From Tragulus kanchil (Eukaryota > Chordata > Mammalia > Artiodactyla > Tragulidae), in the NCBI GenBank assembly GCA_022376925.1, contig JAIOJX010000031.1, forward strand, positions 137,224,854-137,288,853: a stretch of DNA of 64,000 nt. The letters are read 5' to 3'. The notes below the pieces were generated by a model that saw only the letters and a program-made list of their open reading frames with translations, was not told the DNA's origin and ran no database searches. This document shows positions 1 through 64,000 of the stretch, piece after piece (the first letter of the stretch is position 1; every line of letters starts with the position of its first letter). Both the position numbers and the translations under genes were made by a program.

Positions 1-1302
1 GAATGGTCCCACCTTCTAAATGTGACCTGAGTAATTGCTCTTTTGTAGCCATTGATTTGAGTCATGTTACATTTTGTCATACAGAGGTGTGAAATTTAAA
101 ATAGATACAGCAGTGAACTATGAGGCAGCAGGAACACTTGAAATTTTGGCCCCATCTCCATTAGCTGACTTTTTAAGCAAAATTTACACTTTTACAGAAA
201 ACTCCAACTTTTGAAGGAAAGATGGCTTTGACCAGACATGTTTTTGTTCCTAGTTAGCTGAGTTAGATGGATCGAAGTGTTTACTTCAGATCAGGACTGA
301 AGACAAGGCTGTGCTTTAGGAACAGTAGCTAAATTTTGTTTGGGATTTTTAATTTATGGCTTGGGGTGCCAATACATTTATTTGAGACAGCAAAGGCAGA
401 AGTGTCAGACTTCCAATCACTGTGGTATTTGCCCCCGAATGTGCCTTCCCAACAGCACTCTCCCCTGCTGCAGGGATGTGGATAGCTGTGGTGATGCACT
501 GAAAGGCAAATGGGGTCCATAGGAGCTCTCTTGTTATTGTTAGAACATCCTCTTCTCTTTAGAATTAACTTCAGTTCCCTTTTTCTCTAATTTTTCTTGA
601 AACCTGCTTCTCACTTTTGACCCTCAGCTCCAGTAGGACACCTCTCTCTCTCTCTCTCTTCTCTGTATAGTGTCTGCTTCTTCATCCACATTCCTGTTCA
701 TGTTGTGGTAGATTTTCCCCAGGCTCCTTAGTTCATTGTTTCATACAATTGCTTTTTAATATTTGTGAATTGATTTGGCAGACAGGCATTGCAATTATGG
801 ACAAGATTGACTATTAGGAGAAATTCTCCCCTCTGCCTCCAGTTCTCTCCCCCATGGAGCAATTGAAAGCATATCACACATTAAATCAAATGAGCAAGCA
901 TTACCATCAGTTGTAAACAATTTACACTGCAGAACTCCTGCCATCTTGCCAAATCTCCCAAGAACTAGATGTGGATTCCAACTCACTCACCTTGCTAATT
1001 AATTCAGAATAAGATGATATCCCAAAAAAGAAGTACTCTTTCATACTGGTGGAAAATTACGTAGACAATTTAAGATGTTTTAATATCCATCCTGTTATTA
1101 GCTTAAAAAGATTTCTTTGCCAAAAATATCCATCCTGTTATTTTTAGTCTAAGGAAAGTTCTTTGCCAAAGACTGTTTCCAAAATTTCATCACGTTCTGA
1201 GTACAATTATGCATGAAAGCAGGTGGATATTATTGCTGTCTGATTCATCTTTGAAACGCCAGCACCTACCACAGTTCTGGACATGTTGTATGACGTTGAA
1301 TT
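1..1302. other. No gene seen; single-copy sequence
   Basis: I recognise no exon, RNA gene or named repeat here. Open frames are all under about 65 codons and lack any motif. A short CT-dinucleotide run lies near 642-660. The stretch ends at the target-site duplication of the L1 insertion that follows. Confidence 0.5.
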
Positions 1303-1315
1303 AAATCTTAATGTG

Positions 1316-1650
1316 AAACAGACAGAGCACAGACATAGGGACATTGTGGGGAAGAAATAGGGAGGGGGAGGCATGGAGGGAGCAACATGGAAACCTATAC
1401 TGTCATGTGTGGAAAAGATAGCTATTGTCATTGTGCTAAGGGAAAAGGAGTGCTCACAATGGCATGGGGCGATGGTCCAGAGGAGTGGGATGGGGGGAAC
1501 TCGGGGGGTGGGGACCAGGGATATGCATATGACTGATCTGGGAACATATATGTCTGTGAACAACAAAACTCTATAAAACCTTTAAATAAAAAAAAAAAAA
1601 GAAAAAAAAGAAACCAATGGGAGATTTAGCTTAAAACAAACAAACAAACA
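1316..1650 (+). mobile_element. 5'-truncated L1 3' end (artiodactyl L1 family)
   Basis: This is the G-rich 3' UTR and poly-A tail of an L1. It shares its terminal text (GGGAACATATATGTCTGTGAACA-like, then AACAAAACTCTATAAA) with the longer L1 on the minus strand at 34918-36644 and the small one at 18164-18355. It is flanked by a 13-bp target-site duplication, AAATCTTAATGTG, at 1303-1315 and 1651-1663, which shows a target-primed insertion. The tail is interrupted by G and by AAAC repeats (about 1635-1650). It carries no coding capacity. Confidence 0.85.
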
Positions 1651-1718
1651 AAATCTTAATGTGCTCTTATAGTGAAATAGTTACTTCAAAAATTCATAGA
1701 TGACTGAGATTTTAGAGA

Positions 1719-2091
1719 GTCTTAGCTTGGGCTGCCATAGCAAAAATACTACAGACTGGGTAGCTTATAAACAAGAGAAATTGACTTCTTACAATTATAG
1801 AGATTGGAAATCTGATATCAGGGTGCTCGCATAATTAAATTCTCATGAGGACTCTCTCCAGGTTTCAGGCTGCCAGCTTTTTGTTGTATCCTCACATATG
1901 GAGAACAGAGAGGAAAAGCAAGCTTTCTTGTGATATTCACACACTAATCCTATTCGTGAGGGCTCTCCCCTCCTGACTTTATCTAATCCTAATTACCCCT
2001 CAGAGACTCCACCTTCTAATACCATCACATTGAAGAGTGGGATTTCAGCATATAAATTTTGGGAGGATGCACACATTCAGTCCATAACAGC
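1719..2091 (-). mobile_element. MLT1-like MaLR LTR (antisense)
   Basis: The stretch matches the known MLT1 layout read in reverse: GTCTTAG with a GGGCTGCCATAG block at the start, a GACTGGGTAGCTTATAAAC block that holds the TTTATT-like polyadenylation region, the ATCCTCACATATGG block, and the ACCATCACATT/CAGCATATAAATTTTGGG block at the end. It is an ancient mammalian ERVL-MaLR solo LTR. Its last ~90 bp are repeated at 3167-3256 only because of the duplication that begins at 2002. Confidence 0.8.
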
Positions 2092-2591
2092 AAAAAAAAA
2101 AAAAAAAGCCCATTTTTTGTGTGTTGTGGCTGATTTTCTAAGAACAGAAATTGCCCAACGTTAGCAAGTAGGAGAACAGAGGAATCAGATTTTCAGTTTA
2201 ACCCTCTTTGATTCCAAAATTAACAATCTCTCCTTCTTGCCATGCTGGAGGATCTTTTTTCAATGTTTGCCCTTGGCAATTTGTGTGTATGTGTGTGTGT
2301 GTGTCTCAGTTTCTCGTGTATTCTTGCTTTTTGAAGTACTTCTCTGTGCATTCAGTATCTCCCAGTCAGACACCTGTGCTTCCAATCTGTCTGGACTGCA
2401 ATGAATGGAGAAAGGGGTGTGGCCAGTAGATTTTAATTAAAATACTGCCTCCATCAAGGGTATTTGCATTTTGCACTGAGAAATCTGGAAAATTCAACAT
2501 TAAAGTCACTTGAATATGTTCACTCAACAACCTGAGTGTCACTCCCTGCCTTAGGATCCCCTAATTGGTCTCCCATTGTATTATTGCTTTG

Positions 2592-2975
2592 TTGGTCAGT
2601 TGTTCAGTTGTGTCCAACTATTTGTGGCTCCATGCACTGGAGCATGCCAGATTTCCCTGTCCTTTACTAAGGCTCTAACTCATGTCCATTGAGTCAGTGA
2701 CACCATTCAACCATTTCATCCTCTGTCACTTCTCTTGTCCTCAGTGTTTTCCAACATCAGGGTCTTTTCCAAAGAGTCTGCTTTTCCAATGAGCTGGCCA
2801 AAGTACTGGAGCTTCAGCTTCAGCGTCTGTCCTTCCAATTCAGGGTAGATTTCCTTTAAGATTGATTGGTTTGATGTCCTTGATGTCCAAGGGACTCTCA
2901 AGAGTCTTATCCAGTGCTACTGTTTGAAAGCATCAGTTCTTCAGTGCTCAGCCTTCTTTAGGGTCTTCTTTCTTT
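2592..2975 (-). mobile_element. ART2A/BovB 3'-end SINE (antisense)
   Basis: In reverse it shows the ruminant BovB 3' end: the GAAGCTCCAGTACTTTGGCC block, the GACTCTTGAGAGTCCCTTGG block and the terminal CAACTGACCAAC side. It is a non-coding ART2A-type SINE mobilised by BovB. A second copy at 3757-4141 and a 35-bp piece at 5186-5227 arise from duplications 1 and 2 and are probably not separate insertions. Confidence 0.85.
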
Positions 2976-3756
2976 GAACTACATGGCACAGTTTTTATGA
3001 AAATAAGTGTGTGTCTGAGACTGTTCATTAGTCCTAAATGTAGTTCTTGACTTCCAGACCCTTCTCTGTTAGGAGCCCAGTATTTCCAGTTCTAGATGTA
3101 ATAACTTTCCAGTGTCTTTGTTGCTTTATTACTTTTAAAAACAATTAAAAAGGGGCAAACCATGGTAGAGACTCCACCTTCTAATACCATCACATTGAAG
3201 AGTGGGATTTCAGCATATAAATTTTGGGAGGATGCACACATTCAGTCCATAACAGCAAAAAAAAAAAAAAAAGCCCATTTTTTGTGTGTTGTGGCTGATT
3301 TTCTAAGAACAGAAATTGCCCAACGTTAGCAAGTAGGAGAACAGAGGAATCAGATTTTCAGTTTAACCCTCTTTGATTCCAAAATTAACAATCTCTCCTT
3401 CTTGCCATGCTGGAGGATCTTTTTTCAATGTTTGCCCTTGGCAATTTGTGTGTATGTGTGTGTGTGTGTCTCAGTTTCTCGTGTATTCTTGCTTTTTGAA
3501 GTACTTCTCTGTGCATTCAGTATCTCCCAGTCAGACACCTGTGCTTCCAATCTGTCTGGACTGCAATGAATGGAGAAAGGGGTGTGGCCAGTAGATTTTA
3601 ATTAAAATACTGCCTCCATCAAGGGTATTTGCATTTTGCACTGAGAAATCTGGAAAATTCAACATTAAAGTCACTTGAATATGTTCACTCAACAACCTGA
3701 GTGTCACTCCCTGCCTTAGGATCCCCTAATTGGTCTCCCATTGTATTATTGCTTTG

Positions 3757-4141
3757 TTGGTCAGTTGTTCAGTTGTGTCCAACTATTTGTGGCTCCATGC
3801 ACTGGAGCATGCCAGATTTCCCTGTCCTTTACTAAGGCTCTAACTCATGTCCATTGAGTCAGTGACACCATTCAACCATTTCATCCTCTGTCACTTCTCT
3901 TGTCCTCAGTGTTTTCCAACATCAGGGTCTTTTCCAAAGAGTCTGCTTTTCCAATGAGCTGGCCAAAGTACTGGAGCTTCAGCTTCAGCGTCTGCCCTTT
4001 CCCAATTCAGGGTAGATTTCCTTTAAGATTGATTGGTTTGATGTCCTTGATGTCCAAGGGACTCTCAAGAGTCTTATCCAGTGCTACTGTTTGAAAGCAT
4101 CAGTTCTTCAGTGCTCAGCCTTCTTTAGGGTCTTCTTTCTT
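3757..4141 (-). mobile_element. ART2A SINE, second copy inside duplication 1
   Basis: This is the same element as at 2592-2975, with identical breakpoints in the surrounding sequence. It should be counted once if the duplication is an artifact. Confidence 0.85.
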
Positions 4142-6281
4142 TGAACTACATGGCACAGTTTTTATGAAAATAAGTGTGTGTCTGAGACTGTTCATTAGTC
4201 CTAAATGTAGTTCTTGACTTCCAGACCCTTCTCTGTTAGGAGCCCAGTATTTCCAGTTCTAGATGTAATAACTTTCCAGTGTCTTTGTTGCTTTATTACT
4301 TACACATTGTTCCACTCAATTCTTAAAGTGTTTAAAGAGGCAGATGGGGCAAACCATGGTGTTTGCATAACGGAGGAAACTGAGACATTTTGGGAGATTC
4401 AGGAACTTATTCAAGATGACAAACTAGTACCCATGTCAAGATAAATCTTGAACCGGGATCTCTTAGGAGTCTAGAGAGAAAGCAATCTGATAAACTAATC
4501 ACAATGATGCTTAATGGCTCTCATAATGTATTCTCTTTTCCAGATTTATTTGCATTTAAATACCAGAACTGGAAATAATCACTACTTAATGTGCCCTGTC
4601 AAGCCAGGGGAAGAACTATTTTGGAGTCTGGGGCCTGCCTACCTCTTAAATCACACTCTGAGGCTATCCACCTACTTCATCTATTCATGGTCCTGGCACC
4701 ACTGTCCTATCATGGGTTGACTTGAAATACCAATGATGACAATCTGAATATATACAATGTAATGCCCCAAACAAGTAGAAAATAGAAGCTGTTTCTCTTT
4801 TTCCTCCTCCTCTTTCTTCTTCTCTTCTCTCTCTCTAGCCTTTTTATTTTTAATTGTCTTCTCCCTGCAGAAATGTATTTTCTCATTTTCTTCACAAAAT
4901 TGCTCAGAGCTGTTTTCCTTTTCACTGCAGTTAAAAGTTACTAACTGCATCTCAGGCATATTCTCTAAGTTCCCAGAAGAAAAATAACCAGTTATCTAGA
5001 CTCTATCAGCAGCAGGGATAGTTCCTCTCTGATGCTGTTAGTCTGTTACAGCTTCCTTAACCCACAGACCATTTATGATAGACTTACCCTGGATAGGATG
5101 CCCTGGACCCTTAGTGGACAACCTGCCTTATCAGGGCAGGCAGTGTTCTCTGAATGCTACCTTTCCCAACGTTCTTACTGCGTGGTGAAAGCATCAGTGC
5201 TTCAGTGCTCAGCCTTCTTTAGGGTCTTCTTTCTTTGAACTACATGGCACAGTTTTTATGAAAATAAGTGTGTGTCTGAGACTGTTCATTAGTCCTAAAT
5301 GTAGTTCTTGACTTCCAGACCCTTCTCTGTTAGGAGCCCAGTATTTCCAGTTCTAGATGTAATAACTTTCCAGTGTCTTTGTTGCTTTATTACTTACACA
5401 TTGTTCCACTCAATTCTTAAAGTGTTTAAAGAGGCAGATGGGGCAAACCATGGTGTTTGCATAACGGAGGAAACTGAGACATTTTGGGAGATTCAGGAAC
5501 TTATTCAAGATGACAAACTAGTACCCATGTCAAGATAAATCTTGAACCGGGATCTCTTAGGAGTCTAGAGAGAAAGCAATCTGATAAACTAATCACAATG
5601 ATGCTTAATGGCTCTCATAATGTATTCTCTTTTCCAGATTTATTTGCATTTAAATACCAGAACTGGAAATAATCACTACTTAATGTGCCCTGTCAAGCCA
5701 GGGGAAGAACTATTTTGGAGTCTGGGGCCTGCCTACCTCTTAAATCACACTCTGAGGCTATCCACCTACTTCATCTATTCATGGTCCTGGCACCACTGTC
5801 CTATCATGGGTTGACTTGAAATACCAATGATGACAATCTGAATATATACAATGTAATGCCCCAAACAAGTAGAAAATAGAAGCTGTTTCTCTTTTTCCTC
5901 CTCCTCTTTCTTCTTCTCTTCTCTCTCTCTAGCCTTTTTATTTTTAATTGTCTTCTCCCTGCAGAAATGTATTTTCTCATTTTCTTCACAAAATTGCTCA
6001 GAGCTGTTTTCCTTTTCACTGCAGTTAAAAGTTACTAACTGCATCTCAGGCATATTCTCTAAGTTCCCAGAAGAAAAATAACCAGTTATCTAGACTCTAT
6101 CAGCAGCAGGGATAGTTCCTCTCTGATGCTGTTAGTCTGTTACAGCTTCCTTAACCCACAGACCATTTATGATAGACTTACCCTGGATAGGATGCCCTGG
6201 ACCCTTAGTGGACAACCTGCCTTATCAGGGCAGGCAGTGTTCTCTGAATGCTACCTTTCCCAACGTTCTTACTGTGTGGTG
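4092..6281. repeat. Duplication 2: 4092-5185 and 5186-6281 (period 1094)
   Basis: Copies start at TGAAAGCATCAGT (4092, 5186) and abut directly. The first 15 bases of copy 2 carry one substitution (TTC to TGC) and the junction sits in a short GTGGTGA homology. Content is single-copy, with a CT-rich tract near 4797-4840 and its twin near 5891-5934. No gene is seen in it. Copy 1 overlaps the end of duplication 1. Confidence 0.9.
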
Positions 6282-6477
6282 ACAGTTCATATTTTACAAA
6301 GTGACAAAGACATAGCAAGACCTCTCTGAGGCATATTCTCCCTTATTCTGGTTGCTGGCCTTCTCCTGACATCTCTGCCTTCGTGTTTTCCCTGAAAGAT
6401 TTCACCTTAATGACATAAATATTTTATGAGAGGGAGCTTTGAAATATATTATTTGCAAAATTTGGGGGCAATATTTG

Positions 6478-6602
6478 GTGACTGGGTTGGGAAAATCCCC
6501 AGGAGAAGGGATAGGCTACTCTCTCCAGTATTCTTGCCTGGAGAATTCCATGGCTCATCCATGGGGTCACAAAGAGTCGGACATGACTGAAAGCCTAACA
6601 CG
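6478..6602 (+). mobile_element. Bov-tA/Bov-A SINE fragment
   Basis: A ruminant BovB-derived A unit: the CCAGTATTCTTGCCTGGAGA core, CCATGG, the GGGTCACAAAGAGTCGGACA block and the ATGACTGA end. It lacks the tRNA-like head. The same element lies at 7600-7724 in the duplicate copy. Confidence 0.85.
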
Positions 6603-7599
6603 TTGGCTTTCTGGGATCCAGAGTGCATGTTGGCAGGCCAGTCAGAGCTGGATAATGAAGACATCAAGCTGTGTAACTGTGAGACATCATGGTGAAGTGC
6701 TTCCATCTTCAAAGGAAACATTTCAAAAGCTAGAATGACAGATGTCAGTGAATCGATTTTTAAAACACAGCCTTTTTCAAATATGAAAAGAATTCAAATA
6801 ATGTATTTCAGAGAAAGATGTGCGAGCCATGAGAGTCAGCTCTCAGAGTGTCTCTGGTGGTTTCACACCCATGCACATGGGTGGCCGAGCTGCCCGGATG
6901 AGCAGGAAGGGCAGCAGGCTCATGGCAGCAGCTGTTTCTGCTGGAGCCAGAGCTATACTTTTCTCTCATTTTGTCAGACACAACGTGTTATTTTGGTAAC
7001 TCTTTATTTTCCGCACCGCAGCTCCCCATGTAATTATTGAATGCAATTAGGTATTCCATGCTGCATAATTACTCAGCTATCTGTGCCTCTGAAAGATATG
7101 AAAATAAATGATCATGAAAGTTCGTGGTGAAAAGCCTCCATCCAAAGAATAAGCCTGGGTTTTCTAACTGCCTGATAATGTGTCTGAATGAGACAAAATA
7201 AAATTTAAACATTGTGGGGTGTTCTTCCATTGGCTGTACATGTGTATGAATGAAATGTAACATTCACATGACAGGGCAAACTGGCTGGGTTGACATTTTC
7301 TCTCATCTAAATCTATGGCTGCCTCTTCTTTTTTGTGAAGGCATCCAAATAAAACCTCTCTATGACATGGAAGAAAGGAGTAATGGATCAAGGTCCAAAA
7401 AATCCATAAATTCAGTCTAACTGACTAGTGCCCAGGTAGCAGACTCTCTGAGGCATATTCTCCCTTATTCTGGTTGCTGGCCTTCTCCTGACATCTCTGC
7501 CTTCGTGTTTTCCCTGAAAGATTTCACCTTAATGACATAAATATTTTATGAGAGGGAGCTTTGAAATATATTATTTGCAAAATTTGGGGGCAATATTTG

Positions 7600-7724
7600 G
7601 TGACTGGGTTGGGAAAATCCCCAGGAGAAGGGATAGGCTACTCTCTCCAGTATTCTTGCCTGGAGAATTCCATGGCTCATCCATGGGGTCACAAAGAGTC
7701 GGACATGACTGAAAGCCTAACACG
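7600..7724 (+). mobile_element. Bov-A SINE fragment, duplicate copy
   Basis: Identical to 6478-6602, carried by duplication 3; not an independent insertion on present evidence. Confidence 0.85.
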
Positions 7725-8649
7725 TTGGCTTTCTGGGATCCAGAGTGCATGTTGGCAGGCCAGTCAGAGCTGGATAATGAAGACATCAAGCTGTGTAACT
7801 GTGAGACATCATGGTGAAGTGCTTCCATCTTCAAAGGAAACATTTCAAAAGCTAGAATGACAGATGTCAGTGAATCGATTTTTAAAACACAGCCTTTTTC
7901 AAATATGAAAAGAATTCAAATAATGTATTTCAGAGAAAGATGTGCGAGCCATGAGAGTCAGCTCTCAGAGTGTCTCTGGTGGTTTCACACCCATGCACAT
8001 GGGTGGCCGAGCTGCCCGGATGAGCAGGAAGGGCAGCAGGCTCATGGCAGCAGCTGTTTCTGCTGGAGCCAGAGCTATACTTTTCTCTCATTTTGTCAGA
8101 CACAACGTGTTATTTTGGTAACTCTTTATTTTCCGCACCGCAGCTCCCCATGTAATTATTGAATGCAATTAGGTATTCCATGCTGCATAATTACTCAGCT
8201 ATCTGTGCCTCTGAAAGATATGAAAATAAATGATCATGAAAGTTCGTGGTGAAAAGCCTCCATCCAAAGAATAAGCCTGGGTTTTCTAACTGCCTGATAA
8301 TGTGTCTGAATGAGACAAAATAAAATTTAAACATTGTGGGGTGTTCTTCCATTGGCTGTACATGTGTATGAATGAAATGTAACATTCACATGACAGGGCA
8401 AACTGGCTTGGTTGACATTTTTCTCTCATCTAAATCTATGGCTGCCTCTTCTTTTTTTTGTGAAGGCATCCAAATAAAACCTCTCTATGACATGGAAGAA
8501 AGGAGTAATGGATCAAGGTCCAAAAAAAAATCCATAAATTCAGTCTAACTGACTAGTGCCCAGGTAGCTGGAGGGTCCACATCAAATCCATTCCTTTGCA
8601 CAAAGATGAAGAGAACAGCAAGACAAATTAAAATAGAGAAAGGGGCTTG

Positions 8650-9233
8650 GTTTTTATACACATCTATGCTAACTGAGAGTCTTGATTGGAAGTAACAGAA
8701 ACCCGATTGCAGCCAGCTTAAGCAAAGAAGGGGATTTGGTAACAAGATTCTGGGGCACCTCAGAGAATAAAAATGAGCTACAGGAATATTTGAAACTCAG
8801 AAACTGGACCTGGGGACTTGATTCTAAGACTCTGTCTCCCCCTGTCCATCTCTTTGTTTATTCTATTTTGGCTTCATTCTTTTCTATGCCAGAAAACTTT
8901 TTTCCATTCTGTAGTGTTCAACACTATTAGAAACTCTGGGGTCACATCTCTGAGGCTCCTATCAAAAGCAAAGGGATCCTCCTTGTTAGTTCTGTTAAGG
9001 AAAAAATGTTTAAAAAAGCCAAAGAATCTGATTGACCTAGATTAGGTCAAACCCCTGGGCCAATTCCTGGCTTGAGAGGCAGGTTAAGGTACTAAAAGGT
9101 AAGTTACTGAGAAGGGTAAGTTAAGGTCCTAACCTGAGGGGTAGGTTAAGTTCACAGAAGAAGGTGGGGGCTGGGACAGGAGAAGCAGAAAGCTAGTCAG
9201 ATAACAACAGTAGTAGCAAAGCACCCAAAGACA
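8650..9233. other. No gene seen; single-copy or ancient repeat
   Basis: The start (TTGGAAGTAACAGAAACCC, AGCTTAAGCAAAGAAGGGG) resembles a common ancient mammalian interspersed repeat that I cannot name with confidence. Near 9075-9150 there is a short array of AGGTTAAG/GGTAAGTTA-like words. No exon is evident. The twin copy lies at about 9787-10370. Confidence 0.4.
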
Positions 9234-9385
9234 CTTGCTCCTTGGAAGAAAAGCTATGACAAACCTAGACAGCACCTTCAAAAGCAGAGACATCACTTTG
9301 CCAACAAAAGTCCGTACAGTCATTGCTATGGTTTTCCCAGTAGTTATGTATGGGGGTGAACGTCAAAGAACTGATGCCTTTCAAT
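9234..9385 (+). mobile_element. BovB LINE 3' fragment (partial duplicate)
   Basis: Sense BovB text after the RT domain (CTTGGAAGAAAAGCTATGAC, CAGAGACATCACTTTGCCAA). It is cut at the junction of duplication 4; the full version lies at 10371-10876. Confidence 0.85.
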
Positions 9386-10370
9386 ATGTGCGGTGTTGCC
9401 TTCAAAGATAAGCCTGGGTTTTCTAACTGCCTGATAATGTGTCTGAATGAGACAAAATAAAATTTAAACATTGTGGGGTGTTCTTCCATTGGCTGTACAT
9501 GTGTATGAATGAAATGTAACATTCACATGACAGGGCAAACTGGCTTGGTTGACATTTTTCTCTCATCTAAATCTATGGCTGCCTCTTCTTTTTTTTGTGA
9601 AGGCATCCAAATAAAACCTCTCTATGACATGGAAGAAAGGAGTAATGGATCAAGGTCCAAAAAAAAATCCATAAATTCAGTCTAACTGACTAGTGCCCAG
9701 GTAGCTGGAGGGTCCACATCAAATCCATTCCTTTGCACAAAGATGAAGAGAACAGCAAGACAAATTAAAATAGAGAAAGGGGCTTGGTTTTTATACACAT
9801 CTATGCTAACTGAGAGTCTTGATTGGAAGTAACAGAAACCCGATTGCAGCCAGCTTAAGCAAAGAAGGGGATTTGGTAACAAGATTCTGGGGCACCTCAG
9901 AGAATAAAAATGAGCTACAGGAATATTTGAAACTCAGAAACTGGACCTGGGGACTTGATTCTAAGACTCTGTCTCCCCCTGTCCATCTCTTTGTTTATTC
10001 TATTTTGGCTTCATTCTTTTCTATGCCAGAAAACTTTTTTCCATTCTGTAGTGTTCAACACTATTAGAAACTCTGGGGTCACATCTCTGAGGCTCCTATC
10101 AAAAGCAAAGGGATCCTCCTTGTTAGTTCTGTTAAGGAAAAAATGTTTAAAAAAGCCAAAGAATCTGATTGACCTAGATTAGGTCAAACCCCTGGGCCAA
10201 TTCCTGGCTTGAGAGGCAGGTTAAGGTACTAAAAGGTAAGTTACTGAGAAGGGTAAGTTAAGGTCCTAACCTGAGGGGTAGGTTAAGTTCACAGAAGAAG
10301 GTGGGGGCTGGGACAGGAGAAGCAGAAAGCTAGTCAGATAACAACAGTAGTAGCAAAGCACCCAAAGACA

Positions 10371-10876
10371 CTTGCTCCTTGGAAGAAAAGCTATGACAAA
10401 CCTAGACAGCACCTTCAAAAGCAGAGACATCACTTTGCCAACAAAAGTCCGTACAGTCATTGCTATGGTTTTCCCAGTAGTTATGTATGGACGTACAGAA
10501 GGCTGAACGTCAAAGAACTGATGCCTTTCAATTCTGGTGTTGGACAAGAGTCGTGAGAGTCCCTTGGACAGCAAGGAGATCAAACCAGTGAATCCTAATG
10601 GAAATCCATCCTAGATACTCATTGGAAGGACTGATATTGAAGCTGAAGCTCCAATACTTTGGCCACCTGATGTGAAGAGACCACTGATGCTGGGAAAAAT
10701 AGAAGGCAAGAGGATACGGGGATGACAGTAGATGAGATGGTTGGATGGCATCACTGAGTCACTGGACATGAGTGTAAACAATCTCTGGGAGATGGTGAAG
10801 GACAGGGAAGCCTGGCATGCTGCAGTCCATGGTTCACAAAGTGTCGGACACGACTGAATAGTTGAACTGAACTGAA
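10371..10876 (+). mobile_element. BovB LINE, 5'-truncated 3' end
   Basis: About 500 bp of BovB from the C-terminal region of its ORF to the 3' end. It has the CACTTTGCCAACAAAAGTCC block, GGAGATCAAACCAGT, TTTGGCCACCTGATG, GGATGGCATCACTGAGTCA and a terminal GAACTGAACTGAA. Several frame-breaking changes make it non-coding. It ends in the typical BovB ACTGAA repeats rather than poly-A. Confidence 0.9.
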
Positions 10877-10899
10877 CCCACATGCGACTGTGCAAACTT

Positions 10900-12810
10900 G
10901 GAAATTGTCCTCAGGGCTCAAGAGAATAATCTGATGTATACTGAGGTGGATAATTTTGTACAGAATCTTAGAATTCAGTTTTCTATTCCTGGAACTTGTA
11001 TTTTCTTTTGTGACCAGGACCCTGGTGAGGCCACATAAAAATGCATAAGAATTACAATTTTCAGGAGAAATCCAATATCAAAACCCCAGATATTGGGGCC
11101 AGGAATCGTGATGATGGAGACAAGCAAAGTCTTGGGGAGCCAGTTTTAAGAGTTGTCTTGTTGTGTTTAAGTTAATCAAGGCAGTCATGGACAAAAAGAA
11201 TGTTGGTTATTTTTTCCCACTCAGAAGTTTCAGTGATGGGAAGATTTATATTTTCTTGCCTCACTTAAAGATTATTTCTAAAGGAAATTTTGCTTCTTTC
11301 TCTTGGTAGATAAGTACACAGGCAGACTGGCAAAAATAATTGCCCAATGGCACTCTACTTTCTAAAAACAGTCAGAAATGAAGTATAGAACTTTGGGTGT
11401 TTCTATTGGACTATAAATTGCACAAAGACTAATTTGAATACTCCCAATGTCTTAGCTTAGTTTTCTCAGAAAGCAAGGCCTGAGGCAAACCTCCTGTGCT
11501 ATCTCTTTATTAGGAAATAAGATTCTAGGGAGCATTCTATGCTGTATACATAAAAGGGTAATGCTGAGTTAATCTTAGCTGGTCACTGCAGTTCTGGCCA
11601 ACACTGGAACAAGTGACCCTGAGTCAGATGAGGCTAAGAGGACTGAAAGTGACCTACGAGAGGCCCCTGTTTCCCCTAGAATCATATTTTCAGATCTCAA
11701 CAGGTATTCAAATAAGCAGATTAAAATCCAGAGAGTAAGAGACTTCAAAAGCCTCACAGCCAGTCATTTCAGTTAGTGACAGAGCTTAGAACACATCTAT
11801 TTCTAGCTCAGTCTATTCATTCATTTACCATGTTCTCCAAACATCAGACAGTCCTATGTGGCAAAATTTCCCAAACACCTCATGAGGTGAGAAGCACGTC
11901 AACACCTCCTAAATATTCATGAGCTGTTTAACGGTTCAATCTTGGTGGGTTGCAATATGTCTATCAGGATCTATTTATTCTCATTACTTCACTGCTGTTC
12001 TGGAGTGATGCATTATAAACAATTTATGATGTGTTGACAGGACAGATGAATGCTAGGATAATAGGCTGGAGAGGAGAAAATCTCACCATGGCACACAGAA
12101 TGCAGAGGCGTGACTCTGTAAAGGTTTATGGGAATGACACTGATGGCTTGCGTGCTTAGCCATTGATGCACCAGCCTGCAGCTCTGCTAGGCTTGTGTTG
12201 CAGAAGTTGTGTGTCTGCCTGCCTTTGCTGGCACTGGGTATCATTCTACAGGTAGAATCTGAACCTGTAGAATCTCTTTTTCCAAATGAAGGGTACCATG
12301 GCTGGGAGGTGCTAGTGGTCAGTAGTCTGTGGGCACAAATATCTTTGAATGCTTAATGCCTTAGTAAAACTTTGGAGGGGTGGGGGGAGAAATCTAAACG
12401 TCATTTAGCTCAAGTTGTGGTTGAAAATTAAGTTTCCAAAAGTCAAAGCTAATCGCTTAGCCTAAGTAGTGCTATCATTTAGAGCTGCTGTTTTGAAAAT
12501 TGTATCTGAGAACAGAACCAGGATATTCCTCAAATGCTGAGTATTTATCCTTCTCTGCCGCTCACAATGAGAGAGCACTGACTCACTTACCCAGAGTGAG
12601 GACAGAACTCTGCTTTTCTCCCACTCCTCTTACACACCTCGCCTAGACACAGCTCCAAATGAGTAAACAGAAACCCTGTTAAGCTTTTTTCTTCCCAGGA
12701 TACACATTAGGAAAAAAATGTTATGTACTCATTAAGTATTATCCAGGTAAATAGATAAAAGTATTATCGGGTAAAGAGGTAAATGGGGGTTGTTCAAGGA
12801 CACAGAGATG
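10900..12810. other. No gene seen; mostly single-copy sequence
   Basis: I find no exon, RNA gene or confident young repeat in this stretch. The part from 11932 on is repeated by duplication 5. Short frames lack motifs. Confidence 0.45.
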
Positions 12811-14092
12811 GCACCTTTTAGAATCGGAAACCTGAGTTCTGGCTGTCATCTCCACATGACCCTGAGAAGTGCCTCATATTTCTTATCTGTGAAATGTGTG
12901 TTTAGATGAATTGCCTACATACCTTAAAGGTAAATGAACACATCTGAAAGCACATTGAAAAGAGTGAAAAGATATAAGGAAAACAAAGGAAGGGAATCAA
13001 TTTTAGGTTCAATCCCTTGGTGAGGTTTTGCAATATTGTTCTATCAGGATCTATTTATTCTCATTACTTCACTGCTGTTCTGGAGTGATGCATTATAAAC
13101 AATTTATGATGTGTTGACAGGACAGATGAATGCTAGGATAATAGGCTGGAGAGGAGAAAATCTCACCATGGCACACAGAATGCAGAGGCGTGACTCTGTA
13201 AAGGTTTATGGGAATGACACTGATGGCTTGCGTGCTTAGCCATTGATGCACCAGCCTGCAGCTCTGCTAGGCTTGTGTTGCAGAAGTTGTGTGTCTGCCT
13301 GCCTTTGCTGGCACTGGGTATCATTCTACAGGTAGAATCTGAACCTGTAGAATCTCTTTTTCCAAATGAAGGGTACCATGGCTGGGAGGTGCTAGTGGTC
13401 AGTAGTCTGTGGGCACAAATATCTTTGAATGCTTAATGCCTTAGTAAAACTTTGGAGGGGTGGGGGGAGAAATCTAAACGTCATTTAGCTCAAGTTGTGG
13501 TTGAAAATTAAGTTTCCAAAAGTCAAAGCTAATCGCTTAGCCTAAGTAGTGCTATCATTTAGAGCTGCTGTTTTGAAAATTGTATCTGAGAACAGAACCA
13601 GGATATTCCTCAAATGCTGAGTATTTATCCTTCTCTGCCGCTCACAATGAGAGAGCACTGACTCACTTACCCAGAGTGAGGACAGAACTCTGCTTTTCTC
13701 CCACTCCTCTTACACACCTCGCCTAGACACAGCTCCAAATGAGTAAACAGAAACCCTGTTAAGCTTTTTTCTTCCCAGGATACACATTAGGAAAAAAATG
13801 TTATGTACTCATTAAGTATTATCCAGGTAAATAGATAAAAGTATTATCGGGTAAAGAGGTAAATGGGGGTTGTTCAAGGACACAGAGATGGCACCTTTTA
13901 GAATCGGAAACCTGAGTTCTGGCTGTCATCTCCACATGACCCTGAGAAGTGCCTCATATTTCTTATCTGTGAAATGTGTGTTTAGATGAATTGCCTACAT
14001 ACCTTAAAGGTAGATTCTGAAGAGAAAATAAATGAACACATCTGAAAGCACATTGAAAAGAGTGAAAAGATATAAGGAAAACAAAGGAAGGC
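11932..14092. repeat. Duplication 5: 11932-12993 and 13006-14092 (period 1080)
   Basis: Copies share everything from a GGTTCAATC start to AAACAAAGGAAGG. The first ~30 bases of copy 2 are a distorted version of copy 1 (extra T, G and CC). Near its 3' end copy 1 lacks an 18-19-base segment (GATTCTGAAGAGAAAATA region) present in copy 2. Between these ends the copies look identical by eye. Confidence 0.9.
12818..12932 (-). mobile_element. MIR SINE fragment (antisense)
   Basis: The reverse strand carries the weak MIR pattern: GAACTCAGGTTTCC, loss-of-function-free non-coding core, and the TTTCACAGATAAG region. Copies at about 13898-14012 and 14980-15094 come from duplications 5 and 6. Confidence 0.5.
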
Positions 14093-14191
14093 CTTTTCCC
14101 TCTGTCTCTCTGTTCATTTCACTCAATTCTTGAGAATTATTTGGATAGTTTATACAAGTTATTCCTCGTATCCACCATGGAGGTGAACTAT

Positions 14192-14412
14192 GCATGTGTG
14201 CTAAGTTCCTCAGTCATGTCTGACTCTTTGTGATCCTGTGAACTATAGCCCACCAGGCTCTTCTACTAATGGGATTTTCTACGCAAGAATACTGGAGTGG
14301 ATTGCCCGTCTCCAGGGGATCTTCTAGAGCCAGGGATTGAACCCATGTCTCTTACATCTCCTGCATTAACAGGTGACTTCATTACCAATAGTGCCACTTG
14401 GGAAACCCTGAA
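14192..14412 (-). mobile_element. Bov-tA SINE (antisense)
   Basis: Full-length arrangement in reverse: the TCAGTCATGTCTGACTCTTT end, GAATACTGGAGTGGATTGCC, the CAGGGATTGAACCCATGTCT A-unit/tRNA B-box block, and the CACTTGGGAAACCCTGAAG head. The tRNA-derived head carries the internal RNA polymerase III promoter region. The copy at 15274-15494 is from duplication 6. Confidence 0.88.
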
Positions 14413-15273
14413 GGTGAGCTGTAGTGCTCTGCAAAGCACATTCATGCATATCCCCCAATCTCATCTTTAGAATTTTGAGAGTTGGGGTGATGAGCAGCAG
14501 GGGTGATGCTCTCTGATTTCTGAGCAAACTGAGGAACATGGACTCATCTGCCCAAGACTGGTAAAAGGCCCTCCCAACACTGTGCAATAAGCTAGTCACA
14601 GAGCCCAGCACTTGGTTATGGGCTCTGGGTTCTTTCTTCACACGCCAGAGTCTAAACCAAGTTTTTATACAAGAAATTCTTGAAGTTGGTGCTGTGGTGT
14701 GTGATGGTCAGGCTTTGGGGCTTGAGATGAGGAAGAAAAGGACTCTGGAGATTTCCTTGTTGGATACTATCCTTCCTTCACATCTGCACTACTTACATGC
14801 CTTCCTGAAGCACCCTGTGCATATTCTCAGCCTTGATCCTTGTTAATCTCTCTTTCCCTCAACACCAAGTACAGAGTGAGACAGTCAAAGAGGGAAGAAG
14901 TGGTCATGCAACTATTTTTAGCTATTATCGGTGTAAAGAGGTAAATGGGGTTGTTCAAGGACACAGAGATGGCCCCTTTTTAGAATCGGAAACCTGAGTT
15001 CTGGCTGTCATCTCCACATGACCCTGAGAAGTGCCTCATATTTCTTATCTGTGAAATGTGTGTTTAGATGAATTGCCTACATACCTTAAAGGTAGATTCT
15101 GAAGAGAAAATAAATGAACACATCTGAAAGCACATTGAAAAGAGTGAAAAGATATAAGGAAAACAAAGGAAGGCCTTTTCCCTCTGTCTCTCTGTTCATT
15201 TCACTCAATTCTTGAGAATTATTTGGATAGTTTATACAAGTTATTCCTCGTATCCACCATGGAGGTGAACTAT

Positions 15274-15494
15274 GCATGTGTGCTAAGTTCCTCAGTCATG
15301 TCTGACTCTTTGTGATCCTGTGAACTATAGCCCACCAGGCTCTTCTACTAATGGGATTTTCTACGCAAGAATACTGGAGTGGATTGCCCGTCTCCAGGGG
15401 ATCTTCTAGAGCCAGGGATTGAACCCATGTCTCTTACATCTCCTGCATTAACAGGTGACTTCATTACCAATAGTGCCACTTGGGAAACCCTGAA
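15274..15494 (-). mobile_element. Bov-tA SINE (antisense), duplicate copy
   Basis: Same element and same flanks as 14192-14412; second instance through duplication 6. Confidence 0.88.
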
Positions 15495-16166
15495 GGTGAG
15501 CTGTAGTGCTCTGCAAAGCACATTCATGCATATCCCCCAATCTCATCTTTAGAATTTTGAGAGTTGGGGTGATGAGCAGCAGGGGTGATGCTCTCTGATT
15601 TCTGAGCAAACTGAGGAACATGGACTCATCTGCCCAAGACTGGTAAAAGGCCCTCCCAACACTGTGCAATAAGCTAGTCACAGAGCCCAGCACTTGGTTA
15701 TGGGCTCTGGGTTCTTTCTTCACACGCCAGAGTCTAAACCAAGTTTTTATACAAGAAATTCTTGAAGTTGGTGCTGTGGTGTGTGATGGTCAGGCTTTGG
15801 GGCTTGAGATGAGGAAGAAAAGGACTCTGGAGATTTCCTTGTTGGATACTATCCTTCCTTCACATCTGCACTACTTACATGCCTTCCTGAAGCACCCTGT
15901 GCATATTCTCAGCCTTGATCCTTGTTAATCTCTCTTTCCCTCAACACCAAGTACAGAGTGAGACAGTCAAAGAGGGAAGAAGTGGTCATGCAACTATTTT
16001 TAGCTGTTGACACTTACGTGATATAAATTCTTGAATGCCTTATAAGAGGCATAAAAACAATAAAGCTCATATATGCCCCCATGAGTCAATAACTGCTAAA
16101 GCTGAGTGATGGGTATATGGAAGTTCACTAGATCAGGGGTCAGTACATGTTTTAAAAAGCCACAGA

Positions 16167-17190
16167 GTAGATATCAATAACCTCAGACATGCAGATGACA
16201 CTACCCTTATGGCAGAAAGCAAAGAGGAACTAAAGAGCTTCCTTTTTTTTTTTTGGCCACTTCTATTTGTCTTTCATTTAATTATTTTCATCCATCTTTG
16301 TTCTTTGGCCTGTGTGGGCCTCTCATCACAGTGGCCTCACTTGTTGCTGAACACCGGCTCTGGGTGCATACGCTCCAGAGCTCTGGCTTGGTAGTTGGAC
16401 ACATCAGTCCAGCCACTCCACGGCACATGGGATCTTCCTAGGCCAGGGATCAAACAAGCGCCCCTTGCACTGCAAGGTGATGTCCTTACCCACTGGACCA
16501 CCAGGGAAGCCCACTAAAGAGCCTCTTGATGAAGGTGAAAGAGGAGAGTGAAAAAGTTGGCCTTAAACTCAACATTAAAATAAACAAAGCTCATGACATC
16601 TGGTCCCACACTTCACGGCAACTAAATGGGCAAATAATGGACACAGTGACAGACTTTACTTCTTGGGTTCCCAAATCACTGTGAATGGTTGACTATAACT
16701 ATGAGATTAAAAGATGCTGTTCCTTGGAAGAAAAGCTATGACAAACCTAGACAGCATACTGAAAAGCAAAGACATCACTTTGATGACAAAAGCCTATATA
16801 GTCAAAGCTACAGTTTTCCAAGTAGTCATGTGTGGATGTGAGAGTTGGACCACAAAGAAGGCAAGGTGCTGAAGATATGATGTCTTTGAACTCTGGTGCT
16901 GGAGAGGACTCTTGACAATCCCTTGGACTGAAAGGAGATCAAACCAGTCCATCCTAAAGGAAGTCAACCTGAATATTCATTGGAAGGACTGATGCTGAAG
17001 TTGAAGTTCCAGTACTTTGGCCACCTGATGTGAAGTGCCAACTCATCGGGAAAGATGGTTGGATGGCATCACTGAGTCAACGGACATGAAAATCAGCAAG
17101 TTCCAGGAGATGGTGAAGGATAGGGAAGCTTGGTGTGCTGCAGTCCATGGGATCACAAAGAGTCAGACAATTGAACTGAACTAAACTGAG
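16167..17190 (+). mobile_element. BovB LINE, 5'-truncated, with nested SINE
   Basis: BovB begins inside the reverse transcriptase at the catalytic box. The Y of the YADD motif reads H here (CATGCAGATGAC, 16188-16199). It runs to the 3' end (CTGAACTAAACTGA). The reading frame is broken by indels and by a SINE at 16241-16512. The host sequence repeats around the SINE (ACTAAAGAGC at 16229-16238 and 16513-16522). It is inactive. The BovB at 61398-62972 has a SINE at the same position. Confidence 0.9.
16241..16512 (-). mobile_element. CHR-type tRNA-derived SINE nested in BovB
   Basis: On the minus strand it starts with GGGCTTCCCTGGTGGTCCAG, has a B-box-like GATCCCTGGCC, and ends with AGGCCACACAGG and a poly-A (the + strand poly-T at 16242-16254). 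It is a cetartiodactyl tRNA-derived SINE, similar to the elements at 19329, 20463, 58290 and 61914. It includes an extra 3' segment (GGCCACTTCTATTTGTCTTT on the + strand) shared only with the 61914 copy. Confidence 0.82.
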
Positions 17191-17199
17191 ATAATTTAG

Positions 17200-18150
17200 A
17201 CTTTCAGGCCATACAATCTCTGTTGCAACACCCAACTCTGCTCTTGCAGCAGAAAGGCAGATGAAGACCATATGTAAATGAACGAACATGGCTGTGTTCC
17301 AGTATAACTTGGCAAAAGGTGTTGGGCCAAATCTGGCCCATGGAACACAATTTGCTGACTCATGCTTTGTTCTGTTTAGTTTAATAGATGTTTTACATTT
17401 TCCATAGTGAAATATTAAAGTATTAGTGCCTAAAATTATATGTGATAATTTCTTAAAGAGTGAAACTTAGTTACAGCATCCTTACTCTCTGTTTCTGTGC
17501 ATAGAGCAAATGGGTCACCTAACAGTGATCACATTTTGATAAAAGTTTTTTTCAAGTAAATGAAGGAAACTATTCAGTGATTATCTTGAAAATATTGGAG
17601 ACAACAAGGTAGTTTTTATGCAAAATTTGGATACAAAATAAAAATCTAGTTTTGCCTGAATTATTTAGACTGATGAAGCTTAGCTGAGGAATTGGGTGCC
17701 TGATCTGGCAGAACTCTTCTTTTTACTTTCCATAGTCAATGCTCTACAAACTCTAGCCACATATCCCGTGCCTCAGGCTCAGCAGGTGTGATTTAGAAAA
17801 CGACAGTTCTGATCTCAGGCAACAATTGTTTCCTATGCTCACCATAGCCAATTCTCCCTACACTGTTATTATCACTTCTATTTCATGGAAATGCACAGCA
17901 GCTCAGCTAAAACAAGGCAACTGAAATTTTAAAACACTGATTATTTGGACTTTCATTTTCTATAGAAATCTAGTTCGCAGTAAAGATCACTATTTAGATC
18001 ATGTTTTTTTCCATTTCTGAAATAAAATACCAGGCTTTGGGCAACAATCTTATCTGTAAAATGGGGATGATATTAGTGCCTACCTCATAGAAACTCTCCA
18101 GATGACTAAAGGCAAGTAGTAAATTATAGTATATTATGCAGCTATTAAGA
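17200..18150. other. No gene seen; AT-rich sequence with a MIR remnant
   Basis: The stretch near 18040-18125 resembles an antisense MIR tail (TTATCTGTAAAATGGGGATG, TGCCTACCTCATAG). The remainder is unrecognised. No exon or RNA gene is supported. Confidence 0.45.
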
Positions 18151-18163
18151 ATAATGCTATGGG

Positions 18164-18355
18164 ATATACTGTAAGACTAAGGGAATGTATAAAGGGGCTA
18201 CGCAACAACCTGGAGGAGTGGGATGGGGAGGGACTAGAAGGGGGGCTCAAGTGGGAGGGGTCAAGGGTATGCCTATGATTGATTTGGATTTATGAATAGC
18301 TGTAAACAACAAAACTCTGTAAAGGTAAAATAAAAAGAATTATATGTAGAAAAAG
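18164..18355 (+). mobile_element. Very short 5'-truncated L1 3' end
   Basis: About 190 bp of L1 3' UTR (GGGTCAAGGGTATGCCTATG, TGTAAACAACAAAACTCTGT, then an A-rich tail). A 12-bp target-site duplication, TAATGCTATGGG, lies at 18152-18163 and 18356-18367. It belongs to the same family as 1316-1650 and 34918-36644. Confidence 0.8.
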
Positions 18356-19328
18356 TAATGCTATGGGGAGTGATGAATGGCAGGTAAAATGTTCACATTA
18401 AAAAGGCAAGATAAAAATTATCTACATACTATCATGTCAATAACTTTAAAATATGTATATAGAAAAACAGGAAGTAATATTGTAAATGCGATTCTTACTA
18501 GTGAACTCACAAATTACTTTTATCTTTGCAAAGTGGGTTTGTGCTCAGTTTTTAACACTAGCTTTTAGGATTATGAGTTGTTTTCTGTGGCTACATTTTG
18601 TGTGCTTGATTTTCATGTGGTTTGAATGTTTCAAAAAGTGTGTTTCCTGAGAGCAAAAAGATAGTTTTTTTTGATATATACAATATAAAATGATGTTTTG
18701 AATTCAGTTATTTAGTAATAGCATTTCTCAAGGAATCTGGAATGTCTCACTGTGAAATGGGCTGAGTAGTCTGTGTTTTCTTTTAGGTAGGGGTTACTTT
18801 TTCCAGGCAAGACTGGCGCTCCGGCTTCCAGCCCACTCCTGCAGGATGGAGTGAGCGGACTCCTCTGTGGGATGGAGTGCAGGCGATGCAGCCAAGGACG
18901 TGTGTTGTCCTGCCCTCCGATGGCTCGGGTAGAGAAGGTGGTCCTTCTCACTGTCTCTGTCTCTCATATAATTTGCTCTATAGTGAAACTGTATTTTAGA
19001 CAAATTAAAGCACTGTTTTATGAAATTTCTCTCTGAAAGACATAAAAAGAGATTAGAAGAAATATATAAAAAAGTTGTTACAACACAAAATTTTCCTCTT
19101 GTACACTTGTACACTTGCTTTAGTGTACTTCCGGTTGACAAATATGTCCCTTGACATGTTATTTTTTCTTCAGATGAAAAACGGAGAGTAACTCCCATAA
19201 GGAAGGAATGGTTTAGTAAATTATACAGACTTATATGAATGGGCCTTTGTGCAACCATTAAAGATGCTTACAGAGGGCTTTTTTTAAAAAATAAAAAATC
19301 ATTATGATATAATTAGTAGAAAAAAAAA

Positions 19329-19562
19329 GGGCTTCCCTGTTGGTCCAGTGGGTGAAGAGTCCACCTTGCAGTACAAGGGGCGCCGATTCAGTCCCTGGCC
19401 CAGGAAGATCCCACGTGCCGAGGAGCAGCTGGACCGGTGTGTCCAGTTGCGAGCTAGTGTTCTGGAGTGCATGCGCCCGGAGCTGGTGCTCTGCAACGGG
19501 AGACACAGCTGAAATGGGAGGCCCACACAGGCCAAAGAATAAAGAAAATAAATAAATAAACC
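19329..19562 (+). mobile_element. CHR-type tRNA-derived SINE
   Basis: Starts GGGCTTCCCTGTTGGTCCAG (tRNA-like A-box side), continues GATTCAGTCCCTGG (B-box side), GATCCCACGTGCCG, CACACAGGCCAAAGAATAAA and an AAATAAATAAA tail. It is the sense form of the elements at 16241, 58290 and 61914. The duplicate is at 20463-20693. Confidence 0.83.
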
Positions 19563-20462
19563 AATAAAATAGCCACCCCCCCAAAAAAAATTAAAAAAAA
19601 AAACAATAAAGATTTTAAATTTCAAATATACAGTACTCATATCTATGCAATAACATATAACATAAGCATAAAATATACTAGTATATAGTCTTTTGGGACT
19701 GAACCCTTTAATACGTGTTTCCAAGTGGACAGTGTCAGAACTGAGTTCAAATCTACATTTTGTGTGATTTATTTATTTAAGCCTGAGAGCAAAAGATAGT
19801 TTTGATATATACAATATAAAATGATGTTTTGAATTCAGTTATTTAGTAATAGCATTTCTCAAGGAATCTGGAATGTCTCACTGTGAAATGGGCTGAGTAG
19901 TCTGTGTTTTCTTTTAGGTAGGGGTTACTTTTTCCAGGCAAGACTGGCGCTCCGGCTTCCAGCCCACTCCTGCAGGATGGAGTGAGCGGACTCCTCTGTG
20001 GGATGGAGTGCAGGCGATGCAGCCAAGGACGTGTGTTGTCCTGCCCTCCGATGGCTCGGGTAGAGAAGGTGGTCCTTCTCACTGTCTCTGTCTCTCATAT
20101 AATTTGCTCTATAGTGAAACTGTATTTTAGACAAATTAAAGCACTGTTTTATGAAATTTCTCTCTGAAAGACATAAAAAGAGATTAGAAGAAATATATAA
20201 AAAAGTTGTTACAACACAAAATTTTCCTCTTGTACACTTGTACACTTGCTTTAGTGTACTTCCGGTTGACAAATATGTCCCTTGACATGTTATTTTTTCT
20301 TCAGATGAAAAACGGAGAGTAACTCCCATAAGGAAGGAATGGTTTAGTAAATTATACAGACTTATATGAATGGGCCTTTGTGCAACCATTAAAGATGCTT
20401 ACAGAGGGCTTTTTTTAAAAAATAAAAAATCATTATGATATAATTAGTAAAAAAAAAAAATA

Positions 20463-20693
20463 GGGGCTTCCCTGTTGGTCCAGTGGGTGAAGAGTCCACC
20501 TTGCAGTACAAGGGGCGCCGATTCAGTCCCTGGCCCAGGAAGATCCCACGTGCCGAGGAGCAGCTGGACCGGTGTGTCCAGTTGCGAGCTAGTGTTCTGG
20601 AGTGCATGCGCCCGGAGCTGGTGCTCTGCAACGGGAGACACAGCTGAAATGGGAGGCCCACACAGGCCAAAGAATAAAGAAAATAAATAAATA
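20463..20693 (+). mobile_element. CHR-type SINE, duplicate copy
   Basis: Same element as 19329-19562 through duplication 7. The preceding A run is longer and is followed by TAGG instead of GG, a typical consensus-error difference. Confidence 0.83.
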
Positions 20694-20898
20694 AACCAAT
20701 AAAATAGCCACCCCCCCAAAAAAAATTAAAAAAAAAAACAATAAAGATTTTAAATTTCAAATATACAGTACTCATATCTATGCAATAACATATAACATAA
20801 GCATAAAATATACTAGTATATAGTCTTTTGGGACTGAACCCTTCACCTATGGGATCTGACGTGTTTCCAAGTGGACAGTGTCAGAACTGAGTTCAAAT

Positions 20899-21085
20899 AG
20901 AGGACAAGAATCTTCCTGCAATGCAGGAGATCTGGGTTTGATACCTGGGTCAGGAAGATACCTTGGAGAAAGGAATGGTGACCCATACCAGTATTCTTGC
21001 CTGGGAGATCCCATGGACAGAGGAGCCTGGCAGGCTACAGTCTGTGGTGTCGCAAAGAGTCAGATACGACTGAGCGACTAGCACA
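20899..21085 (+). mobile_element. Bov-tA SINE, missing its head
   Basis: Contains AATGCAGGAGATCTGGGTTT (B-box region), GGAAGATACCTTGGAGAAAG, CAGTATTCTTGCCTGGGAGA, and GTCGCAAAGAGTCAGATACG with ACTGAGCGAC at the end. The start coincides with the end of duplication 7, where the preceding text may be damaged. Confidence 0.85.
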
Positions 21086-21369
21086 GATACTGACAGATAA
21101 TATAAAAAGAAATATCCCAATAAGAGTATCATAATTTTTAAAATTTAATTCTTAAGTATAAGAAACACATGAATACATTTTTATGTAAAAAATTAAAATA
21201 TTACACTAAGGCTAAATATCCTTTGATCACTGAAATAATCACTTGTGATAGTTTGGTGTATTATATTTTTAAAGGATTTTCTTCATACTTTTCTATTTCT
21301 CTATTTTTTTATATTAGTTTACGTTGCTTTTATAGTATATATATGTGTTTGCACTCAGAAAATAATTTA

Positions 21370-21790
21370 AAAGAGAAATGCAAAATAAAACAGTCATAAG
21401 TCACTATTTCACATCCACTGGAGTGGAAAATAGTTTACAAATCTAATAACATTATTTACTTACAAGGATGTGGGGAAGGAATGGAGGAGTGTCAACTGAC
21501 ACAACTACTTTAGAGAGTATTTCATAATATATAAGATATAACCTTTTTTCTCAGTAGTGACATTTCTAGGCATATGTTTTTAAAAAAGCTCACACACATG
21601 GACATGAGGAAACATGTACAAGCAAGGATGTTTAGTACAACATTTTCACAGTAGTAAAAATTTAGAAACTAAGTATTGATCAGTAGTAGACTAACAGATA
21701 TAGCAGCTAATAATATGTATTAACAAGATCTGCATGACAGTATAAATTAAATGAAATAGTAAACTAAGTGAGTGAAATAGTCTGACATAA
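21370..21790 (+). mobile_element. Old L1 ORF2 3' fragment
   Basis: Decayed L1 text: AGAGAAATGCAAAATAAAAC, ACTATTTCACATCCACTGG, CAAGGATGTGGGGAAGGAA, and AATATATAAGATATAACC. The frame is lost. The piece is repeated at 22507-22900 through duplication 8. Confidence 0.65.
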
Positions 21791-23620
21791 TCTATATATA
21801 AGCTTTAGAAATATACAAAAACCTTTCAGGTTCCAATTAAGATAAAGTAAACAGACTCTATCCTGTTTCTTTCACTGAGTATATCTAAAAGCCCTGGACA
21901 GAATACATGGAACAACTATCTGAAGACTGAAAAGTAAATGGTATCAGATTGGGAAAGAAAATGTGAACTTGAAGTATGACTGATATATCGATGACTTTCC
22001 TGCCCTTTCCTCCACATTCTGTGACAGTTCAAAGGCACTAGAATTCTGGAACAGCTCACTGAGCACAGGGAAAAAAGAGCTCCAGGAGAAGCCCTACCTT
22101 TCTGGACAGAGGATTAGGAAGAAGAGTCCCTATTAGTGAGAGGATGGAGAAATTTTCCTATACATTTTTTCTTTTCTCCCTAGATCTGAAGGAAAAATTT
22201 GTCAGAGGGTGATTATGGCAGCAATAACCAGGCAGACAGCTAAAATTCTGAGGAAGATGAATCGTTCTTTCTAAACATAACTGTTTTCTGGAGAGTGAGG
22301 GTGTTTGTCATTGCTTTTTCTCTTCATTCTCAAACTTTTTGGCCCTTGTGGTGAATCCTATTGTCAGAAATACATAGTACATTAGAGAGATGAAAGTCCT
22401 GGATTTCCAGCCAAAGGGCAGGAAAGGGCAGAGTGTGGAGACTGTGGAGAGGAGGAAGATTGAGGAAGGGATCCCATAGAACTCAAGCTTAGTCTCCAAG
22501 ACACACAAGTCACTATTTCACATCCACTGGAGTGGAAAATAGTTTACAAATCTAATAACATTATTTACTTACAAGGATGTGGGGAAGGAATGGAGGAGTG
22601 TCAACTGACACAACTACTTTAGAGAGTATTTCATAATATATAAGATATAACCTTTTTTCTCAGTAGTGACATTTCTAGGCATATGTTTTTAAAAAAGCTC
22701 ACACACATGGACATGAGGAAACATGTACAAGCAAGGATGTTTAGTACAACATTTTCACAGTAGTAAAAATTTAGAAACTAAGTATTGATCAGTAGTAGAC
22801 TAACAGATATAGCAGCTAATAATATGTATTAACAAGATCTGCATGACAGTATAAATTAAATGAAATAGTAAACTAAGTGAGTGAAATAGTCTGACATAAT
22901 CTATATATAAGCTTTAGAAATATACAAAAACCTTTCAGGTTCCAATTAAGATAAAGTAAACAGACTCTATCCTGTTTCTTTCACTGAGTATATCTAAAAG
23001 CCCTGGACAGAATACATGGAACAACTATCTGAAGACTGAAAAGTAAATGGTATCAGATTGGGAAAGAAAATGTGAACTTGAAGTATGACTGATATATCGA
23101 TGACTTTCCTGCCCTTTCCTCCACATTCTGTGACAGTTCAAAGGCACTAGAATTCTGGAACAGCTCACTGAGCACAGGGAAAAAAAAAGAGCTCCAGGAG
23201 AAGCCCTACCTTTCTGGACAGAGGATTAGGAAGAAGAGTCCCTATTAGTGAGAGGATGGAGAAATTTTCCTATACATTTTTTCTTTTCTCCCTAGATCTG
23301 AAGGAAAAATTTGTCAGAGGGTGATTATGGCAGCAATAACCAGGCAGACAGCTAAAATTCTGAGGAAGATGAATCGTTCTTTCTAAACATAACTGTTTTC
23401 TGGAGAGTGAGGGTGTTTGTCATTGCTTTTTTTCTCTTCATTCTCAAACTTTTTGGCCCTTGTGGTGAATCCTATTGTCAGAAATACATAGTACATTAGA
23501 GAGATGAAAGTCCTGGATTTCCAGCCAAAGGGCAGGAAAGGGCAGAGTGTGGAGACTGTGGAGAGGAGGAAGATTGAGGAAGGGATCCCATAGAACTCAA
23601 GCTTAGTCTCCAAGACACAC
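21398..23620. repeat. Duplication 8: 21398-22506 and 22507-23620 (period 1109)
   Basis: Copies start at AAGTCACTATTTCAC and adjoin with only an ACACACAAG microhomology at the junction. Differences are homopolymer lengths: A6 versus A9 near 22070/23180 and the T run near 22317/23427. No gene is seen inside. Confidence 0.9.
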
Positions 23621-23787
23621 AAGTGTAGCTCTAATTCCAATAGCAAACCAACTACTTTGAGAACTGAGCTTTGGGGGTAGATGACCACTCAGCTTCCCAA
23701 CTGTCCCCAAGGTGACACCTAACAAAGAATATATCTGAATAACAATGCACAATTAATATAGCTTTAGTCAAAAAAAGCTTATTAGAG

Positions 23788-23940
23788 GGACTTTCCTGGT
23801 GTTCCAGTAACTGACGCTGACTCTCAATGCGAGGGGCCTGGGTTCAATCCCTGGTCAAGGAACTGGATCCCACATGCTGGAATGAACAGTTCATGTGCTG
23901 AAATTAAGATCCAGTTCGGCCAAATAAATAAACATATAAA
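23788..23940 (+). mobile_element. CHR-type tRNA-derived SINE (short form)
   Basis: GGGACTTTCCTGGTGTTCCA start, GGGTTCAATCCCTGGTCAAG (B box), GATCCCACATGCTGGAA, GGCCAAATAAATAAACAT tail. It is a cetartiodactyl tRNA-derived SINE, diverged, and lacks the longer 3' segment of the 19329 element. Confidence 0.8.
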
Positions 23941-24439
23941 AAATATTTTTAAAAAATGTCATCTACTCAAATGGTAAGATTTTAAAATCACTAAGATTTA
24001 TGTGCAACCAAAAACACAGCCTCACAATGTATCAGGGAAAAATTACAGAGCTACAACAAGAATCTAAAATCATATTAGGGATTTTTTATCATCTATCCTT
24101 CTGTGAGTGCTTGGAAGAACAGGCAAACTATCATAAGAATATAAAATATTTGATTAACTCTTCAAAATGAAAATCAAAAAGATTAGTATACCATAATTAC
24201 AGGATACTTGTACTTTTAAACCACACATAAATATCTTGCATTAATAGGTCTTAAAGCAAGTCTCAATAAAGTTTAAAAGATTTAAATAATTCAGAGTATG
24301 TTTTCAGAGTTAATGTTCTTAAGGTGGAAATCAGTTATAAAAATATAGCTTATATACATGAAACTTAAGAAATATGTTTCTATTTTGCCCATGATAATAT
24401 TGACCGGGGGTCGAAGGAAATGTCTCAACTGAAATTAGA

Positions 24440-24671
24440 AATGTGGCTCATTAAAAAAAGAGTCAGATTTGTGGTTATCATAAGTAAGGGGTGGGATAGG
24501 GGGAATTGGAGGAAGAAGGTCAAAGGCACAAATTTCTAGTTGCAAGATAAATAACTTCTAGGGTTGTAATGTACAAGATGATAACTATACTTACCACTGC
24601 TGTAGGACATAAAGGAAAATTATGCAGAGAGTAAATCCTAAGAGTTCTCATCACACACACACATACACACA
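24440..24671 (+). mobile_element. Old L1 3' end with CA repeat
   Basis: Shows an L1MA/MB-like 3' UTR: GGTTATCATAAGTAAGGGGT, AAGGTCAAAGGCACAAA, ATGTACAAGATGATAACTAT, GTAAATCCTAAGAGTTCTCA. It ends in a CA-rich microsatellite (about 24652-24671). Confidence 0.75.
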
Positions 24672-24959
24672 AAATAAACAAAGAAGAAAAGAAAAAATAG
24701 AGAAGGTGAAAGGTCTGTAAGGTCTAAAGATGTATCTATTTTACTTCACAATTTTGTCAAGGGCCTGCTGTACTTTCCTCATGATTGACTTTCTCACTAT
24801 AGTGCTGACTTAATTATCAGAAAACTTTGGTGCCTCAAAGCATTAATAAAAAATACATATATGCTGTAACATTTGGAGAAAAATGTTTGAACTGACTGAA
24901 AATTTAAATTCTGCATTCAAGACTTGCTCATGGTATGTACTTAAAGCTGTTCCTAGAGC

Positions 24960-25440
24960 TTAAACTTCAAATACACATAAAAAAGAAGAAAGACTGATAG
25001 TCAATGAACTAAGTATCTAATTCATGAAGTGGAAAAAAGTCAAAGAAAACTCAAAGGAAGTAGAAGGAAAGAAAGAAAAGAGTTAAGTAAATACATAAAA
25101 AGAGTTAAATAATGTTATTAAGGTTAATAATAGTTGATACCCTTATGGAGGCTGATAAAGAAAAAATGAGAGAATGCACAAGTAAGCAATGCCTGATGTG
25201 AAAAAGAGAACATTATTTCCAACACCTTAGATATAAAAAAATTAATATGTGGATATCATGAATAACTTTATGCCAATAATTTAGCGTAAGAATAAATAAA
25301 CAAATTTCTAGACAAATACAACTTATGCTCAAAAAACAAACACTCAAAAAAATTAGAAAATCTGAATAGTATAGTTTTCTGTATATGTGATATATGCCAC
25401 AATGAAAAAGGGTAAAAATTAAACATAGACTAAAATCAAG
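24960..25440 (+). mobile_element. Probable old L1-type fragment, A-rich
   Basis: Very A-rich sense strand with L1 ORF2-like words (AACTTTATGCCAATAATTTA, AAATTTCTAGACAAATACAA, AATTAGAAAATCTGAATAG). There is no intact frame. The boundaries are approximate. Confidence 0.5.
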
Positions 25441-26014
25441 AATCACAGAGCTAGAAGGGTACCTAATAAGTCAGTTGCTTTATTATGTGGCTTTGAACAG
25501 ATTACTGTCTAGATTCCAATTTTATGAAACCTCTGATATGCAGTATTATTTAAGAGGGTAAAGATGACTTTAATTTAAATTCAGATAAATAAAAAGCCAA
25601 TTTAGAGTTCTTTTATATGATGTGAGCTTCTGCAAAACTGGATAACCTGATGTTAGAACTTTACCAAACTCCTAAAAAGTTGATAACCAAGAGAAAGGCA
25701 GACTTTCCAATTGTCTTCTTGGCACAGTTTTGATTGATTCCATTCTTTTTTACCTCCTGACAGTCAAGCAATTTTTCCTATGTTAATATCGGTACATTCT
25801 CTTCTTGTTTGAATTAAGAAAACCACTAGCCTGTATCTGCCTTGTAACATCTCTGAAGAGAGAAACAACCTTGCTCAATTTCTCTCTTCTTCCCCCAAAA
25901 AAATATACTTTTCACTTGTTTTGGGATGACCCACTGGTAAACTACAGATATATTTTTAGGCCTACTCTATATTTTTAAAGGAGCTTAAACATGAGGAATC
26001 TGTCTTTCAGAAAA

Positions 26015-26530
26015 CAGCCATAGCTCAGGTGTCCCCAGTGACCAACTGGCTATAAATTTGGGAGCTTCCATGATCCTCTCAGGTTTGACAATTCACTAGA
26101 ATGACTCACAGAACTCAGGAAAGGACTATACTTATTATTATAATTTTACTATGAAAGATACACATAGGGAGGTCTGGGAGGGTCCCGAACGAGAACTTCC
26201 ATGTCCTCTTCCTGGACAGGCAGGCCATGCCACCATCTTGGCACATCAATGTGTTTACCAGCTAAGAAGCTCTACTGAATTTTGATGGCCAGGGCTTTAT
26301 TGAGATTTTATTAGCATGGTTGATCAAATCCTAGACCTTGTGATTGGCCTTGGTGCCTTCTCTTCTCTCTAGCAGGTGGTCTGGCCAGAGGTCACTTTAA
26401 CTGATTGGTTCTTGTAGTGACCAGCACCATTCTGAAGCTATTTGAGGGTCCACTATGAGTCACCTTATTAACACAACCAGGACACTCCAATCTCTCAGTA
26501 GGTTTTGAGGTTTTTAGAATCTCCCTGCCG
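26015..26530 (-). mobile_element. ERVL-like LTR (antisense), family uncertain
   Basis: The text (CAATTCACTAGAATGACTCA, CAGAACTCAGGAAAGGACTA, then TTTATTGAGATTTTATTAGC, GATTGGTTCTTGTAGTGACC, TCACCTTATTAACAC) has the arrangement of an ancient MLT2/ERVL-type LTR in reverse, with a polyadenylation-like AATAAA on the minus strand near 26296-26301. I am not certain of the subfamily. The duplicate is at about 27179-27690. Confidence 0.5.
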
Positions 26531-27178
26531 AAAACCGAGACAAAGATTAGACAAATTCTTATTATACTATAGCATCTAATAGGCGCTCTGACTAGGATGA
26601 AAGATTTTTATCTTCCCCAGTAGATAAAAAGACACATTCCAAAGCCAGAGTGTGTGATGTAGCAAAAGATAGAAAGCAGGCATATTTTAGAATACATTTG
26701 GCTCCTGAACTTACTTCAAATCAAGGTGCACATACCTAAGCTAACCCCAAAATAAGAATGTACTAAGTGAATTCTTTTATATGATGTGAGCTTCTGCAAA
26801 ACTGGATAACCTGATGTTAGAACTTTACCAAACTCCTAAAAAGTTGATAACCAAGAGAAAGGCAGACTTTCCAATTGTCTTCTTGGCACAGTTTTGATTG
26901 ATTCCATTCTTTTTTACCTCCTGACAGTCAAGCAATTTTTCCTATGTTAATATCGGTACATTCTCTTCTTGTTTGAATTAAGAAAACCACTAGCCTGTAT
27001 CTGCCTTGTAACATCTCTGAAGAGAGAAACAACCTTGCTCAATTTCTCTCTTCTTCCCCAAATAAATATACTTTTCACTTGTTTTGGGATGACCCACTGG
27101 TAAACTACAGATATATTTTTAGGCCTACTCTATATTTTTAAAGGAGCTTAAACATGAGGAATCTGTCTTTCAGAAAAC

Positions 27179-27690
27179 AGCCATAGCTCAGGTGTCCCCA
27201 GTGACCAACTGGCTATAAATTTGGGAGCTTCCATGATCCTCTCAGGTTTGACAATTCACTAGAATGACTCACAGAACTCAGGAAAGGACTATACTTATTA
27301 TTATAATTTTACTATGAAAGATACACATAGGGAGGTCTGGGAGGGTCCCGAACGAGAACTTCCATGTCCTCTTCCTGGACAGGCAGGCCATGCCACCATC
27401 TTGGCACATCAATGTGTTTACCAGCTAAGAAGCTCTACTGAATTTTGATGGCCAGGGCTTTATTGAGATTTTATTAGCATGGTTGATCAAATCCTAGACC
27501 TTGTGATTGGCCTTGGTGCCTTCTCTTCTCTCTAGCAGGTGGTCTGGCCAGAGGTCACTTTAACTGATTGGTTCTTGTAGTGACCAGCACCATTCTGAAG
27601 CTATTTGAGGGTCCACTATGAGTCACCTTATTAACACAACCAGGACACTCCAATCTCTCAGTAGGTTTTGAGGTTTTTAGAATCTCCCTG
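27179..27690 (-). mobile_element. ERVL-like LTR, duplicate copy
   Basis: Second instance of 26015-26530, from duplication 9. Confidence 0.5.
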
Positions 27691-27949
27691 CCGAAAACCG
27701 AGACAAAGATTAGACAAATTCTTATTATACTATAGCATCTAATAGGCGCTCTGACTAGGATGAAAGATTTTTATCTTCCCCAGTAGATAAAAAGACACAT
27801 TCCAAAGCCAGAGTGTGTGATGTAGCAAAAGATAGAAAGCAGGCATATTTTAGAATACATTTGGCTCCTGAACTTACTTCAAATCAAGGTGCACATACCT
27901 AAGCAACTGAGTGAATGCCTTTCTAAAATAAGAATGTACTAAGTAGAAT

Positions 27950-28620
27950 TTTCTTTCAGTCCTCAAGTGTGATTTTTGTAGGTGTTAGCATGTTTACTAG
28001 AAATTCTTTTCTATTAACCAAAGATAGCAGTATTGTGAACTTTGCTTTGCAAAATGCTCTGTTCCACAAAGCACGTCCTTAGCTGAAATGACTGGGATGT
28101 TTTCAATGTTATCAAATTATTTTTCTCTAAGGAAGTACTAAGAATAAAAAAGGAGATAGCATTGAAATCTGGGGTTAGTCAAGTCCTCAGAGGTTTTCCA
28201 GTTCAATTCCTGTGTGTAATGCCTGTATTATTTCTCAGCATTTCCAGCAAATGTTTATTCAGCTCAACTTCTGTAATGGGTGGTTCGCTACCTCTAGAGG
28301 CAGTCTGTCTCATATTCAGATAGTCTTACCTCTGAGGAAGTTCTGCTGCTCTATGGAGCTGAGACTAGTCTCCCCGTGCTTTCCAACTGTTGGTTCTACT
28401 TCTGGTTCTCAGACTAGTTGGGATCTGACAAAAGAATGAGGAACATTGTTCCAAAAGTGTGTGAGAACAGACATTCCTATAGGCAAAAGAGGAGTCTGGA
28501 TATCGTATGCGTGTCTCAGCTCCAGGAAAAATGATGGTCAAGAGCCTGTTTTATGGCTCTTCTTAGCTCTTAATCTGGGAGTTTTAGCACCCAAAACTTT
28601 ACTAATAATGATGATAGAGC
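27950..28620. other. No gene seen; single-copy sequence
   Basis: No recognisable exon, repeat or RNA gene. The longest frames (about 75 and 62 codons) show no domain or splice context I can defend. Confidence 0.45.
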
Positions 28621-28629
28621 AGATAAAAC

Positions 28630-28860
28630 AATAGGTAACATTTTTTGAGTGCTACTATGTGCCAGGTACTGTGTGTTGGGAATTTTCTTGCATGATCTCC
28701 TTCAACTTGTAAAATAACTCTGGGTGGTAGATGCTCTTGCTGCCATCACTTTTTGGATGAGTTTATCAAGCCTCAGAGAAGTCAGATAACTTTCCCAAGT
28801 TTCCTCAACTAAGGAAGCCAGTTTTGAACCATGAATCTTAACTCTTGAACTTACATTTTT
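28630..28860 (+). mobile_element. MIR SINE
   Basis: Nearly complete MIR pattern: AGTGCTACTATGTGCCAGGT, TCTCCTTCAACTTGTAAAAT, GAGTTTATCAAGCCTCAGAG, AAGTCAGATAACTTTCCCAA and TTTGAACCATGAATCTTAAC. Ancient and inactive. Confidence 0.8.
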
Positions 28861-28869
28861 AGTGACTGA

Positions 28870-29540
28870 CATTCCACTGCATTTCATTTTCATTTTAATG
28901 ACCCACATGCATTGTTGATAAGTTTTTCCAAGAGTCTTTTGTCTTCAGATCTTCCTGTATGCTATAGACTCCCAGAAGAGTCACTATCACTGGGGACAGG
29001 GGAGGGCAGTTTAGCTAGCTGCAGTTTGGGCAAAAGTTGGTAGCAACAGTACAAGGGAATGAAACAAAATAAGAACCAAAATGATGCCTAGTACCAGAAT
29101 CTAAGTCTCTGACTAGTGGCTTCCGTCTATTTTTCTAATCTAGACAACTTTCCTGGGAATGCCCCACTCCAGGACATGCTTGCTGGCCTGAAATCATCTC
29201 ACAGATTAGTAACTGCCCAGGGTCACAGTAATTCAATATATGAAGATTCTTCTAAGCTGAGGATGACACATAGCTTCCACTGTAAAGGACTCAGAGGGGT
29301 GGGGACAAAGAAAGGGAGGTTTCAGGGAGTCTCATCAGAGAATATACACAGGATCTTTCCCTGCTTCTTACCCTCAAAGCTTTCAGGAAATAATCTGATT
29401 GTGCTTTGTGAGGTGCTGCAGTTAGTAAAACATACACAATTTTGCCTGTGTGTATTTTCTCCCAGAAAATTTTCAAGAAATTTCTTTCAGAATTTTCTTT
29501 AAGAAATCCATCAAGGCTAGGCATCATGATACTATAGAAA
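28870..29540. other. No gene seen; single-copy sequence
   Basis: A 128-codon frame (29116-29502) and its reverse shadow are present, but I see no domain, no splice context and no second exon. I treat the region as non-coding. Confidence 0.4.
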
Positions 29541-29544
29541 TAAA

Positions 29545-29990
29545 TAACCTATGATTTTTGCCTTGGAAATACAGAGATCAATATGAAAGTTAAGATGGAT
29601 GCACAAATCACAACAGGACATGTTATGAGTGGTCAAAGAGAAAGACCAGAGAAAGGTAAGGTGTCTGCCGAGTGTTCACCTCCTCTTGTTGAGACTCAAA
29701 GAAGGCTTCAACAAAAAGGTGGAATTTTAATCTAGAGGTCACAAACTGGAGGATACCATCTGTATCTGGTCCATAAATATGTGGGAAGATGAAAGATACA
29801 GTCTATATAAGGCAGCACATCAAACAAGAATGGAAACTGTATAGAAAAATTCTTTGCTCCAGATTTGTTGCAATAGAGACCAAACAGGAGAACTGAGGGA
29901 CTGAATTAGAAAGATGGGCCAGTTCAAGACTATGGAGAGTCTTGTCAAGGTGTTGGAAGGTTCCTTCTTATTGAGTATGTGCCATAGAGG
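29545..29990 (-). mobile_element. L2 LINE fragment (antisense)
   Basis: Degenerate L2 3' region in reverse: TTGGAAATACAGAGATCAAT, GAAGGCTTCAACAAAAAGGT (the reverse of the L2 'CCTTC' block), and GACTATGGAGAGTCTTGTCA. Part is repeated by duplication 10 near 31040-31135. Confidence 0.5.
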
Positions 29991-30126
29991 GGACCTCATG
30001 AGGTAGAATTGTCCTGGAACTCTCCAGGCGTTCTCTCCAGGAGAACACTTAGCAATGATGCAGGTGAAATTGTCAAATGAGTAAGTCATCATCTGCTTAT
30101 TTGTTGACAGTATTCTGTGCCTACTT

Positions 30127-30438
30127 AGAAGGAAACAGCAACCCACTCCAGTATTTTTGCCTGGAAAATACCATGAATGGAAAGGCCTGATAGGCTATAG
30201 TCCATGGTGTCCCAAATATATATACATAGGGGCTCCCCTGGTGGTTCAGTGGTAAAGAATCTGCCTGCAACGGGGAAGATCTGGGTTCAAACCCTGAGTT
30301 GGGAGGATCCCTTAGAGGAGGGCATGGCAACCCACTCTAGTAGTCCTGCCTGGAGAATCCCATGGACAGGGAAGCCTGGTGGGCTGCAGTCCATAGAGTC
30401 GCACAGAGTCAGACATGACTGAGCAACTAAGCAGTAGC
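30127..30438 (+). mobile_element. Two-unit Bov-A plus Bov-tA SINE
   Basis: A Bov-A half (30127-30215: CAACCCACTCCAGTATTTTT to GTCCATGGTGTCCC) is followed by a full Bov-tA (30228-30432: GGGGCTCCCCTGGTGGTTCA to GACATGACTGAGCAACTAA). A 9-bp repeat, ATTCTGTGC, flanks the pair at 30112-30120 and 30439-30447, so both units probably inserted together. The duplicate is at 31273-31584. Confidence 0.85.
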
Positions 30439-31272
30439 ATTCTGTGCTTGGAGGGACTATTATGGAATGCAGAAAACCCCAAGAGGATTAGCAGATGCAG
30501 TGTTTTTGTGGTTAAACTGAGGAAAAAAGCACATCTTAAATTCTACATTATTGGGAATAAAATGTATTCTTTGTGAGCTTCACTTTCAGTACAATGCACA
30601 GATAAAGATCCTCAAAGGAGCCAGTTCTGAATGGTGGTTCCCTGGAAACAAATCACACCTGCCACCCTTCTTTCTGCTCTCCTCCAACCCGCCAGTCCAT
30701 TTGCATTGTTCTGTGGATTTCAGGTTGGAAGAATTCCTCCTTCAGCCTCTCTTTATTTTGATTTAATATGCCAATTATGGTCTTGCTGATCTGCTCGTGG
30801 GCTGTTCTCCAGAAGACCTGTCTCACTTTGTATAGATTAAATCAATAATGCTTATTCAATTCCATTGGCTGCACACATGGGACAATTATTACCCAGGTTC
30901 TCTGCTTCTCATTTCTAATTTAGTTCTGCAGCTCCTTTCAGGAATCCCCTCTCTTCTTGCATTCCATCTTTACATCAAACAGAAGCTATAGAAAATTCTT
31001 TGCTCCAGATTTGTTGCAATAGAGACCAAACAGGAGAACTGAGGGACTGAATTAGAAAGATGGGCCAGTTCAAGACTATGGAGAGTCTTGTCAAGGTGTT
31101 GGAAGGTTCCTTCTTATTGAGTATGTGCCATAGAGGGGACCTCATGAGGTAGAATTGTCCGGGAACTCTCCAGGCGTTCTCTCCAGGAGAACACTTAGCA
31201 ATGATGCAGGTGAAATTGTCAAATGAGTAAGTCATCATCTGCTTATTTGTTGACAGTATTCTGTGCCTACTT

Positions 31273-31584
31273 AGAAGGAAACAGCAACCCACTCCAGTAT
31301 TTTTGCCTGGAAAATACCATGAATGGAAAGGCCTGATAGGCTATAGTCCATGGTGTCCCAAATATATATACATAGGGGCTCCCCTGGTGGTTCAGTGGTA
31401 AAGAATCTGCCTGCAACGGGGAAGATCTGGGTTCAAACCCTGAGTTGGGAGGATCCCTTAGAGGAGGGCATGGCAACCCACTCTAGTAGTCCTGCCTGGA
31501 GAATCCCATGGACAGGGAAGCCTGGTGGGCTGCAGTCCATAGAGTCGCACAGAGTCAGACATGACTGAGCAACTAAGCAGTAGC
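31273..31584 (+). mobile_element. Bov-A plus Bov-tA SINE, duplicate copy
   Basis: Same dimer and flanks as 30127-30438, from duplication 10. Confidence 0.85.
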
Positions 31585-31915
31585 ATTCTGTGCTTGGAGG
31601 GACTATTATGGAATGCAGAAAACCCCAAGAGGATTAGCAGATGCAGTGTTTTTGTGGTTAAACTGAGGAAAAAAGCACATCTTAAATTCTACATTATTGG
31701 GAATAAAATGTATTCTTTGTGAGCTTCACTTTCAGTACAATGCACAGATAAAGATCCTCAAAGGAGCCAGTTCTGAATGGTGGTTCCCTGGAAACAAATC
31801 ACACCTGCCACCCTTCTTTCTGCTCTCCTCCAACCCGCCAGTCCATTTGCATTGTTCTGTGGATTTCAGGTTGGAAGAATTCCTCCTTCAGCCTCTCTTT
31901 ATTTTGATTTAATAT

Positions 31916-34205
31916 GCCAATTATGGTCTTGCTGATCTGCTCGTGGGCTGTTCTCCAGAAGACCTGTCTCACTTTGTATAGATTAAATCAATAATGCTTA
32001 TTCAATTCCATTGGCTGCACACATGGGACAATTATTACCCAGGTTCTCTGCTTCTCATTTCTAATTTAGTTCTGCAGCTCCTTTCAGGAATCCCCTCTCT
32101 TCTTGCATTCCATCTTTGTCTGGACTCAGATCCAGGAGTTTCTCTCTCTGCCTGAGGAATGATATGAATTTAGCACTGTCATTTCAGAATCTGTATAAAA
32201 TTATTCGAGTGCAAAATCCATTGACAATATCTTGGTGCCATGGAATCTTGACTGGCTTTGCCAGAATGTGATCAAGCCATTGAATCAGAGCCAGGAGACC
32301 TGGCTACTAGCCTTGACTTTGTCAGTGGCTCTGTGGCAAACAGCTGTGGATTGCATCCAGAGCATCCATTCTCCTATCCTCTTCACAATGGCATCCAAAA
32401 TCTCTCAGCTATCCGATTCCAATGGACTGATCCTACCAGCAGCTTTAGGATGAGGCTCAGTTTGCCTTAAATCAGCCTTCTTTTCCTTTTCCGTGGCCAC
32501 AGTGATAAATTCAGAGATATACCACACACCAAGCTAGGTTAATCAAGGCCAATAAAATCAACTTCTGGAGCGTTGGTCAGATTATTGGGAAATGGAATCC
32601 AGTGAGGAAGTGTAAACTTCTGGGATGTCCAAGGACCCGTTTTGGTACCACAATCCGAGAGGCAGAAAGAGAGCATGCACTAATCCCAGTTCTCATTATC
32701 AAAGCCCTGAACAAGTCTCAGCTAACCCTAGGTATACTTCTGGACTGTTCAATTGCTAGAGACAAGAATCTATTTGTGTAAGGCAGTTTGGGTTGAAATG
32801 TCTACTTACTAAAGAGTTTTTGTTAGGGCATAGTTGCTTTACAATGTTGTGTTAGTTTCTGCTGTACAGCAAAGTGAATCAGCTACGTGTACACATATAT
32901 CCCTCTTTTTGGATTTCCTTTCCATTTAGGTCGTGATAGAACACTGAATAGAGGTTCGTGTGCTATACAGTAGGTTCTCATCTTTTTATACTGTATATGT
33001 GTCAATCTTAATCTCCCAGTTCATCCCATCCCTCCATCCCCCCCCTTTTGGGGACAAAATTTTATTTTTAGCCAATTATGGTCTTGCTGATCTGCTCGTG
33101 GGCTGTTCTCCAGAAGACCTGTCTCACTTTGTATAGATTAAATCAATAATGCTTATTCAATTCCATTGGCTGCACACATGGGACAATTATTACCCAGGTT
33201 CTCTGCTTCTCATTTCTAATTTAGTTCTGCAGCTCCTTTCAGGAATCCCCTCTCTTCTTGCATTCCATCTTTGTCTGGACTCAGATCCAGGAGTTTCTCT
33301 CTCTGCCTGAGGAATGATATGAATTTAGCACTGTCATTTCAGAATCTGTATAAAATTATTCGAGTGCAAAATCCATTGACAATATCTTGGTGCCATGGAA
33401 TCTTGACTGGCTTTGCCAGAATGTGATCAAGCCATTGAATCAGAGCCAGGAGACCTGGCTACTAGCCTTGACTTTGTCAGTGGCTCTGTGGCAAACAGCT
33501 GTGGATTGCATCCAGAGCATCCATTCTCCTATCCTCTTCACAATGGCATCCAAAATCTCTCAGCTATCCGATTCCAATGGACTGATCCTACCAGCAGCTT
33601 TAGGATGAGGCTCAGTTTGCCTTAAATCAGCCTTCTTTTCCTTTTCCGGTGGCCACAGTGATAAATTCAGAGATATACCACACACCAAGCTAGGTTAATC
33701 AAGGCCAATAAAATCAACTTCTGGAGCGTTGGTCAGATTATTGGGGAAATGGAATCCAGTGAGGAAGTGTAAACTTCTGGGATGTCCAAGGACCCGTTTT
33801 GGTACCACAATCCGAGAGGCAGAAAGAGAGCATGCACTAATCCCAGTTCTCATTATCAAAGCCCTGAACAAGTCTCAGCTAACCCTAGGTATACTTCTGG
33901 ACTGTTCAATTGCTAGAGACAAGAATCTATTTGTGTAAGGCAGTTTGGGTTGAAATGTCTACTTACTAAAGAGTTTTTGTTAGGGCATAGTTGCTTTACA
34001 ATGTTGTGTTAGTTTCTGCTGTACAGCAAAGTGAATCAGCTACGTGTACACATATATCCCCTCTTTTTTTGGATTTCCTTTCCATTTAGGTCGTGATAGA
34101 ACACTGAATAGAGGTTCGTGTGCTATACAGTAGGTTCTCATCTTTTTTTTATACTGTATATGTGTCAATCTTAATCTCCCAGTTCATCCCATCCCTCCAT
34201 CCCCC
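31916..34205. repeat. Duplication 11: 31916-33043 and 33071-34205 (period 1155)
   Basis: Copies start at GCCAATTATGGTCTTGC and end at CATCCCTCCATCCCCC. Copy 2 has longer runs near its end (T7 versus T5 at 34064, T8 versus T5 at 34143). The spacer 33044-33070 is a distorted form of the bases just upstream of copy 1. The first ~200 bp occur three times (30769, 31916, 33071). Confidence 0.9.
32820..33043 (-). mobile_element. L1 3' UTR (antisense), truncated duplicate
   Basis: Known artiodactyl/laurasiatherian L1 3' text in reverse: GTTGCTTTACAATGTTGTGT, TTTCTGCTGTACAGCAAAGT, GCTATACAGTAGGTTCTCAT. It is cut by the junction of duplication 11; the fuller version starts near 33974. Confidence 0.85.
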
Positions 34206-34395
34206 ACCTTGGTGGTCATATGTTTGTTCTCTATGTCTGTGTGTCTGTATTTCTATTTTGCAAATAGGTTCATCTGTACTATTTTTCTAGATTTCACATA
34301 TATGCATTAATATACAATATTTGTTCTTCTCTTTCTGACTTACTTTACTTTGTATGACAGAATCTAAGGGAATATTACTTAGCCATAAAAAGAAA
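33974..34395 (-). mobile_element. L1 3' end (antisense) with short inverted 5' tip
   Basis: Continues the 3' UTR into the ORF2 end in reverse (TTGTTCTTCTCTTTCTGACT, ACTTTGTATGACAG). At about 34365 the orientation flips: AATATTACTTAGCCATAAAA is the sense L1 sequence that normally lies just upstream. Opposite orientations across an abrupt joint are the hallmark of twin-primed (inverted) L1 insertions. No coding capacity. Confidence 0.75.
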
Positions 34396-34629
34396 ATTTC
34401 TATTTCTTACAGTAAAAGCATCTGAATGTGGTGGTGGTAAATGACTTTCCCCATCTAAGCCAGTTTTTTCATGTGCCTCACAAGGGACTAGGCATGCTAA
34501 TGTCCACTCTGACTCTGAAATTCTGAGACTCCCATGTTTTGTTTGCAATTCTTTATAATGCACCTGGCCAATTTTCCTTGATGAGAAAGAAAGGAAGTGT
34601 GAGTGGAGACTTTCTCATTGTACACTGGC

Positions 34630-34780
34630 CGGGATGGATCAGGAGAGGCTGCTCTGAGGGAAATATTTATTTTCAGTTGAGGCCTAAAGAATGAGGGGCA
34701 GTGAGGATGACACAGCATGATGTATGTTCTCCAGGCAGTAGGAGAAGCCAGGAGCAGAAAGGAGATTAGGGACGGGTTGA
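34630..34780 (-). mobile_element. L2 LINE fragment (antisense), tentative
   Basis: Words such as TTGAGGCCTAAAGAATGAGG and TCTCCAGGCAGTAGGAGAAG match the reverse of the L2 3' region. Short and degenerate. Confidence 0.45.
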
Positions 34781-34917
34781 TTTGATGTCTTTAAGTCATA
34801 ATTATGAAAGGAAGCAGCTGCCTATTCTTGAGCTGCATGTGCCCACTCCTCTCCCACTTCTGCCTTTGTAAGGAAAGTCCTCCTCTCCCTTAGAGAAACA
34901 TCTTTCATTTTCACTTT

Positions 34918-36644
34918 TTTTTTTAAACCTTTATTTTGCTTTTAACTTTTACAGGGTTTTGTTGTTTACAGATATGTATATTCCCAGATTAGTCATATGT
35001 ATATCCCCCCCTTCCCACCCCTCCCAACCATCACACAGCACCCCTGAAGGATCCCCTTTTCTCACAGAGCAATGACTAGAGCTATTTTCTTCACTTATGA
35101 TAGTACAGGCCTTCATGCTACTTTCTTTACGTCTTCCACCTTCTGTTCCTTCCCCACAATGTCCATATGTCCACTGTCCATGTCTGTCTTTCCGTCGTTT
35201 CACTGCATGTGCCATCATCACCATCCTACTAGATTCCATATATATGTGTTAATATACTGTATTTGTCCTTCTCTTTCTGACTGACTTCACTTTTTATGAT
35301 ACGTTCTAGATCCAGCCACCTCATTAGGGCTGATTCTTCTGCATTTCTCTTTACAGCTGTGTAGTATTCCATTGTATGTAAGTCCCAGAGCTTTTGTATC
35401 CATTCGTTTGTCGATGGGCATCTAGATTGCTTCCATGTTCTAGCTATTGTATAGAGAGCTGCAATGAACAGTGGGGTACAGATACTTCTTTCAGATTTGA
35501 TTTCATCAGGGTATAAGCCTAAGAGTGGGATTGCTGGGTCGTATGGTGCTTCTATTTTTAGTTTTTTAAGAAATCTCCAGACTGTCTTCCATAGAGGCTG
35601 TATCAATTTACATTCCCACCAGCGATGCAGGAGTGTTCCCTTTTCTCCGCACCCTCTCCAGCATTTATTGTCTGTCGATTTGTGGATGATGGCCATTCTG
35701 ACGGGTGTGAGGTGATATCTCATTGTAGTTTTGATTTGCATTTCTCTAATTATAAGTGAAGTTGAGCATCATTTCATGTGCTTTTGGGCCATCTGTATGT
35801 CATCGTTGGAGAGGTGTCTGTTTAGGTCTTTTCCCCATTTTTTGATTGGGTTGTTCGTTTTTCCAGTGCTGAGTTGTCTGAGTTGCTTGTAGATTTTGGA
35901 GATTAATTCTTTGTCTGTTGTTTCATTTGCTATGATTTTCTCCCACTCTGTGGGCTGTCTGTTGAGCTTTTTTGTGATTTCTTTTGCTGTACTAAAGCTT
36001 TTAAGTTTCATTAGGTCCCACATGTTCATTTGTCTTTTGAGTTCTGCTATTCTAGTAGGTGTGTCAGAGAAGATCTTGCTTTGATTGATGTCCTTGAGGG
36101 TTTTGCCTATATTCTCCTCTAAGAGTTTGATGGTTTCTGGTCTTATATTCAGGTCTTTAATCCATTTTAAGTTGATCTTTGTGTATGGTGTCAGGGAATG
36201 TTCCAACTTCATTTTTTTGCATGTAGCTGTCCAATTTTCCCAGCACCATTTGTTGAAGAGGCTGTCTTTGTTCCATATTATATGTTCACCTCCTTTGTCA
36301 AAAATAAGGTACCCATAGGTGCATGGGTTGATCTCTGGGTTCTCTGTCTTGTTCCATTGGTCTATATTTCTGTTTTTGTGCCAGTAGCATACTGTCTTGA
36401 TAACTGTTGCTTTGTAGTAGAGTCTGAAGTTAGGGAGGCTGATCCCTCCAGCTCCATTCTTCTTCCTCAGGATTGCTTTGGCTATTTGAGGTCTTTTGTG
36501 TTTCCATATGAACTGTGTGATTCTTTGGTCTAGTTCTGTGAAGAATGTCATTGGAAGTTTGATAGGGATCTCATTGAATCTATAGATGATATTTGGTAGT
36601 ATGGTCATTTTCACAATATTGATTCTTCCGACCCAGGAACATGG
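34918..36644 (-). mobile_element. Young 5'-truncated L1 with ORF2 3' half
   Basis: A 1.7-kb insertion on the minus strand: ORF2 C-terminal part (36640 down to 35229), a ~300-bp 3' UTR, and a poly-A seen as the T run at 34918-34924. A 13-bp target-site duplication, TCATTTTCACTTT, lies at 34905-34917 and 36645-36657. The near-open ORF2 implies recent insertion. Duplication 12 begins inside it, so its 5' ~515 bp recur at 37258-37773 together with the right-hand target repeat. Confidence 0.93.
35229..36640 (-). pseudogene. L1 ORF2p C-terminal fragment with one stop
   Basis: ORF2p is the endonuclease/reverse transcriptase that copies L1 RNA into chromosomal DNA. Only the region after the RT catalytic core is present: the [18 protein letters not shown] block at the 5' side, the [18 protein letters not shown] block, the Cys-rich stretch ([19 protein letters not shown]-x3-C spacing then HRWWEC), and a terminal HIYGI. 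Two open segments, 36614-35769 and 35741-35229, are in the same frame. They are separated by a single TGA at 35766-35768, where related elements usually have Arg (a CGA-to-TGA change fits). The truncation removes the endonuclease and most of RT, so it is non-functional. Confidence 0.9.
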
Positions 36645-36657
36645 TCATTTTCACTTT

Positions 36658-37225
36658 GACTGAAATTCCTTGAGGATAGAAGCTGTGTCTTAATCAGCTC
36701 AGTGCCTCCAGATGCCTAGCAGAGTGGACACAATGTGTCTCTGGACACAGGGAGCTGAATTTCAGCTCATGGGATGAGTCAAGCCTCAAAGGTGGGGAAA
36801 AGCCTTAAGAAGTCTGATAATGGAAAGGACATGGGGGGCTGGAGTGGGGACTTGGGTAGGAGAATGGAAGAAACTGGGTTACAGAATTACATCTGGAGAG
36901 AGTCTCAAGTGCTAAGATAAGGTCTTAGGGCCATAAGTTACCTTTTAAAGGTAATAAGGTAATTGAAGGACACATTTGTGCCACCAAGATGCATTCAATC
37001 TCTTCAAATGTCCAGGTCATGGACAGAGCATTTGGCAACAAGGGATTTGCGTGAGCTGAAAAGAGAAGAGAGATAGCTTGGGAAATTGCTCTGGAAATAG
37101 CTTGGGAAATTTCTGGCTTATATTTTTACTCTTGGACACCTTCCAAGAGTAATCAGTTATATATTTAGGCTCTTTTTCCACAGGTGTGGATAATCAGGGT
37201 GTTAGAGAAAAGGATATATGATGGT
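36658..37225. other. No gene seen; single-copy sequence
   Basis: The right flank of the L1 insertion. No exon or repeat is recognised. It is repeated at 37787-38354 by duplication 12. Confidence 0.45.
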
Positions 37226-37257
37226 TGAATCTTTCTAAGTTGATTTTCTTTTTGGTT

Positions 37258-37773
37258 GATGGTTTCTGGTCTTATATTCAGGTCTTTAATCCATTTTAAG
37301 TTGATCTTTGTGTATGGTGTCAGGGAATGTTCCAACTTCATTTTTTTGCATGTAGCTGTCCAATTTTCCCAGCACCATTTGTTGAAGAGGCTGTCTTTGT
37401 TCCATATTATATGTTCACCTCCTTTGTCAAAAATAAGGTACCCATAGGTGCATGGGTTGATCTCTGGGTTCTCTGTCTTGTTCCATTGGTCTATATTTCT
37501 GTTTTTGTGCCAGTAGCATACTGTCTTGATAACTGTTGCTTTGTAGTAGAGTCTGAAGTTAGGGAGGCTGATCCCTCCAGCTCCATTCTTCTTCCTCAGG
37601 ATTGCTTTGGCTATTTGAGGTCTTTTGTGTTTCCATATGAACTGTGTGATTCTTTGGTCTAGTTCTGTGAAGAATGTCATTGGAAGTTTGATAGGGATCT
37701 CATTGAATCTATAGATGATATTTGGTAGTATGGTCATTTTCACAATATTGATTCTTCCGACCCAGGAACATGG
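37258..37773 (-). mobile_element. L1 ORF2 fragment, duplicate copy
   Basis: Second instance of 36129-36644 through duplication 12, with the right target-site repeat at 37774-37786 but no 3' end or left repeat. It should be merged with the L1 at 34918-36644. Confidence 0.92.
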
Positions 37774-38354
37774 TCATTTTCACTTTGACTGAAATTCCTT
37801 GAGGATAGAAGCTGTGTCTTAATCAGCTCAGTGCCTCCAGATGCCTAGCAGAGTGGACACAATGTGTCTCTGGACACAGGAGCTGAATTTCAGCTCATGG
37901 GATGAGTCGAGCCTCAAAGGTGGGGAAAAGCCTTAAGAAGTCTGATAATGGAAAGGACATGGGGGGCTGGAGTGGGGACTTGGGTAGGAGAATGGAAGAA
38001 ACTGGGTTACAGAATTACATCTGGAGAGAGTCTCAAGTGCTAAGATAAGGTCTTAGGGCCATAAGTTACCTTTTAAAGGTAATAAGGTAATTGAAGGACA
38101 CATTTGTGCCACCAAGATGCATTCAATCTCTTCAAATGTCCAGGTCATGGACAGAGCATTTGGCAACAAGGGATTTGCGTGAGCTGAAAAGAGAAGAGAG
38201 ATAGCTTGGGAAATTGCTCTGGAAATAGCTTGGGAAATTTCTGGCTTATATTTTTACTCTTGGACACCTTCCAAGAGTAATCAGTTATATATTTAGGCTC
38301 TTTTTCCACAGGTGTGGATAATCAGGGTGTTAGAGAAAAGGATATATGATGGTT

Positions 38355-40260
38355 AGAATGCTGCATATTCACACAATTATTGGGGTAGACCCAGGACGAA
38401 CCAAGCCTAGCAATGATTTACTTCCCTCCCCAAACACATATACACATGGACACACACTTGTATTTAGCTTCTTTTCTTATCCAAATCCTCAGAAAGACCA
38501 GGATTCTGAATAGACTGTGAACTACTCTTTCAACTCAACATATCTAGTATATCCAAAATACAAACTATTCTTGTCCTCCTTCAATATTCTTCCTAATTTA
38601 TACATTTCTACTTTTCTTTTTCTAATGAGACACCAGTATTTTCTCAATCATCAAGATCTGAAAACAATCATCCTAGTCTCCACCTGTTATTGCTGCCCCC
38701 ACATCCACAGTTCACCAAGCCTTCCCAATTTCCTCTTTGTCCCCCTGTCCTCTCCCTGATCGCTTCATGTGCATACTTTCATTGAGGTTCATTTGAACAA
38801 CTGTTACAATCACTCGAACAGCCTTCATTTTTGAAAAACCTTATAGAAAATTGTAAAAAGCATTTGTAAAAACATCTGACAATAAGTTGCTAATATCATG
38901 CTTCATTACCCTTGAATACTTCAGTAACCACAAAAACCATAACACAACTATCAAATTCAAGAAATTAAAATGGATACATTATTACCGTCTAATCTTCAGA
39001 TTCCCTTCAAGTTTTCCCAGTTGGTCTAAAGTGCCTTTTAATAAAAATTTCCAGCTCCGGATTACATGTTATATTTACCCTTCAGTCTGTAAAGCGACCC
39101 TCTTTCTTTGACACTTTTCTTGACACTTTTGAAGATTATAGCCAGTTCTTTTACAAAATGTCCTTTATTTTGGGTTTTTTTTTCTGATGTTTCCTCATGA
39201 TCAATCAGGGTTTGCATCTTTGGCAGGAATATCACAGAAGTGATACAATATCACATCATATTGCATCTTATCAGATGGCACATGATTATGACTTCTAGCA
39301 TTATTGGTTACATTAGCTTTGATCATTTGTCAATCAGTCTTTATAAAGTTATTATTCTTCCCTTTGCAACTGACATGTTCTTGTTGGAGGGTGAATATTT
39401 TGAGGCTATGTAGATGCTCTATTTCTCCTCAAACTTTCAATTTAATATGTCTATTGGTATGAATTCATGAAGTCCTAGCTAGTTGTTATATAGTTGGTTA
39501 CTATCATTCATTTTGATGCTCAAATTATCCAAGTGGGAGTTCCTTCAGGCTGTTTTCTGTGCCCTTTTGACATGACTCCATCAATATTTGAGCACTTAGA
39601 CTTATCCTGTACCTGCCTGGTGCTAGCCCAGAAATCAATCATTTCTCCAAGGAGCTCAGATCCTTTTACAGAAGAATGATGTTTAGAAACTCAGCTCTGG
39701 TGTGCTTATTGATGCTTGGGTGTCACTGCACCTAGACCTTCACAGTGAGGCACAAGGAAATTTATATCTACTTTGATATCTATATTTATTTCCATACTTA
39801 TTTATTTATTCTAATTTTCTCCCTTTTCCTAGTCCCTATTTCTTCTCTGACAATAAGAAATATGCCTCCAAAGACTTCCAGTTTTGGTTCACATGTAAGA
39901 AGCTTGAAAGTCCCCACCCTGTCCTAATAAGTAGAAAGCTGAACAGGAAGGATCATCAACTCTTCTTGGGTCAGTGGTTGGAAAGGTGGGAACTCGGGAC
40001 AAACTGCTGCTCCCCCAATTGAGAGAAAAGCAAATGCAGACAGTGCTAAGCGACAGCTTACAGCAGCAGAGACTCACCACTGAGGCAACAAGTCCCAGGG
40101 TAGAAACTGACAACTGCAATTGACAATTGCTAGAGACTCAGGGTGGACAATGTTGAAAGCTGAAAAATCTGGCCAAGGTGGGGTAGGAGTGCAGATTTAC
40201 CTTTAGTAACTAGAATAAGTTCCCATAGTACATACCAGAGAAAAAAATCCCGTTTTGATA
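38355..40260. other. No gene seen; AT-rich single-copy sequence
   Basis: No recognisable exon, RNA gene or confident interspersed repeat. The part from 39271 on recurs from 40473. Frames of 60-80 codons appear in both copies because of that duplication. Confidence 0.45.
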
Positions 40261-40261
40261 C

Positions 40262-40455
40262 TGGTGGTGGTGGTTTAGTCACTAAATTTTGTCTGACTCT
40301 TTGCAACCCCATGGACTGTAGCCCTCAGGTTCCTCTGTCCATGAGATTTTCCAGGCAAGAATACTGGAGTGGGTTGCCATTTCAGGATCTTCCCAATGCA
40401 GGGATCAAACTCATGCCTCCTGCTTGGCAGGTGGATTCTTCTTACCACAAAGCCC
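40262..40455 (-). mobile_element. Bov-tA SINE (antisense)
   Basis: Reverse orientation: GTTTAGTCACTAAATTTTGT, ACTCTTTGCAACCCCATGGA, CAAGAATACTGGAGTGGGTT, CAGGGATCAAACTCATGCCT, TGGCAGGTGGATTCTTCTTA. The copy at 41450-41644 is more complete by 5 bases. Confidence 0.87.
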
Positions 40456-41449
40456 AAAAAAGGAAACCAAACTCAGATGGCACATGATTATTGGTTACAT
40501 TAGCTTTGATCATTTGTCAATCAGTCTTTATAAAGTTATTATTCTTCCCTTTGCAACTGACATGTTCTTGTTGGAGGGTGAATATTTTGAGGCTATGTAG
40601 ATGCTCTATTTCTCCTCAAACTTTCAATTTAATATGTCTATTGGTATGAATTCATGAAGTCCTAGCTAGTTGTTATATAGTTGGTTACTATCATTCATTT
40701 TGATGCTCAAATTATCCAAGTGGGAGTTCCTTCAGGCTGTTTTCTGTGCCCTTTTGACATGACTCCATCAATATTTGAGCACTTAGACTTATCCTGTACC
40801 TGCCTGGTGCTAGCCCAGAAATCAATCATTTCTCCAAGGAGCTCAGATCCTTTTACAGAAGAATGATGTTTAGAAACTCAGCTCTGGTGTGCTTATTGAT
40901 GCTTGGGTGTCACTGCACCTAGACCTTCACAGTGAGGCACAAGGAAATTTATATCTACTTTGATATCTATATTTATTTCCATACTTATTTATTTATTCTA
41001 ATTTTCTCCCTTTTCCTAGTCCCTATTTCTTCTCTGACAATAAGAAATATGCCTCCAAAGACTTCCAGTTTTGGTTCACATGTAAGAAGCTTGAAAGTCC
41101 CCACCCTGTCCTAATAAGTAGAAAGCTGAACAGGAAGGATCATCAACTCTTCTTGGGTCAGTGGTTGGAAAGGTGGGAACTCGGGACAAACTGCTGCTCC
41201 CCCAATTGAGAGAAAAGCAAATGCAGACAGTGCTAAGCGACAGCTTACAGCAGCAGAGACTCACCACTGAGGCAACAAGTCCCAGGGTAGAAACTGACAA
41301 CTGCAATTGACAATTGCTAGAGACTCAGGGTGGACAATGTTGAAAGCTGAAAAATCTGGCCAAGGTGGGGTAGGAGTGCAGATTTACCTTTAGTAACTAG
41401 AATAAGTTCCCATAGTACATACCAGAGAAAAAAATCCCGTTTTGATACT

Positions 41450-41644
41450 GGTGGTGGTGGTTTAGTCACTAAATTTTGTCTGACTCTTTGCAACCCCATG
41501 GACTGTAGCCCTCAGGTTCCTCTGTCCATGAGATTTTCCAGGCAAGAATACTGGAGTGGGTTGCCATTTCCAGGGGATCTTCCCAATGCAGGGATCAAAC
41601 TCATGCCTCCTGCTTGGCAGGTGGATTCTTCTTACCACAAAGCC
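41450..41644 (-). mobile_element. Bov-tA SINE (antisense), duplicate copy
   Basis: Second instance through duplication 13. A third, 18-base stub (42767-42784) sits at the start of copy 2 of duplication 14. Confidence 0.87.
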
Positions 41645-43906
41645 ACCTTTTTATCTGATAGGAGGAGGGGAAAAGGAATCATTTTGAAATCCACTGGAGA
41701 ACTCTGTTTTTAACAAGCCCTGCTCTCAGAAGAAGCTAGTTAACTAGTCCTTAACCTACTGGAGTATTACCAAACCTTAAATGACCCAGGGAAAAATAAA
41801 GGAGATACCCAATTCCAATGCACTGTAGCCATCCTATCCTACTAAGGAGGAAGAAAAAAAACTGAGAAACTATTGTGAAGCTCACAGTCCGGAGGCATAG
41901 GCTTATTAAAAGGCTGAAACCTTAAAAAAAAAAAAAAAGGCTGAGACCTACTCACTGGACTGCAGGATGCTTACCCTCCACCCACACCTCACCATCACAA
42001 TACCAAAGATCTTTTTATAGCAGTTCCTATTATTCAGTAGGTTGTACCTGGCTTTCAAGGAAAAAATTACAAGGCGTACCAAAAGGCTAAAAACATAATT
42101 TCAAGAGACAGAGCGAGCATCAGGAATTATCAGACCAGGAATTCAACTAGGATTAATATAAGACTCTAATAGGTAAAGTAGACAGCATGCAAGAAGAGAT
42201 GGGTGGGCAATGTAGCAGAGAGATGGAAATCCTAAAATAGGCACCTGCCTCCATGATCCTTATCATCCTTATTGACCAGTTCTTCTGTGTGTGACCAACC
42301 TCCCCTTGCTGCTGCCCTTCCCACCAATGTGGACATCTCTTCACCCCCTGCAGTGTCTGACATCCCACACTGGCCACTGCCCTATAGTGCCTGTGTGATA
42401 GCCTCTTCACTCACCAGGACCTCACACCCTCTTCTGGGCTGCCACTCCTGTGGAGATGCACCTTGCCCCAACTCTAGCACCCTGTGACAGGCTGCCCTTC
42501 CCTCAAAACATACAACAGCCTTCCTCATCCTTCAGCATATTGGACTGGGATGCCTCCCGCATTCTCATCCTCCTGTTGGACTCTGATACTCTGCATTGTA
42601 TGCTCTGTATACTCCCAGACATCCTCATCATCCCAGGCTGTAGCATCTTACACATACCATCCCCCGTGGGAATGATCTTGAGGACTCTAGTTACAGTATC
42701 TTGCCATGTGTAAAACAAACCCTCTGATCATGCCAGTACTCTGCTCAAAAAACCTTCAGAAGAACGCTTCTTACCACAAAGCCACCTTTTTATCTGATAG
42801 GAGGAGGGGAAAAGGAATCATTTTGAAATCCACTGGAGAACTCTGTTTTTAACAAGCCCTGCTCTCAGAAGAAGCTAGTTAACTAGTCCTTAACCTACTG
42901 GAGTATTACCAAACCTTAAATGACCCAGGGAAAAATAAAGGAGATACCCAATTCCAATGCACTGTAGCCATCCTATCCTACTAAGGAGGAAGAAAAAAAA
43001 CTGAGAAACTATTGTGAAGCTCACAGTCCGGAGGCATAGGCTTATTAAAAGGCTAAAACCTTAAAAAAAAAAAAAAAAGGCTGAGACCTACTCACTGGAC
43101 TGCAGGATGCTTACCCTCCACCCACACCTCACCATCACAATACCAAAGATCTTTTTATAGCAGTTCCTATTATTCAGTAGGTTGTACCTGGCTTTCAAGG
43201 AAAAAATTACAAGGCGTACCAAAAGGCTAAAAACATAATTTCAAGAGACAGAGCGAGCATCAGGAATTATCAGACCAGGAATTCAACTAGGATTAATATA
43301 AGACTCTAATAGGTAAAGTAGACAGCATGCAAGAAGAGATGGGTGGGCAATGTAGCAGAGAGATGGAAATCCTAAAATAGGCACCTGCCTCCATGATCCT
43401 TATCATCCTTATTGACCAGTTCTTCTGTGTGTGACCAACCTCCCCTTGCTGCTGCCCTTCCCACCAATGTGGACATCTCTTCACCCCCTGCAGTGTCTGA
43501 CATCCCACACTGGCCACTGCCCTATAGTGCCTGTGTGATAGCCTCTTCACTCACCAGGACCTCACACCCTCTTCTGGGCTGCCACTCCTGTGGAGATGCA
43601 CCTTGCCCCAACTCTAGCACCCTGTGACAGGCTGCCCTTCCCTCAAAACATACAACAGCCTTCCTCATCCTTCAGCATATTGGACTGGGATGCCTCCCGC
43701 ATTCTCATCCTCCTGTTGGACTCTGATACTCTGCATTGTATGCTCTGTATACTCCCAGACATCCTCATCATCCCAGGCTGTAGCATCTTACACATACCAT
43801 CCCCCGTGGGAATGATCTTGAGGACTCTAGTTACAGTATCTTGCCATGTGTAAAACAAACCCTCTGATCATGCCAGTACTCTGCTCAAAAAACCTTCAGA
43901 AGAACG
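41628..43906. repeat. Duplication 14: 41628-42766 and 42767-43906 (period 1139-1140)
   Basis: Copies start at CTTCTTACCACAAAGCC, inside the Bov-tA, and adjoin directly at AGAACG/CTTC. The only differences seen are one base (GGCTGAAACC/GGCTAAAACC) and one A in the long A run near 41922/43062. Content is C/T-rich single-copy sequence; no gene is defended. Confidence 0.92.
42240..42760. other. Pyrimidine-rich unassigned sequence
   Basis: Several overlapping frames of 60-87 codons occur on both strands (for example 42450-42713), but none has a recognisable domain. The overlap on both strands points to composition rather than coding. The twin is at 43380-43900. Confidence 0.4.
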
Positions 43907-44049
43907 ATCCCATATTTAAAGACCTCTGGACAAAAACCTTATGTTCATGTAGACTTTCAAAGCTTTCCTAATCTGAGACCATTTTTGATGCTTACAATTA
44001 TTGATTTTCTATGAGATCCATAGCTTTCTTGGACCTGACTACTTAATTT

Positions 44050-44275
44050 CTCATATGCACCTCATACTACTTGTGCCGTGTCTGGACTCCCACAGCCTGT
44101 CTGCTCTAATGATAGTACTCCAAGTTCTTGCACATCCAACCTCTGTCTTCCTTATAGTCTCAGCTCAAATGCCACCTCATTGATGAGGGATTTCTTGACT
44201 GCCACCCACTCCAAATCCAGAGATAATTTGTTGAGTGTTTCCATGTACTTCACTCTACTAGTAACACTTTTATGA
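44050..44275 (+). mobile_element. L2 LINE 3' fragment
   Basis: Shows the L2 3'-end pattern: TCAGCTCAAATGCCACCTCA, TTGATGAGGGATTTCTTGAC and a following C-rich block. Degenerate and non-coding. Confidence 0.6.
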
Positions 44276-44282
44276 GGCAAAT

Positions 44283-44420
44283 AAGCATATGGAAAAGTGG
44301 CCGATCTCACCAGTCCTTAGGAAAATGCAGATTAAAGCCATAATGAGATATCACGACACATCTATTGAAATGGCTGGAGTGATTAAAATAATAATAATGC
44401 CAAGTGCTGGCAAGGACGTG
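44283..44420 (+). mobile_element. L1 ORF2 C-terminal fragment (sense)
   Basis: Translates to an L1-like stretch around ENADQSHNEISRH-type text (nucleotides TGCAGATTAAAGCCATAATG, AGATATCACGACACATCTAT), followed by the GGCAAGGACGTG block. It is a short, old fragment. Confidence 0.65.
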
Positions 44421-44469
44421 AAACTACGTTGTGTGTACATGTATATATGTCTATATAAAATATATACCT

Positions 44470-45990
44470 CAAGTTTACTAAGGCATAATTTATATATAAT
44501 TAAATTTCCTCTTTATATCCTATACTTCTATGAGTTTTGGATAATCCTTACAATCACATAGCCACTGCTATATTGCTTCATAGGCAACTCCTCCCCAAAC
44601 CCAGCCTCAGCAACCACAGACCTGTGTTTGTCATGTAAATGGAATCATGTGCTCAGAATCATATTCTTTGAGTTTGGCTATTTTTTTCACTTAGAATAAT
44701 GCATTTCAGATGCATCCATGTTATGGGAAGCAATTGTTGCTCTTTTTTATTGCTGAATTATTATATGTATTAATTATTCTTTAGTCACTATTCATCAGCT
44801 GAAGAACTCTTGGGTTGTTTCAACTTTTGATGACTATGAACAAAGTCATTATACATATTCATGTACATGTTTTTGTGTAAACACTTTTTAAAATTTTTTG
44901 TTGTTCAGCTACTCAGTTGTGTCTGGCTGTTTGCAACCCCATGGACTGCAGCATGCGAGGCTTCCCTGTCCTTCACCACTCCCTGGGGTTTGCTCAAACT
45001 TATGTCCATTGACTCAGTGATGCTGTCCAAGATGCTTGTCTTCTGTCATCCCTTCTCCTCTAGCCTTCAGTCTTTCCCAGCACCATGGCTTTCCAATGCA
45101 TCAGGTGGCCAAAGTATTGGAGCCTCAGCTTTCAATGAATATTCAGGGTTGATTTCCTTTAGGATTGACTGGTTTGATCTTGCTGTCCAAGGGACTCTCA
45201 AAAGTCTTCTCCAGCACCATAGTTTGAAGGCATCAATTCAAAGGCATAATGCTAATTTTAGTAGGGTAATTAAATAACAATTAGTTATTGGGTCATATGG
45301 GAGGAAAACCTTTAACTTAAAAAACACTTTCAACTATGTTTTAAATTGATTATGCTCTGCTGCATTCCCATCATCAATGTCTCAAAGTTCCATTTGCTCA
45401 TCATCTTTGTCAGAGCTTGATATATATATATATATATAAATTTTTTAAAATTTCTAGTTGTACCTCACTGAGGTTTTAATTTGTATCTACCTAAGGATTA
45501 ATTATATTGGGAATCCTTTCATATGTTTCTTTGCCAACAATTTATCTTCTTTGATGAAGTATATGTTCAAATATTCTGCCATATCTTTGGGTTTTATATT
45601 TTCTTATTATTGAGTATTGAGAGTTATTTGTATGTATTCTAGAAACAAGACTTTCATCAAATATTTGCTTTGCACATTTTTTCTCCTAGTCCATGCCATG
45701 TCTTTTCTTTTTATTTATAATCATTTTATTGTGGTTAAACACATATAAAATAAAATATACCATCTTAAATATCTTTAATTTTTAAGACAATCTTTAAAGA
45801 GCAGAAGTTTTAAGTTTTGACTAAGTCTAATTTATGAAAACAATGTTACGAATCACTCTTTTGCATCATATCAAAAAACCTTTGTCTAACCTAAGGTCAC
45901 AAAGATTTTCTCCGATGATGACTTCTAGATGCTTCATAGCTGTAGGCTTTACAATTTTGACTATAATCCAATTTGCAGAATTGTGTGTAT
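44470..45990 (-). mobile_element. Old L1 (antisense), interrupted by ART2A
   Basis: Reverse L1 text is recognisable on both sides of the SINE: GCATTTCAGATGCATCCATG, TATGAACAAAGTCATTATAC on the left; TTGGGTCATATGGGAGGAAA, CAACTATGTTTTAAATTGAT, TCATCAAATATTTGCTTTGC on the right. Frames are destroyed. An (AT)n tract lies at about 45420-45439. Confidence 0.7.
44898..45240 (-). mobile_element. ART2A/BovB 3'-end SINE (antisense)
   Basis: In reverse it has TTGTTCAGCTACTCAGTTGT, TTTGCAACCCCATGGACTGC, CATCAGGTGGCCAAAGTATT, GGACTCTCAAAAGTCTTCTC. It is inserted in the older antisense L1, so it is younger than that L1. Confidence 0.87.
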
Positions 45991-46180
45991 GGTGTGAAGG
46001 ATAGTAAAGATTCATCTGTTGCATATGCATATTCACTTAATCTAGACCATTTAATGAAAAGACTATGATTTCTTAATTAAATTGCCTTTTTACCCTTGCT
46101 CAGAAACAATTTGTGATATCATCAAGTGGCAGGAAGTTGCAGGTCCTCATTCCCTCACATAGACCTGAAATTAATAGCAA

Positions 46181-48380
46181 TATATTGGCCAAAATACCAT
46201 TGTGAGTGTTGTAGTAATCAGTTGGGAAGTTGAGTAACAAAGCGGGGAGGGTGTGTGTGTGTTATCCAAGCCACTGAAAATGGTAAGAAGGTTTGTGGCA
46301 TTATGCACATTTTAGCCCTTTCTCCTGCCCAGTTTGTTGCAGTCTTATTGGGAGGAAACCTCCCAAATCCGGCTCCTCCCTTGGGAGAGAAAGGAAAGAG
46401 TGAAACTTGTATTCAATACTCTGGCGGGTCCAGTGACTGCCCGAGGGACTGGTTTCTGTCTTATGACATTAGAGCTAACGGCAATAGTGACATTGTTTGG
46501 ATATTAACTTGGAGACCATGCTGAAAACAGAGGCAAGCACTGCAGCATGTCAGAGCAGCAGGGAGCCTGAATTCTGGAGAGAGGCCTCAGGGGAATTATA
46601 GGCAAAAGAATACAACGCAACCAGAAACTAAAAGCTCCTGAAATGGAGCAGGGTAAGCTTCTTAATTAAATTGAGAATAGTGAAAAGCAGCTGTATATGC
46701 TGAAATAAATGCATGCAAACAAGCCCAGAGAATATGCCAAGGAAAGATTTGAGAAGTCCCAGAACCTTTAGGAAGGCTGATTAGAGAAGGTCTTCGCTTT
46801 CATGAAGTTAGTCTAGAAAGATTGGGAGAAGTAAGTAGCTCTTCAGTCAAATGCACAAGACTCAACAAAGGATCACAAATTGTTCAAAAAACAAGGCCAT
46901 ACAGACAAAGCAAAAGAATAAAATAAATCTCTAGAAAACAATCCTAAGAATCTCTTAAAATTGGACCCAACAGACACATACAGGATACTACTCCAAATAA
47001 AGAGAATATGCATTCTTCAAATGTTCTCCAGGATAGATCACTTATTAGATCACAAAACTCTTAAAACTTTAATTAACATTTTAATGTTAGCTTAAATTCT
47101 CTAAGTAGAATGAAATCATGCTAAGTGTCTTTTCTGACACAATGGAATGAATTTAGAAATCAATAGTAGAAGGAAAGATGAAAAATCCACATGTGGAAAT
47201 TTCAGTATGTGAACATTAAACAGCATACTCTTAAACAGCGAATGAATCAAAGAAGAAATGACAGGGAAATTAGAAAATATCCTACCCATAGCAAAAACAT
47301 ATATTGGCCAAAATACCAGGTTTTAGACGTGGAAGGTCAAAGCGGGAGGGTGTGTGTGTTATCCAAGCCACTGAAAATGGTAAGAAGGTTTGTGGCATTA
47401 TGCACATTTTAGCCCTTTCTCCTGCCCAGTTTGTTGCAGTCTTATTGGGAGGAAACCTCCCAAATCCGGCTCCTCCCTTGGGAGAGAAAGGAAAGAGTGA
47501 AACTTGTATTCAATACTCTGGCGGGTCCAGTGACTGCCCGAGGGACTGGTTTCTGTCTTATGACATTAGAGCTAACGGCAATAGTGACATTGTTTGGATA
47601 TTAACTTGGAGACCATGCTGAAAACAGAGGCAAGCACTGCAGCATGTCAGAGCAGCAGGGAGCCTGAATTCTGGAGAGAGGCCTCAGGGGAATTATAGGC
47701 AAAAGAATACAACGCAACCAGAAACTAAAAGCTCCTGAAATGGAGCAGGGTAAGCTTCTTAATTAAATTGAGAATAGTGAAAAGCAGCTGTATATGCTGA
47801 AATAAATGCATGCAAACAAGCCCAGAGAATATGCCAAGGAAAGATTTGAGAAGTCCCAGAACCTTTAGGAAGGCTGATTAGAGAAGGTCTTCGCTTTCAT
47901 GAAGTTAGTCTAGAAAGATTGGGAGAAGTAAGTAGCTCTTCAGTCAAATGCACAAGACTCAACAAAGGATCACAAATTGTTCAAAAAACAAGGCCATACA
48001 GACAAAGCAAAAGAATAAAATAAATCTCTAGAAAACAATCCTAAGAATCTCTTAAAATTGGACCCAACAGACACATACAGGATACTACTCCAAATAAAGA
48101 GAATATGCATTCTTCAAATGTTCTCCAGGATAGATCACTTATTAGATCACAAAAAACTCTTAAAACTTTAATTAACATTTTAATGTTAGCTTAAATTCTC
48201 TAAGTAGAATGAAATCATGCTAAGTGTCTTTTCTGACACAATGGAATGAATTTAGAAATCAATAGTAGAAGGAAAGATGAAAAATCCACATGTGGAAATT
48301 TCAGTATGTGAACATTAAACAGCATACTCTTAAACAGCGAATGAATCAAAGAAGAAATGACAGGGAAATTAGAAAATATC
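46181..48380. repeat. Duplication 15: 46181-47281 and 47300-48380 (period ~1097-1119)
   Basis: Copies start at TATATTGGCCAAAATACCA. The next ~50 bases of copy 2 are a compressed form of copy 1 (about 22 bases shorter). The spacer 47282-47299 is a degraded version of bases upstream of copy 1. Homopolymers differ (CACAAAAC versus CACAAAAAAC). The rest looks identical. Confidence 0.9.
46955..47281 (+). mobile_element. L1 ORF2 fragment (first, duplicated instance)
   Basis: The region between endonuclease and RT: ATTGGACCCAACAGACACAT, CAAATGTTCTCCAGGATAGA, GAAGAAATGACAGGGAAATT. It is cut at 47281 by the duplication junction and is complete from 48053 on. Confidence 0.75.
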
Positions 48381-49214
48381 TCAAGATAAATAAAAATGAA
48401 AGCAGAACACATTAAAACTTATGGATAGTATGAAAGCAGTGTCAGGAGGGAGGTTTGTATCTTTAAATGCTTTAAAAAGTGGAGAGAAGTGAATACTTGC
48501 AAACTCATTCTATGAGGTTAGCATTACCCTGATACCAAAACCAGAGAAAGACACTATAAGACAAAACAAACAAATAAACGATCCCGTCCTCCCAAAACCT
48601 CCAAAAAATTCCAAAATTCATAGAGAAAAATATATTTAATGAATATGGGTTGAAAAATCCTAAACAAAATATTAGCAAGTCTAAATCACTGGTACCTTTA
48701 AAGGATTATAACCCATGGCCAAGTGGGATTTATATCTGGAATGCAATGATGGGGTCAACATACAAAAGTCAATTTATCATACCAAATTAATAGTAGGAAG
48801 AAAAAAAAACACATGATAATTTCAATTTTTGCAAAAAAGGATAGTGACAAAATTTAAGAGCATTTTATGATAGAAGCATTCAAGAAATTAGGAGAGAATT
48901 AAGAAAGGCTATATATGAAAAGCCTCAGCTAATATCATACTCAATGTTGAAATATGGAAAGATCAGGAATAAGGCAGGGTGCTCTCATCATTTCTTTTCA
49001 ACATCGTAGTGGAAATCTTAGTCAGAGCAATTAGTCAGGAAAGATAAATAAAACACATTCAAATTGGAAAGTAAGAATAAATTTATATCTTTGGAGTCAA
49101 CATGATCTTACAGGTAGAAAATTCTCAAGATTCCACCAAAAATTGTTAGAACTAATAAATGAATTCAGTGAAGTTGCAGGATATAAAATCAAACCACAAA
49201 ATCAATTCTGCTTC

Positions 49215-49945
49215 TGAAAGGGTTTTACCTCAATTTGAGACTTCAACCCAGGGCCCAGACCTGATCGAACCCTGCTTGGGACTTTAACCCACAAAGCTGG
49301 AGCTTGAATTACAGCCAAAACCCTGTCTGGGACTTGAACCCACATGACTGGGGCTTGAACCTAGCCAATACCTGGTTTGGAACTCGAACCCACGTGGCTA
49401 AGGCTTAACCCCAGCCAAAACCCTGCTTGGGACTTGAATCCACGTAGTCAGGACTCAATCCTGGCTAAAACCCTGTCTGTGACTCAAACCCACGCGGCCA
49501 GGACTTAATCCAGCACTCACCCAATGTCTGGACCCACTGAGGCTCAGGTTCTTTGTGCCTCAATGCAGAAGGAATCCAGCGAGAGGCAGCGTGATAGGCA
49601 AGAAGAGGATTTATTAGGATAGGGTACTTGTAAGAGGTGCAAGCGGACAGACAGGAAAGCTCTGCTCTCTCCAATTGAGTGGGCAGCCATATATATAGGA
49701 TGGTAGAAGACCGCCCCCCTCAAGTAGATGCAGATGCAGGACATACATCATTGATTGCTTCTTCGTCAGCTCCTCCTTCATCAGTTGTTTATACCCAGTC
49801 AAGCCTGCTTTACTGAACAAGGAGCAGCTCTCCTGAGTTATTGTCAACTCACTGCCCTCCCAACCTTTCTCAGGTGTCTCCCTTCTACCTACCATCCCCT
49901 ACTAGGACTCTACAACCACCTACCTATTCTACTCTGTCCCTATCA
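49215..49945 (-). mobile_element. Solo ERV LTR in L1 (antisense), class I-like
   Basis: Bounded by TG...CA (TGAAAGG at 49215, CCCTATCA ending 49945) and flanked by a 4-bp CTTC at 49211-49214 and 49946-49949; a 4-bp duplication fits class I (gammaretrovirus-like) ERVs. On the minus strand a TATATATA box (about 49689-49697) precedes an AATAAA at 49615-49610 by ~75 bp, as in a U3-R layout. The R/U5 side is unusually long and holds a ~50-bp tandem repeat. No internal retroviral genes remain. A regulatory relic only. The family name is not known to me. Confidence 0.72.
49271..49521. repeat. Minisatellite inside the LTR, ~50 bp x 5
   Basis: A CCTG anchor recurs at 49271, 49322, 49371, 49422 and 49472, giving spacings of 51, 49, 51 and 50. 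Each unit holds a GGGACTTGAACCCAC-like word, a GTGGCT/CAGGACT word and GCCAAAACCCTG. Units are diverged 10-25% by eye, so the array is not freshly expanded. Its twin spans about 50401-50651. Confidence 0.8.
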
Positions 49946-50344
49946 CTTCTATACACTAACAATGAACAATCACAAAAGGAAAATAAGAAATCAGTTCTGT
50001 TTATGATAGCATGAAAAAATACTCAAATAAAAAGTTAATCAAGGAGATTAAAACTTGTACATTGGAAACTATGGAGCATGGCCTAAAGAGATAAAAGCAA
50101 AAAAGAAAATATTCTTTGTTTATGGACTAGAAGACTTCATATTTAAAAGACTTTGAGCAATTAGTCAGGAAAGATAAATAAAACACATTCAAATTGGAAA
50201 GTAAGAATAAATTTATATCTTTGGAGTCAACATGATCTTACAGGTAGAAAATTCTCAAGATTCCACCAAAAATTGTTAGAACTAATAAATGAATTCAGTG
50301 AAGTTGCAGGATATAAAATCAAACCACAAAATCAATTCTGCTTC

Positions 50345-51075
50345 TGAAAGGGTTTTACCTCAATTTGAGACTTCAACCCAGGGCCCAGACCTGATCGAAC
50401 CCTGCTTGGGACTTTAACCCACAAAGCTGGAGCTTGAATTACAGCCAAAACCCTGTCTGGGACTTGAACCCACATGACTGGGGCTTGAACCTAGCCAATA
50501 CCTGGTTTGGAACTCGAACCCACGTGGCTAAGGCTTAACCCCAGCCAAAACCCTGCTTGGGACTTGAATCCACGTAGTCAGGACTCAATCCTGGCTAAAA
50601 CCCTGTCTGTGACTCAAACCCACGGGGCCAGGACTTAATCCAGCACTCACCCAATGTCTGGACCCACTGAGGCTCAGGTTCTTTGTGCCTCAATGCAGAA
50701 GGAATCCAGCGAGAGGCAGCGTGATAGGCAAGAAGAGGATTTATTAGGATAGGGTACTTGTAAGAGGTGCAAGCGGACAGACAGGAAAGCTCTGCTCTCT
50801 CCAATTGAGTGGGCAGCCATATATATAGGATGGTAGAAGACCGCCCCCCTCAAGTAGATGCAGATGCAGGACATACATCATTGATTGCTTCTTCGTCAGC
50901 TCCTCCTTCATCAGTTGTTTATACCCAGTCAAGCCTGCTTTACTGAACAAGGAGCAGCTCTCCTGAGTTATTGTCAACTCACTGCCCTCCCAACCTTTCT
51001 CAGGTGTCTCCCTTCTACCTACCATCCCCTACTAGGACTCTACAACCACCTACCTATTCTACTCTGTCCCTATCA
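50345..51075 (-). mobile_element. ERV LTR, duplicate copy
   Basis: Second instance of 49215-49945 with the same CTTC flanks and minisatellite, from duplication 16. It should not be read as a 5'/3' LTR pair: no internal region lies between them, and the flanking L1 is duplicated too. Confidence 0.75.
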
Positions 51076-51750
51076 CTTCTATACACTAACAATGAACAAT
51101 CACAAAAGGAAAATAAGAAATCAGTTCTGTTTATGATAGCATGAAAAAATACTCAAATAAAAAGTTAATCAAGGAGATTAAAAACTTGTACATTGGAAAC
51201 TATGGAGCATGGCCTAAAGAGATAAAAGAAAACACAAATAAATAGAAAGATATTCTTTGTTTATGGACTAGAAGACTTCATATTTTTAAAGATTTTGCTA
51301 CTTTCCAAAGCAATCTACATAATCAATTCATTTTATACCAAAATATCAATGGCATGTTCTGTAGGAATAGAAAACCCATGCTAGAATTTATACAAAATCT
51401 CAATGGAACCTGAATATCTAAAACAATCTTGAAACATAAGAACAAAGTTGGAGCTCTCATATCTCTTAAATTTCTAAGCATATTACAAAACCACACTAAC
51501 CAAAACAAAGTTGCCCTCCTGTCTGGCATAATGACAAGCATATAGACCAAAGGAATAGAATAGAGAGCCCAGAAACACACCATTATGTATATAGTCAGAG
51601 GATTCGCAACTGGAGGGCCAAAGGCACTCAGGAGGGAGAGGACAAATGGTGTTAGGAAAACCTGATCCCCACATACAGTGCAATAAAGTTGTGCACCATT
51701 GGAAAGGCTGTAAATTGGTACAGACACTATGGAAAACAATACAGAGGTGT

Positions 51751-52250
51751 ATGGACTTAAAAAATATTCACAGCCTACAAGGTGAGAGTTGTGTTTTATT
51801 TGGTGGGAATTTTTAGAACGTCAAGCCTGGAAGACAGCATCTCAAGTAACCCTGAGAGAACGGCTCTGCAGAGTCACGGAGGGTAGATTGGAGGGGACAG
51901 GTTATATAGAAGCTTTGCAACAGAAGGCATGTAGTCTGAACATCAAAAGATTATTGTAAACGAGAGAACACCAGCTACTCCAAGTTAGGAAATTTAGCCC
52001 TTTTCTATACATGGTAAAGTACAATCATTCCTCAGCCTACTAGAGCCAGGATCCTGTACTTTCACACCCTGAGTTTATTCAGGGCGCACTTGGGTAATGG
52101 CTAAAGTCTGATAGTTGGTAGACGGTGAGTATTCTTTCCTTCCTGAGTTCCCTCTGGGCTCACCAGCTCACCATCCATGGAGGCTGCAATTGCCGGTAGC
52201 TATGACATCTTTTGTCTACTGATATAGCAGAAAATGTTCCATCTCTTTCA
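51751..52250 (-). mobile_element. Second LTR-like insertion in L1 (antisense)
   Basis: A ~500-bp block with no L1 similarity splits L1 text between 51750 and 52251. A GGTGT word flanks it (51746-51750 and 52251-52255). On the minus strand it has AAATAAAACACAACTCTCAC (polyadenylation region) and upstream TTCTATATAACCTGTCC (TATA-like), which fits an LTR. The family is not identified and the ends are uncertain. Confidence 0.55.
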
Positions 52251-52339
52251 GGTGTCTCAAAAAAATTAAAAGCAAATAGAATTATCATATAATCCAGCAA
52301 TTCCACTATTGGATAGTCATTCAAAAGAATTGAGAATTT

Positions 52340-52705
52340 GCCCCCTGTCCTGCCATGCAGAGCACTAGCCCTCCACATGTTGTCCTGCCACATACCCCTG
52401 GGCCTCTGCACATCACGATTTTCTCTCTCCTAGAATGCCTTTCCTTCACTCTTCCCATTGGGGGAAATCTCATCCATACTTCTAAGTTCAGCCATAACAT
52501 TCTCCTGTCCCTAAGGGAGTGTTCAGTTTTCCTATTCTGTGTTCCCTCAGTTCTTTATACAAAGCATTATGCCACAACGCTCTTTCAGTCTGCCCCTGAC
52601 TTATAAGCTCCCAAAGACCCAAAGGCTCTTCCTCTCTCGTCACTCAATCTTAGCACAGTGCCCATAGACTATAGTTACTCAATAGCATCTTTGGAATGAA
52701 TGTAG
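52340..52705 (+). mobile_element. L2 LINE 3' end
   Basis: Shows CCTGGGCCTCTGCACATCAC, CTCCTAGAATGCCTTTCCTT, TTAGCACAGTGCCCATAGAC and the terminal GGAATGAATG. It matches the known L2 3'-end order and is ancient. Confidence 0.72.
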
Positions 52706-52993
52706 ACACAAGTGTGTAAACAGTGGTAAGAGAATTGAGACCACCATGACTCAGATTGGGGGAGGCCACCTAGTCCAGTTTTGACAAGGTATGGCATGTG
52801 TATCAGTCATGATCCACAAGATAACTTTAGCTGGCACAAGGATGAATACATTTTTTAAAGTGATAAATGTATTTTAATCTTTCCAAAAATATATAACTAT
52901 ATCTCAAACTTGTACTTTTGTAAATCTCATTGTTTCTCATGAGGCTAAGTGAAAAGAAGGGAGTCAGTTTAACAAGAGCTACTGATTAATTGG

Positions 52994-53205
52994 GGGCTTC
53001 CCTGGTGGTCCAGATGATAAAGAGTCTGCCTGCAAAGCAGGAGATCTGGGTTCTGTCTCTGGGTTGGGAAGATCCCCTGAAGAAGGAAATGGCAATCCAC
53101 TCCAGTGTTCTTGACTGGAAAGTCCCATGGACAGAGGAGCTTGGCAGGCTACAGTCCAAGGGCTCACAAACAGCTGGACATGACTGAGCAACTAACACAG
53201 AACCT
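52994..53205 (+). mobile_element. Bov-tA SINE, full length
   Basis: GGGGCTTCCCTGGTGGTCCA start, GCAGGAGATCTGGGTTCTGT, GGAAATGGCAATCCACTCCA, GGCTCACAAACAGCTGGACA, GACTGAGCAACTAACACA end. It has the head, B-box region and A unit. Confidence 0.9.
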
Positions 53206-53209
53206 AAGT

Positions 53210-53624
53210 AAATAATACTATAGATGGTACATGGACAGAGTAAAACTCCCAGATGAGAGAAATGCTGAGTTAGTCTTTGGTTTCACCTTTGGTCAAAATT
53301 ATAGACTGATGTTCCCAACGATTCCTGGAGAATGAATGATATTTTCCATGATTCAGTCTATTTTTCAGTCTTCACCAGTAGGAAGGAGTAGAGTGAGCTG
53401 GTGGGGGAGATAAAGGTGTCTTCACTGGGTTTTCATCCGTCCCCCAAGATGCTGTCTTTGGTTTGGGGCTGAGTGAGAGATGCTGAGCCATTCTCTCAGA
53501 GAATGTCAGCTAGTTCCTTTCATAGCCAAGCTCATCAGCATTTCTGGTGATTGTGCATTGTGGTATCTGCAAACAAGTGATATATATTTCACAGGCCTCT
53601 CTATCAGGAAGTCTGTAAGATTCA
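53210..53624. other. No gene seen; single-copy sequence
   Basis: No repeat, exon or RNA gene is recognised. Confidence 0.4.
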
Positions 53625-55793
53625 CGTTAAAAAAGATGGGCTTTGGTTTGCTTCCAAGTCGTAGAGACGTAAGTCCTCTTTTAAACATGTTATTTATGCC
53701 CAGAGCTGACCTTACTGAATGGAGTGGGCGGGGGCAGGACTACCATGAGGGGTGAAGTGGGGAGGAAGAGTGAGATGGGGGCAGGTGGTAGTGGTGATTT
53801 TATATTACAGAAAGATTCTTTGCCTTACAAAAGGATTAATCAAAGGGTTCCTTTTAAACCAAAAGTTTCATGCATTTTAAAAAAGGATTTGATTTACAAG
53901 AAAGTTTTCAGGAACACAGCTGCTGGGCAAAGCAAGCTATTTACACCGACTTGAAATCCATTTTATGAGCCAGGAGTCTGGATGTCAGGGTGAGTGATAA
54001 AACTCCTTTCGTTTTTAATTGACGAGAGATATTGACTCACACAGTTAGGAGCCCGAGTCTTGGGCCTGGGCCAGTGTGTTTCTGTAGTAAATACGTGTGA
54101 ATGTGCTGAGTGCTTGAGTATTGATTCATTTATGTACCTGTTTGGCTTTTTCTGTGCAGGGCTTTGTATTTTGCAGCTTTAGAGCCAAGCTGGCTTTCAC
54201 AGAAGACAGTGTTAGAATGTACCAGGTTGTACAGCATGAATCATCTGGCTCAATGGCCTTTGGGGAGGGGCCTGGCTTTGTGCAGCACAGCAAGGAGCAG
54301 CCACAGAGACTTCAGTGGAGGGGAAGACCTGGGGGCAAGCAGGCTGCACAGGCAAGGAGAATGGTCTTTACCTTGGAAACAAACCTCAAGGCTTCTTTTA
54401 AGCCCTTCCCTCTCGATGTTGCCAGCTAATAGTTATCTCCCTCCCAATTGTCCCACTCCATTGAGTTTTTATTATCACCTCGGTCTTGTGGCAATTCCAC
54501 ACCAACCCTGACGGCCTTAAATAATTTCCTCTTTCCTGCTCCCTACTGCTAAGGCACAATGGCAGCGTATCAGGCTGAGAGCTTCCAGAAAGAGAGAGTG
54601 TCCTACTGCTGAGCCTCAGATCGCAACTAAGCAAAGAAAACCATAGAAGGTCTTTGTTGCACAGGTTCTAAGACCTACCTTGAATATTGTCCATAGGATT
54701 TCATCTTGGAGCGTTAAAAAGATGGGCTTTGGTTTGCTTCCAAGTCGTAGAGACGTAAGTCCTCTTTAAACATGTTATTTATGCCCAGAGCTGACCTTAC
54801 TGAATGGAGTGGGCGGGGCAGGACTACCATGAGGGGTGAAGTGGGAGGAAGAGTGAGATGGGCCAGGTGGTAGTGGTGATTTTATATTACAGAAAGATTC
54901 TTTGCCTTACAAAAGGATTAATCAAAGGGTTCCTTTTAAACCAAAAGTTTCATGCATTTTAAAAAAGGATTTGATTTACAAGAAAGTTTTCAGGAACACA
55001 GCTGCTGGGCAAAGCAAGCTATTTACACCGACTTGAAATCCATTTTATGAGCCAGGAGTCTGGATGTCAGGGTGAGTGATAAAACTCCTTTCGTTTTTAA
55101 TTGACGAGAGATATTGACTCACACAGTTAGGAGCCCGAGTCTTGGGCCTGGGCCAGTGTGTTTCTGTAGTAAATACGTGTGAATGTGCTGAGTGCTTGAG
55201 TATTGATTCATTTATGTACCTGTTTGGCTTTTTCTGTGCAGGGCTTTGTATTTTGCAGCTTTAGAGCCAAGCTGGCTTTCACAGAAGACAGTGTTAGAAT
55301 GTACCAGGTTGTACAGCATGAATCATCTGGCTCAATGGCCTTTGGGGAGGGGCCTGGCTTTGTGCAGCACAGCAAGGAGCAGCCACAGAGACTTCAGTGG
55401 AGGGGAAGACCTGGGGGCAAGCAGGCTGCACAGGCAAGGAGAATGGTCTTTACCTTGGAAACAAACCTCAAGGCTTCTTTTAAGCCCTTCCCTCTCGATG
55501 TTGCCAGCTAATAGTTATCTCCCTCCCAATTGTCCCACTCCATTGAGTTTTTATTATCACCTCGGTCTTGTGGCAATTCCACACCAACCCTGACGGCCTT
55601 AAATAATTTCCTCTTTCCTGCTCCCTACTGCTAAGGCACAATGGCAGCGTATCAGGCTGAGAGCTTCCAGAAAGAGAGAGTGTCCTACTGCTGAGCCTCA
55701 GATCGCAACTAAGCAAAGAAAACCATAGAAGGTCTTTGTTGCACAGGTTCTAAGACCTACCTTGAATATTGTCCATAGGATTTCATCTTGGAG
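53625..55793. repeat. Duplication 17: 53625-54711 and 54712-55793 (period 1082-1087)
   Basis: Copies start at CGTTAAAAA and end at TTCATCTTGGAG. Copy 2 is shorter in runs within its first ~160 bases: A5 versus A6, T3 versus T4, GGGG versus GGGGG, GGG versus GGGG, and GGGCC for GGGGGC. After that the two look identical. Content is single-copy, conserved-looking sequence without a defended gene. Confidence 0.92.
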
Positions 55794-56396
55794 CAGGCTC
55801 ATGATAAGATGATTATACTTTAAAAAAGCTACTGTTCTCAGAGGGTAAAGATATTAGAGATTCAGTTAGCAACGGCGAATATTTACTGAGTTTTGGAGAG
55901 GTAGAAGTTTCCTAGGGCATCATATTTTGCGTAAATAAGACAAAAGAAACCCGGTGGAGACAGACCTCAAGGACCTTGCAATCTAATAGGAGAGAAAGCC
56001 CAGGGTAGTTCGTGCATTATCCTGCCCGAGGACAACGTAATGGTTCAACATACTCGCTTCTTCTTTGGCTGTGTGGCTTGACTGCTTTAGCTGATGAAAT
56101 GTGAAGACACCTAAGAGAGATTCACATTTTGCTGGACTGTCTTCTTTCCTTCAGGCAAGTACATTGGTTCAATGTCAACTAGGCTCTAAGAACAAAAAAG
56201 ATGACCACGTAGGTGGTGATGCTGGAACAAAGTCCCCAGCTAATCTGTGGGGGACTTTTGTCATCTTAAGCCCTGACATTTTAATGGTATTTTCTGCCTC
56301 AGTGTAAGCTAGCCTCTGACTCACACTCTGGCTCAATTCTGTGTAGCAGCAAAGGTTAATCTTAAATGCTTTTCAGTTGATTAAAGCTAACTTTCT

Positions 56397-56585
56397 TGTG
56401 CTTCCCTTGTGGCTCAGATGGTAAAGAATCCGCCTACAGTGTGGGAGACCCTGATTCGATTCCTGGGTCAGAAAGATTCCCTGGAGAAGGGAGAGTATAC
56501 CCACTGCAGTATTCTTGTCTGGAGAATTCCATGGCTTGTGCATGGGTCGCAGAGAGTAAGACACGACTGAGCGACTTCACTTCCT
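56397..56585 (+). mobile_element. Bov-tA SINE
   Basis: GTGCTTCCCTTGTGGCTCAG head, GACCCTGATTCGATTCCTGG (B box), CACTGCAGTATTCTTGTCTG, GGGTCGCAGAGAGTAAGACA and CGACTGAGCGACTTCACTTC. Duplicates lie at 57511-57699 and, headless, at 58609-58779. Confidence 0.9.
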
Positions 56586-57510
56586 TACTTACTGTTAACT
56601 TATCTTCATATTATACTATAGCAAATATTGGCTAACTGGTTAGGAAATCAATATACAAGCGACTGGGGGAAGAAAAGGACCTTTGAAATTTGCCAGCTCA
56701 GGATTGACGGCCTTAAATAATTTCCTCTTTCCTGCTCCCTACTGCTAAGGCACAATGGCAGCGTATCAGGCTGAGAGCTTCCAGAAAGAGAGAGTGTCCT
56801 ACTGCTGAGCCTCAGATCGCAACTAAGCAAAGAAAACCATAGAAGGTCTTTGTTGCACAGGTTCTAAGACCTACCTTGAATATTGTCCATAGGATTTCAT
56901 CTTGGAGCAGGCTCATGATAAGATGATTATACTTTAAAAAAGCTACTGTTCTCAGAGGGTAAAGATATTAGAGATTCAGTTAGCAACGGCGAATATTTAC
57001 TGAGTTTTGGAGAGGTAGAAGTTTCCTAGGGCATCATATTTTGCGTAAATAAGACAAAAGAAACCCGGTGGAGACAGACCTCAAGGACCTTGCAATCTAA
57101 TAGGAGAGAAAGCCCAGGGTAGTTCGTGCATTATCCTGCCCGAGGACAACGTAATGGTTCAACATACTCGCTTCTTCTTTGGCTGTGTGGCTTGACTGCT
57201 TTAGCTGATGAAATGTGAAGACACCTAAGAGAGATTCACATTTTGCTGGACTGTCTTCTTTCCTTCAGGCAAGTACATTGGTTCAATGTCAACTAGGCTC
57301 TAAGAACAAAAAAGATGACCACGTAGGTGGTGATGCTGGAACAAAGTCCCCAGCTAATCTGTGGGGGACTTTTGTCATCTTAAGCCCTGACATTTTAATG
57401 GTATTTTCTGCCTCAGTGTAAGCTAGCCTCTGACTCACACTCTGGCTCAATTCTGTGTAGCAGCAAAGGTTAATCTTAAATGCTTTTCAGTTGATTAAAG
57501 CTAACTTTCT

Positions 57511-57699
57511 TGTGCTTCCCTTGTGGCTCAGATGGTAAAGAATCCGCCTACAGTGTGGGAGACCCTGATTCGATTCCTGGGTCAGAAAGATTCCCTGGAG
57601 AAGGGAGAGTATACCCACTGCAGTATTCTTGTCTGGAGAATTCCATGGCTTGTGCATGGGTCGCAGAGAGTAAGACACGACTGAGCGACTTCACTTCCT
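57511..57699 (+). mobile_element. Bov-tA SINE, duplicate copy
   Basis: Second instance of 56397-56585, through duplication 18. Confidence 0.9.
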
Positions 57700-57824
57700 T
57701 ACTTACTGTTAACTTATCTTCATATTATACTATAGCAAATATTGGCTAACTGGTTAGGAAATCAATATACAAGCATAGAATCTGGGAGGAAGAAAAGGAC
57801 CTTTGAAATTTGCCCAGCTCAGGT

Positions 57825-58285
57825 CTTTTCCTATCCTGCTGTATTTGCTTGTGGGTATCTCTCTCCATCTACTGTCCCTCTGCCTATCCTTCAATCTAAA
57901 TAGGAATGATGCATTTCATGTAAGCTTTTACTGTAGTGCTTTTAAATGATTATCATTTATATTACTCACTTTGACCTGGGTTGGACAATTATACCATTAA
58001 CTTCATGTAGTTATGAGACTTAGATAAGGAATAAAGAATATTTAAATAAGTAAGGAATATTTAAAAAATTAAAAGCAGCATTCGAATATGTTTATCTCAT
58101 AAATGTTTATTGAAAATGTTGGCAAAAGTAGTTTTGTGTGTGATCTGGGAATCAGTCACAGAAACAAGGATCAATGACTGTTTGTGGTGTAGGAGCTTAG
58201 AGGCTTCTCGAAGGAAACAAAGTGTTAGCTTCATTGTATAGTGCTGATATTTACAATTCTTTTTGTTTTTTTGCCTCTAAGTCAT
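57825..58285. other. No gene seen; AT-rich single-copy sequence
   Basis: Nothing recognised apart from its repetition at about 58904-59366 through duplication 19. Confidence 0.4.
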
Positions 58286-58522
58286 CGTTTTATTTTTCAT
58301 CCGTCTTTGTTCTTTGGCCTGTGTGGGCCTCCCATTGCGGTGGCCTCTCTCAGTGCAGAGCACTGGCTCTGGGCGCATGCGCTCCAGAGCACTGATGCGT
58401 AATTGGACACACCAGTCCAGTCACTCCGTGGCATGTGGGATCTTTCCGGGCCACAGATCGAACTGATGCCCCTTGCACGGCAAGGTGGACTCTTTACCCA
58501 CTGGACCACCAGGGAAGTCCTA
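58286..58522 (-). mobile_element. CHR-type tRNA-derived SINE (antisense)
   Basis: On the minus strand it starts AGGACTTCCCTGGTGGTCCA, has GATCTGTGGCCCGGAAAGAT, a GCATGCGCCCAGAGCC block and GGAGGCCCACACAGGCCAAA, then an A-rich tail. It is the same SINE type as 19329. The duplicate at 59367-59604 has a slightly different tail. Confidence 0.83.
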
Positions 58523-59366
58523 CAGTTTTAATATAATCTCAGGATTATCAGTGACCACATTTGTAATAGGCAAACCAGGGAATCAGAAATTGAATGCCGC
58601 TAGTCCCCCAGATGGTAAAGAATCCGCCTACAGTGTGGGAGACCCTGATTCGATTCCTGGGTCAGAAAGATTCCCTGGAGAAGGAGAGTATACCCACTGC
58701 AGTATTCTTGTCTGGAGAATTCCATGGCTTGTGCATGGGTCGCAGAGAGTAAGACACGACTGAGCGACTTCACTTCCTTACTTACTGTTAACTTATCTTC
58801 ATATTATACTATAGCAAATATTGGCTAACTGGTTAGGAAATCAATATACAAGCATAGAATCTGGGAGGAAGAAAAGGACCTTTGAAATTTGCCCAGCTCA
58901 GGTCTTTTCCTATCCTGCTGTATTTGCTTGTGGGTATCTCTCTCCATCTACTGTCCCTCTGCCTATCCTTCAATCTAAATAGGAATGATGCATTTCATGT
59001 AAGCTTTTACTGTAGTGCTTTTAAATGATTATCATTTATATTACTCACTTTGACCTGGGTTGGACAATTATACCATTAACTTCATGTAGTTATGAGACTT
59101 AGATAAGGAATAAAGAATATTTAAATAAGTAAGGAATATTTAAAAAATTAAAAGCAGCATTCGAATATGTTTATCTCATAAATGTTTATTGAAAATGTTG
59201 GCAAAAGTAGTTTTGTGTGTGATCTGGGAATCAGTCACAGAAACAAGGATCAATGACTGTTTGTGGTGTAGGAGCTTAGAGGCTTCTCGAAGGAAACAAA
59301 GTGTTAGCTTCATTGTATAGTGCTGATATTTACAATTCTTTTTGTTTTTTTGCCTCTAAGTCATCG

Positions 59367-59604
59367 TTTTATTTTTCATCCATCTTTTATTTTTCTTTGG
59401 TCTGTGTGGGCCTCCCATTGCGGTGGCCTCTCTCAGTGCAGAGCACTGGCTCTGGGCGCATGCGCTCCAGAGCACTGATGCGTAATTGGACACACCAGTC
59501 CAGTCACTCCGTGGCATGTGGGATCTTTCCGGGCCACAGATCGAACTGATGCCCCTTGCACGGCAAGGTGGACTCTTTACCCACTGGACCACCAGGGAAG
59601 TCCT
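59367..59604 (-). mobile_element. CHR-type SINE, duplicate copy
   Basis: Second instance of 58286-58522, through duplication 19. Confidence 0.83.
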
Positions 59605-59659
59605 ACAGTTTTAATATAATCTCAGGATTATCAGTGACCACATTTGTAATAGGCAAACA

Positions 59660-60390
59660 CAGACACTTGAACTTGTTAATTCGCTTCTCAGTTCTCTTTC
59701 CTCAGACTTCCAAGGTGTTCAGTATGGATATAAAGATACATACTTTCAAAAAGCACAATTGTGCTCACATGCATGCTCACTTTAACAAAAATGCAGCTAG
59801 CATGATGCACAACAGAGCCTGAAAGAAATCAGTGATTGGAAAGATGACATGAAGGAGAATGAGCTCTCCCAGCTCTAAGTTCTCAAATGCCTTTTATACT
59901 CTGAAGACCAGTTTGGGGGAGGTGGGGAGAAAAATCCTCTCCTTACCAGTATGAGTCAGGGCTGAAGAGCAAAGCAGTTTCAGGACTAAGGGGCAGAAGA
60001 AGCATCATGCTGGGCTGATGGTATCCATAGCAACTCCGGTACCTGGTGGAGTTAATAACTCTGTTTTTCAGATCTTGGCTATTCTTCGGTGGGGAGAGAA
60101 GGGCTGGGTTAGATTCCTTTTTAAATTTTTATGCATTTCCCAGTTGGCACCTCATGTCTGAGGTGCCAGTCCCTTCCTCTTAAATAACTCAGCATAATGG
60201 GGTGTGGATGACAGGCCTGAGGCTTTGAACAGTCTTTGGGGTTCCCTGTGAGACACAGAACAGTGTTTGTTTCAAGGACAAAAATGGATTCCCCTGCTAC
60301 ATCCTAAAGTCAAATTTGCCTCGTGGCACGTCATTTCCTCAACCTACCTTTTTTTCCTGGTATCTCTATTCATGGCTGCTTAATGCCCTG
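59660..60390. other. No gene seen; single-copy sequence
   Basis: Past the last duplication junction. No exon, RNA gene or confident repeat is seen. Confidence 0.45.
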
Positions 60391-60394
60391 CAGA

Positions 60395-60565
60395 AGTTTA
60401 GATTCAAGGTGGACAACCTATGTTCAAGTCCAGGCTTGGCCACTCACACGTTCCCTGAGCTTCCCCATGCTTCGGTTTACCCATCTTTAGAATCATAAGG
60501 ATGTTGACTAAGTAGGATTATCTGTGTCCAGTGTTTAGATCAGCGCCTGGCATATGTTATAATGG
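60395..60565 (-). mobile_element. MIR SINE (antisense)
   Basis: Reverse MIR order: TTCAAGTCCAGGCTTGGCCA, CTGAGCTTCCCCATGCTTCG, ACCCATCTTTAGAATCATAA, CAGCGCCTGGCATATGTTAT. Ancient. Confidence 0.72.
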
Positions 60566-60884
60566 CCTTGCTATTTGTACTGCTGGGGAAGTTCACCGAG
60601 GGCCTGAGGTACATGTGTGGTACAGGTGGGGTGTGGGTTTGGGTTGTAATTGTTGGTGACCCAGGAAGACAAGCTGATGGTTTGGTGACTGGAAACAGCT
60701 CAAGCTTGTCAATTCCTCCCCACCTCCACTTCCATCCTGAAAACGTGTCCATTTTCTAGTCCTCCAAATCTGGGCAGATGACGCATCCCCTCACCCCATT
60801 GCCAAAACCACCCTGGTGGTCATCTGTAACTCCTTTCTCTGCCTCTTTCCCAACCAATCACCACGTGCTGTTAGCATTTGAGTT

Positions 60885-61035
60885 GATTAATCAGTAAATA
60901 TAGATTGGGTCCCTACTGTGTCTTAGCCATTGTTCAGATATATTAGCTAAGAGAACAGCCCAAACACTTCTACTTTCATGGAGCTAGAAGGGGAGAAAGG
61001 AAATAAACATAAAAAAGAAGGAATTTTTATAATAT
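60885..61035 (-). mobile_element. L2 LINE 3' end (antisense)
   Basis: Reverse of the L2 3' end: CAGTAAATATAGATTGGGTC, CCTACTGTGTCTTAGCCATT, TTCATGGAGCTAGAAGGGGA, AAATAAACATAAAAAAG. Ancient. Confidence 0.6.
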
Positions 61036-61039
61036 TGTC

Positions 61040-61390
61040 AATGTCCTCGAGGCAAAGACCACCAGGAACACAAGAGTAGTGGAGTAAGTCTAGTTTATTG
61101 CTCATTACACCAAACAGGGCCCCATGGCTCCCTGGTACCTCACCTCTGTCGCTGCAACAGTGATAAACTGAGCCTGAGGCACAGTAGGCATATTCCTGGT
61201 AGTTTATGGTCAGAGGGCATTGAAAGCTTTTTAGAAGATGAGCACTACAAAAAAAAAAAAAAAAAAAAAGCAGAGTGAGGTATAAAAGCAGGAGGGAGAT
61301 ATTAAGGTCTCGTGTAGGTCTTCAGTATTAAATGGGTGACCATGGTAACCTTCAAACTACCACTTAACTGGATTCATTTCACATGCTAGC
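61040..61390. other. Unassigned; possible LTR remnant and poly-A run
   Basis: Near 61084-61110 the minus strand carries CAATAAACTAGACTTACTCC, which resembles an LTR R region, but no boundaries are visible. A 23-base A run lies at about 61247-61269. I do not name a repeat here. Confidence 0.3.
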
Positions 61391-61397
61391 AAGGTAA

Positions 61398-62972
61398 TGC
61401 TCAAAATCCTCCAAGCTATGCTTCAAGAGCATGTGAACTGAGAACTTCCAGATGTACAAGCTAGATTTAGGAAAGGCAGAGGAGAACCAGAGATCAAACT
61501 GCCAACATCCTTTGGGTCACAGAAAAAGCAAGGGAATTCAGAACAGCATCTACCTCTGCTCTACTGACTAAAGCTTTTGACTGTGCAGATCACAAATTGT
61601 GGAAAATTCTGAAAGAGATAGGAATACCAGACCACTTTACCTGCCTCTTATGAAACCTGTATGCATCACAAGAAGCAATAGTTAGAACTGGACATGGAAT
61701 AATGAACTGGTTCCAAATTGGGGAAGGAGTACATCAAGGCTGTATATTATCACACTGCTTATTTAACCTGTATGCAGAGTATATTGTTCAAAATGCTGGG
61801 CTAAATGAAGCTTGAGCTGGAATCAGGATTGCTGGGAGAAATATCAACAACCTCAGCTATGCAGATGACACCACCCAGATGGCAGAAAGCAAGGAGGAAC
61901 TAAAGAGCCTCTTTTTTTTTTTTTTAAACATTTATTTTTTATTTATTTATCCTTTGGGGGTTGGGGTGGGGAGGGAGGGGGACAGGCAGGCCACTTCTAT
62001 TGGTCTTTCATTTCTTTATTTTCATCCGTCTTTGTTCTTTGGCTCCTGTGGGCCTCCCATCGTGGTGGCCTCTGTCGTCGCAGAGCACCGGCTCTGGGCG
62101 CATGCGCCCCAGAGCTCTGGCTCGGTAATTTGACACATCAGTCCAGCCACTCCGCGGCACGTGGGATCTTCCCAGGCCAGGGATCAAACTGATGCCCCCT
62201 GCACTGCAAGGCGGTGTCCTTACCCACTGGACCACCAGGGGAAGCCCTAAAGAGCCTCTTGATGAAGGTGAAAGAGGAGAGTAAAGAAGCTGACTTAAAA
62301 CTCAACATTCAAAAAATGAAGATCATGGCATCCTGTCCCATCACTCTATGGCGAATAAATGGGCAAACAATGGAAACAGTGACAGATTTTATTCTATTGG
62401 GTTCCAAAATGACTGCAGATGGTGACTGCAGCCATGAAATTAAAAGATACTTGTTTCTTGGAAGAAAAGCTTATGAAAAACCTAGACAATGTATTAAAAA
62501 GCAGAGACATCACTTTGCCAACAAAAGTCCATATAGTCAAAGCTATGATTTTTCCAATAGTCATGTACAGATGTGAGTTGGACCATAAAGAAGGCTGAGT
62601 GCTGAAGGACTGATGCCTTTAACTGTGGTGTTGGAGAAGACTCTTGAGAGACCCTTGAACAGCAAGGAGATCAAACCAGTCAATCCTAAAGGAAATCAAC
62701 CCTAAATATTCATTGGAAGGACTGATGTTGAAGCTCCAATAATTTGACCACCTGATGTGAAGAGATGACTCATTGGAAAAGACTCTGACACTGGAAAAAG
62801 AAGACAAAAGAAGGGGACAACAGAGGATGAGATGTTTGGATGGCATCACTGACTCAGTGGACATGAGTTTGATCAGGCTCTGGAGGATGGTGAATGAATG
62901 ATAGGGAAGCCTGGCATGCTGCAATCCCTGGCGTCACAAAGAGTCAGACATGACTGAGCCACTGAACTGAAC
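61398..62972 (+). mobile_element. BovB LINE, RT to 3' end, with nested SINE
   Basis: The longest BovB piece in the window. BovB encodes an endonuclease/reverse transcriptase. Here the RT region starts near CTCAAAATCCTCCAAGC, and the catalytic box reads YADD (TATGCAGATGAC, 61858-61869). The element continues through TTTGCCAACAAAAGTCC to the GAACTGAACTTAA end. In-frame stops (for example TGA at 61812-61814, and a TTATGA at 61648-61653 where TTGAGA is usual) and a SINE at 61914-62246 make it inactive. Its endonuclease half is missing. Confidence 0.92.
61914..62246 (-). mobile_element. CHR-type SINE nested in BovB RT
   Basis: Minus-strand start GGGCTTCCCCTGGTGGTCCA, tail seen as the T run from 61911. 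A 14-bp duplication of the host, CTAAAGAGCCTCTT, flanks it at 61900-61913 and 62247-62260. It carries the extra GGCCACTTCTATTGGTCTTT segment otherwise found only in the 16241-16512 SINE. It adds a G-rich stretch (about 61952-61982) not found there. Confidence 0.87.
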
Positions 62973-62984
62973 TTAATGGTCAGC

Positions 62985-63260
62985 TTAACTGGGACAGTAA
63001 GATTTGAGCAAAGAGATGAAGAGGAGACAACAGCAACCACCAGAAAGTCCTAAGTGGGAAGTTGGGGTGACTGGAAATGTGTAGTTGATGGGTTTCCTAA
63101 ATGAGCATGGGCGTGACTGGCCAGGTCTCTAAGGCTCATGAGGACTTTGGCTTTTACACAGAGGTAAATGGGGAGCCATTGGAGGGAACTGAACAGAGGC
63201 ACAGTGTGATCTGACTGACATTCAGCAGATTGCTTAGCATGCTGAATTGAGATAAATTGC
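62985..63260 (-). mobile_element. L2-like LINE fragment (antisense), tentative
   Basis: Reverse of a far 3' L2 region: GAGGACTTTGGCTTTTACAC, AATGGGGAGCCATTGGAGGG, CAGTGTGATCTGACTGACAT. Degenerate. Confidence 0.5.
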
Positions 63261-63633
63261 AGGTGCCAAAGGACTCGTTGGAAGGTTATTGCAGGGAATC
63301 CCCCATTTCTCTCCACTTCCTCCCCCACCATGTTTAAAATGACTCACCGATGCCCTTAGAAAGAAATAAAACTCCCTTAGTACAAGTTATAGAGTCCTGT
63401 AGGCCTACACTCCTCCCCAGTCTCCTTTCTTTCCTCTCTTCCAGGCACATTTTTGCTCTAGTCACACTAATTTTCTTTGTGTTATAAACCCCTTGTTGAA
63501 ATGGCACAATCTTCCTGAACCCTCAAGGCCAGGATTATTCCGTGATGTGTTTAAGCCTCCTGAATGCCCCTCAGTGGTCCCTCATGCACTGGGATAGAGG
63601 TTGTTACTCATCCTTTCCCTTCCCCACCCCAAA

Positions 63634-63677
63634 ACACACACACACACACACACACACACGCAGGCACACACACACAC
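63634..63677. repeat. CA dinucleotide microsatellite
   Basis: About 12 CA units, then a GCAGG interruption, then 6 more. Likely polymorphic in length. Confidence 0.95.
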
Positions 63678-63939
63678 CCTGCCTATAGCTCCCTACAGGC
63701 AGGAAATTTGGCCACCTGATGATGTTGTAGCTTTGTGTCCAGCACTGTGCCTTGCAGTATAAAATAATCCCTAATTATCTTAAGCAAATGAATGTATACC
63801 AGGCTCACGACCCGCACTTTATACTCTATTTCTAAATTTCATGAAAAGCCTGGGAGATTGTAAATTATTCTCATTATACAGAAGATGATATGGAAGCTGC
63901 AAGGCCATGCCCAGGGTCATGGTCATTAACTTCTCCAAG

Positions 63940-63990
63940 CCGCACTTTCCTCCTCTGTAAAGTTGGGAGAATCTTACAACCTTAAGAGAG
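63940..63990 (-). mobile_element. Possible MIR end (antisense)
   Basis: ACTTCTCCAAGCCGCACTTT and CCTCCTCTGTAAAGTTGGGA match the reverse of the MIR 3' part. Very short. Confidence 0.45.
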
Positions 63991-64000
63991 GCCTGGAGGA

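Follow-up and report, generated by a model that had tools for sequence, protein, structure and literature searches.

False homotype duplications, one type of which consists of overlapping sequences at contig boundaries that differ in consensus quality, were described by Rhie et al. (2021; PMC8081667), who traced one example to a bug in FALCON; Ko et al. (2022; PMC9516828) describe this kind of false duplication as well. The 19 sequence pairs investigated here resemble the cases in these two papers in that the same locus seems to occur twice, in adjacent copies of differing consensus quality. Judged by the sections of these papers that deal with such duplications, the published cases are about as long as a read, whereas the present pairs have a fixed size of ~1.1 kb, number 19 in ~43 kb and contain no N between their copies.

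In the long-read assemblers wtdbg and wtdbg2, a consensus is computed for each graph edge; neighbouring edges have in common a node of 1024 raw bases, i.e. four 256-base bins, and this common node has to be merged when the consensus is built, which normally succeeds. The pairs would be like this fuzzy-Bruijn-graph layout in that a node of fixed length is common to adjacent edge consensuses, and unlike it in that the merge would here have failed. The bins of 256 bases are documented for wtdbg2 (PMC9902641), with which a ruminant genome, that of the mule deer, was assembled (PMC9650288). Among the matches listed from an incomplete library, titles and abstracts contained no description of a dense, gap-free homotype form of fixed size, nor of a wtdbg2 failure of this kind; both are weak evidence.

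Results

The window, i.e. the whole stretch of 64,000 bases analysed, was compared with itself by BLASTN. Nineteen direct pairs with identities of 97.7-99.8% were found between positions 2002 and 59658 (Table 1). No full third copy was observed among them, and six partial third copies were obtained where adjacent pairs overlap, as alignments of 202-304 bp. Beyond the pairs and the partial copies, the window showed no further direct match of at least 90% identity at E<=1e-20; nor did it show any inverted match of at least 93% at E<=1e-20, or any Ns. The first 2 kb (1-2001) and the last 4.3 kb (59659-64000) were likewise free of pairs, so that a further unmerged junction, if there is one, must be located beyond the window or so close to its end that it does not show. 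The period ranged from 1073 to 1187 (mean 1124.8, SD 31.9, CV 2.8%), so that the length of the overlap is effectively constant, as expected if tiles overlap by a fixed length. Together the pairs occupy 41,116 of the 64,000 bases (64%). Their periods sum to 21,371, and collapsing them would leave a window of 42,629 bp. These results were in agreement with the original prediction of 19 direct pairs, each present twice and none three times in full, with an excess of ~21.3 kb and a true length of ~42-43 kb. The predicted period range of 1080-1187 gave the spread correctly, but not the shortest value, since pair 5 measured 1073 by BLAST and 1080 only as a k-mer offset.

Table 1. Direct sequence pairs in the 64,000-base window. 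Coordinates are positions in the window; identity is that between copy 1 and copy 2.
Pair	Copy 1	Copy 2	Span	Strand	Identity (%)	Remarks
1	2002-3134	3167-4301	2002..4301	.	99.7	32 leftover bases between copies, resembling sequence beyond copy 2
2	4092-5188	5186-6282	4092..6282	.	99.8	210 bp common with pair 1, present three times
3	6313-7440	7437-8568	6313..8568	.	99.2	
4	8265-9385	9403-10532	8265..10532	.	98.9	304 bp overlap with pair 3
5	11933-12993	13006-14091	11933..14091	.	97.7	Left end against polarity (copy 1 is 7 bases shorter)
6	13842-14923	14923-16005	13842..16005	.	99.6	250 bp overlap with pair 5; left end against polarity (2 bases to 1)
7	18646-19752	19782-20898	18646..20898	.	98.1	29 leftover bases, resembling sequence before copy 1
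8	21398-22510	22507-23624	21398..23624	.	99.6	
9	25608-26773	26772-27950	25608..27950	.	98.6	
10	29840-30971	30987-32117	29840..32117	.	99.8	15 leftover bases, resembling sequence before copy 1
11	31916-33047	33071-34210	31916..34210	.	99.2	202 bp overlap with pair 10
12	36127-37230	37256-38359	36127..38359	.	99.7	Over minus-strand LINE-1 ORF2, residues read twice
13	39300-40454	40487-41644	39300..41644	.	99.7	32 leftover bases, resembling sequence before copy 1
14	41628-42766	42767-43906	41628..43906	.	99.8	17 bp overlap with pair 13
15	46180-47281	47299-48380	46180..48380	.	97.7	Copy 2 start without 22 bases (small deletions)
16	49025-50155	50155-51297	49025..51297	.	98.7	50-bp minisatellite in both copies
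17	53625-54712	54712-55794	53625..55794	.	99.5	
18	55591-56702	56705-57823	55591..57823	.	99.4	204 bp overlap with pair 17
19	57529-58575	58609-59658	57529..59658	.	99.2	295 bp overlap with pair 18

Comparison of the copies revealed 90 difference events, namely 31 indels in homopolymer runs of at least three bases, 39 other indels and 20 substitutions. Homopolymer length had been named as the main difference between copies; it does account for 31 of the 90 events, but the 39 other indels and 20 substitutions do not allow the word 'mainly'. When the outer 170 bp at each side of an aligned unit were taken as end zones, 69 of the 90 differences fell within them (31% expected; p=3e-19 if the events are independent). 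Of the 29 indels at the right end, 28 left copy 1 the shorter (89 bases against 1), and of the 30 at the left end, 23 left copy 2 the shorter (38 bases against 9). Because indels within one pair are not independent, a second count was made by pair-end: 19 of the 38 pair-ends were of unequal length, and the copy on the junction side was the shorter one in 17 of these (combined p=0.0007). On the right, all ten unequal pair-ends were shorter at the junction side (p=0.002); on the left this was the case for seven of nine, which is not significant alone (p=0.18), pairs 5 and 6 being opposed.

If tiles had been left unmerged, copy 1 would end at a ragged tail and copy 2 would start at a ragged head, so that differences should be found at the unit ends and should be polarised, affecting copy 1 on the right and copy 2 on the left. 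A real duplication predicts neither end-clustered nor polarised differences between its copies. The observed ratios of 28:1 and 23:7 indicate a loss of bases next to the false junction, such as would arise where consensus tiles that were computed separately have ragged ends. In a biological tandem duplication the differences should be independent of the junction side, which they were not. The middle zone contained 11 indels, with copy 1 shorter in nine, which is not predicted by the tile-end model.

At ten junctions, at least 10 unaligned bases were present between the copies. These leftovers were tested against 300 random pieces of the window, with two flanks tested per junction. In four of the ten they resembled one outer flank at p<0.02, i.e. 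the sequence a short way beyond copy 2 in pair 1 and a short way before copy 1 in pairs 7, 10 and 13; we interpret these four as possible degraded continuations of tiles. The other six showed no clear match to either outer flank. If the animal itself carried recent, genuine tandem duplications of ~1.1 kb, the near identity of the copies and their direct orientation would be accounted for. However, 19 separate events of one size would have had to occur in ~43 kb, and the base loss polarised to the junction sides and the resemblance of some leftovers to degraded flank also speak against such events, which we consider most improbable. Biological tandem duplication was rejected because of the constancy of size and the polarity.

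The 20 substitutions between copies might alternatively derive from the two parental haplotypes, placed end to end as a heterotype false duplication. Substitutions are, however, few (20 in ~21 kb), the differences are dominated by indels clustered at the ends, and contigs of 1.1 kb every time are not expected from haplotypes. This explanation is hardly credible and was rejected on account of the small number of substitutions.

No Pfam family was found at E<=0.01 in the 10 ORFs scanned of the 65 stop-to-stop ORFs of at least 90 aa, so that no exon was available as a yardstick and a LINE-1 ORF2 lying across pair 12 took that role. On the minus strand, the match of ORF 37773-37165 to human ORF2p starts at residue 802 and stops at ~973; by coordinates this end falls where copy 2 begins (37256), and the ORF departs from LINE-1 at the junction. 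In one chain's numbering the printed match extends as far as residue 980, and the stretch past ~973 was taken as chance. ORF 36644-35769 (minus strand) matches human ORF2p 802-1092, and ORF 35768-35229 (minus strand) resumes it at 1094-1271; the ORF2 is colinear only when one copy is disregarded. As had been proposed, a pair boundary thus lies inside an L1. The ORF2 is broken at the junction and then reread, indicating that the doubling is later than the LINE-1, which alone cannot separate artefact from biology. The 3' part of this ORF2 at 35229-36644 (minus strand) comprises two adjacent open frames (291 and 179 codons), both with matches to human ORF2p, and the LINE-1 there is perhaps a fairly young element.

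Dispersed alignments within the window crossed none of the 19 junctions, three of the 19 copy-1 starts and one of the 19 copy-2 ends; they cover 14% of the window and are too few to weigh. A minisatellite with a 50-bp unit (~4.9 copies, ~70% matches) was observed at 49268-49511 and again at 50398-50641, both within pair 16, and is probably single in the real genome. Two stretches of the plus strand, 16110-16394 and 61816-62576, read like a BovB-type reverse transcriptase; no Pfam family was obtained for 62193-62576, inside the second putative stretch. Positions 16171-16254 and 61841-61924 are 89% identical. An imperfect AC microsatellite is located at 63634-63677 (22 copies, 85% matches).

The distances between successive overlaps were analysed for a unit of one quarter of the overlap (281 bp), of which they might be multiples. 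Copy starts fitted this unit well, with a mean cosine of 0.505 (p=0.001; p=0.005 for the 12 distances above 1 kb alone), and 284 was their best unit in a scan of 150-600 (scan-corrected p=0.03). For midpoints the quarter overlap gave p=0.011, with a best scan unit of ~425 (scan-corrected p=0.20), and for copy ends it failed (p=0.13; best scan unit 423, scan-corrected p=0.27). As a pointer to a wtdbg-type node, the quarter-overlap spacing is suggestive at most. Compared with 256, the unit of ~281-284 is larger by ~10%; a bin of this size might come from reads losing ~10% of their bases, a loss conceivable for deletion-prone nanopore data, or from ragged tile ends.

Discussion

We regard the 19 pairs as an assembly artefact with overlaps left unmerged, since their size is constant, their orientation direct only and their base loss polarised to the junction side; we put the probability at about 0.96, a figure which covers the artefact and not the program. 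We know of no biological duplication that fits this combination. The proposal that overlapping tiles were joined without merging is supported by the same three features, above all by the polarised base loss. Consensus would have been computed separately for successive overlapping tiles of ~1.9-4.8 kb, and neighbouring tiles with ~1.1 kb in common would have been written end to end with the shared part untrimmed. One tile would then finish with copy 1 and its neighbour open with copy 2, and thin, ragged read support at such tails and heads may have led to the base loss there. We infer the unmerged join, and likewise the tile boundaries, from the pairs, their sizes, the polarity and some of the leftovers. 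It counts against an artefact that the same fault throughout would make the assembly ~1.5 times too long, so that the fault must be local or the assembly unusually poor.

By the features examined in the sequence, the pairs would belong to the known class of false homotype duplications. Their high identity, differing mostly by indels at the ends with only 20 substitutions in ~21 kb, suggests one locus written twice rather than two alleles, and the polarised loss on the junction side is consistent with copies that meet at putative boundaries of tiles or contigs and differ in consensus quality.

As for the program, a wtdbg/wtdbg2-type assembler is suggested as the likeliest, at about even odds, and deletion-prone long reads are suggested as the data source; the node common to adjacent edge consensuses would in that case have been left unmerged. 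That the pairs represent a specific failure of a fixed-node long-read assembler, recognizable without reads by a period of ~1.1 kb, by decay of the ends that is polarised and by a spacing in quarter overlaps, has in our estimate just short of an even chance. The tiles might also have been left unmerged by a different program or step, such as a gap filler, a polisher working on overlapping chunks or a scaffolder abutting overlapping contigs. The evidence for an artefact applies equally to this sub-case, which we advance tentatively, at odds somewhat below even, and the spacing quantum is only suggestive. The combination of a constant overlap of ~1.1 kb with variable tiles of 1.9-4.8 kb suits a shared node of fixed length instead, and so does the quarter-overlap spacing of the starts. 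Speaking for the sub-case, a FALCON bug has been documented as a cause of homotype duplication (PMC8081667).

If a fixed-node assembler did fail in this way, deposited genomes could be screened for the failure. The polarity signature is a test that requires no reads and could reveal this fault in further assemblies. With regard to data hygiene, false sequence would make up a third of the window (21,371 of 64,000 bases), with spurious duplications of the content there and an inflated genome size as consequences.
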